Shown: positions 1 to 64,000 of the stretch, in pieces | Layout: every line of letters starts with the position of its first letter | Position numbering within the stretch: the stretch's first letter is position 1 | Made by a program: the position numbers and the translations under genes | The notes under the pieces: model-generated | What the model was told of the DNA's origin: nothing | The model's database searches: none | What the model saw: the letters and a program-made list of their open reading frames with translations, nothing else | Origin: Aradus depressus | Taxonomy: Eukaryota; Arthropoda; Insecta; Hemiptera; Aradidae | DNA: 64,000 nucleotides | Reading direction: 5' to 3' | NCBI GenBank assembly: GCA_963662175.1 | Contig: OY759214.1 | Span: 81,046,037 to 81,110,036, forward strand

Positions 1-585
1 GATGAAGCCCTCCTTGAGGACTGTCTGGAAGTTGTGAGGCAGGCTGGCTCTGTTCCTGTGTGGTCGAAGGACATCACACTCTTCTAGGATATGAGCCACG
101 GACAGCTGTTCCCCGCTGAGAGGGTATCTCGGTTTATCTCTGTCCGTGAGCCACTCGGGTATGGCCTCTCCTCAGTCTTGTCAAAACGACCAGCTCCCGC
201 CGCGGAAGGCTCCCCACCAGCCTAGCCCCAACCCGCACACAGGGTTTAATGTCTTTCAGGTTGTCTCTGGCATGGTTCCACTGTGCCTGCCACTTCCTTA
301 TTACAAACTGCTTTATGTATGATTTAATATCGGTGGGACGAACTGGAATAACGTCTTCTACTGAAGTAGGGTCCACCACCTTGGCCGCCTGGTTCGCTCG
401 TTCATTCTCGGGAATCCCGATGTGTTCCTTCACCCGGACGAACACCACTTCAACTCACTGTGTGCAAGGGTGGGGGGTGCACTTATCCCGGAGAGCCATA
501 AGTGCGCTAAGAGATGAGGGAGTGGGAGCTGCTCCGATCCACACACAGCTGGTGTCCTAACTTTATGGCATACAGCTCGGCCATG
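1..585 (-). pseudogene. Non-LTR retrotransposon (LINE) 3' coding remnant with RNase H
   Basis: Read on the minus strand, this is the C-terminal part of a LINE polyprotein. Around 540-585 it encodes an AELYAIKLG-like RNase H segment. It then reads HIGIPENERANQAAK (about 380-425), matching the RNase H motif usually written as SHVGIPGNERAD. Next comes the LTRLRRGHTR block typical of the domain that follows, and after a frame change a VAHILEECD segment at about 60-100, the usual C-terminal zinc-knuckle-like end. The frame is broken at several places, so it is a dead fragment cut by the window edge. It ends just before the splice acceptor of the SLC36 exon at 626, so it sits in that gene's last intron. 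Exact clade (I, Jockey or similar) is inferred from the RNase H only. Confidence 0.75.
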
Positions 586-625
586 TACACATGTTATTAT
601 TATTTTTCTTTACATTTCTGTGCAG

Positions 626-873
626 TACTGTTGGCGATCATCGTGCCTCAGCTGAGCCCTGTCATCTCCTTGGTTGGTGCTGTCTGTTTTTCCATCTTGG
701 GTCTCTTCTGTCCAGCTATGATCGAGACCATCACCCTATACGAGGAAGGATTTGGATTCATGAAATGGAAACTTATCAAAAATATAATCATCTCTGTAAT
801 GGCTATTTTTGCTTTGGTCTCAGGCTCCTATGCTAGTATACTAGAAATTATTGACAGTTATATGAAAAGTTGA
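626..873 (+). CDS. Terminal coding exon of an upstream SLC36/PAT-like amino acid transporter (partial)
   Basis: The exon is preceded by a pyrimidine-rich acceptor (ctgtgcag, AG at 624-625) and enters with two bases of a split codon. It encodes 81 residues after the split codon, then TGA at 871-873. The peptide carries PQLSP, SLVGAVCFSILGLFCPA and EGFGFMKWKL, the last transmembrane region of SLC36 (AAAP superfamily) transporters. It is about 70% identical, counted by eye without gaps, to the last exon of the complete gene at 39371-39612, and the last intron has the same phase. It is therefore the 3' end of a tandem paralogue whose other exons lie left of the window. A first possible polyadenylation signal (aataaa) is at 1221-1226. 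The substrate is not predictable from this exon. Confidence 0.88.
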
Positions 874-3800
874 AAAAACAATAATATAAAAAAAATGAAA
901 CATGTTAAATTTCGGTATAACGCTTTTCCAGAGCACGGGAATATACAAAGCTGAAATGGGGAAAGCCTTATAAGCAGGCGTCATTTTAAGTTCGTTATTT
1001 ATTGAGAGGAAGACAAATATTCTTCTTTGAGACTAGATGATACTTCAATTGAAAATGGTGGTTGAAGAATACACTTTTACGGTCTTTCATTCTCCCACAA
1101 TATATTTATTGTTTACAAGTTTTCATTTTCTGATTTGATTTCAATATCTGTAGTAATTCTTATTTACACAGTCACAAGCCATGTCAACAATCCAATATAT
1201 AGTAATATTTTTGTGTTTTGAATAAAAACAAATCATGTTAGCCCAATAAGTACTCTCTTAGTTATATCCAAACTATTGTGTGAGTGATGTCACTGAAAGA
1301 GAAGGGAGGATCGACTTACCATACCTTAAATAAGAACATGTGAATTTACAGGGTGTACATAAGTTATTTAAATTAATCAATGTACGTAAGTGACTTATGT
1401 AATATACACCCTGATATTCACATATCTATAATCTGATACTATCACGTTGTGTAATTATGTATTATTTTAAATAAGAACATGTCCCCAAACAGAGGATTTA
1501 TTCATTTATTATTTATCTGTTACAATTACTTTTTGGACAATACTTATTCAATTGGAAAATTACGAAAATATTGATCGTATTACTTTGAAATTGTTGTCAT
1601 TAATTCAGAACGTATTTTCACAATACTTACTAGAATAACTTTTAACCTCATGTGGCATCAATAATGTAACACGACAACGAATTAAAGACGCTTTAGTCAG
1701 AGCTAGAACCAATCACGATCACTGTACGAGAAACTTATTTATCACCTTCATAACAGCTCGGGCGCGCACTTTGCTGCGCATCATGTATATCCTTCTTTTT
1801 CTCCACAGTTTCATGAGACATCTCATGTAGTATACATATACTACAAATTTTTGGAGGGGGAAGTGAAACGTTTATTGGTTTGCTCTACATCTAAAAGTTA
1901 AGCAGTTTAGTTTTATGTTAATTTTAAGATTTTGCAAGACCGAAAATTGTGAAGCACCTTCTTATTATCGCGTCTTGAGATAATTGTTTGACATGGCAAG
2001 CCAAGTCCCAAGGGACTGAACAAATTATATTACTATAACTATACAATAATTACTATAACTATACTATAAACTTGTAAACAACAAATTTATACACATATTC
2101 ACCCGCCAATTTCAGTTGTAGATCATTATTTATTTATTTCATATTTTGTTTTTATACCTAAATTTTTTTTATTTGATTCCTACGCATGTGTACGTTTTTT
2201 TTTGTTATCTTCGAATTTTTAACTTATGTGATTTAAGGGTGAAAGGGGATTATATTGTACTCATTGGCCTACATAAAAGAATGAGGAAAAAAATAACTTC
2301 AATACGTTATGAATAATACTTCAGAAAAAAGTATACTTTTCATTGCGAGATTAGAGTTTTATGCGCGATACAATATAATTGCGCTATATTAGCGCTATAA
2401 TGAGTGTTATAAAGGGAGTGTTATTGATGGAATAGATGTAATAGATGGAACAGTGCTATAACGAAGGCGAGTTAACATGTGGGTTAATTAGACTCTACGT
2501 ATTATAGGTAATTCCATAGAATATCGATGTTGAAATTCAACATTTATTTTACCCAATAATAACCTAGGAAAATTGACATGCGAGTTTAGTATCTTATATT
2601 TCGTGGTTAACACATAAGAAATTAAGGTATATGACATATAAGATTTTTTTTATCTTATTGTATTTATTATTTAACGTAATTTTCATTTTCGAGGTTTCTA
2701 CAGGAGATTCATAATGAGTTCCTTCAACATAATCTAATAAAGAAAACATTTTCTATTTTTTTCTGATATACGAGATTGCGATTCAACAACAACAATATAT
2801 AAAATAATGCGTTCCCATTCTTCTTTTCAACTTACTAAGTGCGAAGGCAGCTGCGTTTTGGATTAATTTTAATAAGTTTAACATGAGAATAATTTCAATT
2901 ATTAAGTATCGTTGCGAAATTACCGCAGTAAAGTGAATTAGAACTTTGCACCAATATTGGCCGCAACGTGTAATTCCCAAAGTTGTCATCATTTTGACGA
3001 AATTCTATAGTGCTAAAAATAACCAATAAATGCGGATATACAACAAATTATTTCAAATATAAATATGAAATATAAATTTTTGTTGTTTCTAACTCCATAA
3101 TTTAATCATTCCACTGTACAGAATCGTTAAAAGTGAATAAGAATTGCTTAAAAAATTACTAAATTTTAGACTAAGTGATGTGTAATTCCGACGCCATATA
3201 TTCATGTTTTCTGCATTGCCAACCTCTACATCCTGCCTCAGGGTGCAGTGTAAAAATTGCATTGCTAAATTATTCTAATAATTCTGGTAAATGTTTGAAC
3301 AATGGTGGAAACGTTAAAATATTATTCATAGAGTGCAAATAAAGCATTGTAATCAGGATTAATTAAAATTTTCGTTAACAATTCATAATTTCAATAAATC
3401 AACATCACAATTACAAGAAATGCAAAAAACAATTGTAGAAATTGTTTGCAGATATTAAGGACAAAAACAGCAGGACATTTTTTTAAACATCTTTCTATTC
3501 GAAGGGGGGTGTTTATATGACCACTATGCCCCATTCTTGTCATTCCTAATTCATTTCTGTAAGGTTATAGTTTCAATTTCATGGCTTCATAATAAGCGTT
3601 AATTGCATTACTTGTGATGATTTTCAATTTGTATTTTGTACTTAACTATATTAACAGACAGTGTAAATGTGTACCATAAATTGGCTTAACCCAGCCCCCT
3701 TCCCCCTTATTTTGTGATCTTTTTTGAAATGTCTCCTTGTTTTCTATGATATCCTAAAATATTAGTATAACAATTTAGTTTAGATTCCTATATCATAAAA

Positions 3801-6607
3801 AAATTCTGTATCGTAATAACACACAATAATATTTACTAAACAAATCTAAATATCCCACCATCTCAAGTAACAGACAATATGTCCTAATGTCATTATTATT
3901 ATATATAATAATATATTATAAAATTTTGTAGCACAAAAATGAATTTATAAATCTGATAAGACAGTTTTATTACAGGCTTTTGTTTTTTACCCATTATTTT
4001 GAACAGATCGCTAGTATAATTTATATTTTTTATCAATTTTAATATACGATTAAATACATTAAATTCATTTTTCTAAAACATTAAAACTGGAAGTTGTGAT
4101 AGTTTCTCTTGGGGGCAAAAAAATAAATTGTTTTTTACAAGATCTTAAATAATATACAATTTTTAATAAATTTTTATGTTATTTATTGCTTTATACGTTT
4201 TATTTTTAAAACATTATATGTATAGAAGAGACACCTTAAATATGTGATCTGTTTGTTATTGTTATTAATTGTTTTTTCTAAAATATTTTATTATAGTTTA
4301 AGCCGTTTAAATATTGTATTTAAAATTATGTCAGTATTATTATTATTTTTCTTTTTATAATAGATTATGTAGATTTAAGTTCCATTAAATTGTTAATAAT
4401 TAACAGCTCTTCGTCACTCTTCTTAGTTCAAAACGGCAAGAATGTATAAAATAAGTCTCATAAATAAAAATTACAATAACGTCTATATTTAAAGAATAGT
4501 GCAGTTTCTCCATCGAATATTTCTCGAGTATTTAGCATATTGTAAATCCTCGAAATGTTGATTTTTTAAAAATATATTGTCTTTCATAATAATAAACATA
4601 TATTTTTAGCCCCAAATCCTTTTTTTTGTTTCTTTTCATAATTATTCCCAGCTAATCCGAATTGTAATTGTATTACTGCCCCATTTTTTTGTTACTTTTA
4701 CTAGACATCTGTGTAGTAACTATAGCCATTCTGAATCAGTCAACTTCCTAACAACTTTTAACAACAAAAAGTATTTTCCCCTGAAATATTTGTTGTCTTT
4801 TCGTTTTCCTTGGCGTGCATACTGCAGTAAAATCAAATGACTTACTGTGATATGTACTTTTTTTTTAAATTGATATATTTTTGTATAATTGCAAATTTTT
4901 TATGTTATTGTAAGAAACATTTATATAATTGTTTTTTAAATGTAAACATGTTTATGTATAAATATATTTGACTATTTTTATAAACGCTACTTTGATTACA
5001 GCAGAAAATAATGTAGTTATATCAGATGAACTGTTATTTTCGATAGCAAATTCTTTTATTAAATTGAATTTTTTTAAATATTCCTTCCAAATTTAATTAA
5101 ATCATATATATATACATATGTTTTAAAATGTTTTACTTTGTGTCGTACATTGTTTTTTATTTCATTCAATTTTTATATTTATGTACATTATTCCTAAGGA
5201 CCTATTATCCTTTAAATTCACTCTTGCGGTTGTGATTTTATTTATATGTAAAATACTTTTTTTTTTTTTTAATATTGCGATTGTATCATCTATATTTACC
5301 ATCGGATTGCACAAATTCCATTGAGTTTGTGGGTTCATTTTAACATTATATTCTTAATCCATGTTTTTGACCAATTCTGTGAAGTGTATGAAAAGACATA
5401 ATTGAAGACATGGCCATTCAACATTTCTAAATTGTCATTTATCAAGGATGCCATGAGACCGATTCTATTTTTTTATTTATAATATTTTATACCTAAAAAT
5501 AATAATATAATTATGTGAACAAGATCATGTTTGAACCATGAACCACGTGACCTTGTTAATGCACAAAATACAATTATTATATATGTACATTATTTGTAAA
5601 TATATCTACGTCTAAATTGACAATTAAATTATTTATAAACCACTCTCCATTCATGTAAAAAAAGTATAATATTTTATTTGAGTATCGCATCGACTGCAGG
5701 AGCCATTTGCGCCTTCTATATCCCGTTTCTCTCTTTCTTTTATATTTCATAGAATAAACTATTTTTTTACATCCTTCAATATAAACAATTTGAGGCGATT
5801 TTTCTCCTTTCTGTTTATATTGTATTTTTTTAAAGGCTTTGAAGGTCAAGGACCAAAAACAAAAACCGTATGAGACCCTCCCCCTCCTTTTTTTGCTTCG
5901 AGATATATATATATATATATTAGGGTGGTCGTTAATAATGCAAGGTTCAAATTTTAACGCTCTCACCCAAAAATCTCGATCGACATGATAAAAAAATACG
6001 ATTGGCATTATTCCGGGCCCATAATAAATGATTTAACCCGTGCCGGCAGAGGAATCAAATTTTCCGTGTATTTTAAATGGCGTTTAGTGATGTTTCGGGT
6101 TTTTGTTCTATAACTATGAAACTGTCTATCGTAAATCTCTGAAAATTTGTACACTACTATTTTTGAAGTTGCTGAACACGAATATTTCATCAAAAGTTAA
6201 GTTTGACAAGTTAAATTAGTCGAAATTCGTTATAGAAATTGACATATATTTCAGGTTTTTTGAATATGTAGTTAAAAGGAATTGTATCATTCTTTTGACA
6301 GTATTAAATGTTTTATTTCATTTTAACTTTTCAAAATTCGTATACGAATCTGCTGACAATAACTGTTACATTGAAAATTGAATTTATGGACAAGTTTCAT
6401 AATCAACTAAGATCAAATAATAAAGAGAGTAAATTTTTATCATAAATGTGGATTCAAGGTCGATCACGCATATTTTAGTTACATAAATTTGCGTATACGG
6501 TTTGCTTCAGCTGGAACTGATCGCGAAAGAGGAAAATTTTGATACAATATATGGCCTTAGCCATCCATCGAGCACGTGATATACCGCCAGGTTTGTAAAA
6601 TTTCGTT
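874..6607. other. AT-rich intergenic sequence with no recognised gene
   Basis: Apart from the presumed 3' UTR of the upstream transporter and the small hairpin insertion at 1326-1482, I see no gene here. The stretch is very AT-rich with long A and T runs, a (TA)n tract near 5902-5922, and only short chance frames. The short minus-strand frames at 5577-6193 and 6475-6756 have low-complexity, lysine/tyrosine-rich translations with no family signature, and I do not call them. Confidence 0.6.
1326..1482. mobile_element. 125-bp hairpin insertion flanked by a 16-bp direct repeat
   Basis: A perfect 16-bp direct repeat (ttaaataagaacatgt) lies at 1326-1341 and 1467-1482. The 125 bp between begin with an imperfect inverted repeat: a GTGAATTTACAGGGTGTACATAAG-like arm at about 1340-1364 and its near-complement at about 1396-1424. 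Direct repeat plus internal hairpin looks like a small insertion with a target duplication, although 16 bp is long for a DNA transposon. The element class is unknown. Confidence 0.5.
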
Positions 6608-7405
6608 TGTTCCGGAGAAGCTTTGCCGATGAAAATCAAACAAAGCAGAAGTAACTCTCGGTAGTCATCCCTAGGTTGCTTTTCCGAGTTGAGAATTCTT
6701 AAGGTAAATCGCGAGCAATCTGCATTCGCAGATAACCAATTTTTCCACTTCCCCACCTACACGAAGTAGAGGGCGCCGGTAGCTCAGTGGTATGCGTGCT
6801 TGACTTCTGAGCTCAAGAACGTGGGTTCGTAACCCGACCGAGGCCCTTAGTTTATTTTATCTGGGAGGTAAAATAAACTCAAGTACGCCTTCCTTCGGAT
6901 GGGACGTTAGGCGATGGTCCCGAGCCTGTACGATGTCAGATACTCTCTTTAAAGACCCCTAACCTAGTTGAATAAAAAAATTTAGGGTAGGCAAAATTTA
7001 GGACTCCCATAGTAGAGTCGAGCTCATGTCCACCAGAGTGACGAAAGAGCGCTCTGGTAGTAGGCGATATGACCTCGTAGTTAAAGCCCGGGCTTGAGTC
7101 ATAAAACCTAACCCAACCTACACGAAGTATAGGGGAAGTTATGTAATCGGTCAAAAATGCAATGAGTTCCCACTGGAATTTCATGTTTTCCGACCAGTGA
7201 TTCCAAAAATGAAAACAAATATCCGTTTGTGTGTGTTTATCTGTATGTAATGATTGTATCCAAAATTTTGTATGTAAATGCAAAACCCCATAGACACCTA
7301 TTATTTTTTCGCGGATTCAGCCGAAGAGAACGGAGGGATCAGAGGGGAGGCTCAACCCAAAATCCTAATAACTGCCAATGTAATGAATATATCGACACAA
7401 ACTTT
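6608..7405. repeat. 798-bp direct repeat, copy 1, bordering a truncated LINE
   Basis: This segment reappears at 9352-10149 with a constant offset of 2744 bp. The only difference I found is C at 6835 versus T at 9579. It contains a SINE-A copy nested in a piece of the R620 repeat. Copy 1 ends exactly where the poly(T) (the LINE tail read on this strand) starts at 7406. Copy 2 starts exactly at the LINE's truncated 5' end. The 115-residue minus-strand frame within it is duplicated with it and is not a gene. Confidence 0.93.
6756..7131 (+). mobile_element. SINE-A (tRNA-derived SINE) with 15-bp target-site duplication
   Basis: The element body is about 6771-7116. Its first ~75 bases are tRNA-like: an A-box-type GGTAGCTCAGTGG at about 6778 and a B-box-type GGGTTCGTAACCC at about 6823, as expected for an internal RNA polymerase III promoter. 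A conserved ~265-bp tRNA-unrelated body follows and ends in cctaaccc-type sequence rather than poly(A). The flanks CCTACACGAAGTAGA (6756-6770) and CCTACACGAAGTATA (7117-7131) match at 14 of 15 positions and mark the target duplication. The target was an R620 repeat. The tRNA-like region does not form a paired acceptor stem, so it is not a functional tRNA gene. Confidence 0.88.
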
Positions 7406-9351
7406 TTTTTTTTTTTTTATTATTATGCCGTAAGACTAATTGTAGTCCTATAAAGCCGGAGCGAGTATGTAGGAGTCCATTGATCCTATAATTCTATTTT
7501 TGATTTGGTAATAAATTTAATGAGTCTGTTAATGTTTTCTATGGTATTAATGTTAGCTATTGTTTGAAGAAATGTGTTTTCGTTGGATAGTAGTGTCTCA
7601 TGTTGTCTCTGGTTGTCGTATTTTTTGCAGTTAGTGAAAATGTGGATTACGTCCTCAGTCTCATTGCAGTGTTCACAGTTGGGGGATGGTTTTATTTTGA
7701 TTAGATGTAAGTATTTGTTTGTTCTGGCATGTCCGGTCCTCAGTCGTGTCAAGTATATGATTTGTTTAGTCGTCAGTGTCTTACTGTGTGGGTGGAACCA
7801 TGGCTTTGTCGTTATTGTCTTCTGTACTCTGTAGTGGAATTGTCCTTTGGCTTGGGATATGTCAGTATAGTTGGTTTGCCATTCCGTGAGTGTCTGGTGT
7901 TGTAGGATGGAAAGGGTGTCTTCTAAGGTCAAGTCGATTCTGAGTGTCACTGTGTCCTTTGCCGTTCCTCGCTTGGCTAGGTGGTCAGCTCTGTCGTTGT
8001 CAGTCAAATTGATGTGTCCAGGAATCCATTGAATGTAATAGTTCTTATCTGACTGGTAAATGGATGTAGCTATTGTGGAGAGTATGTAGTTGCTGCGAGT
8101 TTTGAGGTGAAAGTTGCGTAGTAGTTGGCAGGCGGCTTTAGAGTCGGTCAATATAACTATCTCTTCTGAAAATGTAATACTTTTAGAGTAGTCTATGGCC
8201 TTTTGGATGGCAATCAGTTCAGAGTTACAGACGTTATGATGTGGTGAGATTTTTTCTGTTAGGTTAGTGTCTGTTTGGGGATCGAAGATACCTATCCCCG
8301 TCCCCTCTGGTGTTTTTGAAGAATCTGTGAAGAGTTTGTGACATTTATCGTAAAGAGTGTTAATCATTTCTATTGTGTTGGCTTTTAGGATTGTGGGGTC
8401 TAAGTTGTTTTTGGATGTTTTGATTGTCCTAATGTCTGGATTGGATTTTATGATAAGGTTTGATAGTGGGATAGGCGCAATAAATGAGAACGGTTTGTCG
8501 GTCCGATGTAGTGTCTGTAATGTTGGCCTGAGTTCCGCTAGTGTATTTTGAATGTACTTGTTCAAGTGGATTTTTTGTCTATTTATTAAATCGTTGAAAG
8601 GGTGTGATTTGTCGGCGTGTATTTTTGTAAGTTTTCTTTTTAACTGTAATTTACGTCTGAGTGGAAGTGGAAGTTCTCCGGCTTCCACCAGAACGGCATT
8701 GATAGGAGTTGTTTTAAATGTCCTCAATGAAATTTTTAAGGCCTGGTTTTGTATTACACTAAGTTTCTGAATGAGGGGTGTTCTGGTGGAGCCATAAACC
8801 TCGCAGCCATACTCCAGCAGTGGTCGAACTAAGCTCTTATATAGGTGGATCATGTTGGTGGGATGTGCCCCCCAACTCAAACCTCCTGCTATACATTTCA
8901 GGAGATTTATTGGTTTTTGTGATTTTGCTATTGTATGGGATATATGTTTCTTGAAGGAAAGTTTTGTATCTAACCAAAGACCAAGGAATTTGTGTTCCTT
9001 AGCAACGGGTATGGTGATATGACTATATTGTAATTTGATGTTGTTGTGGTTGATGTTTCTCTTCTTTGTGAAAGGTACGAGTGTCGATTTGTCAATGTTG
9101 ATCCTGAGTTTCAAGTCGTCCAGTCTGTTGGAGAGAGTACTGAGTCCCCCCTCTAGTTTGGTGATGGCCTGGTCTACTGTGGGTTGTGTTGTGAAGATCA
9201 CTATGTCATCGGCGTATTGCAGTAGACTGATGCCCTCATCTAGCTCTTCGTGTAGCTCTCTAGTATACATGTTAAAGAGGATTGGTGACTAAACATCTCC
9301 CTGTAACAGTCCTTTGTATGAGTCCATCTCTACGTCCCCTTCATCTGTCAA
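7406..9351 (-). mobile_element. 5'-truncated RNase H-bearing non-LTR retrotransposon (LINE)
   Basis: The element lies on the minus strand. A poly(T) run at about 7403-7418 is its 3' poly(A) tail, and its truncated 5' end is at 9351. It retains the end of the reverse transcriptase, an RNase H domain and a C-terminal zinc-knuckle-like region. The endonuclease and most of the RT are missing, as expected for abortive target-primed reverse transcription. It is bordered on both sides by the same 798-bp sequence, far longer than a normal target duplication. Confidence 0.92.
7486..9351 (-). pseudogene. LINE polyprotein fragment: RT C-terminus, RNase H, zinc knuckle
   Basis: An open frame of 594 codons runs 9270-7486. 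The same frame continues upstream through an in-frame TAG at 9289-9291 to the element's end; the upstream part reads LLQGDV, stop, SPILFN, i.e. the conserved QGDVLSPILFN block of LINE reverse transcriptases with one codon turned into a stop. From the first Met, the catalytic RT box YADD is at residues 19-22. The RNase H segments follow in order: SELIAIQKAIDYS, VILTDSKAACQLL and WIPGHINLTDNDRADHLAKR. Near the C-terminus is CEHCNETEDVIHIFTNC, a Cys/His knuckle seen at the end of many I- and Jockey-group elements. The intact length suggests a recent insertion. It cannot retrotranspose by itself. Confidence 0.93.
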
Positions 9352-10149
9352 TGTTCCGGAGAAGCTTTGCCGATGAAAATCAAACAAAGCAGAAGTAACT
9401 CTCGGTAGTCATCCCTAGGTTGCTTTTCCGAGTTGAGAATTCTTAAGGTAAATCGCGAGCAATCTGCATTCGCAGATAACCAATTTTTCCACTTCCCCAC
9501 CTACACGAAGTAGAGGGCGCCGGTAGCTCAGTGGTATGCGTGCTTGACTTCTGAGCTCAAGAACGTGGGTTCGTAACCTGACCGAGGCCCTTAGTTTATT
9601 TTATCTGGGAGGTAAAATAAACTCAAGTACGCCTTCCTTCGGATGGGACGTTAGGCGATGGTCCCGAGCCTGTACGATGTCAGATACTCTCTTTAAAGAC
9701 CCCTAACCTAGTTGAATAAAAAAATTTAGGGTAGGCAAAATTTAGGACTCCCATAGTAGAGTCGAGCTCATGTCCACCAGAGTGACGAAAGAGCGCTCTG
9801 GTAGTAGGCGATATGACCTCGTAGTTAAAGCCCGGGCTTGAGTCATAAAACCTAACCCAACCTACACGAAGTATAGGGGAAGTTATGTAATCGGTCAAAA
9901 ATGCAATGAGTTCCCACTGGAATTTCATGTTTTCCGACCAGTGATTCCAAAAATGAAAACAAATATCCGTTTGTGTGTGTTTATCTGTATGTAATGATTG
10001 TATCCAAAATTTTGTATGTAAATGCAAAACCCCATAGACACCTATTATTTTTTCGCGGATTCAGCCGAAGAGAACGGAGGGATCAGAGGGGAGGCTCAAC
10101 CCAAAATCCTAATAACTGCCAATGTAATGAATATATCGACACAAACTTT
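9352..10149. repeat. 798-bp direct repeat, copy 2
   Basis: This copy matches 6608-7405 throughout (one substitution noted, T at 9579). The sequence after it (from 10150, agtatgaagtttcag) continues the R620 consensus. The order upstream flank, copy 1, LINE, copy 2, R620 continuation therefore fits insertion of the LINE with duplication of 798 bp of target. Confidence 0.93.
9500..9875 (+). mobile_element. SINE-A copy within direct repeat copy 2
   Basis: Body about 9515-9860 with the same flanking target duplication as the copy at 6756-7131. It shares the insertion site and therefore arose by duplication of the segment, not by a second transposition. Confidence 0.88.
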
Positions 10150-10540
10150 AGTATGAAGTTTCAGACTAGACAAAAGATCCAAATTAACTTTGAAAACAAA
10201 ACGACTTATATACAACGCAGTACTCAAACCTATGGGGATTTACGGCCTTGAACTCTGCCAAGACGTCCAATCCTTTCAATCCAAAATCCTTCGTACAATA
10301 GCCAATACTCCTTACTACGTCTCCAACAAAACTCTTTACACTGATCTTAACGTACCTTTTGTCACCGGAGTCGTTAAATCCAAGTATAAATTTTTTTTTT
10401 CTTGTTCTTAGTTCCCACAATAATCCTCTAGTCCATGCCCTCCATTCTGCCACACTTCCCCAACGACGGCTTAAGCGTCATTGGCCTAGAGACCTCCTTA
10501 GCAGCAGCAGTGACAGTGATTAGTTACAAATGAGAGGAAA
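10150..10540 (+). pseudogene. Jockey-type LINE 3' coding fragment
   Basis: About 10190-10395 encodes TKRLIYNAVLKPMGIYGLEL, then FQSKILRTIANTPYYVSN, the region after the RT domain of Jockey-group LINEs (compare the block TYACPVWLGTS..RFENKVLRLAVNAPW in the copy at 35.6 kb). An interruption by a T-run near 10390 is followed in another frame by HNNPLVHALHSATLPQRRLKRHWPRDLL, the family C-terminus. About 240 bp of the same 3' end recurs at 28813-29045. Both are decayed. Confidence 0.8.
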
Positions 10541-10639
10541 TCAGTGACTGGGGAGTGTCACCACTGGACTGATTTCTTCCCTCTTGACATTTTGACATTG
10601 CCATTATCTCTGCATTATCATATTATAAATAAAAAAAAA

Positions 10640-10770
10640 AGTTTCAGGAGCCCCTATGTAAAACAACTATTGATCTTTAACACAGACATTCGATTGGTTT
10701 TGAACGGAGAGTTAAAAATTATTTGAATTATTCGTTCTGGAGGAGTACACTCCCATGTTATTCACTGATG
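10640..10770 (+). repeat. R620 repeat, 3' end fragment
   Basis: Carries the R620 end signature: TTTCAGGAGCCCCTATGTA, a stretch like ATTCGATTGGTTTTGAACGG, then GTTCTGGAGGAGTACA. Only the last ~130 bp of the family is present. Confidence 0.65.
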
Positions 10771-10869
10771 ATCAAATTTAAGCAAAACATTTCTCGAATC
10801 CTGGCACATAATTTACAACAAACTTTCACATGTAAACATTCTTATTTACGTTATTTAATTTCGACGAGA

Positions 10870-10889
10870 CCCCCCCCCCCCCCCCCCCT
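10870..10889. repeat. Poly(C) run of 20
   Basis: Twenty uninterrupted Cs stand immediately upstream of the LINE fragment starting near 10890. A similar 21-C run occurs at 19023-19043 and 24-base G and C runs at 34.0-34.1 kb, so long homopolymer C/G tracts recur in this genome. Run lengths may be unreliable in the assembly. Confidence 0.9.
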
Positions 10890-11690
10890 CCCGTTTTCAT
10901 CTACGACAAGCCCCTCCCTCAAACTAATACTGTACGATACCTAGGACTGACATTAGAATGAAGACTGACATGGAACCCTCACACACGTCTCACACGAAAC
11001 ACGCTGAACCGTCGACTCAAAATACTCTACGGACTTCTAAATAGACGATCAAAATTAGACATGACACAAAAACGGAACTGTTATACTTACTTACTTAGAC
11101 CATTATGGACATACGGATCACAGATATACGGTTCAGCAAAAACATCCAACATCAAACTAATTCAGACGTTTCAGTGAAAAACCCTCAGACTGATAACACA
11201 GTGCCCCCCATACATAAACAACAGAACACTTCATAACGATCTTATGATACACACAGTATCCGTCACAATACAAACTACTTACATACATTTTTTCAGAAAA
11301 CTTTACACACATACAAACCCAGAAATACATACTTTATCTTCACAACACTTACCACAAAACCCCCCACGAAGGTTAAAGAGAAGATTGAACCGCGACTTAC
11401 TGCCACCTTACCCATCCATCAAAATTGTCTTTCAATTCCTTTTTATTTATTAATTATTATTTTTATTTTTTTAAATTTATTTATTTATTTATTATTATTA
11501 TTTTTTTTCTCTTGTCCTAATAATTAATATAAATTTTCGTCCCGAGGACCTACCACTGGGTGGCCTTCCTCTCATATGCCATTCACGCCAACATATCAAT
11601 ACCTACCAACATAGATGCTGGTTGTTACACCCTAGCAACAGTTGCATCTTTCTAAATAAAAAACAAAAAATAAAAAAAAAGTTATTTAAT
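10890..11690 (+). pseudogene. LINE 3' fragment, copy 1 of a family also at 23.3 kb
   Basis: With several in-frame stops it encodes TVRYLGLTLE, stop, RLTWNPHTRLTRNTLNRRLK, then LLRPLWTYGSQIYGSAKTS and PPRRLKRRLNRDLLPP, a Jockey-group post-RT region and C-terminus. The 3' UTR (about 11450-11680) contains a CCCGAGGACCTACCACTGGG block and ends in an aataaaa-rich tail at about 11655-11680. The copy at 23266-24054 shares coding region and UTR and has a cleaner frame. Confidence 0.82.
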
Positions 11691-12800
11691 TTAACTTTTC
11701 TCCCTCCATTCTTTTTACAAATGATGATCTCTGATTACGCTCCTGATATTAATTGTTATCTCTCAGTAAATATTTTTTACGTTAGCTTTGTTTCAAGCCA
11801 TATTATAGTCTTAATTTCAGACATGACACTAATACAAAATTTTTTATCTGAGTGCCTTATCCTTCATTTAATCCCAAAGTAAATGTCCTATCCACTTGAC
11901 AAGCATCCTAATCTATGGATTATAATTTGTGTGATTTCTTATCATTAATTCTTTATAAAAAGATTCACTAAACATCGCGTTTCTCTTAGTACGAAGGCCA
12001 TATAACATTGCAAATTGTGCATCTTCATGATTTGGACAAATATTTCATCCTTTCATGTGAGTTATTTACAGTTTCCATAAACTTTTTTATTTCAGAATAA
12101 CAACAATTAATATTAACGGGTAATGAGTTTTGAAAAAGTGGGAAAAAAGGTGGTGCTTACTTGTTAAATGGAGTGCTTACGATGTGTGTAGTGTATATTA
12201 CCCTTCTTTGTACTAAGGATACTCTTGGAATACAATTGACTTATAAAATTTAAGACAGAGGTGATTGGATCCGGAGGGGTGAGGATGATCCCAACAATCA
12301 AAAGTTAAGGAAATGGTCAATCGTATTAAAAAAACTGTAGAAAATCGACGTTCCGTACGAAGGAGAACTCATTTGCGTTTATCCGTTCTTACGATAATCT
12401 TACAATAAACAATTAAGCACTACTGAGGACAAGACCCAGAACAGGAGAAGTAGTCACCTCAGGAGGTTGTTCGCGGAACACTGAAAAAACATTGCTGAAA
12501 ATATGGATGTAATTTTAAACTTAATTTTTAAAAACTCACAAAACTCAGATGAAGTTATAAGAAAAAAGTTCTTACTTACAGACATAAAACTGCTCAGAGT
12601 CGAAGATGGAACTAAGAAGCAAGTGCATTGCCCAGCAGCCAAGACTTTCTCACAGCATTTCCCAGTAGCCCACATTCTGCTTTGCAACATTTCTCAGTAT
12701 TGTTAACCACCCTAGACTTTGTTTTGCACACGTGCCATAATTTTTAGAAGTATAGACTTTTTAGCCGCAAAACCGAAAAATCATCAGATAAATGTATAAC
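11690..12800. other. Intergenic, no recognised feature
   Basis: I see no gene-like signal in this 1.1 kb. The two overlapping opposite frames at 12454-12706 have no recognisable domain and look like chance frames. The DNA is slightly less AT-rich around 12580-12680. Confidence 0.5.
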
Positions 12801-12803
12801 ATA

Positions 12804-13501
12804 TTATTATTATTATTATTTTATTTTTTATTTTTTTATGGGTGCTCCTGACCCTCTGAGGGGGGTCGGTCACATCACCCTATTGTGTTGAGAAACGGGT
12901 TCTTCGGCTGTGGACCAACTCGATGGCTACGGTCCACAGTCGTCCTGGATTTCCGGCGCTCAGCGCCGAGTGAACTCGGGATTTTTTCGGGGTTCTGTTC
13001 TGGCAGAAAACAAAAGATCTGGCCGCGTCCCAGAGCCGGGTTAGAAGGCTTTCTTGAGACGAACCGAACAAAAGCCAGGTAGCCAGCCTCCGTTTGCAGC
13101 CCTGGCAGGTCCAGTCCCATGTACGATCCTGTCTGGTGAATCAGAGCCGCCCTGGGCCCGTCGTATAGCGGGCATTCGAGAACTACGTGTTCTGCAGTTT
13201 TGACGCCGCCACACGAGCAGGCAGAGAAGAGGAGCTTGGCGCTGAAGTCGCCGTGACCTGATAGCACCTGTGACGTCCAATGGTCTGGTTGTATCCATGG
13301 AGAGGCAAGACGCGTCCGGACGTCCGGGAAATAGGCGAAGGTTGTTCGGCCATCTGTCGATCGCGCCCAACGCTGTTGCCATCTGTCCACGATCCATTCT
13401 TGAACAATGCCCCTCAGACGCTTTGGTCTCGCCCGTCCTGACCGTATAACATATTCATGAACCGTTTCGAAAACGAACGTTTTTTTGCATCGTACATCCA
13501 T
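12804..13501 (-). pseudogene. R1-like LINE 3' fragment (C-terminal ORF2 and tail)
   Basis: The 208-residue minus-strand frame (13501-12875) contains RWQQRWARSTDGRTT, then LSGHGDFSAKLLF, then CSCGGVKTAEHVVLECPLYDGPR. The gag-less C-terminal layout (SGHGxFxxYL block followed by a Cys-Cys-His-Cys knuckle) is the hallmark of R1-group and related LINEs. The element's 3' end on this strand is a (TAATAA)n-like tail visible as (tat)n at about 12804-12838. Local GC is far higher than the surroundings, as expected for a transposon inserted in AT-rich DNA. It is 5'-truncated and not functional. Confidence 0.85.
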
Positions 13502-13987
13502 CCGTCTGAGTGTCAGTGACGATGTTTATAACACCTGTCCCAACAAACGATTTAGATGAATTAAACATATTCCCCACTTTAAAAAATTCTTGTCTTTTCA
13601 TTCTCTGATAGTTATTATTAACATTACGGCATTAAAAGCCTTGTATAACCCCCCACCCCCCTCCGTCCTTCTTTCTTTTGGTTCAATTCGGGTGCAAAAT
13701 CAGCCAAAGGGAAAGGGAGGATCAGAGGAAGGAACTCAATTCAAAAACTGAATTATCCGAATTCTCTGGAATTTGGGACTTACACCCTTTTCTATTCTAT
13801 CAAAATGGTTTTAAATATTATTTTTAATTTGTTTTTTTTTAACAGGCTGTACATTCTCTTGCTCTAAATCTTTTTAAATATTTTTACATCCTCCATTTAA
13901 ATACTTCATGTTCTTTAGTCTAATATTTTATTAATGTCCGAATACATTTTTTGCGTTCTGTGTTGATATAGTGGAAATACTAATGAA
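13502..13987. other. Intergenic with degraded R620-like patches
   Basis: Around 13675-13760 there are R620-like words (gtgcaaaatcagccaaagggaaagggaggatcagagg). At 13940-13980 lies the leader that also precedes the hammerhead-like element at 37.54 kb (gaatacatttt..gttgatatagtgg). Nothing codes. Confidence 0.5.
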
Positions 13988-14262
13988 TAAAATAAAATGA
14001 TAGATAAAACACTTTTTTGAACACTTATATTGTCTAATTCCACAAACATATACTTAAATGTGTACCGGTTTCGGAGATCTAAGAGTAACCTAAGGGTACT
14101 CTTAGGTTAATATAAATATGTATGCCTGGCAAATATCTGAATTATTGTTGAACATTGTGCTGACGATGGCGTAAGCCGAAACCGGTACACATTTAAGTAT
14201 ATGTTTGTGGAATTAGACAATATAAGTGTTCAAAAAAGTGTTTTATCTATCATTTTATTTTA
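13988..14262. mobile_element. 275-bp fold-back element with 87-bp inverted arms (hammerhead family 1)
   Basis: Arms at 13988-14074 and 14176-14262 are near-perfect reverse complements over their whole length, with a ~100-bp loop that itself holds a small inverted repeat near 14085-14120. The right arm carries an intact-looking hammerhead-like motif (14160-14187). The left arm keeps only the GAAACCGGTACACA part. No protein is encoded, so it must depend on another element for movement. Confidence 0.85.
14160..14187 (+). ncRNA. Hammerhead-ribozyme-like motif, family 1
   Basis: In order: CTGACGA at 14160-14166, one extra T, hairpin GGC-GTAA-GCC (14168-14177, GNRA-type loop), GAA (14178-14180), the palindrome ACCGGT (14181-14186) as a minimal stem III, then A at 14187 as the presumed cleavage-site base. 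The flanks TGTG (14156-14159) and CACA (14188-14191) pair to make stem I. All conserved hammerhead core bases are present. The one departure is the extra T between A9 and stem II, seen in every copy in this window. Catalysis is inferred, not shown. Confidence 0.7.
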
Positions 14263-14561
14263 CTAATGTGAACTTTAGTCAATTAACGATTTATAGTAAA
14301 ATTGTTTGAAAAAATAACTCCGATTCACTATTATGCGAGAAGTATTGATCTAACTCTAAACAAAGCCGGTTGTTATTGGAGAATGAGAGGTTTTGAAGCC
14401 TCCCCAGATGTGAACTTTCTCTGTGGGGCCTTCTATGAACTTAATTTTTTTTTCGGGACTTCCAGCGTTTATCAATATATCAACTTAGGATTTATATCCC
14501 TTTCGTACAAAAATCTCATTTTCGATTTTTTTAGGACTTACACCCTTTTCCACGATGTAAT

Positions 14562-14685
14562 GAACAAAAAGATTCAGAAACCCCTATATAAGTCAACTAT
14601 TAAACGGTTGATTGGTTTTGGACAAAAAGTGAAAACATAATTGATGACTTCGTTCTGGGGAAGTACATTGTACAGTGATCACCTA
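14562..14685 (+). repeat. R620 repeat, 3' end fragment
   Basis: Shows the family end: aaaagattcagaaacccc, ggttgattggttttgg, gttctggggaagtacattg. The 112-residue frame covering 14302-14640 runs through this repeat and is not considered a gene. Confidence 0.65.
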
Positions 14686-15079
14686 TCAGATTTTTTTTTT
14701 TTATATGAAACCTAAATTCGAAAAATCAAAAAGCAACGTCATTCCACGGATATGCAAGGAAGCAACAATCGTTATCAGCTGATATGAGTGTTCCACTCGA
14801 TTTCAATTATTTAATTTTAAAATACCTTCATTGTTTGTTCACTTACTCAGCATTTTAAAATGCAAACATCATTTTAACCAATTGAAACTTTGCCAAATTA
14901 AATTATTATAAAAATTAACGGGACTTCCTTATACCATTAATTGTTGCACCGATCTCTCTCCCTTCCTCATCCAACCTACCAAAAACATTTCATACTGGCA
15001 TTACTGGGTACCACTGAAAAACAAATTTTGGCCAAACCACATTTTTTTGACGTAGAACTACGTTTTTCCCGGTGGAAGG

Positions 15080-16230
15080 GGGGGATAGAGATTCTGGATT
15101 CACATATAAAATTTCGTTGTTGCTACATTCATTCTATCGGGAGTTACCATGTCCACAGACAAACAACAATAGGTGTCGTCGTTAGAAAGTTCTGGATTCA
15201 CATATAAAAATTCGTTGTTGATACATTCGTTCTATCGGGAGTTATCATGTTCACAGATAGACAGACAACAATAGATGTCATCGTTAGAAAGTTCTGGATT
15301 CCCATATAAAATTTCGTTGTTGCTACATTCATTCTATCGGGAGTTACCATGTCCACAGACAAACAACAATAGGTGTAGTCGTTAGAGAGCTCTGGATTCA
15401 CATATAAAACTTCCTTGTTAATACATTCATTCTATCGGGAGTTGTCATGCTCACAGATAGACAACAATAGGTGTCGTCGTTAGAGAGTTCTGGGTTCACA
15501 TATAAAACTTCGTTGTTGATACATTCATTCTATCGGGAGTTACCATGTTCACAGATAGGCAACAATAGGTGACGTCGTTAGAAGGTTCTGCATTCACATA
15601 TAAAATTTCGTTGTTGCTACATTCATTCTGTCGGGAGTTATCATGTTCACAGACAACAATAGTTGTAGTCGTTAGAGAGTTCTGGATTCACATATAAAAT
15701 GTCGTTGTTGCTACATTCATTCTATCGGGAGTTATCAGTGCCGGCGTTAGCCAACGCGAGGCCCTGGGCCGTGGACTTTTCGCGAGGACTTCGCGGTTAA
15801 AATTAAATTTCAGCTCAAGGTTTCACCTCAAGTAACATTTTGGAAGAAAGTTTGTAGTAGTACTGCGAATTCTTCGAATAATCATCATCATTTAATAGTA
15901 TTGTTATGGTATTTTTCAATCGATACTCCATTGAATAATCCATCGATTATATTCGAAAATCGTTTCAAATGGAACTAAGATGCATTCAAACGTCCATGCA
16001 AACACTAATAAATGCACAATAATAAATTTATCAATGTATACTTTTTTTTTAATTTACAAGCGCGAGGTCCTGGGCGGTGGCCCAGGTTTGCCGCACCTAA
16101 AACCGCTACTGGGAGTTATCATGTTCACAGACAACAATAGGTGTGTAGTCGTTAGAGAGTTCTGGATTCACATATAAAATGTCGTTGTTCATATATTCAT
16201 TCTATCGGGAGTTATCATGCTCACAGATAA
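15080..16230. repeat. ~98-bp tandem satellite, about eight units, interrupted by a MITE
   Basis: Successive units start at the word TTCTGGATTCACATATAAA (or close variants) at about 15092, 15190, 15292, 15390, 15488, 15586 and 15680, spacing 94-102 bp (mostly 98), and again at about 16161 after the MITE. Each unit carries a CATTCATTCTATCGGGAGTT block and a GTTCACAGACA block. The same words occur once each, in the same order, in the minus strand of the dispersed R620 repeat, so the array looks like an amplified R620 module. The minus-strand frame at 15198-15401 is a by-product of the array. Confidence 0.88.
15728..16119. mobile_element. 376-bp hAT-type MITE with 8-bp target-site duplication
   Basis: The element is 15736-16111. 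It begins CAGTGCCGGCGTTAGCC and ends in the complement of CAGTAGCGGTTTTAGG, the CAGTG-type imperfect terminal inverted repeats of hAT elements; the subterminal words gcgaggccctggg and gcgaggtcctggg also mirror each other. It is flanked by perfect 8-bp direct repeats GGAGTTAT (15728-15735 and 16112-16119), the size hAT transposases generate. No transposase is encoded. It sits inside a satellite unit, so it landed after the array formed. Confidence 0.93.
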
Positions 16231-17750
16231 ACAGATTTTTTTTATCATATTTGGAATCTAGAAGTCGGAAAACATTAAATTCCGTTGAAAACCAGAATTT
16301 TTGGCAAATTAAATAACTTTCCCTATACTTATAGCTGGAGGAATAAAAATGATTAAAGTTTAAAACAAAATCTTTAACCCCTGATGTCAAATAATTGTTA
16401 CTAGGGTTCGTTTTTCTATAATAATTATAGATATAATAATAATTATTATTACTGGGGCTCAATTATTAAGAACTAGTAATAGTTTGCTTGTTGCAACTGA
16501 TTTTTCTGCGAATAAAGACAATATCTGTTTTCAGTATAGATTTGTATCTCACTAAGATAGCAGTTATACCATTTCTGTTGGTTTCAATTCAAGTACTTTT
16601 GATCCCTCTTCAAGGGATATAACTCAAAGATTTTAACAATGAGCTAAAGAATTATACTATGTCCTTGGTGCCTTCTACCAAGATCTATCTAGAACGTAAA
16701 AAAATGACGTCGGTGAATCATTCCGAATGAATGAATTGATTGAACTAAATTTCCCCTCTCTCTCCAGAACCAATCGACCGTTTGCGTTGAAACGGAATAC
16801 ATGCCGCTCTTATGGTGTTATAATTTAAATATAAAATGTATTGTCGATACATTCATTATTTCGGCAGCCCCACCGCAATGGTCCGGTTTAATGTTAGAGG
16901 AATATGAGAGATTCCCATGTTTATGGCAAAAAAGTGCATTGTCTTTAAAAATAGAGTAAAGAGGGACCACGCAGAAGAAATGCTGCTTCTAACATCACGA
17001 TTCCCAAATATAAAAGAGCTTCGACAAAAGATCAGAAGCATTCCAAAAACGTTTTGGATCTTCAACAGTAAGTTCCCTAATTAAGTAAGAGCCCAATTCG
17101 TTTCTTCTTTCCAACTTTTTAGTAGGGAAAGTCCTACTTTTTGAAAGTCTGCAAATATTATTAAATGTCATCTATCCCCACCGCAATTTTCAATCAGCAT
17201 GGCTCAATGCTACATATGAATATTGGATAGGGCGAGGAGTGATTACGTTTCTACAAGAGTAGGTCTACAAACGGAAGTGGAAAATGAAGACTGAAGGGCA
17301 GGCATATATGAAGGAAATATTCTAATTCAACGGTACGGTTCGTTCGATGAGAAAGGTGGCACGGCATGTGATCGGAACCATTGAGGGCAGTTAAAGCATT
17401 CAAAACCAATACAACTATAAATGTTATTCTCAATTCATATTTAATTGAATTAATTTAACATATCAAAATGTGGATTATGTGTAAACAATTTCGAGTTTTC
17501 CTTCATTCATTGGGTGGCTCCCCTCCAAGTTCACTATGAGTTTTTGAATTGAGCCCATCTTCTATTTTGTTGAACACTAATAGGTTTCGTCCTTATGGAG
17601 TTCTGAATACACATATACATTTTCGTGTCGATACATTCCTTCTATCGAGCCTTGTGGAGAAGGTGTGTTTGTATCTGAGAGTGAAGTCACACAAACACAT
17701 ACCATCTTCACCACAACTATACTCAAGTTGAGCAAATATTGACATTTATA
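16230..17750. other. Intergenic with minor R620 scraps
   Basis: Fragments resembling R620 occur at about 16820-16865 and, on the minus strand, 17570-17655. The remaining sequence shows no gene-like signal. Confidence 0.5.
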
Positions 17751-17754
17751 CGTC

Positions 17755-18390
17755 CTCAGTTATACGAAGTATAGGGAAAGTTATGTAATCGGTCAGAAAT
17801 TTGATGCGAAGTTTTCAACGGGATTTCGTGTTTTCCGACCCCCTGATTCCAAAAAAGACAAAAAATGAATGTCTGTGAACATGATAACTCCCGAAATAAT
17901 GAATGTAGCGACACGAAAGTTTGAATGTGTATGCAAAACCCTCTAAGGACAACACCTATTGATTTTCAGGCGAATCGGTCAAACGGAAAATAGGGTTTAG
18001 AGGAGAGGCATAATACAAAAAGTCTAATAGCTGCCGTTGAAATGAATATATGGGCACGAAAGTTCATATGTAAATTCAAACCCCTTTAAACGACACAATT
18101 ATTTTTCAACGGAATCAGCCGAAGGGGGTGTCAGAGGGGTGAACAACATAAAATCTCAATCCCAATAACTGCCGATGTAATGAATATATATATAATATTT
18201 ATAATAAGGGACTCAACTCAAATACCCCAATAACTCCCGATGTAAATATTGTATCCACATAAAGGTATGAGGCAGAAAGCACTATGTGAGTCAAATATTG
18301 ATTTTTAACCCAAAAGATCGATTGGCTTTGCAGGGAGAGCAAAAACGTAATTGATTAAATTGTGCTGGGGAAAAAAATTAGGATGGTGAT
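17755..18390 (+). repeat. R620 dispersed repeat, near full length
   Basis: The copy opens with TATACGAAGTATAGGGAAAG and TTATGTAATCGGTC, runs through three degenerate internal modules, each with a TAATGAATRTATCGACACRAAA-type block followed by a CARAACCCYNTAAGGACGAC-type block, and ends near a GGGGAAAAAAATTAGG variant of the usual GGGGAAGTACATTG. There is no terminal inverted repeat and no credible ORF. The class is unknown; it is non-coding and high-copy. Confidence 0.8.
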
Positions 18391-18589
18391 TCACCAACCA
18401 CTTTTTTATTAACGCGACAGAATCTCGAAGTGCCAATGATGGGGAGGGTGCTCTGGTGGGTGAAGAGGGAACCATGCAACTTATTTTACAAAAAAATTAT
18501 TCTACCTTTCCCCTTGTCTTTTTAGAGGGTGACTACACTCAAAATACCCGAACAATCCCTAACTACAAACGTTTGCAAAAAATGTTTAA

Positions 18590-18720
18590 AAAAAACTATG
18601 TTTTTTCTAAATACCTATTGCCTATTTTACAAAATATATGGGAGTACTTTTGGTATTGCTACCATCTTCAGCCATGACTTGACAAATACTCTCAATATTT
18701 ATAAAAAAACACATATTTTT
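18590..18720 (-). mobile_element. Partial hammerhead-family-2 element
   Basis: Contains ATATATGGGAGTACTTTTGG followed by TATTGCTACCATCTTCAGCC, the minus-strand view of the family 2 arm. The opposite arm is missing. The motif at 18642-18671 (minus strand) keeps CTGAAGA, the GGTA/TACC hairpin and AGTACTC, but GAAA is mutated to AAAA. The ORFs overlapping it at 18456-18726 are chance frames. Confidence 0.6.
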
Positions 18721-19022
18721 TGTTAAATGTTTCACAATATCTCTGCAAAAAATGTTATCATTTGTTCTACAAACGTTTCACGTTCATCAAATTCATGCAC
18801 TAGTTTTTTTAAATTCAGGTTTTACCTTCCTGATATTACAAATATTTATTTATTAACAAATTTTTTGGCATATAATTATTTCAGAATTAAATTAATATTA
18901 AACAATTAAAAGTTAATGAATGATATTCCCCAAATTATAAGGGGCTAACGCTGCTGTAATATTGTGGAAGTGGATTCTTGTTAATTTTTGGTGTCTGCTG
19001 ACCCTCTGCTCCTTCATCAGTG

Positions 19023-19043
19023 CCCCCCCCCCCCCCCCCCCCC
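19023..19043. repeat. Poly(C) run of 21
   Basis: Twenty-one consecutive Cs (T then more Cs follow). It is another example of the long C/G homopolymers in this window. Confidence 0.9.
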
Positions 19044-19254
19044 TCCCCGACATCCTTATAATATATGTAGGTATAAATGTAAAAAAACGAATAACAAAAA
19101 AAATTGGTTATCAATTACTTTAACGATTACCTATGACATTCGATTGATAAGTAGTATCTTTGGGTTTGTTTTATCAAGCTTTTTTTTTTTTAGATTCTAT
19201 TCTTCAGTTCAATATTGAAGGGGTTGGCAGTCATACTTCAGGAGGTGCGTGGGA

Positions 19255-19775
19255 ATTTATTATAATATAATATATTGACCTAGTGATAGGTATAATAGGG
19301 AATATATTAATATACATAGTACTTAATGTATAATATACCTATATAATATAATAGATAACACATTAATATACCTAGTAATAGAAATATATTGACTATATAC
19401 CTAAATAATATAATAGGTAATATATTGATAATATACCTTTACAATATAATAGGTAATTTATTAATAATAAATAATTTAATATAATTTATTTATAATAGGT
19501 AATTTATCTATTACCTAGTAATAGGTAATATATTGATAATATACCTTTACAATATAATAGGTAATACATTAATATACCTAGTAATAGAAATATAATGATA
19601 ATATACCTAAATAATATAATAGGTAATATATTGATAATATACCTATACATATAATAGGTAATTTAATAATATACCTGGCAATAGGTAATATATTGATAAT
19701 ATACCTATATATATAATAGGTAATTTATTAATATACCTGGTAATAGGTAATATATTAACCTAGGTATATTCTATC
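19255..19775. repeat. AT-rich tandem array of palindromic AATAGGTAATATATTG units
   Basis: About 500 bp made almost only of the words AATAGGTAATATATTGATAA, AATATACCTATA and AATATACCTTTACA in alternation. Because ATAGGTAAT is close to the reverse complement of ATACCTAT, the array is both a direct and an inverted repeat and could extrude cruciforms. Units vary from about 30 to 60 bp. No coding potential. Confidence 0.85.
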
Positions 19776-19784
19776 TCACTTCAC

Positions 19785-20425
19785 CAGTTATATGAAGAAT
19801 TTCATGTTTTCCGATCTCCCGATTCCAAAAATAAGAAAAAAAAATGCTTGGGTGTCTGTGAAAACAATAACTCCCGGTGGAATGAATTAATCAATAAGAA
19901 ATTTTATATCTGTATACAAAATCATATAATTGATTTCAGCCTAATCAGACAAATGGAAGGGAGGGATTGAGGGGGAGGCTTAACACAAAAACTCTAATAA
20001 CTATCATTGTAATAAATGTATCAATACGTAAATCCAAAGCTCTCTAACAAAGATATTTATTCATCAGCCAAAGGGGAAGGAGGGATCAGAAGGGGGGCTT
20101 AACTCAAAAACCGCAATAACTGCCGATGTAATGAATGTGTATATGTAATGCCGATATATCGACACAAAATTTAATATGTGGATTCCGAAGCGACAAGTCA
20201 AATATTGAGTTTTAGCCCTAATTTTCAAATAGAACGGTTATATATATATATATATATATATTCATTCTCTATTTAAATTATTGTATGAATGTTATGGATA
20301 TTGAACATTTTTTTATATATTAATATATAATATTAAAGGGCTTCAATGTATTATCTTGACTCGATTGGTTTTGGTGTAAGAGTGGAAACTTGATTAAGTA
20401 ATCCGTGCCGGGGAAGTCCTGGGTG
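19785..20425 (+). repeat. R620 dispersed repeat
   Basis: Begins within the family's TTTCATGTTTTCCGATC block, passes the three internal modules, is interrupted by AT microsatellite at about 20238-20335, and ends with TCGATTGGTTTTGGTGTAAG and GGGGAAGTCC. Confidence 0.78.
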
Positions 20426-20447
20426 GCTCATTGAAGACATTTTCTAT

Positions 20448-20710
20448 TTATTGATTGTTCATAGATTTAATTAATCTATTAGGCATTTATTTACCTATTA
20501 TTTATAGGTATTAAATATATTTTAATGAAATTGTACATGTCATTAAATTTAAGTTTATAAACTTAAGAAAACTATATTAAGGGGTTTTAATGTATTATTA
20601 TGCAGTTTATAATATGTCCCGACTTATAGCGGTTGTGCTGATTTTTTGTTCCGTACTTTGTCAAATTACGTATATCATTACTAATTTAAATATTTTGAAT
20701 ATGTATTAAG
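20448..20710 (+). repeat. ~260-bp dispersed repeat, copy 1 (upstream of the first coding exon)
   Basis: The segment from TTGATTGTTCATAGATTTAA to TTTGTCAAATTACG, including TTATAGGTATTAAAT and TCCCGACTTATAGC, is repeated in the same orientation at about 21658-21925. The pair brackets the first SLC36 coding exon. No terminal repeats or frame are evident. Confidence 0.8.
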
Positions 20711-20888
20711 ATAGACCAAGGTCATCTTTCCAAGGTTAGTTGGTTTAATTGAAAATCAACAGTTTTTAAAGCCTAATCGAACATAGATGCGACTTACAAA
20801 CCGGTTGAACAGGATAAACAGGTATTGTTTTTTTTTTTTTTTTTCTAAAACAGCTGCAGAAAATATTGACACTGGATTCTTGTTTCAG

Positions 20889-20966
20889 AATCATGGACAG
20901 TACGAGGCAGCCAGAAGTCAGTACACCAACCCCCGGTGAAATTGTTGGGTTCAACACTTCATCAAC
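20889..20966 (+). CDS. SLC36 gene, exon with start codon
   Basis: The acceptor tract is ttcttgtttcag; four bases of 5' UTR precede ATG at 20893. It encodes MDSTRQPEVSTPTPGEIVGF and NTSS plus two bases of a split Thr codon; donor gtaagt at 20967. The peptide is polar with no signal sequence, as usual for the cytosolic N-terminus of this family. Confidence 0.88.
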
Positions 20967-23900
20967 GTAAGTCTTATTTTACAATTTGAAATTTAATTGT
21001 ATCAGTGTGTTAAATAGTTCATTTTTACTTATTGTATAAAGAAGTATTTTGTGCGAAAAGCCAAGATCGAGTTTTTAACGGATTTACACGTTTCAAGTCA
21101 CTTTAATGAGTTTGTGTGAATGTTTGTGATAGTCTGATCTTTGAATGTGAAATGAAGAAGTCATATATACTAACTATTAGATCCTATTAGATTTCGTACG
21201 AAATTTGAGACCATATAACGTCGGGGCTTAAGTACACTTTACAAGGTACCACTTATATTAATGACCCAATCAAAACTCTCTTCAAATAAAGGATGTTGAG
21301 AGAGCTGAAAGGCACATTTTACATCACATGTGATATTCGCTGATCGTCCGGTTTGCAAGATACATCCCGAAAACCGTTCTGAAATGTCCTTCTGAAGCTA
21401 ATGTGTTCTTAAATTTGATAAAGGATCAATATGACCAAAGATATAGCGCTCTAAAGCAAAATAAATTCCAGTAGGAAATACTTCAAAGTAATCTTTAAAT
21501 TGGTAACGCATAGCAACGAATTTTAAAATATCTGGCCATATCTAGACTTCCTAATACCTACCACTTTTTTTTGTGATCTCTCACAAATTCAATTCTTATA
21601 TAAAATTGTACGCGACGGTACCTTTACAGGACTTTTTTATACAAACCATTTCACAGTTTTATATATTGATTGTTCATAGATTTACTTGATCTATTAGTTA
21701 GGCATTTATTTACCCATTATTTATAGGTAATAAATTTATTTTAATGATATTGTGTCTTGTCATTAAATCTAAGTTTATAAACTTAAGAAAACTATATTAA
21801 GGAGTTTTAATGTATTATTATGCAGTTTATGTCCCGACTTATAGCAGTTGTCCAGATTTTTTGGAAACTAAGTCCCGTACTTTGTCAAATTACATCTGGC
21901 ATTACTAATAAAAGTATTTTGAATATTAATATATAATATTTTATATTTACAAATCACTCTCCCTCATATCAAATTAATTTCATACTGACTTTACTGTGTA
22001 TAAGAAAGTCACTCTCAGTATTACTCTGTACAATGAAACAAAGAAAACCGCTGATGCCAACACATTACTTTAATGAATTTGAGAGGCGGGGGGAAGGGAA
22101 AATGATATGTAAAAATGTTATTATAAGAAAGTTCAGTTATTTTATTTTTATATAAGAGTGTAAGAGTTTTCCTCAAAATAAAATCTCAGTGTAGCTTTAA
22201 ATCATTTATTTGAGTCCATGACATTTAAAGCTTTGTACAAGCTAAATGTATTTTATACATGAATAGAAAGAAGAGATGGATATATATTCTGTCAATATAG
22301 ACATTATACAAGATTATCTCTCCACGTCAGCTCCAAAAATTGATAATGATCATAAAACAATCAAATATGACTATAAAGCACCACACAATTATTTGAAGTG
22401 TAGATATATATTATAGAAATATGCTTAGCTTCAGCGGAGTTGATATAAAATCTATTTTATACGAGGATAAGCAGCTTTGCCGGGACAAATAGCTAAATAA
22501 TTCAATTTCTTTATCATTTCGCAGTCTTAAGTTGTGTAAAGTTCTATACCATTTTACAGATAGACTTATTTCGAAACGACTTCGAAATTATAAAAATACT
22601 ATACTAATTAAACATATTTATTTAAGTTATTATTATTATTAATGCTAACCGAATCAAAAATACTATTTAATTTTTTTACAATCGTATTTGTTTAGAAAAT
22701 GTTCTATCAGACAGTCTGTGACCCTTCTCACTTTTTTCTCATTAACTGAACATTATATCAAATTGATTTTATAATGTTAAAGAATATTTAGAATTTAAAT
22801 GTTAATGTTTTTTTTGAGGTTCTGTACTCTCAAAAGATTCAACCGAATTCTATGGTTCTCGTCCTTCACATCAAAATATTTCCTATACTATAAGTGTGTT
22901 ACCAGAAATGTTGACTAAATATATTAAGTTAATGTATGGTCCAACATTTAACAATTTTTCACAACAATTTTGTAAAAATATTAATAAATTCGTAGTATAG
23001 ATTTTATATTATATAAATGAAGATAAAAAATTAAAGTAAATAAATTATTTTCTGTTCTACCTAGGCATATGTGTTACCAAAACGAAGAGCTTAGAATATT
23101 TTAATATTTGTCATAATATGACATAATATATTATATTTCTTATATCAATAATAAAGCCTGTAGGGAGCTTGAAAAAAAATAGGGGAAAGTCATGATGATT
23201 AATGCTTTATGAGCCTAGGAACAACAAATACTTATGTTGAAAATATATTTTTTTAAATTTATAGACTCACACACGTCTCACACGAAACACGCTGAACCGT
23301 CGACTCAAAATACTCTACGGACTTCTAAATAGACGATCAAAATTAGACATGACACAAAAACGGAACTGTTATACTTACTTACTTAGACCATTATGGACAT
23401 ACGGATCACAGATATACGGTTCAGCAAAAACATCCAACATCAAACGAATTCAGGCATTTCAGTCAAAAACCCTCAGACTGATAACACAATGCCCCCCATA
23501 CATAAACAACAGAACACTTCATAACGATCTTATGATACACACAGTACCCGACACAATACAAACTATTTACATACGTTTTTTTAGAAAACTTTACACACAT
23601 ACAAATCCAGAAATACGTACTTTATCTTCCCAACACTTACTACAAAACCCCCCACGAAGGTTGAAGAGGAGGTGGAACCGCGACTTACTGCCACCTTAAT
23701 TCCTATTCGTTCTTAATATTTTTATTTTTTTTTATTCTTTTACATTATTTTCCTTCACTTTTATCATCTCTCTTACCCATTCCATCAAAGTTGTCTTTCA
23801 ATTCCTTTTTATTTATTAATTATTATTTTTATTTTTTTAAATTTATTTATTTATTTATTATTATTTTTTTTTTTCTCTTGTCCTAATAATTAATATAAAT

Positions 23901-26900
23901 TTTCGTCCCGAGGACCTACCACTGGGTGGCCTTCCTCTCACATGCCATTCACGCCAACGTCTCCATACCTACCAACATAGATGCTGGTTGTTGCCCCCTA
24001 GCAACAGTTGCATCTTTATGAATAAAAGCCAAAAAAAAAAAAAAAAAAAAAATTTATAGAGGTTGACAATGTTAGTTGGTAGAGCTTGTCCTTCAGAATC
24101 ATTGACAGCTATCATACGTCATTTTGGTTTCAATACGATGGGGAAATATACGTCAAATTCTACGTGCGGGATCCTACCAACTTACACCCCCCCACTTTTT
24201 CATTTTTTTTATTAAATAATATCAATATTAAAATTGTAAAAATTATTGAATAAATAAATAATTGTGAATAGTCTATAATAGCGAAATGTTGTTAAAGGAT
24301 ATGTTTCAGTCTAGTTATTATTTAAGCCTAACCGTTCTTCTGAGTTGCAAATATAGAATGTTATAAGAAATATACAATTTATTTTATTAGTGGAAGCTTT
24401 CAGCCACAATTTCACTACATTCAATAAATGTATCAATGTATCATCAAGGCCATTGATCTGTGATAGATATACTCGTTACGAGTCTCAATTTCTCTAACAA
24501 TAAGATTCCCTTTATAGATATTATTATTAATAATATTATTATTTTCAGATTGAAACTCACTGACCATGATGTTTCTCATTACTACAGGAACAACAATGAG
24601 TTCAAGTCTAATACAGAATTGTACATACCTGCCGACCATAGAGATAAATCTAATGCTACACCGTAAGTGGAAATACCAAGGTATTTGAATTATTAATTAT
24701 TTGTTCACTAAAAATGATAGTTTCAGCTGTAGTGTTTTTTAAGGTCACTATGAGTGCTGCTTTGGTCAGTTTAAGTAGTGAAAGCTTATTGGTTATTTAG
24801 ACAATGGATTGAGTACATTTTTACACATATATACGTAGGTTCCATGGAAACTATCTAAACACGAAACTTTCTTTTGTTTGTTTTTCACTTCTTTTTGTTT
24901 AGTTCTTATACAAATCAGTTTATCTAAAATTAATTTTATTTTAATCCTTGTCTGGACTTCCTCGTGTCCCTCCTTTCTTTTATAGCTATGTTTGTATTCT
25001 GTTCTGTATATTATTAATATATTTCTTTCTTTTCTTTTTGATTATATATATATTTTTTTACTCTTAGGGGACCTCATTTGATTAACCTACAAAATAGGCT
25101 TATAGGACTATATTAACGTATGCCCTGAATTTCTAAAGCTTTTTTTAGCGATGAAAAACAGGAATTGTCTCTTATACTATAACAAAACAATAATAGAGAT
25201 AACATATATAAATAAGAAACACATAAAAAAAAATAAGTAAAAACAGGATAAAAATATTTTTACACCTGTTTACTAGTTATTGTGACTCATGCCTAGGCTT
25301 TAACTACAAGGTTATATCGCCTATTAGGGGAGCGCTCTGGCGGACATGTGTACGACTCTACTGTGAGAGTATTATATTTTTCCAATCCACGTTTATTCGT
25401 TGGTATCTCTAACGAGTATAGGTATGAGACTATTGCTTAACGTCCGGTCCGAAGGACGATGTGCTCAAGGTTTTTTCACCTCTCATATAAAAACGTAAGG
25501 GCCTCGGCCAGATTTTGAATTCGCGAAGCCCTCTTCCTAATTGTTCCCTAATAGAAAAATTTAACAGAATCACTTATTTAAGTTGAAAAATATGAAGTTT
25601 TAAATTGAGAGTTATAAAAAAAGATATTCAACTCAATTTTGGGGGTGTTTTATAAAAATTGTAATAATTTAATAGACAATCAGCGTTGCACTTGGGAATT
25701 TAGAAAATATTTTTGTTTGTTGAGTTATATATTTGTTTATGGAATACACTTACACTTTATTGTATTTAACTTTCAGTGATTGGGGAGCACTTCTTCATCT
25801 CCTGAAGAGCAGCCTAGGATCGGGAATTCTAGCCATGCCAGGAGCATTCAAGAACTCTGGTCTTATTTGTGGAGTCGTAGGAACCATTTTGGTTGGCTTG
25901 CTCTGCACTCATTGTGTTCATCTCTTAGTATGTACTATTTATACAATTATTATTTTTTTCATATTTTATTTACAATAAAAAAGTTGTCGGTGAATCGTCA
26001 GCTATGTACTTCCCCAGCAATTATTTATCAACTACGTTTATACTCTCCCTTCAATGCTAATTGACCGTTTGGGCTAAAACTCAATATTTGACTTACATAG
26101 TGGCTTTTGAATCATACTAAATTTTGTGTACATCAGCTGTAAGTGGGATCTTTATGTTGAATCCCACTCTGAACCCCCTCCACTTTTCCTGATTCCGCTG
26201 AATATTAATAAGTATTATCCTTATAGGGCTTATAATTCACATATGAAATTTCTTGTCAATACATTCATTGCAACCGCAGTTATTACAGTTTTTGTATTAA
26301 GCCTTCGCCTAATCCCCCTCTTTTCTTTGGCCGATTTGGCTGAAAATCAACAGGTGTTGTTCTTAGACAGTATTGAATACACATATAAACGTTTGTGTCA
26401 ATACATTTATTTTATCGGGAGTTATCGAGTTTATAAACATACAGATTTTTTTTTTTTAATTTTTGGAATCAGGAGGTGGAAAAACATGAAATTCCGTTGA
26501 ATATTCCACATCGAATTTCTGACCGATTACATAATTTCCTATATAGTTTGTATTCTATTTTCTACTCTTTTTTTTAAAGGCATTGCGACTATGATGTCTG
26601 ATAAATAGATCCCCAGGAAAGCCGTTGAAGCCTGAGGCAGGTACTCGTCAGATTTTAATGCGCACATATTTATAATGAAGGTGCATCTTTATCTTGCGTT
26701 TGTGTTGTTCTCAGCAAACCCTTGCCCGTGTTACTAGAGATGAGGGGTGTCCCTTGACATAGAGGCGTACAACGATCCTGGTTGATGATCCACTCGCCGT
26801 CTAAGAATTATTCCAGTTACGGGGCTAGATTTCCACGAACCCTGGGGTATAGGGTTCATGATTTATATTAATAAATTTTTAATGTGATGCGATTATAATT

Positions 26901-29900
26901 TATGTTAAAACCAGTCGGGAAGAAATTACAAAACAATTTAACAAGAAGTCATATTTTTATAAGAAGCATTCTTTTACAACGCTACCGACAACAATTCAGA
27001 AGTACATTATATGTGTCATTAAACCATACCTCAAGTTGGAAAAGCTAATTTCATCGGAGAGAAAAATAACACAATTAACTTTTAAAATATGAATTCTTCG
27101 ATTTAAGCAAATCATTATGAAATTAATATTTAGCTTTGACTTCTACTCCATGCTCTGAACCCAACTCAGCTCTTGTAAATGTAGATACTTCTTCTTTGTC
27201 AGAGCTGTCATCAAGAAATAGATGCTAAACTCCAACGTTACCTGGAGAGGCACACCGACCAAGAGCCTGGGCCTTAGAATGCTAAAATAATGAATAATAC
27301 TCTACATTTGCAATTTGTTTTCCATATTTTGCAATAATCATTGTATGAGTTGTTCATTTTGCACCATTTGTGGTGACTTTCACAAAACTCATTTGCAATT
27401 GTCTCATCTATATGTAAAACGTGTTCATTTATTTATTTTTTTAAATTAGAGATTGTTTTCTCCTGAATAAAAAAAGCACAAAATTCAAAATATTTTTCTA
27501 GAATTATGGTATCACGTCGCATAGTGTTTCTTAATATTAGTAGTTTATTAATAGTAATTATTCTTTATTTTTTTGTTATTAGGTTTATTGTTCTCAACTG
27601 TTGTCCGTGAGGTTAAAACAGCCCTCTTTGGGTTTTGCCGAAACTGCAGAAATGGCCTTTCTTAGTGGACCTAAGAAATATCGAAAATGGGCTCCATGGT
27701 CAAGGTAACTTCATTATACATCAAACAATTATTTAATTATATACTTTAAACAATTAATTAAGGGTGGGAGAGGGATATGTGCAAACATGGTTGGGATGAG
27801 AAAGTCCTTATATGACCACATCTCATATATTTAATTTTTTTTCTTTATTTATTATACATTTTAATGAAAAATACTGATAATAAAAAGATATTTTAAAATG
27901 TTTTTCTACAAGACTAACCGTTATTGCGCAAATCAGGCAAGCGCCTAAAAAAATTAGTTTCTCTACTTCTTTTTTTTTTTTAAGAGTTTTGATTAGATCA
28001 TAAATATAAGCAATATCTTTTAAAATGTACTTTGGCCCCGAAGTAAAATGGTCGATCTTATTTTTCATTCGATTTCGATCAAAATCCAATCAGATCTGTT
28101 AGTACATGTGACATCATCATCATCATATTTCAATTGCATTGCTACAATCGTTTTTGCGTTTGAGTTCTCACAAAGTTCTAATCACATAAACGCATACAGA
28201 ACCTGTTCCAGGGGACCTTGAAACGTGAAAATCCGTTATACAATACTTCCTTATACTAACGGTTTAAGTAAATAAAAAAGAGACAAGTAACATTTTATCA
28301 ATCAATGGAATGAATTTTAAATTGATGGGTGTGAAATTTGGCCTGAATTATGTACAATTTTTCAGTGGGTTTATAATAAACCTGTTGCTCTAATCATAAA
28401 ATTGAACAAAAAGAGGCAGCCTTCATGAAGCTGTCTTTGTTTGAGTTATGTCGATGATGAATTGAGAATGGTTACATAATTTTTTTCGGCTAGTTAGACC
28501 GTTTTTGTCTTAAAACTCGAATGATATATATTGTTAGATCTCTTGACTCCAAACTAAATTATGGCCAGATAAATACAGATATAACAAGGGCACCATTTAA
28601 AAGCTGATTTAATGTCCTTCAAAAAATACGAACTAGATTTTTTTTTACGTTGGGGCATGATGTATTTAATAAAAGAACACAACCATCTTCAGTGCTAACT
28701 CTACTTTAATCAAGTAAAAAATTACAATTAATAAAAATATCTATATGCACATAAACTAAGTAATAAATAAAATATATTAATTAACTACTCATTAAAATAT
28801 GTAATTAATATACCACCGAAGTCGCTAAATCCAAGTATAAAAAATTATTTTCCTTTCTTAGTCCTCACAATAATCTGCCAGTTCGTGCTCTCCATTCTGC
28901 CACACTTCCGTAGCGAAGCCTTAAGCGCCAATGGTCTCGAGACCTCCTTAGTAGCAGCAGTGACAGTAACTAGTCAAAAATGAGAGTAACGCAGTGACTA
29001 GGGAGTGTCACCATTGGGTGATTTCTCCTCTCTTGATATTTAGACATTGCCTTTATCTCTCTCATAGCACATTTGCTTGTTGTACTTTTTTTTTATACAG
29101 TTGTTGGTATATATTTGTAAATGGCTAAAATATATATATATATATAATTTATTTTTGTTTGAATGCATATAGATTTTTCAATTCGTTGTAAGTTGTTACC
29201 ATTCAATTGTAGAGTTAGCAGTGAAGATGGTCGAATGAGACTGAAAGATGGTGAGTGGACAATAAGTCGGTGTTCTTTTATTAAACTCTAGTTAATATCT
29301 TCATTCCACCAGACCCCATGTGTTCAAAAATCATGTTATTGTGCTTAAGCTGTTTTTGAAAGAGCTAAACTTCATTACATCATATTTCAAAGCTGATGTA
29401 TTTGTGAAAATAAAATACTAATTTGGTTCCCTTTTGTTCCGACATTTCTTCCAGAGGTGACTTGTCTTTTTTGACATTTCGGGACACTTCCACGTCCTTT
29501 CTTAAAGTCGTAATAAACGTTCGAATAAAAACCTACTATCATTCTAGAGAAGCACAAAATCCTAATATTTCAGAGAAAATGTCCATGGAAATATAAAAAA
29601 ATAAAATATTACATGATTATTATATTATATGACCCAAATGATATTTTTCAATTGTATTAATGAACAAAAGTTGCATGGTCATCAAGTATGATTGATTGAT
29701 TAGGGCAGTTTTGAGACTCATCCACCCCAATAGCCTAATAGAACTATCAGAGAAATAAGAAACTCAGTCTGGTCTAATCCATCTTCATTCGAAAGGTTTA
29801 TCGACATATTTTTATCACTCGTTTAAATGTATCTCAAGATTAGTAGACAACATAATCTCAATGATTGTATTAAATGTAAGTGCTCTCTGAATTTGGACAC

Positions 29901-32900
29901 TTATTTTAATTGGAACAAGATGGTTTTCAAAAAAAAAAAAATTATCAGATATGTGAAATATGTATAACAAAAATCTCTTACTAATAATTTCCGAATTTAC
30001 TATGTTGTCAACCCAGGCAAGGACGTTAGTGACTAGTCCCATACAGCATTGTATCCTTTAAATTATAACAGGGGTTAGGGTTAGGGTTCATCACTCATGC
30101 CCGGGCTTTAACAACGAGGTCATATCGCCTACTACCAGAGCGCTCTTTCGTCACTCTGGTGGACATGAGCCCGACTCTACTGTGGGAGTCCTAAATTTTC
30201 CCTACCCTAAATATGTATTCACTTAGGGCAGGGGTCTTTAAAGAGTACCTGACATCGTACAGGCTCGGGACCATCGCTTAACGTCCCATCTGAAGGACGG
30301 CGTGCTTAAGTTTATTTTACCTCCCAGATAAAATAAACTAAGGACCTCGGTCGGGTTTCGAACCCACGTTCTTGAGCTCAGAAGGCAAGCACGCATACCA
30401 CTGAGCTACTGGCGCCCTCATAAAGTATAATATATGCTAATAACTACAATAATGAAAGCTAGATGTAGTCATAATAATAATAATATTTATTTCCGTTAAA
30501 CAATAATATGGTGATTGCATACGTCATACAATTGTGTACATCAAAATAGCTTATAAATGATATAAGTACATCAACCTACATTAAATTTCAATCATATACG
30601 AGATGATTTATAATAATTATATCCTCCTCAATAAATAATATAAGATAATTAATAATAAAATCCTAAAATTTTTAAATACAATAGATACTATATATAGAAG
30701 GCGCCCGTAACTCAGTGGTAGCGTGCTTGCCTACTACTGAGTTCATGATCGCGGGTTCGGAACCCGGCCTCTTTGAACGTTTATAACGCCCCTTCCTCAG
30801 GTCACTTGGAGCGAAATAAAAAGAAATAGATAAGATTTCGATGGAAATAAAATGAAATAAATAGAAAGAAAAAAAAATATATATAAATAAATTAACATAT
30901 AATAATATATTTAATTGTATATAACTAATAAAATAAATGATAATAATAAAAAATAATCAACAAAAAGTAATTAAGATAGAACAAAATATATTGGTGGCGG
31001 ACCTCCGCGAGAAAATCAAAATGAAAGCGAAGTATGAATTAAAGCTTTTCCCTGAAGCACGATTTACATGTAAAACAGAAAAGCGGGGAAAACATTTTGA
31101 TTCATTCTATTGTGTAATTAAAGAGATATTCACATCCATTAAAATTGTTGCAAAATTATACTCATTTAAGTTTAAGAAAGAAGAAAATAGACAAAATGGA
31201 CTTTTTCATATACATTTTAATTTGGTATAGTGTGCTGAAGCAAACAATATATTTTGATTGTAATTATTTATTTTTTTCAGGAAATTCGTTAGAGCTTCTC
31301 TGTTTGCTTCACATTATTTAGGAAACACTGTCTACGTTATTCTTATCGCTGAATCATTTCAACAGGTACCTATAATAATTAAATTGTAAAAACATACTAA
31401 TAAAATTATAGTTGGCTCGACTAATGCCGGCCAGTTATAATTAAATGTTTATATTTTTAGTTTTCTGTTGGAAAAGTCCTCCCTTAAACCCAGCAGCGAG
31501 TAAATTTCGAGACTAAATAGTTTATCGTTTTGTAAAATAGCAATTTTGTTTTACTCACTATATTTAATATTGTAATTATATATTTTATACAATTTTTTTA
31601 TAATTTTTACTTTTCTATGATTCGCACATCTAATGAAAGGAAGTACGAACGTCGCGAAATATCACTGTGAAATAGAAACTTCTGGAAAAAGTATGAAAAA
31701 TATTTATCATAATTTAAATTATGATTAAAAACAGTATCCACTGTACTTATTACTATTATTATTTTTGTACTAATTTATTTTCTAGTATTTATGAACAGCT
31801 TTTATTTATTTATTTTATTCTGTATTGTTATGATTTCACGGAAATAAATAGTATTATTATAGTAGTATTTAGAAATTGAGAATGGGTTTGCCTAATTCCG
31901 ACACTTGAAGGCGTTTAATAATTATATTCGCATTATTATAATATAATATATTATTTTATATTATAACAGGTTACGTCATTAAATATGTACATCAAGATAG
32001 CTAATAAACATGTACATACACAGTTATTAAATCAGACACATATTTGATTAGTAATAACAATAATAGTATAAAATAAAATAAAATGAATAAACAAATAATA
32101 AAAAATAAATTTGTATACAATTACAAATACTTTTCTTTTCAAAAGTTACGATATTACGGTACGTTCTTAGATCCATTCTTCAGGTCGCAATGTGCAAAAT
32201 ATACTGAAGAAATGAAGGAATAAATAAATAAGAAACTATAAATTAATATTTCTCTCCAAAAAGTAACATATACTTTTTTCTCACAATGAATTTCGCAGCC
32301 GTCCATGTTTTGCGAATGAGGGCTTATAGGTAGTTAATTAGTCACCATGGTTCAAGCCCGGGCTTTAACTACGAGGTCATATCGCCTATTACTAGATCGC
32401 TCTTTCATTGCTCTGGTGGACATAGCCCGACTGCGGAAGTTATGGCTTCTACAGTTAGCCCCTATTAATTTTTTTTTTCTCGTAAATTTAGCCATTTAGC
32501 TGGAAAGGCTTCCCGAAATAATAATTGTTCGTGTTTCTTAAACTTCTCTGGGATGTTCCACTTTTGGTAGTTACGACGTTCATAGTGACCAGTACGACGT
32601 TCATAGTGACCAGAAGAAGGGACCTGCAATTGTCCCGAAATATTGTCCAACGAAGAAAAAAGAAGACACCTCTGGAGGAAAAAATGCCGGAAACTACCAA
32701 AAGTAATAATTGTAATCTATAGTTAAATGTGGGGGGTGAAGGGAAGACATTTGACTTATAGGTAATGAAAAAATCATGAATTTTGAATTTGATTTCACTT
32801 AGTTTTTCGGGAAGGTTTCGAGCGTCATCCTCCTTTTCTATTTTCCACGATTGTCTGTGAATTATTTAGTATTGTTAAAGTATAGTTATTCTTTCTAGAG

Positions 32901-33995
32901 TAACATGTACTTGAATGTTTTGATAAAAAAATTACAAGTGTTATAAATATTTTTTCTAAACTTAACACATTGCTCAAAATGAAGTGTATGTCGTATAGAA
33001 AATTCAGCAAGATCTGGTGTGAATAGGCTATTTATGAAATTTGAAGTACCTATAGACTCCTATTTTCCAGAGTTCATTTCTTCTGAGTTGCCTTATTAAC
33101 TTTTAACAATATTTTGGTACCCTTCCACGTTCCTTCATCAAATCACAAAGAACAGAGGGTTCGCTATTTTACTTCTCTTAAAAACAAATAATCAACCATC
33201 ATCTCAGAGAAGTCTAAGAAACACATTGAAGTGTAGACATTGCATTTCATTAGATGTCTTGTTATGACTAAATTTATATATCGATTTCACCAATTCGATT
33301 TCCGCAGTGTCTAATTTGAGCGGCTTATGATTGCAGGTACTGGAGAATTGCTTCGAGGTGAAGCTCAACATCCGATTGTACATCCTGGCTCTGGCAGTCC
33401 CTTTGGTTCCCCTGGGTATTATCAGATCTCTCAAGGTCCTGGTGCCCTTCTCCGCACTCGCCACTGCCTTCATCCTTTTCTGTCTGGTAGTGACCCTCTG
33501 TTACACCTTCATCGATCTCCCACCCATGGACACAAGGCCCTTCATCACATCTGTAAATCGATGGCCGCTCTTTCTTTCCACCGTCCTCTTTGCCATGGAA
33601 GGCATTGGAACTGTAAGTTGACTTTGGACCCAGTAAACATGGGTAAATAACTTCGTAAAGTGTAAATGGTATTACAGTTTCTCTAATGACTATAAAACTC
33701 TAGGTGTAAGAAGGTAAACAAGGTAAACAGCAACGGTGGGGCCTCCACACCACCCGCCCGCCGCGTAGGGGGGAATCAGGTAATTGAATTTAATATACTA
33801 CTGAATAAAACACTTAGAACAAGTCAAAAATGCCACTATATTTATATAAAATACACAATATATTTCGCTGGTTAGAGCATTGTCAAGTGTACAGGATACA
33901 GACTTATGATTGGTGGTAATATTTTGGAAAAAAGTCAAGATAAGGGTGGGGGGGAGGGTTAGGAGGGGAAGAGTGAGGGAGGGGGAAAGAATAGT

Positions 33996-34026
<31 letters not shown>

Positions 34027-36350
34027 ACTACCATACTATATCACATCAGAAATCAGAAAAGAGATATATTATTTAATTATTTTTCTGATTAAATTGTGAT
34101 ATAGTATGGTAGTTCCCCCCCCCCCCCCCCCCCCCCCCGGTTATTTCCCCCTCCCTCACGCTTCCCCTCCTAACCCTCCCCTCCAACCCCCCCCCCCCCC
34201 CCCTCCCACCCCATATCTTGACTTTTTTCAAAATATATTACCACCCGTCATAAGTCTGTATCCTGTACACTTGACAATGCTCTAACCAGCGAAATATATT
34301 GTGTATTTTATAGAAATATAGTGGAATTTTCGACCTGTTCTAAGTGTTTTATTCAGTAGTATTTACAATGAACTTCCACAAGATCTCTGGCGAAAACATC
34401 TCTAATTTGAATTTAATATGTTTTATTTGGTGCTAATACTCGTCACGGTGAGTTGCTGGGTCCTTTTTGTAGGACCCAGCGATTCGCCGGGACGATGTTT
34501 GGGTCCCCCAAACTACCTTAATGGCGATTCCCGAGTGAGCTCGGGATCATCTACGATTTGTGTATGGGGTAGGCACTGGGAGGGTCTTAGAGCACCCAGC
34601 AGTCATCCCCGGAGTCACGTTATACTGCCTTGTTTACCCTCCACCAGGAGGCAACGAATCGACCGAACTCTGGCTAATCAGCCTCACTCATCATCTTCCG
34701 CGGGTTCAGTCCCAGGTATCATTCTGTCCGGCGTATCAACTCCACCCTATTGGTATAGGTACGAGGTGATCCTCGTACAGCGAGCATATGGGATGACCGT
34801 TTTTCCATAAATCAAGCAATCTTCAAAAAGACGAGAATATACAATAATCCTAAAAACTGCTCTTTTGGACCAACTGTTTTCACAAAAAAAAAATATATAC
34901 ATGTCTCTGCTGGCGCTGTGGCGATTCGAATGTGAATTTTTAATTTTTTACATTTCCGTTATAAGTTTCTGCTTGTTCTTTGCCTTTTCTATGTGTAACA
35001 AGGTAGATATGAATTTGTGACGACTGTTGTCAAAATAATTTAATATTTTAATTTTAAATTTAGGTGCTCCCGATTGAAAACTCCATGTCTACTCCTCAAC
35101 ACTTCCTCGGCTGCCCTAGTGTTCTCAATATTGCCATGAGCATTGTGGTATCGCTATATACTAGTGTTGGGTTTTTTGGATTTCTCAAATATGGAGAAGG
35201 GGTCCAGGGCAGCGTTACTTTGAATCTCGGAGAGACGCCGTAAGTTTTATATTTATTTAGTATATTTTTTACTTTTTCTTAAATAAAATATTCATGCAAT
35301 TTCACAGCTTGCACAATACAAATGTAGTCTGACTTCTAACAGATTTTATTACTACATACTAGCCGGCTTTCGAAGTTGCTCATCATTAGACTATCTGCAA
35401 AAAAAACATAATTTAGTAAAACATATATAGGGAGCCAACGTGGCCGTGCGGTCTAGACGGTAGGGGTTTGGTCGCATGGTCTCACCATGGTTTGCGGGTT
35501 CCCGACCGGGAGTGAGTTTTATTTCGTAGATAGAACTCCCTCCCAAGGCCATGAATGTCGTAAATATAACTAAATAACACATTGACATAGTATGCACCTT
35601 ACATAAGACCGAATACCTGAGCCTCCAGGCCTGCCACTGGCAACCTACGCCGATGACACGCTCCTCATAGCTCAGGACTGTGATCTTCATAGGGCCGTGC
35701 TCACTTTTCAAGAGGGTCTGGATGTCCTGGCAAATTGGTTCAACAGATGGAAGTTGAGGCTAAACGCGAACAAGACAGAAACTAAGGTTTTCGCACTACG
35801 ACGCATAAACCATGATACACTGACACCGCTAAACATCAACCACAGAAACATCTCCTGGACACCAACACACCAGGTGGTGAAGTATCTAGGGGTGCTCCTA
35901 AACACCAAACTGACCTGGGGCCAACACATTAACTCCAAATTGACACATGCCAACACTAGACTCTCCTCACTCTACCCACTTCTCAACAAGAACACTACAC
36001 TCCGACGTGAATGTGCCACACTACTCTACACCGCACTCATACGGCCACTCATCACATACGCCTGTCCGGTTTGGCTCGGCACAAGCCAGACCAACATTAA
36101 GAAACTGGTCAGGTTCGAAAACAAAGTTCTCCGCCTTGCCGTAAACGCGCCTTGGATGGTAAGGAATTCTCAGATACGCAGGGAGCTGGGTGTTCCCGAC
36201 GTTCGAGACTTCATATTGGAGTTAGCGACAAGATTCAGGACTGGGCTGCAGAATGTTTCTGGAGCCGCTACCTTTGGCATTGGGGAACCTCTGCTACACC
36301 GTCGTCTGAAGCCCCGGCTTCTACAAGACATTATATTCTAACCATGTGCA

Positions 36351-36386
<36 letters not shown>

Positions 36387-39300
36387 TATTTATTTATTTT
36401 TTTAAATTGTGTATAGCGCCCCTTGCGCTGAACCGAATAAAGAGTTTTTTTTTTTTTTTTTTTTTTTTTAAGACCGAATATGCACCTTATATAAGATCAA
36501 AAAAAAAACCTATATAAAATTCTAATAGATAAAATAATAAATATATAAGAATATATTATTTTACCAAAAGTAAATTATTAAAAAGAATAAAACTGTCCAA
36601 TAAATAAAAAATACTCAAAATTGTTATTTTTGTGTAGTTTTGTATATTTTTTATTTATTAGATGGTTTTATTTCTTATCCTCTACATTATGTGTTTAATA
36701 AATGTTTTATCGGGTATGTTAATTGTTATAGTTTTTTTTATATCGTTATATTAAGTTACTTATTTATTGATTTCATTTATTGAATTAATTTATTTTGTAT
36801 GAACCATTAACCATATAGCCAGCCAGCTATTTTACCCTTTAGAATTTTATATATTTTTTACTAAACTATGGGTTTTTTGTAAATAGCCTGATAATGAGGG
36901 TAACCTCGAAAGCCAGATAATAATAAAATTTGTTAGCAATAAAGTCAAACTACATTTTATTTTGCTATCACATACATTGTTCATATTAAAGTCATTGTTT
37001 AAATATTTAGTAAATATATATTTTAATTTTCAATAAATACAATTTTCATACTAAAATTCAATTATTTAGATTTTTTTTTTGTACATATAAGTACGTGCTC
37101 GTTTTTTCTAAAAATGTCATATATCAATTTGTCTTATTCAAAACTTATGTTTACTATTTATGTATTGTTTTATTTTTTATAATTAATATCATATTGTCTT
37201 CTATTTTTAGTTTGGCGGAAATAGTGAAAATCTTGGTGGCATTGTCCATTCTGTTTACGTATGGTCTTCAGTTTACTGTACCTTCTGAAATACTGTGGTT
37301 GACCATCGGGCACAAATTCAGTGCGCAGAATGAATCCAAAGCGTTCTACATTATGAAAGCATTAATGATTTTTGGAACGGGTACGTAGATAGTTGTACTC
37401 TTTTTTCTTTGAAACATACAGGGTATATTTTTGTTTTTACATACCTTGTATAATTTCGGTTTGGTAACGTTAAATCTGCCTTTTTCAGACACTTCTAACA
37501 TAGATAGAAGACTGAAACTTGATGACAATGTATTAATTTTCGAATACATTTCTGCGATCTGTGTTGATATAGTGGAAAGCTAACCAAATAAATTAAAAAA
37601 AAAAAGAAATTGTTTAACTTTTATAGTTTAACTCCCCAAAAATATATATACATAATGTACCGGTTTCGGCTTACGCCTTCGTCAAATGTGACACTGTTTT
37701 CTAGGTTGTCATATTTATACAATCCTCAGGTTACCTAACATTAACTAATCTATGACAATCTAGCAAAGTCCATGTAGGGTAGGGAGTCGTGCCTTTACAA
37801 AACAGAATATACAAATATCTTAATTTAAACATGAACAAAATCAAGAAAATATGATGGTAAGAAATTTATTAAAAAATTAAAGAAAGTGTTTATCGTATAA
37901 TACATAGTATATATAAGAAATAAGGGCATATGACATAATATCGAAGTATAAGAAGAAAATAAAATATATACTCTTTATAAAAAAAATATATAATATATTA
38001 TTAGCCATATCAGTTTAACGGTTCACCGTCTATCCGTTGCATGTCATATATCATCTCATCTTAAGCACAGAGTTGTAGCGTCACTAAGATTGCTGTCCCT
38101 AAGTACAAAAATATATATATATCAATCGACAACTATTAAAGAAAACTAAAAAGTAAGAAAATAATATAAACAACAAGTTTATCAAAAATATTTCTTATAT
38201 TTCAAATATATATGTATATTCCGAAATAATATGAAGTATATCAGGTATTATATAAGGTATATCCGATATTATATATCAATTTGTTGCATTGTTGATCCTG
38301 TGTAATGGCTTATAAAGATTTATAATATAATTCTATGAGAATCCGAACAACCATTAAGCACTCATTTTTACATTCCTCTCAGAATGTCAAGATGAAATGA
38401 AATGAAAAGAAATTTTATTATTCCGGGACCGAGGTCCCCTAAGAATAAATACATATAGAGTAAAGAACAGGAAACAATAAAATATAGTATCAGTATGACG
38501 TACAAAGAAATAAATAAATTAGTACTACATTGGAGAAAACTAGAAATTAATAATACATAGATATACAAAAAAATTAAAACGAAAAAACATAAAATTAACA
38601 GCTTAATTGAGGAGTTTGGAGCCAGAGCGGACCAACCCACAATTTTTCGGAAAATGAGTTATTACCATCCTGATGTTGGCATAGGTTCCCTTTTTCAAAA
38701 CCAGTGTGGATCACTTAGTTTCTTCACTTCAGTGATAGATAGCAGCACTTTAAGTTTAGTCCACAAGTATTTTGTGCATATATTTTCAAAGTCACAATGG
38801 ATCATACGGCCTTCAAAAACTTTATAGAACACAAAAAGGGATCACTCATCCAATACTATTCTAAAATTTCAAATATAAATAAATATTTGGGGCCCATTTA
38901 TGGAGATAAACAAAATGTACTCAATTTTCAATTGCCATTTTCTACCTGTTCAGTTTCAACCAGTTGGTCCGCTCTGGCTCCAAACTCCTCAATTATGAAG
39001 AAAAAAAATAAAAGTATATTTTTTAATAAAAGAGAATATGTAAAAAAAAAGTATATAAATAAGAAAAAAATAAATAGATTAAAAAAATCGATAGAGCATA
39101 ATACTATGATGGTTGATTATAAAAGAGAGGGGAGGATGCCCAGACAAGGTTTAAAATAAAATTAAATTTACATAGAAGGAGCTAAAAAGTGTGAGGAGAA
39201 AGAAGAAAAAGAAAAATACACAATAAAATAAGATGCTATATGACCTGGGTTTGTACAAGATTTATAAGGATTTATAAATCTTGTACAGGCTCATGTTACA

Positions 39301-39612
39301 TCTGTAAGTATATAAGAATCCTCAAGGATGCTATATGTGTTTCTAAGATTTCATTATTTTTTTGTTGCAGTACTTCTGGCGACTGCAGTACCTCAGCTGA
39401 GTCCTTGTATCTCACTCGTTGGAGCAGTCTGTTTCTCAATACTAGGCTTGTTTTGTCCGGCCGTCATTGAAATTTTTACCATTTACGAAGATGGATTTGG
39501 ATTTATGAAATGGAGACTTGTTAAAAATATAATAATTATAATATTGTCATTAGTTTTTCTTATATCTGGAGCTTATGTTAGTATAATTGACATAATTGCG
39601 AGTTACTCATAG
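20893..39612 (+). CDS. SLC36/PAT-like amino acid transporter, complete nine-exon coding region (469 aa)
   Basis: Joined exons: 20893-20966, 24549-24662, 25777-25927, 27583-27704, 31281-31365, 33337-33612, 35064-35239, 37211-37380, 39371-39612. Total 1410 nt, 469 residues plus stop; every junction has an AG acceptor and GT donor and the phases match. The length fits SLC36 (PAT) members of the AAAP superfamily, H+-coupled symporters of small amino acids in plasma or lysosomal membranes, or transceptors. Residues 1-63 are a hydrophilic, presumably cytosolic N-terminus. The family signature DWGALLHLLKSSLGSGILAM starts at residue 64 (first helix), and further hydrophobic segments fill the rest (about 11 helices expected for the family; not computed). 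The start at 20893 is the first ATG of an exon with a preceding acceptor (AG at 20887-20888), so a non-coding upstream exon must exist, not located. A paralogue ends at 873 on the same strand. Substrate is unpredicted; closest named insect relative (pathetic, CG1139 and others) cannot be decided here. Confidence 0.95.
21040..21480 (+). repeat. Dispersed repeat shared with 53.7-53.95 kb
   Basis: Words such as GATTAGATTTTCG/TATTAGATTTCGTACG, CGGGGCTTAAGTAC/CGGAGCCTAAGTAC, ACCCAATCAAAACTCTCTTC/ACCGAATCAAAATTCTCTTC and GAAAGGCACATTTTA occur in the same order at about 53690-53960. It is an old repeat without a recognised class, in the first intron after the start exon. Confidence 0.65.
21658..21940 (+). 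repeat. ~260-bp dispersed repeat, copy 2 (downstream of the first coding exon)
   Basis: Same-orientation partner of 20448-20710, roughly 85% similar by eye, with a ~20-bp insertion near TTTTTTGGAAACTAAGTCCC. Confidence 0.8.
22000..22150 (+). repeat. Dispersed repeat shared with 62.1-62.29 kb
   Basis: Contains TTACTGTGTATAAG, AAAGAAAACCGCTGATGCCA, ACACATTACTTT and GAGAGGCGGGGGGAAGGGAA, each with a counterpart in the same order at about 62110-62285. Class unknown. Confidence 0.65.
23266..24054 (+). pseudogene. LINE 3' fragment, copy 2, with poly(A) tail
   Basis: The open frame 23349-23699 encodes MTQKRNCYTYLLRPLWTYGS and QIYGSAKTSNIKRIQAFQSK, then PPRRLKRRWNRDLLPP and a stop. That is the C-terminal ~115 residues of a Jockey-group ORF2. 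The 3' UTR with CCCGAGGACCTACCACTGGG follows and ends in aataaaagcc plus ~23 As (about 24032-24054). It is 5'-truncated and lies in the intron between the first two coding exons of the transporter. It preserves the frame better than the copy at 10.9 kb. Confidence 0.88.
24549..24662 (+). CDS. SLC36 gene, second coding exon
   Basis: Acceptor ttttcag (AG 24547-24548), donor gtaagt at 24663. It encodes LKLTDHDVSHYYRNNNEFKS then NTELYIPADHRDKSNAT with split codons at both ends. This is the hydrophilic, poorly conserved N-terminal linker before the first helix; assignment rests on splice sites and phase compatibility on both sides. Confidence 0.88.
25270..25530 (-). mobile_element. SINE-A copy, degraded
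   Basis: Minus-strand SINE-A body: TGACTCATGCCTAGGCTTTA, ggttatatcgcctatta, gagcgctctgg and cgaaggacgatgtgctcaagg. It ends in a decayed head (ggcctcggccagattttgaattcgcg). Intronic. Confidence 0.8.
25777..25927 (+). CDS. SLC36 gene, third coding exon (first helix, family signature)
   Basis: Acceptor ctttcag, donor gtatgt at 25928. It encodes DWGALLHLLKSSLGSGILAM, PGAFKNSGLICGVVGTILVG and LLCTHCVHLL. The GSGIL-AMPGAFKNSG block is the most conserved part of SLC36 transporters: the unwound first helix that contributes to the substrate site in AAAP proteins. The second helix begins here too. Confidence 0.95.
25990..26560 (-). repeat. R620 dispersed repeat, minus orientation
   Basis: Starts (family end first) with TATGTACTTCCCCAGCAATT, includes several GTGTCAATACATT-type blocks and ends with TCGAATTTCTGACCGATTAC and ATAATTTCC. 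The plus-strand frame 26126-26500 runs through it and is not a gene. Confidence 0.8.
26570..27300. other. Intronic, GC-elevated patch of unknown origin
   Basis: Around 26600-26870 and 27150-27285 the sequence is noticeably less AT-rich than the surrounding intron (for example gccgttgaagcctgaggcagg and cctggagaggcacaccgacc). No open frame or known repeat family is recognised. It is probably an old mobile element. Confidence 0.35.
27583..27704 (+). CDS. SLC36 gene, fourth coding exon
   Basis: Acceptor tgttattag, donor gtaact at 27705. It encodes VYCSQLLSVRLKQPSLGFAE, TAEMAFLSGPKKYRKWAPWS and two bases of an Arg codon. This is the loop after the second helix with the L-F-AE-AE pattern found in PAT family members before the next membrane segment. 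Confidence 0.92.
28660..29300. mobile_element. Inverted-repeat element with hammerhead-like relics, containing a LINE scrap
   Basis: Left end AATAAAAGAACACAACCATC, TTCAGTGCTAACTCTAC (about 28668-28705); right end GTAGAGTTAGCAGTGAAGAT, GGTCGAATGAGACTGAAAGA and GTTCTTTTATTAAAC (about 29211-29289). The right end resembles the hammerhead layout (GTGAAGA, GGTC/GACT hairpin, GAAAG) with C3 mutated. Between the ends, 28813-29045 is a copy of the LINE 3' end seen at 10.3-10.55 kb. Confidence 0.55.
30086..30420 (-). mobile_element. SINE-A copy, full length
   Basis: Minus-strand element from CATGCCCGGGCTTTAAC to the head GCTACTGGCGCCCTC, with a clear B-box complement (GGGTTTCGAACCCACG) and A-box complement (ACCACTGAGCTAC). 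It is one of the best-preserved copies and lies in the fourth coding intron. Its 3' end abuts GGGGTTAGGGTTAGGG (see rejected items). Confidence 0.88.
30480..30600 (+). repeat. Short dispersed repeat shared with 31.97-32.06 and 50.95-51.08 kb
   Basis: The ordered words ATTTCCGTTAAAC, GATACGTCAT/CATACGTCAT, GTACATCAAAATAGCTTATA and ACTTGATTAGTAATAAC-like sequence recur at about 31970-32060 and 50945-51080. Class unknown; possibly a 3' UTR of a retroelement. Confidence 0.55.
30702..30850 (+). mobile_element. tRNA-derived SINE head, variant of SINE-A
   Basis: GCGCCCGTAACTCAGTGGTA and a B-box GCGGGTTCGGAACCCGGCC show a tRNA-like promoter. The body after it differs from the standard SINE-A body, so this is either a subfamily or a truncated insertion. 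The acceptor ends do not pair as in a real tRNA. Confidence 0.65.
31281..31365 (+). CDS. SLC36 gene, fifth coding exon
   Basis: Acceptor tttttttcag, donor gtacct at 31366. It encodes KFVRASLFASHYLGNTVYVI and LIAESFQQ, a membrane helix matching the R-F-V-N-x-F-L-x-x-T-Q-x-G-x-C-x-V-Y-x-x-F-x-A pattern of the family. Confidence 0.93.
32335..32450 (-). mobile_element. SINE-A 3' fragment
   Basis: AAGCCCGGGCTTTAACTACG, AGGTCATATCGCCTATTAC and CTCTGGTGGACATAGCCCGA belong to the SINE-A body. The tRNA-like head is missing. Confidence 0.75.
32560..32660 (+). repeat. 20-bp duplication and family-4 hammerhead relic
   Basis: The word TACGACGTTCATAGTGACCAG occurs twice in tandem (about 32573 and 32591). 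It is followed at 32611 by CAGAAGA, one extra A, GGGAC..GTCCC hairpin, GAAATATT. That is the hammerhead layout with U4 mutated to A. A related relic is at 52340-52400 (minus strand: GGGACC..GTCCCGAAATATC). Confidence 0.45.
33337..33612 (+). CDS. SLC36 gene, sixth coding exon
   Basis: Acceptor gattgcag, donor gtaagt at 33613; 92 codons. It encodes VLENCFEVKLNIRLYILALA, VPLVPLGIIRSLKVLVPFSA, LATAFILFCLVVTLCYTFID, LPPMDTRPFITSVNRWPLFL and STVLFAMEGIGT. Three hydrophobic segments alternate with short loops. The closing FAMEGIG motif is diagnostic for SLC36. The exon is visibly GC-richer than its introns. Confidence 0.96.
33791..34365. repeat. ~575-bp near-perfect palindrome with G24/C24 arms in an intron
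   Basis: The left arm (33791 to about 34050) and right arm (about 34095 to 34365) are reverse complements with few differences: ACTACTGAATAAAACACTT against its complement, CAATATATTTCGCTGG, TTGTCAAGTGTACAGGATAC, GGGTTAGGAGGGGAAG, then 24 Gs at 34002-34025 facing 24 Cs at 34115-34138. The centre is CATCAGAAATCAG..CTGATTAAATTGTG. It lies wholly in the intron between the sixth and seventh exons. No frame or TSD was identified. The overlapping ORFs at 33798-34092 are low-complexity artefacts. Confidence 0.92.
34450..34810. other. GC-elevated intronic insert of unknown type
   Basis: The segment from GGTCCTTTTTGTAGGACCC (itself a short hairpin) to about 34800 is GC-rich against the intron, for example GAGTGAGCTCGGGATCATC and CCCGGAGTCACGTTATACTG. 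It resembles an R1-like LINE 3' region in composition only. No domain could be read; the 130-residue frame there is not recognised. Confidence 0.4.
35064..35239 (+). CDS. SLC36 gene, seventh coding exon
   Basis: Acceptor aaatttag, donor gtaagt at 35240. It encodes VLPIENSMSTPQHFLGCPSV, LNIAMSIVVSLYTSVGFFGF and LKYGEGVQGSVTLNLGET. The VLPIENSM-P..F block and the GFFGYLKYGE/D-G-SITLNLP block are strongly conserved in PAT transporters. Confidence 0.96.
35431..35600 (+). mobile_element. SINE-B (second tRNA-derived SINE family)
   Basis: Starts GGGAGCCAACGTGGCCGTGC with a tRNA-Ser/Leu-like long-variable-arm look and a B-box-like GCGGGTTCCCGACCGGGAG. The body ATTTCGTAGATAGAACTCCC and TAAATATAACTAAATAACAC follows. 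A better-preserved copy is at 49471-49650. Confidence 0.8.
35605..36480 (+). mobile_element. 5'-truncated Jockey-group LINE with 11-bp target-site duplication
   Basis: The element is about 35616-36469, flanked by perfect AAGACCGAATA at 35605-35615 and 36470-36480. The frame opens inside the RT at LATYADDTLLIAQD (YADD catalytic box, about 35640-35680), continues through WKLRLNANKTE and KYLGVLLNTKLTWGQHI, then PLITYACPVWLGTS and RFENKVLRLAVNAPWMV, and ends HRRLKPRLLQDIIF at 36341. The coding part is intact. After a (TA)n tract and aataaagag the element ends in ~25 Ts rather than As, which is unusual for a plus-strand LINE. Confidence 0.92.
36970..37200. other. Intron remainder, no feature seen
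   Basis: Plain AT-rich intronic DNA up to the polypyrimidine tract of the next exon. Confidence 0.5.
37211..37380 (+). CDS. SLC36 gene, eighth coding exon
   Basis: Acceptor ctatttttag, donor gtacgt at 37381. It encodes LAEIVKILVALSILFTYGLQ, FTVPSEILWLTIGHKFSAQN and ESKAFYIMKALMIFGT plus one base of a Val codon. The ALSIFFTYGLQFYVPxEI block, very conserved in SLC36, identifies it. Confidence 0.96.
37540..37700 (-). mobile_element. Hammerhead-family-1 element, partial
   Basis: The leader TGCGATCTGTGTTGATATAG (37550) also precedes the fold-back at 13.99 kb. The motif at about 37658-37687, read on the minus strand, is TTGACGA, AGGC-GTAA-GCC, GAAACCGGTA: C3 is mutated to T. Only one arm is seen. 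It lies in the last intron. Confidence 0.6.
38600..38997. repeat. ~35-bp inverted repeat pair bracketing 325 bp
   Basis: TTGAGGAGTTTGGAGCCAGA and GCGGACCAAC at about 38605-38637 are complemented by GTTGGTCCGC and TCTGGCTCCAAACTCCTCAA at about 38963-38993. Frames on both strands encode the same WSALAPNSSI by virtue of the repeat. Possibly a small DNA element's termini; no TSD identified. It lies in the last intron. Confidence 0.6.
39371..39612 (+). CDS. SLC36 gene, terminal coding exon
   Basis: Acceptor ttttttgttgcag (AG 39369-39370), stop TAG at 39610-39612. It encodes LLATAVPQLSPCISLVGAVC, FSILGLFCPAVIEIFTIYED, GFGFMKWRLVKNIIIIILSL and VFLISGAYVSIIDIIASYS. These are the last two helices with the PxL-x-P-x-ISLVGA and LG-x-x-xPAxIE motifs of the family. 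A possible polyadenylation signal variant (attaaa) is at 39787. The same exon of the neighbouring paralogue is at 626-873. Confidence 0.95.
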
Positions 39613-39934
39613 CAGTAAAATACGTGTATGGTGTACAAATTGTTTAAAACAAATGTACGTGCCCAATGCTTGGATTCGCATTTATATTACACTTGGCTGT
39701 GTAATAAGGGCAGTAGGCATAATAAGGTTTTTTTACACTTATTTATAATTATTATTTATTATTACACGATTTCTTCTCAGCATCACATTAAAAGCAGATT
39801 AGTCTCAATATTTCACTATTAAATTTTAGTTACCTCTGTTGTTTACTGTTGATCGAGTTGGTTGCCATTATTAGATATTTAATTGACTTGATAAAAACAG
39901 GGAAACTTTTTTTTTTTTCTTTTGTTATTCCTCT

Positions 39935-40535
39935 ACTATACGAAGTATAGGGGAAGTTATGTAATCGGTAAGAAATTCGATGCGGAGATTTCAACGGAAT
40001 TTTATCTTTTCCGACCTCCTCATTCCAAAAACACAATAACTCCCGATAGAATGAATTTATCGACACTAAATTTTATATGTGTATACAGAACCCTCTGGAA
40101 AACACCTACTAGTTTTCAGCTCAAGTGGGCAAATGGAAGGCTGTATTGACACAAAATTTCATATGTAAATTCTAAGCCCTCTGAGAACGTTGTTGATATT
40201 CAGCAGAATTGACCCAAAGGATGGGAAGAATCATAGGGGAAGCTCAACTCAAAATGCCCAATAACAGCCGATATTATAAATTTATCGACATGAAATTTTA
40301 TATTTAAATTCAAAACCCCATAAGGAAATCACCTATTAATTTTCCGCGAAATCGATCGAAGGGGAGGAGGACCAGAGATGAGGGGCTCGACTCAAATACT
40401 CTAATAGTTGTAGATTTTTTGAATATATCGACACAAAATTTAGTATGAGGATTCAGGAGCCACTATGAAAGTCAAATATTGAGTTTTAGACCAAACTGGC
40501 AATGGACCTGATTCACCGACTGATTTTTATACAAA
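39935..40535 (+). repeat. R620 dispersed repeat, near full length
   Basis: Opens with the near-palindrome CTATACGAAGTATAGGGGAA, then GTTATGTAATCGG; has three internal modules, each with a CGACAC/TAAA-type block; and ends around AGGAGCCACTATGAAAG and GTCAAATATTGAGTTTTAG. One of the cleanest copies; it lies ~320 bp downstream of the transporter stop. Confidence 0.85.
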
Positions 40536-40539
40536 ATTT

Positions 40540-41815
40540 AGCATAAGTATTTCGTAAATAAAAGTATGTATAAATGAAAAATAAAATATTGTCACTGACT
40601 TCTTAATCTATATTGTGACTTAATGAATAATCCACACCATAGTGAGTAACTCATTATTCACTAGTTACCAAAAGTGTATGCTTAGGGACCCGGCCAGTAC
40701 AAAAGAACAACTTGACAAACTCAAAAAATGAAAAAAAAAAACATGTCTGTACAACTATTGAAAATTACTCTAGTCCAAAAGAAACAACATTACGTTTTGA
40801 AATGTCTGTTTTTAGTTACGAATATGTATTTCAGTTTACTCAAGTTGAAGACATAAAAGTGATCAAAGTTTGATGATTAAGTGGCCATATATTTATTTAA
40901 ATGAGAATGACTTTATATGCTCCCACTTTAACATTAGACAAGAACAAAAACATACAAAATATATAGGTAATATAAAAAATAAAACTGTAAATTCAAACAT
41001 TCTTCTTGTAACATTAAAAGCTATAATCCATATTTGCATAATATGTATTGTTAATCGTTTTGAATTCATTTACTGTAATAAAAATTACCTGGTTTGTTTT
41101 ATTTGGTTTTATTTAAGATATGTAAATATGTCTGGTATGTAGACATATACGCCAAATTACAAAGTTTGCCATTTTCTGTTGTTTTTTTGTTAATATATTG
41201 AGTTTTATATATTTTGTAAATATTTTTTTATTTTCCCTTTTGTAAACTATTGCGGTAAATTTTTTTTTTTTTTTCCACATCTGTCTTCTTTGTTTTTAAC
41301 TAGAAGTTACTTATTCAATATAATGAAGAGCTTATAAAATAAATAAAGACAAAGACTTTGTTTAATTTTTTATTGTCCACAAAATAATAATAATAATTAC
41401 AAAAAGTATACAAATGGCTCAAAATCGTGAATTCGAAACCCGGCCAATTCCCTTCGATTTTTTATCTGGAAGTCATAATATTCATTCATACTCATTTAAA
41501 CTTTTTTTAATAAATACATGTCGGAACTTTGTTTACAATCAATGAAATTTATTAATCTTTTAGGGGGAGCCAAGAGTAAAACAACGAGGATGTAGTTCTA
41601 GGTTTAATCGCTAGATAGCAGCATCAGGTGGGAGGTTCCACATTTACTATAAATTCCTATAAAAAAGGCTTCGAATTCAGATATCTCCGAATAACGATAG
41701 ACTTTGAAGAGTAATCAGGATATCAATTAAAAAACAAACTTAAAAGTCAATTCCACAAATTTAAATTTTGCGCTATGCTCTCATATTCACGGTGCGAAAT
41801 AAAAACCTTGATCTC
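40540..41815. other. Intergenic, AT-rich, no recognised gene
   Basis: The 90-residue frame at 40870-41142 is lysine/isoleucine-rich with no motif. Nothing else is gene-like. Confidence 0.5.
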
Positions 41816-41819
41816 TCAC

Positions 41820-42185
41820 ACATTTTATTATTTTGTGCTAGACGGCTTTCGCAGTTGCCCTCATCATCAGACACTCTGATAAAATATAATCATTAAAACA
41901 TAATTTAAAAATGTAAAAGTTAATAAATAAAAAAGGCTCTCCAATAAATAAATAACTATTAAAAAATTAAATTTAAAATGTTATGAATGGTGACAGATAC
42001 GTTATTCCTGTACCCCATCTGAGTCAAAACAGTTGTTTTTGTGTAATTATGTATTGGACAGTCATTTCTATTTATTCATTTTATGTTTCTATATATTTTT
42101 TTTTTAATTTATGTACATATGTATATATATGTAACTCGAAAGACGGTTAGCACAAAATAATAAAATCTCTGAGAAATCAGTCTAA
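41820..42185. mobile_element. Hammerhead-family-3 inverted-repeat element
   Basis: Left end ATTTTATTATTTTGTGCTAG, ACGGCTTTCGCAGTTGCCCT, CATCATCAGACACTCTG; right end TCGAAAGACGGTTAGCACAA and AATAATAAAATCT (about 42137-42167) is the shortened reverse complement. About 250 bp of AT-rich sequence lie between. Non-coding. Confidence 0.7.
41839..41870 (-). ncRNA. Hammerhead-ribozyme-like motif, family 3
   Basis: Minus strand: CTGATGA, extra T, GAGG-GCAA-CTGC hairpin (one mismatch), GAA, AGCCGTCT (palindrome AGCCGGCT with one change), A. Outer stem I pairs GTGT with GCAC (one wobble). Core bases are intact. Confidence 0.55.
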
Positions 42186-42299
42186 ATATTTATTTTGTAA
42201 CCTTTGAAATGGTTTGAAACCATGTATATATGATTTTTCAATAATTAATATTAACATAAACTAGTTTCTTAATTAATATACTGAATAATAATGTGCTAA

Positions 42300-42535
42300 T
42301 ATGCTAATTTAATAGCACTCCTTCCTCCTAAGTCACCTATCTATGATTTTAATCTGACCCTCATTAATGACCTTAAAATTATTTTTATCAACAATCGCAT
42401 CAAGCCCCGTTTCCTAAACTTCAACTCAAAACTTTCCTTCTATGGAAATCCTTTTGCCCAATTTCTGTCATTCCATTCTCATCCCGACAATCCTTCCCGC
42501 AGATTGAGACGGTACTGGCCGAAGGACTGAATTTA
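42300..42535 (+). pseudogene. LINE C-terminal remnant
   Basis: One frame reads YDFNLTLINDLKIIFINNRI and then ends PSRRLRRYWPKD, the same C-terminal basic motif as RRLKRHWPRDLL at 10.5 kb. Only ~75 codons and no tail were recognised. Confidence 0.6.
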
Positions 42536-42552
42536 TTTATTGATATTTCATA

Positions 42553-42765
42553 GAGCAAAATTGAATAATAAATAAAGTGAATAATAAATAGGATGTTGTT
42601 GAAGTGTTTTTATTTCCTCTGATATACGAAGTGTAGAGGAAATTATGTAATCGGTCAAAAATTGAATAATAAATAAAGTGAATAATACCTAAATAGGATG
42701 TTGTTGAAGTGTTTTTATTTCCTCTGATATACGAAGTGTAGAGGAAATTATGTAATCGGTCAAAA
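42553..42765 (+). repeat. ~105-bp tandem duplication at the start of an R620 copy
   Basis: The block from AAATTGAATAATAAATAAAG through GGATGTTGTTGAAGTG to GAAATTATGTAATCGGTC is present twice in tandem (about 42553-42655 and 42657-42765). The duplicated peptide in the minus-strand frame 42537-42836 is a consequence, not a gene. Confidence 0.85.
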
Positions 42766-43265
42766 ATTGAATATTGTTTTCTTTTTTTCTTATGTCTTCT
42801 GGAATTTCTCTTCTTTTTTTCGAATTCCTGATACAAACAATGAAAAAAAAGATTGTTCTTTTTGTGTATATGTTTGGACGTCTGTGAACATGATACTACA
42901 TGAATGTATCAATATTTTGTGTGTATCCAGAAACCCCTAAGGACGACGCCTATAGATTTTCAGGCAAACGCAAAATCTCTAATAACTGCCGATATAATGA
43001 ATATATCGAGATGAAATTGTACATTTAAGTCCAAATCCTATAAGGACGACACATCAATTTTTTGCGAAGTCGGAAAGAGAGGACCGGAGGAGAGGGTCTC
43101 AACTAAAACACCCCAATAACTGCCGATATAATGAATTTATAGACACAAAATTTTGTACGAAGATTCAGATGTCCCTACTTAAGTTTACTATCGATTTTAA
43201 CCCAAAATGTCGATTTATTTTTAAGGGAGAGCGGAAACTTAGTTGATTAATTCGTGTTGTGGAAC
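42605..43265 (+). repeat. R620 dispersed repeat
   Basis: After the duplicated head (GATATACGAAGTGTAGAGGA) the usual modules follow, ending TTCGTGTTGTGGAACTTC. The second module is shortened. Confidence 0.8.
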
Positions 43266-43269
43266 TTCT

Positions 43270-44590
43270 TATTTTAGAATCTTTATGCATGGTTTGGCAA
43301 GAGATTAATATAGAAGAAAAACAAATATATAATTTTGCTATCAAAACGGAAAGTTGTACAAAAATTATTGGAAAATGGTGATTATTATTTATTTGAAAGT
43401 TACATGTCAAAATAAATAATTTAAAATATTTTATATTATTATTTTTAATATTATCGCCACTGGTGGAAGTAGGTTGTTGGCACCACAATGACAAGGACAT
43501 GAGAAGTGTATTTTTTTTTCAAATGGACAGATTGGAATCTATAATTGGTATATAATTATATAATAATTGCTCTTCTTTGTTAAACTTTATTTTGTCAAAA
43601 GGATATCCTAAAAGAAAAAATTCACACAAAACCTACTTGTCAATATTTTTACTTTATTGGTCAAAATTTACAGAACTATAGTTTCGCCTCTTACAGCATT
43701 ATCTAGTGTACTGAGTCAAATTCTAATTAAACATGAGGCATAACATAATAAATTTAAAATTGTGAAAAGTAGTGTTTGTGTGGGTGAAAATAGGGTGTCG
43801 CGTTGAATTTGGACCTGTATATTCATGTGATCTTAAAAAAATATTATAATCACCTATAAGACAGGTAGCTTTTAAAAATAAGTCAATGCAAATTACATAT
43901 TGTTTGTAATTTATTATCTATGCTATAATATAAAATGATTTCTGGTTAAAACTTCTTTGGTAGTGGGCAGAGGTGATAGTTCCCCTAGTGGGTCGGCTTC
44001 TGTCTAAAACGTTTTGCCTGTTCAGTTAGATGGTTTACAGGGTTTGTATCCTCTTAACTTCACAACTGTAGTTATCAAGACTTTCAGTGGTAGTCGTCTT
44101 TAAGAATTAGACGGAATCGGGATCTACTTTGTAAAATTTCAAGTTGTCAGAAGGATTCTCTAAGATAATAGATAAACAAAACTCCCCAATGACAATGTAT
44201 ATGGCAAATAAATAACATAATATGAAAGGTAAACAATAAATGGTAAATATTATGCAAACAGTACAAAAATGGTAACAAAAACACCAGTATAGAAATTAAG
44301 ATAATAAACTTTCAGTAAACGATATGAATATGTTCTGAAGAATTAATCAATAATTATTATATACTATATAATTGTTAATATTCTTTCCACTATCTTTTCC
44401 GAATGTATAAGTTGTTTGTTGTTTTTGGAACAGTTTTACTGCATTATTTGTATGTTATTTATTTGTCACAAACCTTTTAAAGATCATGTTTGTGTTGCCT
44501 CATGTTTTGTTCAGAAGGATTTTACTCAGTAAACTAGATAATGATATTTAACATTTTTTGCAGATAAAGAACAAAGTATGTTTTTTTTTT
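43270..44590. other. Intergenic, no recognised gene
   Basis: At 43630-44180 the DNA is slightly less AT-rich, with several short words like GTGGGCAGAGGTGATAG and GTTTTGCCTGTTCAGTTAG, but no frame or known repeat is recognised. Confidence 0.45.
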
Positions 44591-44593
44591 TTT

Positions 44594-45180
44594 AATATTG
44601 TCTATTTCACAAAATATATGGGAGTACTTTCGGTATTGCCACGATTTAACAAATACTGAACAATAACTGAATATCAGTATTTGTTAAGTCGTGGCTGAAG
44701 ATGGTAGCAATACCGAAAGTACTCCCATATATTATATATATTTTTTGTAGTAGACAATATTTTTTTTTAAACATACGTTTTTCTTCATTTTTTTTACCAG
44801 ATAATTTTTACACTAGATTTTGTAAGATGCAAAACTATAGTACATTTTGGTGATTAGACGAATTAAAATAGAAATTAATACATTTTTTCCTGAAAATTAT
44901 GTTAATTTGACCATACATCGTTTTATTGACAACTACAGCAGTCCTTTCACTTAGCTCCAAATTTCGATTTTTATAAATGTTGTCTATTTCACAAAAAATG
45001 TATACATAAACTTCCGGTTTCGGCCTTACAGTATCGTCAGGTTTATTACTTAACCTAAAAATTGTGTAATCCAGAAATTGGTAGTTTATGTATGAATTAA
45101 TTGTGGAATAGACAATATATATAATATATATATATTCACCTCATCATAAAACAAAATATATGTTATTTATTCATTATAAA
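44594..45180 (+). mobile_element. ~590-bp composite element with two hammerhead modules, copy 1
   Basis: It begins with a 168-bp fold-back (44594-44761) whose arms are AATATTGTCTATTTCACAAA and its complement, carrying the family 2 motif. About 210 bp of unique-looking spacer follow, and then a family-1-type motif on the minus strand at about 45008-45040 (CTGACGA, then a disturbed stem II, GGCCGAAACCGGAAG). The whole block recurs inverted at about 59515-60133. Common mobility of the two motifs in one element ties the families together. Confidence 0.82.
44695..44724 (+). ncRNA. Hammerhead-ribozyme-like motif, family 2
   Basis: CTGAAGA (44695-44701), extra T, perfect hairpin GGTA-GCAA-TACC (44703-44714), GAA, AGTACT palindrome (44718-44723), C at 44724. 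Stem I pairs GTGG (44691-44694) with CCAT (44725-44728), one wobble. All core bases are intact. The left arm of the same fold-back lacks 13 bp covering the core. Confidence 0.72.
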
Positions 45181-45324
45181 CTTCCACTATCTGTCCGCGT
45201 TTCTCAACATAAGAGTTGCAAATAAAAATGTTGTGCAAAGAAAATAGAATGATTTATTTAATATGAAATTTAATAGCTGATGTAGTGAGAAGTGATTATT
45301 TCACAGGGTGTCAATTAAAATATA

Positions 45325-45605
45325 GTCTGACCTACCTCTCACAGATTTTATTAGTTTTTCCTAGCCGGATTTCGAAGTTGCCCTCATCATCAGGCAAACT
45401 GATAAAATAATTTTGAAAACATCATAATCTAAAATGATATTCCTTGTTCCCCATCTGAGTCACAACTGCTACTGTTTCTATATCAGTTTATTTTAATTTT
45501 TAAACCTTATTTATTAAATCATTTTAAAATTATAAACCTCGAAAGCCGGCTAACAAAAATTAAATAAAAAATGTGAGAGTTTAGACTATATTTTATTTTA
45601 CAACC
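45325..45605. mobile_element. Hammerhead-family-3 inverted-repeat element
   Basis: Left TAGTCTGACCTACCTCTCAC, AGATTTTATT; right CTCGAAAGCCGGCTAACAAA and AATGTGAGAGTTTAGACTAT (about 45536-45590), the reverse complement of the left terminus. The motif at 45362-45393 (minus) has CTGATGA, T, GAGG-GCAA-CTTC, GAA, ATCCGGCT, A: core and stem II intact, stem III with one mismatch, stem I weak. Confidence 0.68.
45362..45393 (-). ncRNA. Hammerhead-ribozyme-like motif, family 3, weakened stem I
   Basis: Core bases and a four-pair stem II with GCAA loop are present on the minus strand. Stem III has one mispair and stem I pairs poorly, so activity is doubtful. Confidence 0.5.
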
Positions 45606-45609
45606 TGTG

Positions 45610-46065
45610 AAAGATTTATTTTGTTTTATCGATATGAAAGATTAAGCGGTTCTTTTGTTATATAACACAAATGAACAATTTGAATAATTGAATTTAAGTA
45701 ATGTGAACAGGTAGGTGTGAGTCTGCCTTTAGTGAAAGTTGATTAATTCTGTAATTTGCGGTACAGACACCAAACGGTATCTAAACCGTTCTGTTTGTAT
45801 TTTAAGTGTATTATGTCGAAATGGGTACACTTCACTTAAGCTCTAAAAACTATTGTCTTCGTTACGAAAAACCAAACCCACGCAGTCACCCATTGTTATG
45901 ACAACAGAACTTCCTTATTGTTTAGAAAACACATGGTTACATAAGAAAAGTCAAGTGGTGTAGCCAGATCTGTTTACGGGTCAGGCCATCTCCAATAGAG
46001 ATCTTAAATCGATGGATCCTTATCCATCCCGTCCTTCAATTCCTATGTTTTTAATGCATACATTT
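45610..46065. other. Intergenic, no recognised feature
   Basis: A small interrupted hairpin (AAACGGT..ACCGTT, about 45774-45791) is present. Nothing else is recognised. Confidence 0.45.
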
Positions 46066-46069
46066 TTAC

Positions 46070-46570
46070 ATCCTCAGCTGGACGATGTATAGGTGTTATA
46101 GTTATGTAATCTGTAAAAAACATCGATGTAGAGTTTTCACCGGCAATGTACTTCCACTAAGATTTCACTCTTCCTCTGAACGTTAGGGTTTTGTGAGTTA
46201 GGCCCTCTCCCTCTAATTCTCCACTTCTCTTTGGTCGATTTGACTGAAAATTTATAGATGCCGTCCTTATGAGGTTTTAAATTTAAATATATAATTTCAT
46301 GTCGATACGTTTATTACATCGGTGGTTTTTGAGTTGCCGATTCCGTTGAATATTAGTAGGTCCTTCTATCATTATATTATATTATATCTTCTTTCATTTA
46401 GTCTATCGGGAGTTTTCGTATTCAACACATAAAAACAGACAGAAATTTTTTTTTTTTTTTTGGAATCAAGAGGTTGGAAAACACGAAATTTCGGTAAAAA
46501 TTAAACATCGATTTTCTGAAAGATTAGATAATCTATGTATACGTTTATAACCTATACTTCGTAGGGCTGG
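46070..46570 (-). repeat. R620 dispersed repeat, minus orientation, rearranged
   Basis: Carries TTTATAGATGCCGTCCTTAT, TTCATGTCGATACGTTTATT and TATCGGGAGTTTTCGTATTC in R620 minus-strand order; ends CCTATACTTCGTAGGGCTGG. Confidence 0.75.
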
Positions 46571-46721
46571 GGAAGTAATACACCTCTGATCAGCTGAAAA
46601 TCAACCTGCACTCAATGACAACAGAACTTTCACATTCCACATGAATGCCTAAGCTTCGTTTTCCATGACAATGTCCTTACACTTGGTTCCATGCATTTGT
46701 CAGTAAAATCATTAATGAACT

Positions 46722-47250
46722 TAATTACCATTGTTAATAACCAGGTGAAGGAACTGAAAGAAGCTTGGGCCTTAAATCTCTTAGTGTCCTAAAAGACCTT
46801 TATTTTATTAAATATATTTAATTACCATTGTTAATAACCAGGTGCTCTAAAGAGAGTTGTGTCTTAAAGGGCCTGAAATATATTTAATAACCATTGTTAA
46901 TAACCAGATGGTCCAAAGGAACTTGTGTCTTAAATAATTTTTAAATATATTTAATAACCACTGTTAATAACCAGGTGAAGGAACTGAAAGAAACTTGTGG
47001 CTTAATCTTCTTAGTGTCCTAAAGGACCTTTAAATATATTTAATTACCATTGTTAATAACGAGATGCTCTAAAGAGAGTTGTGTCTTAAAGGGCCTGAAA
47101 TATATTTAATAACCATTGTTAATAACCAGGTGAAGGAGTCTTAATGGACTTACATACCTTTAAGAGCCTTCTAATTTATTTAATAAGGGTTGTAAATGAC
47201 CAAGTGACGTAAAGAGAGATGTGTCTTAATACTCTTAATGCCCTAAAGGT
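46722..47250 (+). repeat. Tandem array with higher-order (two-unit) structure
   Basis: Units share a TTTAATWACCATTGTTAATA-ACCAG core. They alternate between a long form (GTGAAGGAACTGAAAGAA..CTTAGTGTCC) and shorter forms (GTGCTCTAAAGAGAGTTGTG, TCTTAAAGGGCC). The long form recurs at 46743 and 46973, giving a higher-order period of about 230 bp; a third, decaying repeat begins near 47126. No coding capacity. Confidence 0.85.
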
Positions 47251-47254
47251 GAAA

Positions 47255-47785
47255 AAAAAACCACTCTAGGTGTTCTTTGTTATTACGTCACGGTGGATAG
47301 TACTAATGTTTTTTTCCTGGCAAATAATTTTTTATTGACCTTCAACTTTTCCCACAATAAAAATTGAAGGTTAACCCGCCTGTTATTATGCATGGAATGA
47401 TGCTACAATGAAGTTATTATGCATGGAATCATGCTATAGTGGAGTTGTTCTAGTTTTCGAAAATGTCCTTACTTAATCTGTTAGCTTATCGAAGTGAAAG
47501 TGAGGGCCAATAACAAAGTGCAGCAACTCTTATTGTTTTAGCACAAAGTTTCATGTTAATAGTTTTAGCAGTCTCAAAAAAATTATCAACGTCCCCCTCC
47601 CCTCCCAGTAAAGACTAGCAGGTTGCCCAGCTTGTGACCTGTAAGACCTTTAAAACAATGTTCGACTCAATGTTCAATTGAAAACTCAAAACTCATATTA
47701 GCAGCGTCTCCCCCCTCAATATATAAATATGTCGATATCCACATGATTAAACGTTGGAAAGTTGATTTGCTAAAGTTAGTAAGTT
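47255..47785. other. Intergenic, small direct duplication
   Basis: TTATTATGCATGGAATSATG occurs twice at about 47384 and 47414. Otherwise nothing is recognised. Confidence 0.45.
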
Positions 47786-47787
47786 AG

Positions 47788-48055
47788 TTATTATGTCTCA
47801 TGTCCGAGTTTTAACTTCGAGGTCATATCGCCTACTACCAGGTCGTTCTTTCGTCACTCTGGTGGACATGAGCCCGACTCTACTGTGTAAGTCCGAAATT
47901 TTGCCTACACAGGTTTATTCATCTAGGGTAGGGGTCTCTAGCAAGTACCTGACATCTTTTAGGCTCGGGACCATCACTTAACGTCCCATCCGAAGAACGG
48001 CGTGCTGAGAATTTCACCTCGCAGAAAAAACCTAAGGCCGGATTTCAAATGCCGC
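47788..48055 (-). mobile_element. SINE-A copy
   Basis: Minus-strand SINE-A from CTCATGTCCGAGTTTTAAC to CCTAAGGCCGGATTTCAAAT. The tRNA-like head is truncated after the B-box. The 62-residue plus-strand frame lies inside it and is not a gene. Confidence 0.85.
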
Positions 48056-48529
48056 ACAGAGGGAAATTTTGTTAAAAAAGTGGCCATAAATTTCTTATAT
48101 GGATGATTAAGATTATATGGATTAACTTCCTTCGCACAGGATGTCCCGTTTGCGTGTTCGTTAATGCGACCTCATCTTCGCGTTGAATATCCTAGGGAAA
48201 ATCGTAAATAAATATCTCTATCATTTTTCTTTTTCAATAGTTACGTCTATTCAAAGAGCAAACAAGAAAAATAACAAAATTGCTATTCTATCCAACTGCC
48301 CACATCTTCAGTTGAAACCACACAATTGTTTTTGTCGCTCTTTCGGTTGAGTGACGTTGAACCTCTGTCTTCCGTTCTTTCTTACAGCGCCTATCTAATT
48401 ATTTCTGCTACTCATCACTTTCTTCAGGGATGTCCGCTTTCTACAATTTTCCCTTTCTTTAATCTATTTTCAATTCCTCTTTTCTCTAGGTGCATTCTGT
48501 TTGTGTAATAACCACATTGTTGATCGTTG

Positions 48530-48960
48530 ATCAACTCCAACCATACTTATACCTGAATGCTCCTTTCTCACACATCAAAGTACTGACTCAACTTCGTCTA
48601 TCTGGCAAGTACTATCTTAAAATCAGTTACAAAAATAATGTATACACCCTTAATCCCCAGGAACTTTGTACAATCTGCAATAAAAATGAATTGGAAGACG
48701 TATACCACCTGTTAATATCCTGTCCGATATACTCCCCCATTAGAAGCCACTTCCTGCCACAGAGTATCAGTATAGACCGATCCAACTTTCATACATTACT
48801 CCTGGCCAATATATCTCAAACATTTTCTATTATTTCATCAGCGCTCTGAAACTTAGAGCATTCATTGTTAACGAATAATGTATTTCAACATATTATATTG
48901 ATATTCAATACCTACATCCCCACTCCATATTTACTGTCTACGTTACATTATTATTTAATA
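48530..48960 (+). pseudogene. LINE C-terminal fragment with Cys/His knuckle
   Basis: The frame 48490-48849 reads LTQLRLSGKYYLKISY, then CTICNKNELEDVYHLLISCP, then IYSPIRSHFLP. A basic LRLSGxY block followed by CxxC-(10)-H-(5)-C is the typical C-terminus of a LINE ORF2. It ends in a stop at 48847-48849 and an AT-rich 3' region. The upstream part is missing. Confidence 0.78.
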
Positions 48961-49465
48961 ATTATTACTCTCATTTTGTCTTTGTTTTTCTTTTATTTAT
49001 TTATTACGTTTTATTGTAAAAAAATTAAGTGAAAAATGTGATCAAGAACTAAGATGTTACCAAACAAAATATACTTTATTGTTCAATTTAATTTATAATC
49101 ACTGTCATTATTTCATCTTGTGAAAATATATTAATATATTATAAATATTGATGAAACCTAATTAAAAATTATTAACAAAATTATTGTTTTTTAATATCGT
49201 TAAACTGTAATTTATATTTATTGAAGGTAAAAAACTATTAATATTGTATTTATTGTTTTATTCTAATTGATTGTACCTATATAAGAAAACAATTATTTTT
49301 GATATTTTGTTTTCGTTTTTACTTTTCAAAATATATATTGTTTTCTCCGTACTTATAGTGTGTTTTTATTTCTCTTATAAACTCCTAAATTGTCATTTTT
49401 GAAATTGAATATTGCTTTGTATGTGTGGAGCTGCCCACCTGCCTCACTACGCTACTGCTAAGTAT
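48960..49465. other. Intergenic, very AT-rich, no feature seen
   Basis: Only T-rich and A-rich runs; no frame, repeat or RNA is recognised. Confidence 0.5.
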
Positions 49466-49470
49466 CTAAA

Positions 49471-49675
49471 CTAGGCAGCCATGGTGCCCGTGCGGGCTAG
49501 AGCGTAGGGCTTTGGTCGCATGGTCTCACCATGGTTTGCGGGTTCGAATCCCGTCCGGGAGTGAGTTTTATTTCGTAGATAGAACTCCCTCCCGGGGCCA
49601 TGGATATCATGAATATAACTAAAATAACCCATTGATGGTTAATGTTCAGAGGCCAATCAAAAAAAAAAAAAAGTA
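49471..49675 (+). mobile_element. SINE-B, well preserved, with poly(A)
   Basis: GGCAGCCATGGTGCCCGTGC, GGGCTAGAGCG (A-box-like), then GGTTTGCGGGTTCGAATCCC (B-box), the body ATTTCGTAGATAGAACTCCC, and a terminal A-run of 14 at about 49659-49672. The tRNA-like part resembles a long-arm (Ser/Leu-type) tRNA, a source different from SINE-A. The related copy is at 35431-35600. Confidence 0.85.
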
Positions 49676-50127
49676 CCTACCTGACTAAGTTCTGCCTCCT
49701 TCGACTATTAGGTGAAGTATGTGAAAAGAACAAAAGAGAAAGGCCGGTACTTGGGAAAGTAAATGAAGTAACAAGTTGTATATTTTTCTTACAACAATTA
49801 TTTTCCTACTTTATGTATTCTGCGGAATGTAAAAGCAGTTTTAGTGTGTTTCTGAGATAAGAGATGGCAACACTTTAGGAAGTAAAATTTGCTCCCATGT
49901 TTTTTGCCTAGTAAAAATCAAATAATTTTAAATCTGAAAACTGCATGTTCCTCAGTATGATGATCCAAATCGTGGATGAATCGGCTTTTATTTTTTGTGT
50001 GTTTCTATCGCACACCAGGCAACCCATTTAGCCTTAAAGAAACGTATTTTTATTTCACACATATTTCTGTTTGCTATCTTGTACTCAGTGTTTTGGTCGT
50101 CGATATCATCTATACTGATAGTTATTG

Positions 50128-50440
50128 TGACTCATGCCCTGGCTTTAACTATAAGAACTTATCGCCTACTACCAAAGCTCTCTAACGTCGCTATGATGAA
50201 CATGAGTCTTGCTCTACCTAAATGTTGCCTACCCTGTTTTATTCCTTTAGTTTAGAGATCTTTAACCAGTGCCTGACGTACACTGAGACCATCGCTTAAC
50301 GTCCCATCCGAAGGACGCCGTGCTCAAAGTTGTTTTTACCTGCCAGATATATAACCTAAAGGCCTCAGCCGGGTTTCGAACCCATTATCTTGAGCCCAGT
50401 AGACTAGCACGATTCCTCTGAGCTACCGCCGCTCTTTATA
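50128..50440 (-). mobile_element. SINE-A copy, near full length
   Basis: From TTGTGACTCATGCCCTGGC to the head complement CTGAGCTACCGCCGCTC, with GGTTTCGAACCCATTATC as the B-box complement. The body has a deletion near 50215 compared with the 6.77-kb copy. Confidence 0.85.
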
Positions 50441-50659
50441 TTGGAAAGATTTTGTTTGTGTATTTGAGTTAATCTCAAAAACTACTAAATCGATTTGTGT
50501 AATTCTTCCACCGTGGGGAAGCTTTTTTCTCTCCGGTGAGCAAACGATCATAGGATAGTTTTCAATAAGAGTTTTTATTTTACTACATTTTTCGGAAAAC
50601 TTCTAATTGTTTTCTATATTTCAAATTCTTTTCAGAGTTTTTTTCATGAGTATTTTGAA

Positions 50660-50850
50660 TAAAACAAACTTATTTTTTTGAAATATTGTCTCAGTTCATA
50701 ACTAGACCTGACGATGGTATAAAGCCGAAACCGGTAGTTATGTGTATATATCTTTAGTGGAATAGATAATATTTCAAAAAATAAGTTTGTTTTATTCATT
50801 TATTACAAGTTTCCACAATATGTCCGCGTTCCTCAACTTAGAATGAGTAT
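50660..50850 (+). mobile_element. Hammerhead-family-1 element, compact
   Basis: The short inverted ends AACAAACTTATTTTTTTGAA, ATATTGTCT (about 50664-50691) and AGATAATATTTCAAAAAATA, AGTTTGTT (50766-50793) enclose the motif. It is followed by CAAGTTTCCACAATATGTCC and GCGTTCCTCAAC, a flank also found after the composite element at 45.18 kb. Confidence 0.7.
50708..50736 (+). ncRNA. Hammerhead-ribozyme-like motif, family 1
   Basis: CTGACGA, extra T, GGT..GCC hairpin (one wobble pair), GAA, ACCGGT (50730-50735), A at 50736. Stem I can pair GAC with GTT, or CATAAC with GTTATG leaving a bulge. Core intact, stem II weaker than in the 14.16-kb copy. Confidence 0.6.
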
Positions 50851-51149
50851 TTTGGACCATCAATGATTTTCCACATTCCCGAAATCGATTCTTGATCCAA
50901 GGCTTATCTTGGTAGTGAGGAGATGGTTTCTACTGATGTGTCTTTTCTTTATTTACTTCCGTTAAACCATAACAAGATAATAGGATACGTCATAGGAATG
51001 TATACATTAAGATAGCTTATAAAACAAATTTATAACTACTTGAGTCTGACAATATCATTAGTAATAACAATACTATTTAAAATAATAAAATGAAATGAAT
51101 AAAAAGTTAATAAATAAATACAAATATATAAGTACAAAAATAATAATGG

Positions 51150-51995
51150 TGTGGGATGTGCAGTAGTCACCCCAGATTCGAACTGGACGTTCAAAATCAA
51201 TCCAGAATGCAGCATTTTCACAGGAGAACTTTTCACGTTACTGCAAGCTTTTATATTCACATCCCAATCACAAAATTCCAAATTTCTTATTTTCACGGAT
51301 TCTCTTAGCTCGATTCTGGCGATTCAAAATCTATGGTCGGTTGACAAAAGCATTCAAGAAATTCACTCATGCATTCAAAATTAATTTAAAAACCCAAAAA
51401 TTAAAACTAATTTGGATCCCGTCCCATGTTGGCATTTCTGGGAACGAAAAAGCAGACATTGCTGCAAAAGACGCTGCACTCCTCCTCCTTACTGCCGCAA
51501 CAAACAGTTAACACAGCACAAGACCTTTCAACCTACTTCAAAAAAAAAAATTGATCAACACTGGAACAATCAATGGACTCAGATGGAAGACAACAAACTC
51601 CGAAAAATAAAAGACGAAAACAAGCAATGGAAACCTCCAAGCACCATGAACAGACGAGACACTGTGATCATCACAAGACTAAGACTTGGACATATGAAAC
51701 TGACACATTCCAACTTACTTCTTAGACTTGAACACCCGACATGCTCCTGCAACCAAGACTACACAGAGCTCACAGTATAACATATACCGACGGACTGCGC
51801 AAACTACACCACATTAAGAAACAAATACAAACTACCGACTGACATGAAAAAACTACTTCAAACACCCACCGACGAATACAACGGACTCATCCAATTCCTT
51901 CAAGACACAAAATTCTACGAAGACATATAGAAGCAATAGTCGTCGCTAATGGCCCTGTAGTCGATGCGACGTTAAATAAAAACTAAGAAAAAAAT
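51150..51995 (+). pseudogene. I-group-like LINE fragment: RNase H and C-terminus, frameshifted
   Basis: Frame one (51151-51384) carries the RNase H start (VVTPDSNWTFKINPECSIFT, GELFTLLQA) and the catalytic LIFTDSLSSILAI. A second frame gives WIPSHVGISGNEKADIAAKD at about 51413-51475, the C-terminal RNase H motif. After another frame shift come TVIITRLRLGHMKLTHS and HPTCSCNQ with the C-terminal knuckle (about 51660-51765), then later NGLIQFLQDTKFYEDI, stop. The tail is aaaataaaataaaataaa at about 51990. At least two frameshifts; inactive. Confidence 0.88.
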
Positions 51996-52144
51996 AAAAT
52001 AAAATAAAATAATAATATTAATACATAGAGACAATAAGTAGATACATTTTTGTTTTTTCAATTTAATAAAAATTAAGATAACTATTTTTTTAAACTCTTC
52101 TCGAAGTTAAGATGAAGATGGCTGATATAGTGAGAAGTGATTAT

Positions 52145-52345
52145 TTCACAGCTTGTCAAATAAGATATAATCTGACCTCTCACAGATTTTTTATTTATAT
52201 TAGCTAGCCGGCTTTCGAGGTTCCCCTTAAAATCAGGCAGTCTGATAAATAAAATGTTTTGAAATTAACCTAATTAAAATATTTTAGTAAATAAAATTTA
52301 AGGCTAGCTAATACAAATAAAAAATCTGTGAGAGGTCAGTCTTCT
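52145..52345. mobile_element. Hammerhead-family-3 inverted-repeat element, short
   Basis: Left TATAATCTGACCTCTCACAG and TAGCTAGCCGGCTTTCGAGG (52150-52221); right GGCTAGCTAATACAAATAAA and AATCTGTGAGAGGTCAGTCT (52302-52342), its complement. The minus-strand motif keeps GAAAGCCGGCTA, but CTGATGA has decayed to CTGATTT. The adjacent 52345-52400 is a family-4 relic (GATATTTCGGGACG on this strand). Confidence 0.65.
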
Positions 52346-52659
52346 GGAAGTGTCTTCATTATAACGATATTTCGGGACGTTCTTATAACAGGTCCCAATA
52401 TGGCCAATATGCATTGTTCATAAGGCCAAAAAAAAAAAAAAAAAAAATAGTATGGGTACATTGTATACATACATATCTCTATACATATTGCTAAACAATA
52501 ACTCCAATAATTGTCATTATCATCATTACTTTTAATAGGAATTATTATTAATTGGGTATTTACTTATTTCATTTTTACTCAATTTTCAGTTTTGTCAGCA
52601 AAGGCAATTAGGACTGACATCTTTACATGGGCTCTAGCTGAGGCACGTCGTGTACTTAG

Positions 52660-52950
52660 TTATTGTGACTCATGCGGCTTTAACTACGAGGTGTATATCG
52701 CCTACTACCTGAGCGAGTTTTCGTCGCTTCGGTGGGTATTGGGCTTGACAATTGGAGTCCTAAATTTTGTTTATCCAGGTTAGGGGTCTTTAACGAGTAT
52801 CTGACATAGTACAGGCTCAGGACTGTCGCCTAACGTCCCATCCGAAGGACGACGTGCTCAAGGTTTTTTTAACCTCCCAGATGAAAGACCTAAATGCCGT
52901 GTGCTCAGTAGACAAGTGTGCTGCTAGCTCTGACCTACCAGCGCCATGTA
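52660..52950 (-). mobile_element. SINE-A copy
   Basis: Body words TTGTGACTCATGCGGCTTTA, TATCGCCTACTACC, TCCGAAGGACGACGTGCTCA; head complement degraded (GACCTACCAGCGCC at about 52933-52946). Confidence 0.8.
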
Positions 52951-53203
52951 TTTACGCCGCAATGTACGACCACCTTGGTCCCAAGAGTTACATTACGGGA
53001 GAGGGGAGTCATACATTTTTTTAAATTTACGATACATAATTTATCACTCCCACATTAATAGCCATAAATAACTATTACTATTGACAATAATATGCATATA
53101 TTTCAAATCCATATCTACATTGACAAACAACAATAAAAGTCTCCATAAAAATAATAAACCATTTCTTTAAAGACAATAAAAAATAATAATAAAATAAAAA
53201 TTA

Positions 53204-53426
53204 TTGTTTTCTAATGATTATGACAACGGCTCCCTCCAGGTGGGGGCTGCTCCCTCTCCGTGGGGCTATATCTCAGCTTGGTCAGACAGGCACAGTTTAA
53301 GCTCAGTTGCCCGCGAGACGTTGAGGTGGGATGTTGTTCGAGCTCGTTCCGTTCCGTTAAAGTCCGCGTGTTTCTATACGTCAAGTTTCTGGATCCTGTG
53401 AATTACCTGTTGCCCTCATTATCTCC
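53204..53426 (+). other. CpG-bearing, exon-like segment followed by a perfect GTAAGT
   Basis: The block is markedly GC-richer than its surroundings (CCCTCCAGGTGGGGGCTGCT, GCCCGCGAGACGTTGAGGTG, GCTCGTTCCGTTCCGTTAAA). It ends in TCTCC followed by gtaagt at 53427, a consensus splice donor, where composition drops back to AT-rich. It could be a 5' UTR exon of a gene lying further right, or the 5' end of a retroelement. The 65-codon frame in it has no recognised domain. Nothing decides between these. Confidence 0.35.
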
Positions 53427-53689
53427 GTAAGTTGAACATTATACCAAAAATAAACAATATAATATCAAATTGTGGAAAATTATTCATTGTTTTCAATAAA
53501 ATTGATTTGTTTACACATAAAATTTTGTATTTCTCACCGATGTAGGTTTGATTAACATGTCAAAAGATTATATCGCAGGGTCAAAAGAATATTTTTTCAA
53601 ATATTAATGCAATTTTGTTACCAAAAACTCATCAAAACAAATGAAATACTGTCACATTAAGAAGAAATAATGCTTTGAAGGTATCAGAT

Positions 53690-53960
53690 GAAGATGTCAA
53701 ATGTTCTAATTTAGTTCTGATTAGATTTTCGACCAAATCGGTCGAAAATTTAGACTATTTTACTTCGGAGCCTAAGTACTGTATACAAAATAGCGCTTAT
53801 ATTTATGACCGAATCAAAATTCTCTTCAATAAAAAGATGTAGAGAACAATGAAAGGCACATTTTATAGGCATTTCGACTTATCGAAGATCGCCCGCTTAG
53901 CGAGATGCATGCCGAAAACTAAACTACTCCTAACATGTTTCTTGATGTTTGCTTCATTTA
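53690..53960 (+). repeat. Dispersed repeat shared with 21.04-21.48 kb
   Basis: See the ordered shared words there; this copy reads CGGAGCCTAAGTACTGTATA and ACCGAATCAAAATTCTCTTC. Both are diverged. Confidence 0.65.
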
Positions 53961-54229
53961 AGCAAAAACGAATAATCCTATCGAAAAATTGGTTCTCTTA
54001 AAAATTGTTCCTTATTAAATTTCCAATGAACCATGTGCACTCAGATTTGAAATAGGACCATACAAAAGATGTTATAGTGTCCCAAAAATGAAAATAAGTT
54101 TACATAGTAACTATTTTAAAGCAATGTTTAAATTGTATTTATAGCAGTAAATTTTAAAATGTATTTTTATTTTTGGTAGTTTTATTAAAAAGGATTAAAA
54201 ATAAACAAAATAAATCTGTGATTTAAGGG

Positions 54230-54480
54230 CCGATTTGGTTGAAAATCAATTTGTGACTTAGCCAGAGACTTCTCAATCAACATACTAAATTTCGTGTTGA
54301 CATCGGCAGTTATTAGGATTTTTGAGATTAGCTCCTTCTTCCCTTCTGCCGATTTCATGGAAAATTAATATATGTCATTAAATTAATATATAATACCTCA
54401 CCCCCTTTTTCCCTTTGACCGATTTGACTGGAATTCAATAGCTCGTTCTTATGGTATTCTAGACACACATAGAAAATTAT
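54230..54480 (-). repeat. R620 dispersed repeat, minus orientation, 5' half
   Basis: Contains GCCGATTTGGTTGAAAATCA, TAAATTTCGTGTTGACATCG and TGGAATTCAATAGCTCGTTC in family order; an AT-rich stretch and a SINE-A follow before a second R620 segment begins. Confidence 0.72.
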
Positions 54481-54595
54481 ATTATTATTTTTGTAATAAT
54501 TTATTTATTTTATTATTTTATTTCACTATTATTGTTCTAACACTATCACATGTGTGACTCTAAGACTTAATAATTGTTTATATATCAAATTCTGA

Positions 54596-54750
54596 GAACG
54601 CCGGTAGCTCAAAGCAAGCGTGCTTGATCGAGATCGAAGTATTCGAAACCCAGCCGATGTCCTTAGGTTTTTCATCTGAAAAACATTGAGCATGCCGTCC
54701 TTCGGATGTGAAGTAATTGATGGTTCCAAGCCTGTACAATATACCGGCAA
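54596..54750 (+). mobile_element. SINE-A copy, 5' half
   Basis: Head GAGAACGCCGGTAGCTCAAA and B-box TATTCGAAACCCAGCC, then ATGCCGTCCTTCGGATGTGA and CCAAGCCTGTACAATAT. It is truncated in the body and abuts R620 at about 54750. Confidence 0.8.
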
Positions 54751-55325
54751 TATACTTCCCCAGAACGAATTAATCAAATAACTGTTCGCTCGAGTTATTG
54801 AATTGAACCCTTCCCCTTCAGCAAATATCGCCGAAATTTGACAGGTTATGTCCTCATTGGATTTTGGCTTCAAGTATGAAATTTCATGTCGATACATTCA
54901 TTACATCGGAAGTTATTGGGTTTTTTTGAGTTAAGCCCCTCTGTTCCCCCCTTCCCTTCTGCCGATTCCGCTGAAAATTGATAAGTGTCGTCCTTATGAA
55001 GTTTTAAATTCAAATATGAAATTCTATCTCGATACATTCATTAGAACATTAGTTATTAGAATTTTTTGTTAGGCGTCCGCCCTAATCCCCCTTTTCATTT
55101 TGATGATTTGGCTGAAAATCAATCAATTTCGTCGTTAGATGGTTCTGGATCCACATGAAAATTTTGTGTCGATATATTCATTCTAGCGGGAGTTATCATG
55201 TTCACAGATAAACACAGCAAACAGAAAATATTTTTACTTTTACTTTTCTTATGGAAAATAATGAAATTTCTGTGAAAACTCAACATCGAATTTTTGACCG
55301 ATTACATGACTTGGTAGAACTTAGG
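54750..55325 (-). repeat. R620 dispersed repeat, minus orientation, near full length
   Basis: From ATACTTCCCCAGAACGAATT (family end) through three GATACATTCATT blocks to TCGAATTTTTGACCGATTAC and ATGACTTGG (family start). Confidence 0.82.
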
Positions 55326-55739
55326 AAGTAAAAGTAGTCATCTGATGCAAAATATAATGCAATCGTTAGATCGTCCGAAGAATTTGTAATTGTAAGCAGG
55401 ATTTATCAATAAATTCAACGAGGTCTATAGTATGAATATACATCAGTATTATTCAAAGATAGTATAAAGCATTGTTTTATTGCGTCATCTATAATCTCTA
55501 TATATTTATCTTTCTGTGTCATTGACCAAGAATGTGAATTTCTTTGATTGTAATGAAGAAATCAATAAGTATTATCGATAGTTATTCAACCTCTATAATC
55601 TATATATAATTAGTATTATAAATGATACATTGCCAACAACTCAGTCGCGCACCTTTATGTATGCTAAAATTCATTTTTGAATTGTGGAGATTCTGAATTT
55701 ATAATAATATATATTTTCCATAGTTTTCTTATTATATTT

Positions 55740-55925
55740 TTTTGGTTATTACAACCTAGCAAATATAGACTATTTTTCTGGTTATTACAACCTAGCACAT
55801 ATAGACTATTTTTTTGGTTATTACAACCTAGCAAATATAGACTATTTTTCTGGTTATTACAACCTACCAAATATAGGCTATTTTTCTGGTTATTACAACC
55901 TAGCAAATATAGACGTTTCGAGAAG
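55740..55925. repeat. 36-bp tandem repeat, five units
   Basis: GGTTATTACAACCTAGCAAA begins at 55744, 55780, 55816, 55852 and 55888, exactly 36 bp apart, each followed by TATAGACTATTTTT. As 36 is a multiple of three and the unit lacks stops, both strands stay open (minus 55664-55906, plus 55677-55946) with a 12-residue repeat. There is no reason to believe in a protein. The array runs into GACGTTTCGAGAAGAACTCTC. Confidence 0.93.
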
Positions 55926-56510
55926 AACTCTCATCAGTATCTATAATTTATTTCCTGTATCTTTATTTATAATGTTTATGTTAAATATGGGAGAAAAATG
56001 TACTTCCTAAAAAGGATATTGAATATGTATACATGTACATACTGTAAGGATAAATCAGTATCTATACTTAATTTGCTGATCTTTATTGAAAACAATTGTT
56101 TCTATATATATTATTTAATATGTTCTACAAAAAAAATATTATACAGAAAATATTGTTTAGAATAATGATCAGCAAATGAAATATAGATGATGGGAGTTTT
56201 TCCCGAAACATCTATAAGAATGTAGTCTATCAAACACGTATGTAGTTACTTATACGTCCTTAGAGCCCCTTTTACACTCTCGTTGATTTCGTTATTGAAA
56301 AATGCCACTAAAAAACGATGGTTTTTGTTTCTAAGATAAGGAACACACCTCCGTTGTTCTTTGAATGTAGTGTCGATATTTCTATACCCATTTCAATGTA
56401 CGTCCGGAAGTTATTGTTGTTGTTCCAAGGACTATTCAAAATACATCACTAATCTGCTCATATATGAATCCTGGATTGATTGAGATAACCATAGGGGAGG
56501 TTATTCCAAG

Positions 56511-56768
56511 ACTTGAAAAATAAAATAAAACTTGTTTATTTAATATATTGTCTAATTTCACTAACTATATATACATGGGAGTACTTTTAGTATTTCTACC
56601 ATCCTCAGCCAAAAGCATAAGAGATAAGACTGATCTCTTCTCAGTCTTGTATTATCTCTTATGCGTTTGGCTGAGGATGGTAGAAATACCGAAAGTACTC
56701 CCATGTATATATAGTTAGTGAAATTAGACAATATATTAAATAAACAAGTTTTATTTTATTTTTCAAGT
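56511..56768. mobile_element. 258-bp near-perfect hairpin carrying hammerhead family 2
   Basis: The two halves are reverse complements about the centre (position sums are constant at 113279), from ACTTGAAAAATAAAATAAAA at the left to the complement ending 56768, with only a few mismatches and a small apical loop. The right arm holds an intact motif (56671-56700). In the left arm GAAA has become TAAA. It is followed by ATTTCACAATATCTCTGC, a flank seen near other copies. Confidence 0.9.
56671..56700 (+). ncRNA. Hammerhead-ribozyme-like motif, family 2
   Basis: CTGAGGA (56671-56677; the variable N7 is G), extra T, GGTA-GAAA-TACC hairpin, GAA, AGTACT, C at 56700, then CCATG pairing with TTTGG upstream (stem I, with wobble). 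Core intact. The GAAA loop is again GNRA-type. Confidence 0.7.
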
Positions 56769-56919
56769 CCATTTGAATTATTTCACAATATCTCTGCAAT
56801 AATGTCAGTTTTCATATTCCAAGACTGTTTTTATTTCGCTTAGGGCGAAAGCTGACGACGGTCAAAAAAGTCTCGTAGAATCCATTTTATTGCTACCCAC
56901 TTTTTTTGTTTTGCTTCTC

Positions 56920-57560
56920 CAGCTATACGAAGTATAGAGAAGTTATGTAATCGGTCAAAAATTCGATGCGGAGTTTTCAACGGAATTTCATTTTTTCCGA
57001 CCTTTAGATTCCAGGTACGCTCTGTTTGTCTGTTTGTGAACGCGATAACTCCCGATAGAAAAGACATGTATCCTATTGTTTTTCATCCAAATCGACCAAA
57101 GGGGAGGGGAGGCTTAACATAATTGCTCTAATAACTACCGATAAAATGGATGTGTCGACACAAAATTTTATGTGTATATCCAAAACCCCATAAGAACGAC
57201 ACATTAATTTTCAGCGGAATCGGCAGAAGGGAAGATGGGCTCAGCTTATAAAAACCAATAACTGCCAATGTTATGAATTTATCGACATGAAATTGCATAT
57301 TTAAAGTGACAACCCAATGAGAACTTCACCTGTCAAAGTTCAGCGATATCGGCTGAAGGGAAGAAGGGTTCAGGGAAGGGGCTTAATACAAAAACCCTAA
57401 TAAATGCCGATGTAATGAATATATCGACATGAAATTTCATATGAGGATTCAGGAGCCTGTGTAAGTCAAATGTTGAATATTAGCTCAAACGGGCGACTGT
57501 TTTTGGAGGTAGAGCGAAAAGTTAATGGATTAATTCGTTCTGGGGAAGTACATTGCCGGT
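56920..57560 (+). repeat. R620 dispersed repeat, full length
   Basis: Opens CTATACGAAGTATAGAGAAG and TTATGTAATCGGTCAAAAAT; three modules with ATGTGTCGACACAAAATTTT, TTTATCGACATGAAATTGC and ATATATCGACATGAAATTTC blocks; ends GTTCTGGGGAAGTACATTGC. This is the best reference copy for the family. Overlapping short frames are not genes. Confidence 0.87.
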
Positions 57561-58159
57561 GGTTAATGCATTTTTTAATTACGAAAACTGCATTGAATCA
57601 AGAATTAATTTCAGAAGTGTACAAAATCATTAATATTGTAAAAAAAAATGTAGAAAGTTTAAAACAAAAAAACGCCGGTAGTCTTTAGATAACTTCGCCC
57701 TGAAGAGAATGACATATTGTATGTAAATGTAGGTTCATCGTAATCTTTTGCGAAAAAATCAGAAAATGAACAACATTGAATTTCAATTTATTTTTAATTT
57801 TTTGAAAAACATTTAGGTCCAAAAAACTCAACATCTAATTTCGGACTAATTTTGTAAAACTGGGGAAGTAATGTTGCATGATTTCAATTTTTTAAAGTAA
57901 TATTTTAAATATTTTTAGATAATATATGAAATTTAAAATAGTTAAATCTAATCACTGTGATTGACAATGTCAATGTTATTCCTATTGTTATCAGTAATGA
58001 TTATGAAACTATGCCCTATTTTGCGATTATGTAACAATGAAATGCTTTTTTATTTAATAAAATATTTTATTATCATGTTATTATTTTAATTTGGAGGCAC
58101 GGAAGAACGCAAAAATAGAAGTTGAATCCAACAAATGTTTATGGTGGGGGGTGGACGAG

Positions 58160-59130
58160 GTCATTACTATTAGTATAGGGGAAGTTATGTAATCGGTCAG
58201 AAATTCGATGTATTTTTTTCACCGAAATTTCCTGTTTCCCCAACTTTCCGTGAAAACGTCGGGATAAAATAATTTTTCATTTCTTTTCGATGCTGCCGTA
58301 GCTCTTGCATTTGCTCGGCACTAGTCTTTTTAGGTTTTTTAAATTCCTTTTGATGCCAGCTTTCCTCCGATTTGCGTTTTCTATAATTCCGCGCATATTT
58401 ACGATTCATATGAGACATCTTTATTTTTTTTTGCAATTTTCAATTTAATACCGATTTTTAAATATATTTCGGCGAATATTTTTATTGTTTCACTTTGAGT
58501 CCTAGTAGTGCTCCTCAAGCTCTTTACCATGACACCCGAATCAACGTCCTATCTAAACGCGTTATCACGCTACACTAATTTCTAATTTTACACAACGCTA
58601 ATTCGCAACAATCATCCGCCGGCGCCCACACTAGCCCAATACCGTCGCAGGCACAACAAACACGTACAGACATGCTCTATCCATTGATACCTCAACCGTT
58701 GTTATCGCATTATTAGTCTCGTAGTTATTATCGATTGAAATCTGACTGTATTTTGTAACCGGTGTGACTGTAGTTTGACCGGCTATCACTGTGCTTAACG
58801 AGCGATTAGACGTTTTCACGTCAAAATCATGTCTGTATGTTTGTGTGTTCTGAATACGATAACTACAGATAGAATGAATGTAACCTTCATGAAATTTTAT
58901 ATGTGTATCCAGAACTCCTTAAGGACGAAACTTGAAGCCTCGCCAAATTTGCCGCAAGAAAGAGGGTGATGGCTTAACTCAAAAACTCTAATAAGTGCCG
59001 TTGTAATTAATGTATTGAGCAGAATTTCATATGTAATTTCAAAACCCTATAAGGACGACACCTATTAATTTTCAGCGACAATGTACTTCCCCAGCACGAA
59101 TTAACCAATTAAGTTTTCGCTCTCATTCTG
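58160..59130 (+). repeat. R620 copy split by a TIR element
   Basis: The family start (TATAGGGGAAGTTATGTAAT, CGGTCAGAAATTCGATGT) is at 58177-58230. It resumes after the insert at about 58827 with ATGTCTGTATGTTTGTGTG and CGATAACTACAGATAGAATG, continuing to TTTCAGCGACAATGTACTTC. A minus-oriented piece follows to about 59290. Confidence 0.78.
58249..58820 (-). mobile_element. 572-bp TIR element with a short basic ORF, copy 1
   Basis: The 12-bp perfect terminal inverted repeats CGTGAAAACGTC (58249-58260) and its complement (58809-58820) bound the insert in R620. The minus-strand frame 58436-58197 starts MQKKIKMSHMNRKYARNYRK and RKSEESWHQKEFKKPKKTSA, very rich in Lys/Arg, and reads straight through the left TIR. 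So the element looks like an internally deleted derivative retaining a long 5' leader and the first ~65 codons of a longer protein. Family unknown. Target duplication not found. Confidence 0.7.
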
Positions 59131-59514
59131 AAACCAATCGATTGTTTTGACGAAACATTAAGTTGACTTCTTAATCCTCATACTAAATCTCGTGTTGATA
59201 CATTCATTACATCGACAAATTATTAGGGGTTTTGAGTTCTGTCAATTTTGCTGAAAATTAGTTAGTGTCGTTCTTATGGTGTTTGGAAATGAGTTTCAGT
59301 AAAGTCATACTAATAGGAATACATGGCATGTTCTGCGCTTTATAAATTGTATATAAATCAGGCAAGTTTTTTAAAATGGTGGAGTAAGTACTGTCTTTTG
59401 CAATAATAACACAACATGATACTTATTTATTGTAAAAAAAAAGAATGTTGACTTAAACATTATTAGTTAATGATTACTTTTTAAAATAATGTTTGATACT
59501 AAACATTTTTCGCA

Positions 59515-60133
59515 GAGATATTGTGAAACTTTTTATTGTTTTATGATGAGGAATATAAATATTACTAATATCATTATAAATGAATATAATATATTCACCT
59601 CATCATAAAACAATACCAATTTCTGCATTACACAATTTTCAGGTTCAGTTATAAAATAAGAGTGTTATTCTATAACTAAACCTGACGATGTAAGGCCGAA
59701 ACTGGTAGTTTATATATAAATGTCTTGTGAAATAGACAATATTCATAAAAATCGAAATTTGGAGCTAAGTGGTAGGACTGCTGTAGTTGTCAATAAAACA
59801 GTAAGACGATGAATGGTCAAGTTAACATAATTTTCAGAAAAACAATGTATTAAATTCTATTTTCATTCGTCTAATCACCAAAATGTACTATAGTTTTGCC
59901 TCTTACAAAATCTAGTGTAAACATTATCTGGTAAAAAAAATTAAGAAAAACGTATGTTTTTTAAGAAAAATATTGTCTATTTAGCAAAATATATATAATA
60001 TGGGAGTACTTCCGGTATTGCTACCATCTTGAGCCACGACTTAACAAATATTGATGTTCTGTTACTGTTCAGTATTCGTTAAACGTGGCAATACCGAAAG
60101 TACTCCCATATATTTTGTGAAATAGACAATATT
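59515..60133 (-). mobile_element. Composite hammerhead element, copy 2 (inverted relative to 44.6 kb)
   Basis: The segment from TTTATTGTTTTATGATGAGG through CTGACGATGTAAGGCCGAAA (59682), the spacer GAAATTTGGAGCTAAGTGG.. to the fold-back 59969-60133 matches 44594-45180 in reverse complement. In this copy the family 1 stem II is shortened. In the fold-back one arm reads CTCAAGA (G5 mutated) and the other carries the same 13-bp core deletion as the 44.6-kb copy. Confidence 0.82.
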
Positions 60134-60197
60134 AAAAAAAAAAAAAAACATACTTTTTCTTTATTGTTTCAGAATACTTATATTTGCAAAAAAATGC

Positions 60198-60705
60198 ACA
60201 AATACTAAGTGGAAGTTCAACCAGTTTACAATCCAAACTGTCACCTTTTTCAGCCCCCTACGGGGTTTTTCCCTGTACAGTTAAGTCTTAAAATATGAAA
60301 AACATTAAAAATAACATTTCGTCTCAAATTGAAATCTTAATAATAAAAGAAAATTTTTTAAATAGTATTTGCTGATTAAAATACAAATGCATATGCATAC
60401 ATGAAATAAATCAAAAATGACATTAATAAATATATAAATAAAAATAAAAAATATATTTTGTATACGTACGTAACTTCTTTCTCAAAAAACTGTATCTTTA
60501 TTTTGTATATTTGTATTTTAATCAGCACATATTATTTCAAAATTTTATTTTATTATTAATATTTCAATTTGAGACGATATTTTATGTTTAATGTTTTTCA
60601 TATTTTAAGACTTAACTGTACAGGAGGGATAGGGAAAAACCCCGTGGGTGCTGAAAAAGGTGACAGTTTGGAATGTAAACTGGTTGAACCTCCATTTAGT
60701 ATTTG
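60198..60705. repeat. ~508-bp fold-back with ~150-bp arms
   Basis: Left arm AATACTAAGTGGAAGTTCAA, CCAGTTTACA, ..GTCACCTTTTTCAGC, ..ACAGTTAAGTCTTAAAATAT, ..CGTCTCAAATTGAAAT (60198-60350). The right arm (about 60558-60705) is its complement with ~90% identity. The ~200-bp loop is AT-rich. It lies between the composite element and a half copy of family 2. Confidence 0.85.
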
Positions 60706-60716
60706 TTAAGTCGTGG

Positions 60717-60746
60717 CTGAAGATGGTAGCAATAGCGAAAGTACTC
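60717..60746 (+). ncRNA. Hammerhead-ribozyme-like motif, family 2, one stem II mismatch
   Basis: CTGAAGA, T, GGTA-GCAA-TAGC (one mispair), GAA, AGTACT, C, with GTGG/CCAT stem I. Flanked on the right by TATATATTTTATGAACTAGA and CAATATT as in other family 2 arms. Confidence 0.58.
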
Positions 60747-60849
60747 CCATATTATATATATTTTATGAACTAGACAATATTTTTTTTTTAATCTACGTTT
60801 TTCTTTATTTTTTGTAAGTAATGTTGTTAATGTAAGTAATGTTATATTA

Positions 60850-61560
60850 TGTTCACTTTCCCCGGTGTAATACTATATCATGTAAGTACTATTTGCCTAG
60901 AATAGACAGAGAGTGGGGGAAGTCTCATGTTACAGTCCAGTGCCCTGTTATCAGCCTCAGACTCTGATAACATACAATCTAACAGGTGGCTTCGTCTCCT
61001 CTACCTCGCCTCACTAATGTACTCTTGCTAGTCAATTTTCTACTAGTATACAGGGATCGGTTGATAGTTCTATCCCATCAAACAAACTTTATCTCCATTT
61101 GAAGCATATTTTCGGAGCTTATCAATGGGTTTTCATACAGTGGCAGAGTATAGGTTTCTGCCGCCAGGGGTAGATGCTAAATTTGCCGCCCCTTCCCCCT
61201 TACTACTAAGAGAAAATATGATTATTATATAAAAAAAGTTTTCCTCCAAAATTTAAAATTCATAAAAATTAGAAAACATAATTTAATTGTAAAAACATGT
61301 TTTGAATTCTAATATTAATCAATGATCATATATGACTTTCTTTTGGCTTGCTAAAATAAGACAAAATCAAGCCTTATTTTTTGATCCGGGAAAATTTAAA
61401 ATTTATTGATTTATTTCGCCACAGAAGTAGTATAGTTGCACCCGATACACCAGGATGAGATTTTTTAAATGCTTCTATTCAAAGAGCTTTTGACACAACA
61501 CTTGACGATTTCACATTTTATAATATAATATTTTGCTGGTCGCCCGGTTGCGAGTTACAT
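60850..61560. other. Intergenic; one possible hAT-like end
   Basis: At 61138 CAGTGGCAGAGTATAGG resembles a hAT terminus (compare the MITE at 15.7 kb), but no partner end was found. The rest shows no gene. Confidence 0.35.
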
Positions 61561-61564
61561 AATT

Positions 61565-62035
61565 AGTTATTATGACTCATGATCGGGCGTTAACTGTCTT
61601 ATCGCTTACTACCAGAGCGCTCTTTTATCGCTCTGATGGACATGAGCCCAACTATGGGAGTCCTAAATTTTGTTTACCAAGGATACAGGTCTTTAATAAG
61701 TGTACCTGACATCGCACAGGCTCGGGGCTATCTCTTGAGATTCTTGACCTATAACGCCCGTGCTTGCTTACTCAGCTAAAGACAGTAACCCGGCCGAGGC
61801 CCTTAGTTTATTTTATCTGGGAGGTATCTTTCGGATGGGACGTTAAAGCAATGTTCCCGAGCCTGTACGATGTCAGGTACTCTAGGTGAATAAAAAGTTA
61901 GGATAGGCAAAATTTAGTACTCCCAGAGTAGAGTCGGGCTCGTGTCCACCAGAGTGACTAAAGAGCGCTCTGGTAGTTGGCGATATGACCTCGTAGTTAA
62001 AGCCCGGACATGAATCACAATAACTTAACTAACTA
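61565..62035. mobile_element. Two SINE-A copies head-to-head
   Basis: A minus-strand copy (about 61565-61745, from TATGACTCATGATCGGGCGT) meets a plus-strand copy (about 61755-62035, ending GCCCGGACATGAATCACAAT) through a short, scrambled tRNA-like head near 61750-61795. The bodies are about 230-280 bp each and inverted. Confidence 0.82.
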
Positions 62036-62104
62036 CAGGGCTCCAAAGAATATAAGCAACAAATTTTAAAATATGATTTTATTATTAATTTTTTTTTTAT
62101 TAAA

Positions 62105-62290
62105 AAGGATGGCTTTACTGTGTATAAGTCATTCTAAGAATTACGCTGTACATGAAATAAAGAAAATCGCTAATGCCAACACATTGCTTTCATATACCCA
62201 GTAATGCTAGTATTATATGAATTGAGAGGGGGGAGGGAAGGGAGAGTGATCTGTACAAAAGTAGTTGGTATAAGAAAGTCCCGTTAAGGC
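62105..62290 (+). repeat. Dispersed repeat shared with 22.0-22.15 kb
   Basis: GCTTTACTGTGTATAAGTCA, AATCGCTAATGCCAACACAT and GAGAGGGGGGAGGGAAGGGA match the earlier copy in order. Confidence 0.65.
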
Positions 62291-62573
62291 CACATTACGT
62301 GTATTATTTATATTTATTATTTGTTTTATTTAATGCCCTCTACAACTAGTTGTAAATAACGATTCCATTACTAGAATGAGATTTGTGACTTTGCCTCCAG
62401 TACTAATTTCACTTAAAGCCCTGCCCTGCTTGTAAAATATGTATTAAATAGTTACTAATAAAACTAGAAGCTGGTTGATGTTAGCTTAGCGTGACAATGG
62501 TTGTCATAATCGCCATATTCGTTAGTATAATTATGTGATATGTAGTCTACCCAACCATGCCATCTCTCTTCTA

Positions 62574-62700
62574 CGGGGGCCGGTTGCTCTGTGCTATGCG
62601 TGCTTGCTTACTGAGCTTAAGATCTCGGGTTCGAAATCCGGCCGATTGTTGTTTTCTTGGTAAATCACAGGTAAATAACCTATAAAGCCACAGAGGTCAT
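62574..62700 (+). mobile_element. tRNA-derived SINE head (SINE-A-related)
   Basis: GGGGGCCGGTTGCTCTGTGC (degraded A-box), GCGTGCTTGCTTACTGAGC and CTCGGGTTCGAAATCCGGCC (good B-box). The standard SINE-A body is replaced by another sequence ending in aaaataaaataaaataaa (about 62738-62755), so it may be a subfamily with an A-rich tail. Confidence 0.7.
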
Positions 62701-62779
62701 TTATTGTTTATTGTGTTTTATGTATCCTCCGAAAAAAAATAAAATAAAATAAAAAATATATACATGTATCCCTTTTGTG

Positions 62780-63200
62780 GCCAAGGTTAAAATACTGGTT
62801 TTCCAAAGAAGGCCACCTTGAAAAAAAAATACTGTGCGTTACACAATTAGGACAGATAGCGGTGATAAAAGGATACTTGGTAGAAAGTAACAGTGAGTGG
62901 TGGGTGGAGGAAAGTTGCTATTTGACTAAACCACGGGGGACAGTCACTGTGATGGTGATGTGTTATTGGGGTTAGCAGAACGTTGTGGAGAGTCACGTGC
63001 TAACTGCCACTTAACTGGCTCACATCACATTGTTAAGGCTTCTCGGTACACTTGGCTGAGAAACAGTGACGAGACGTCGCACACTGGTCCATATTTAAGC
63101 CTGCCCAAAATTTCAAATCCTTCTCAATTTCAATGTATACCTTTTCTTCACTATTAATAAATACTTATTCGAAAATAAAATATTTTTGTTTGTAAAATTG
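62780..63200 (+). other. LTR-like, GC-elevated segment with promoter-like and poly(A)-like signals
   Basis: The block is less AT-rich than its surroundings. It has CCATATTTAAGCCTGCCC (TATA-like, about 63090) followed ~65 bp later by CACTATTAATAAATACTTAT (aataaa), a spacing like U3-R-U5 in a solo LTR. The terminal TG..CA boundaries and a target duplication could not be fixed. Two overlapping short frames (62775-62975, 62960-63157) have no recognised domain. It may instead be an exon. Confidence 0.3.
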
Positions 63201-63345
63201 CGATTTTAATATTATGTATATAATTTTTTTTAGGAAAATTTTTATTTATTAATTTTAACAAAAAAACTATACAACTTCCTCTTCACTATCATCAGCTGGC
63301 TTTTTTTTTCGTTTTCTTGTATGCAGAATTCAGAGGCTAACTAAT

Positions 63346-63885
63346 TTTGACGTGAAAACGTCTATTCGCTCGTTAAGCACAGTGATAGCCGGTCAAACTT
63401 TCTTGTGTTACAAAATACCGTCAGATTTCGATCGATAATAACTACGAGACTAATAATGCGATAACAAAGGTTGAGGTCACAATGGCTAGAGCATGTCTGT
63501 ACGTGTTAGTTGTGAAGTGTTTGTTTTGCCTGTGACGTTATCGGGCTAATGTGGGCGCAGGCGGATGATTGTTGCGAATTAGCGTTGTGTAAAATTAGAA
63601 ATTAGTGTAGCGTGATAACGCGTTTAGATAGGACGTTGATTCGGGTGTCACTGTAAAGAGCTTGAGGAGCATTACTAGGACTCAAAGTGAAACAATAAAA
63701 ATATTCGCCGAAATATATGTAAAAATCAGTATTAAATTGAAAATTGCAAAAAAATTAAAGATGTCGTCTCATATGAATCGTAAATATGCGCGGAATTATA
63801 GAAAACGCAAATCAGAGGAAAGCTCGCATCAAAAGGAATTTAAAAATGCTGCGAAAAATTTGGAAATCCATTTTCTTTAATAGTT
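63346..63885 (+). mobile_element. TIR element with a short basic ORF, copy 2 (opposite orientation to copy 1)
   Basis: It starts TTTTGACGTGAAAACGTCTA, the same terminus as 58809-58826 reversed. It follows copy 1 closely for ~500 bp, including GATGATTGTTGCGAATTAGC and AACGCGTTTAGATAGGACGT. The frame reaches MSSHMNRKYARNYRKRKSEE and SSHQKEFKN, then diverges and stops at 63880. The matching terminal repeat at the other end is not seen before the window ends, so the copy is truncated or rearranged. Confidence 0.68.
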
Positions 63886-64000
63886 ATTTTTGAACACTTT
63901 TAAATAAACGAAAAATCTATCATTCACATCTAATAATCATAAATATAAGCATTATCTTGTTAGGTCTACATAGGCCCTGAAGTCATTTTCGTCTAATTTT

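Follow-up and report, generated by a model that had tools for sequence, protein, structure and literature searches.

A stretch of 64 kb of the Aradus depressus genome, hereafter the window, carries on both strands a short motif that resembles a hammerhead ribozyme, and the locus raises the question of whether this motif is a genuine ribozyme family and which element mobilises it. A first-pass annotation had listed seven main copies and a series of relics in at least three unrelated-looking repeat families, and had left the mobilising element open. The window contains 13 occurrences of the pattern CTGANGA..GAAA, where 2.19 would be expected, and 0 of 100 shuffles reached 13. A strict descriptor (the core, stem II with 3 bp or more, a paired stem III ending in U16.1, H17 and stem I with 2 bp or more) gave five matches, whereas 100 dinucleotide shuffles gave a mean of 0.06 and a maximum of 2; four of the seven main copies pass it and the other three, 41870-, 45393- and 60717 (minus signs mark the reverse strand), fail through damaged stems. 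A covariance model, R1, was built from 18 copies that all lie outside the window; sharing its families with the window copies, and thus confirming membership and not independent origin, it returned 13 matches at E < 0.01. These include all seven main copies (14160, 41870-, 44695, 45393-, 50708, 56671 and 60717; E of 5e-4 to 2e-12), the relics at 18671-, 36.89 kb and 59682, two partners new to the list (56615- and 60040-) and a match at 59605-59649- that appears spurious on reading the sequence. The rest of the list fared less well, with weak R1 matches at 37.69- (E 0.027), 52.2- (0.13) and 35.39- (0.51) kb, and no R1 match up to E 5 at 28.7/29.2 and 32.6 kb, where the sequence was also read. 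The Rfam search that the annotation had proposed found no hammerhead in the window at the gathering score or up to E 10, and its weak matches are nearly all palindromes scored as microRNA-like. The hammerhead models of Rfam rest on forms with a loop on stem III. The shuffle counts and the recovery of all main copies bear out the recurring motif, which is confirmed at the sequence level as a real hammerhead-type family with predicted self-cleavage.

The core, consisting of CUGANGA, GAAA and U16.1-H17, forms 13 invariant columns across 18 copies, H17 being A, C or U. Stems I and II covary between families, with 87% of the cells paired against 24-47% when slid, while two of the five covariation measures were not above the shuffles (pairs changed on both sides, 277/500; further pair types, 458/500). 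Pair 6-44 is represented by four pair types and is paired in 18 of 18 copies, in stem I the outer pair, 4-46, is broken in 15 of the 18 and pair 5-45 in 3, and a palindromic stem III was found in seven families. The reading as a minimal type I hammerhead is thereby upheld, including the extra base after A9, with the correction that the stem II given earlier as GAGG/CTTC derives from a damaged copy, the family having GAGG/CCTC. A palindromic stem III without a loop is also the form published for hammerheads of Penelope-like elements (PLEs), so the kind is already known, and because of this stem cleavage most likely needs two hammerheads paired via stem III. ViennaRNA folds of single and paired copies were mixed and singled out neither the hammerhead nor the dimer.

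Families A, B, D and F3, the source of the seven main copies, each lie, at other places in the 698-Mb genome, downstream of a frame for a PLE reverse transcriptase (RT) and/or GIY-YIG domain, and an A or B hammerhead is found downstream on the same strand at 25 of 30 GIY-YIG loci. Frames are linked to B at L064-L067, to D at L068 and L069, to F1 at L009, L010 and L012 and to F3 at L108 and L106 (two of ten loci); frames were sought and linked for A, B, D, F1 and F3, among a set of families that also includes C, E and G. RVT_1 scores above the cut-off in A (1.7e-12) and B (6.5e-15) and under it in fragments of D (2.6e-5) and F1 (5.6e-5), and GIY-YIG is above the cut-off in A, B and D and just below it in F1b (21.9 of 22.6 bits), its assignment in F3 being by similarity to B and D only. 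Named homologues from many animals are present among the 120 of 359 matches listed. The structure is also that of PLEs, with tandem or inverted pLTRs and a tail at one end; tandem A units repeat with an exact period of 2819 bp and carry a hammerhead at each junction. Thus the mobilising element is not open, and the lead to Penelope given earlier was correct: minimal type I hammerheads very probably lie in the repeat (pLTR/5' leader) of several endonuclease (EN)-containing PLE families. The families do have different stems, as the first-pass annotation stated, but they are not unrelated, B, D and F3 being linked through a GTGRAATWAGACAATAT-like tail motif, seen by eye, and through RT/EN pieces that are ~53-65% identical. 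Exact copies are numerous, with 4217+4212 (8,429) genomic matches to a 29-mer of D, 1407+1400 (2,807) to a 42-mer of B and 382+375 (757) to a 34-mer of F3, the control giving 0 in each case. Inverted arms, target duplications and the many copies that have no coding sequence would also suit a motif that marks the ends of foldback or inverted-repeat DNA transposons and acts as DNA, its hammerhead look not being used as RNA. This reading was dropped upon finding PLE RT/EN frames in the same units, and it is highly improbable, since the units end beyond the motif and not at it, have two different fixed ends, and show a hammerhead-specific core with covariation.

The copies in the window are the short ends (tails) of PLE insertions, without coding sequence; being truncated ends they do not themselves encode RT/EN. 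A tblastn search with seven PLE queries, none from F3, found no PLE coding relics in the window at 1e-3, in line with the earlier remark that no Penelope RT or GIY-YIG frame is visible there. The F3 hammerhead at 14153..14194 (+; R1 E 6.3e-10, strict descriptor) has stem I TGTG/CACA, stem II GGC/GCC, stem III ACCGGT and A^CACA, and its inverted partner arm at 13933..14074 (-; 97% to the F3 tail by BLAST, and sequence reading) is cut off inside the hammerhead, starting in the 3' strand of stem II. A complete short family B insertion spans 50646..50854 between copies of the 12-nt duplication ATGAGTATTTTG (50646-50657 and 50843-50854); its left arm is a short tail only, and the right arm has a long tail and a hammerhead at 50701..50743 (+; E 2.2e-11) with stem I GAC/GTT, stem III ACCGGT and A^GTTATG. 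A complete short family D insertion at 56502..56825 has TATTCCAAGAC at both ends, a short tail on the left, a long tail on the right and head-to-head hammerheads, one of D2 at 56664..56707 (+; stem II GGTA/TACC, stem III AGTACT, C^CCAT; E 1.9e-12) and its slightly decayed inverted partner at 56572..56615 (-; E 1.5e-9). D1 is represented by hammerheads at 44688..44731 (+; stem I GTGG/CCAT; E 1.2e-11, strict descriptor), at 60710..60753 (+; one broken pair in stem II; E 6.7e-9) and, upstream of and opposite to the latter, at 59997..60040 (-; core changed to CTCAAGA; E 7.1e-7), and by a decayed copy at 18635..18678 (-; E 1.8e-9). Relics of A are found at 45355..45400 (-; E 1.2e-5), with a long A tail that matches the A reference to position 130, at 41832..41877 (-; E 5.4e-4) and at 36881..36942 (+; core now CTGATAA; E 4.4e-5). 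A further B-like family, E, has a relic at 59675..59714 (+; E 1.1e-5, tail motif), an F3 relic with an F3-like tail behind it lies at 37652..37689 (-; E 0.027), and a hammerhead-like motif (G), which lacks the extra base, at 55905..55944 (-; E 0.064, strict descriptor) runs into a 36-bp minisatellite found by TRF.

That many window copies are damaged would fit vestigial hammerheads, kept only since young copies have not yet decayed, and in the portions of the work on the anole PLE cited here, insertion in vitro was unaffected by cleavage-dead mutants (PMC11167929). We consider this improbable, since pairing and core are kept while the sequences of stem I, stem II and the palindrome of stem III differ between families, also between B and D, with RT pieces 60% identical, and across two deep RT clades.

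The anatomy of the insertions suggests how the RNA is used. Insertions are head-to-head pairs with target duplications mostly of 11-15 nt; at least 11 nt are common to the flanks in 34 of 47 insertions vs 7 of 2162 mismatched flank pairs, the flanks of the other 13 sharing fewer. One short and one long tail, ending at fixed sites, are found by rule in 57 of 63 insertions and in 61 after reading the rest by eye (first set, 44/47 by rule and 46 after reading the other three; second set, 13/16 and 15). L082 does not have this pattern, the right end of L113 is unreadable and L090, which duplicates L089, was left out. Of the 34 D neighbours lying no more than 5 kb apart in the first 100 places of the listing, 30 point outward; eight of these 30 belong to one series with a spacing of ~70 kb, and counting it once gives 23 of 27. 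The arms of core-bearing copies often end 15-23 nt upstream of the core, namely at 22-23 nt in 12 of 36 D2, at 15-17 in 14 of 26 B, at 19-20 in 4 of 8 D1 and at 19-22 in 4 of 6 F3 arms, a clustering given without a shuffled control and for insertions and arms selected for having the core, so that copies from cut RNA are missed. The templates of these sampled copies had not been cut. We favour, with a probability of about 0.6, two-ended target-primed reverse transcription of a PLE RNA that starts just before the ribozyme. The 5' end of the RNA would lie 15-23 nt ahead of the core. Both strands at a staggered cut would prime the RT, and each end would use one of two neighbouring RT start sites, located about 55-75 and 80-130 nt beyond the point of expected cleavage; cDNAs running off the 5' end of the RNA and then joined would yield tiny elements with two hammerheads. 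Some small elements are copied as units and not formed anew, because L087 and L088 share one whole 898-bp unit at two sites.

Head-to-head copies could also come from one template, if the first cDNA snapped back and primed its own second strand, the short end then being a trimmed long end. Such self-priming, on an antisense template, is proposed for rotifer Penelope in the sections of that study cited here (PMC3846280), and the arms of the young A copies L059, L060 and L061 are 100% complementary over 1.9-2.5 kb. We nevertheless think it unlikely, because each family has its short end at a fixed site and the other end is long in nearly every insertion examined, both arms of L109 and L117 extend to an identical 5' end, separated by four filler bases, and two tail variants are joined in L088 within a single target duplication.

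The retrozyme possibility raised in the first-pass annotation is that hammerheads process RNAs to circles, which are then the reverse-transcribed intermediate. Circular RNAs are proposed as intermediates of metazoan retrozymes, likewise mobile repeats with type I hammerheads, in the passages of that work cited here (PMC7229834), and the exact period of the A tandems is as expected from more than one round of copying around a circle. For the window copies we rejected this reading, as TRF lists in the window neither hammerhead-bearing tandem units of non-coding DNA a few hundred nt long nor tandem arrays of 170-400 nt units carrying the motif. The sampled core-bearing arms cluster upstream of the hammerhead, in a sample where cut templates could not appear. 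In a local test for such templates, 32 of 279 matches were truncated, 12 with at least 88% identity and the rest with 71-86%, many of them cross-family; among the 12, L035 alone has its start no more than 1-2 nt from the cut, the other starts being spread out, and no pile-up at the expected cut was seen in the 279 matches. Circular templates are therefore doubtful.

The two-ended scheme is close to what is described for the anole PLE in the parts of its characterization cited here, where both strands are cut and extended, two start sites make up the 'tail' and the ribozyme cleaves only with protein (PMC11167929). One extension of it is rather improbable in our estimate: insertion may be an obligate two-template reaction, in which a dimeric RT-EN would carry two RNAs paired via their stem III palindromes, at a distance of about 55-130 nt from the RT start sites, and primed one per strand of the staggered cut, the first from the short site and the second from the long one, with the ribozyme being first an RNA-pairing device that would cleave once paired. 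The evidence for two templates is one clear case with a target duplication (L088, itself of the 898-bp unit class) and L072, which has no duplication. If true, the extension would explain the loopless stem III and the need of the anole ribozyme for protein.

Minimal type I hammerheads of Penelope-like elements, reportedly described by Cervera and de la Pena in 2014 and by Lunse, Weinberg and Breaker in 2017, are said to have been proposed to act as dimers. The hammerheads here are like the published ones in their core, the absent stem III loop, their site in PLE repeats and their thousands of copies per genome, but differ in that several families with different stems occur in one genome and in that the likely RNA start and the paired-end anatomy could be read from insertions. 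PAc, the Poseidon PLE of Anolis carolinensis, is similar in having RT and GIY-YIG, a hammerhead near the start of the ORF and two RT start sites that produce a 30-40 bp tail. Its start codon lies in stem II, whereas in the families read here an ATG at A9-U-G leads into no more than a short frame (e.g. ATG GCG TAA), and the strict pairing of short and long ends is not reported for PAc in the excerpts cited here (PMC11167929). In the A frame the first in-frame ATG is about 150 nt beyond the A9-U-G ATG. The group of EN-containing Penelope families of Adineta vaga shares the head-to-head inverted pLTRs, partial tandems, a tail at one end and short target duplications, of 8-10 bp vs mostly 11-15 nt here, and the word hammerhead is absent from that study (PMC3846280).

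Both the ribozyme class and the host element are already known, and the role of minimal hammerheads is called a mystery in a passage of a 2020 review (PMC7761336). The thousands of exact copies in several families of one genome amount to a natural experiment, in which the insertions suggest how far from the ribozyme the template RNA starts and show a different RT start site at either end of an insertion in nearly all cases. If so, the way Penelope elements insert, and whether cut RNA is ever used, could be tested directly with sequence counts and simple assays.

The window (C1:81046037-81110036) lies in a 698-Mb eukaryotic genome whose proteins look insect-like. The core motif CTGANGA..GAAA is enriched in the window (13 observed against 2.19 expected) and a strict hammerhead descriptor finds 5 matches, compared with 0.06 in shuffles; the Rfam search of the window returned no hammerhead. 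A covariance model, R1, was built from an alignment of 18 copies from six families (A1), all taken from outside the window. The first-pass annotation had named seven main hammerhead-like copies, and R1 recovered 7/7, whereas of the degenerate relics it had also listed only some were recovered and others were not. Genome-wide, the pattern CTGATGAN{4,16}GAAAC has 10,474 matches versus 568 for the reversed control, and exact cores of families D, B and F3 number 8,429, 2,807 and 757, respectively, with 0 in each control. A hammerhead-like motif without the extra base and with ACGT as stem III leads on its 3' side directly into a five-copy 36-bp minisatellite at window 55735-55937.

In the MAFFT alignment of the 18 copies, the core columns are invariant except for N7, as are the U and G that follow A9. 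The named structure pairs 87% of 138 cells, versus 24-47% when the partners are slid by 1-3 columns. Three of the measures, namely percentage paired, covariation score and cells with changes in both partners, were each above 500/500 column shuffles; the number of pairs changed on both sides (277/500) and the count of further pair types (458/500) were not above all 500. Pair 6-44 uses GC, AU, CG and UA with 0 failures in 18 copies, and the outermost pair of stem I is broken in 15/18, so that stem I consists of 2-3 pairs in most copies. Members of the same family are not independent copies, so independent changes have to be numbered by family and not by alignment row. Stem III is a loopless perfect palindrome in seven families (ACGT twice, ACCGGT twice, ACTAGT, AGTACT and AGCCGGCT), although this palindromy is partly selected for, because the descriptor demands a paired stem III; however, the families linked to frames of Penelope-like elements (PLEs), namely A, B, D, F1 and F3, were assigned to them by position, and it is found in all five. 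Together, A9, the extra U and G10.1 spell an ATG. For the anole PLE, PMC11167929 places the start of the ORF at this ATG, whereas in these families, by direct reading, it opens only short frames, and the first in-frame ATG of the A frame lies ~150 nt past the core start.

PLE coding frames accompany these hammerheads at many loci elsewhere in the genome. Long inverted arms enclose PLE frames at L009, L010 and L012, and an A or B hammerhead lies downstream on the same strand in 25/30 examined loci with a GIY-YIG domain, in most of the 25 within a few hundred bases of the domain; the remaining five (L029, L030, L046, L054 and L056) have no downstream A or B hammerhead. Units of family A that carry an open frame of 859 codons form head-to-tail tandems with a 2819 bp period and a hammerhead at each junction. 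Family D is linked to RT and GIY-YIG pieces at L068 and L069, and F3 has such links at 2/10 loci examined, one to a frame sharing 54% identity with B/D (L108) and one to a C-terminal piece (L106). In a midpoint-rooted tree of 30 proteins, in which the F1b and D rows are under half filled, A, B and D group in a single 12-row clade with good support and F1 falls elsewhere; the ribozyme is thus carried, with differing stems, by families on either side of a deep split. No PLE coding relic was found in the window, where the copies are the short ends of PLE insertions. At L061:7881-9125, a 45-bp minisatellite lies directly past the tail of an A element carrying the 859-codon frame.

The window also contains other repeats. 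Two 798-bp direct repeats (6608-7405 and 9352-10149), 99.9% identical, flank a 600-aa open frame on the minus strand (7486-9288) that by eye resembles an RNase H-containing non-LTR reverse transcriptase. A 98-bp minisatellite of 6.6 copies lies at 15086-15740; other parts of the window hold sequence related to it. A near-perfect hairpin of ~250 bp with long G and C runs in its arms lies at 33942-34190, and Rfam gave several microRNA families for it, all below cut-offs.

The insertions are arranged head to head. Among the first 100 places listed, D cores less than 5 kb apart face with tails outward ('-+') in 30/34; 8 of the 30 come from one series at the start of contig C1 with ~70 kb spacing, and counting that series once gives 23/27. 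This series (G000:C1:135342-689169) has eight D pairs of equal spacing (73), at intervals of 65-77 kb except for a single ~135-kb gap, and looks like a ~70-kb segmental tandem repeat near the chromosome end, since two of its copies, L089 and L090, have the same target duplication. For F3, an opposite-facing core or tail lies within ~2 kb at 7/10 places, selected because no exact partner was listed close to them.

Two end sites were found for each family, at (rounded, from the core start) 95 and 129 nt in A, 85-93 and 110 nt in F1, 101 and 145 nt in D2, 93 and 135 nt in D1, 97 and 142 nt in B, and 105 and 156 nt in F3. A first set of 47 head-to-head insertions (12 A, 13 F1, 22 D) was selected as a minus core followed by a plus core, leaving out L090, which duplicates L089. 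One end is short and the other long in 44/47 by rule (p = 1.2e-10 against ends choosing independently and evenly, where half would fit); of the other three, reading adds L096 and L098 but not L082. The second set comprised 16 insertions (13 B, 3 F3), of which 13/16 fit by rule; L109 and L117 fit on reading, and L113 continues into (TA)n. Together this gives 57/63 by rule and 61/63 after reading the remaining six. At least 11 nt are common to both flanks in 34/47 first-set insertions versus 7/2162 mismatched pairs; for the second set, flanks match over a longest stretch of 12 nt or more in 14/16, an observed count without a control, and at L115 it is not at the ends. The window copies at 50.7 kb and 56.6 kb have target duplications of 12 and 11 nt. 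At the 14.1-kb copy the only candidate is an 8-nt repeat (CTTTAGTC), which lies ~9 nt from the long end when that end is placed by comparison with L123. In the F1 insertion at L016:697-1665, ~970 bp separate the hammerhead-bearing arms; where it adjoins the left arm, the intervening sequence does not resemble F1 and is perhaps captured DNA, by analogy with rotifer Penelope reports.

Some insertions combine different arms. At L088, a 12-nt duplication encloses arms of two tail variants that differ at 5 in 88; the left arm exactly matches one arm from another insertion and the right arm has 1 change relative to that of L087. L072 has similarly mixed arms, but no duplication. L087:180-1077 and L088:183-1080 also share an 898-bp head-to-head unit, 99.3% identical including the apex, at separate sites that differ in target duplication and have the short and long ends in opposite order. 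Whole units can thus be copied, which suggests that small non-autonomous PLE units may propagate in this way. If a second cDNA annealed to the first cDNA's inverted arm, this would account for the mixed arms of L088 as well as the whole-unit copying.

The 5' ends of the arms also cluster. Counted among core-bearing copies, as observed clustering without a shuffled control, arms end upstream of the core by 22-23 nt in 12/36 (D2; 8 reach the 110 limit), 15-17 nt in 14/26 (B; 2 reach the limit), 19-20 nt in 4/8 (D1; 2 reach the limit) and 19-22 nt in 4/6 (F3). In longer copies of D1, D2 and B the stop point falls at TTAGT, which resembles an arthropod initiator, and because of this resemblance we infer from sequence that the preferred stop may be the start of the PLE RNA. 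As it lies upstream of the predicted cleavage site, the templates of these copies were uncut there; copies from cut RNA would have no core and would thus be absent from a sample chosen by core. In a local look at truncated arms, 1/12 ended near the predicted cut. In the anole PLE, according to PMC11167929, ribozyme mutants left in vitro insertion unaffected.

Much of this is shared with known elements. Reviews already describe minimal hammerheads in PLEs in thousands of dispersed copies, possibly acting as dimers; rotifer Penelope is likewise head to head, with a tail and short duplications (PMC3846280), and the two end sites per family are like the two RT start sites in the anole PLE (PMC11167929). 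Neither the strict one-short-one-long rule nor the clustered arm 5' ends were found in the mainly open-access literature searched. With the ribozyme and PLE features published and the end rule and 5' ends unreported there, the hammerhead-bearing families therefore represent a known kind of element for which a refined mechanism is proposed.
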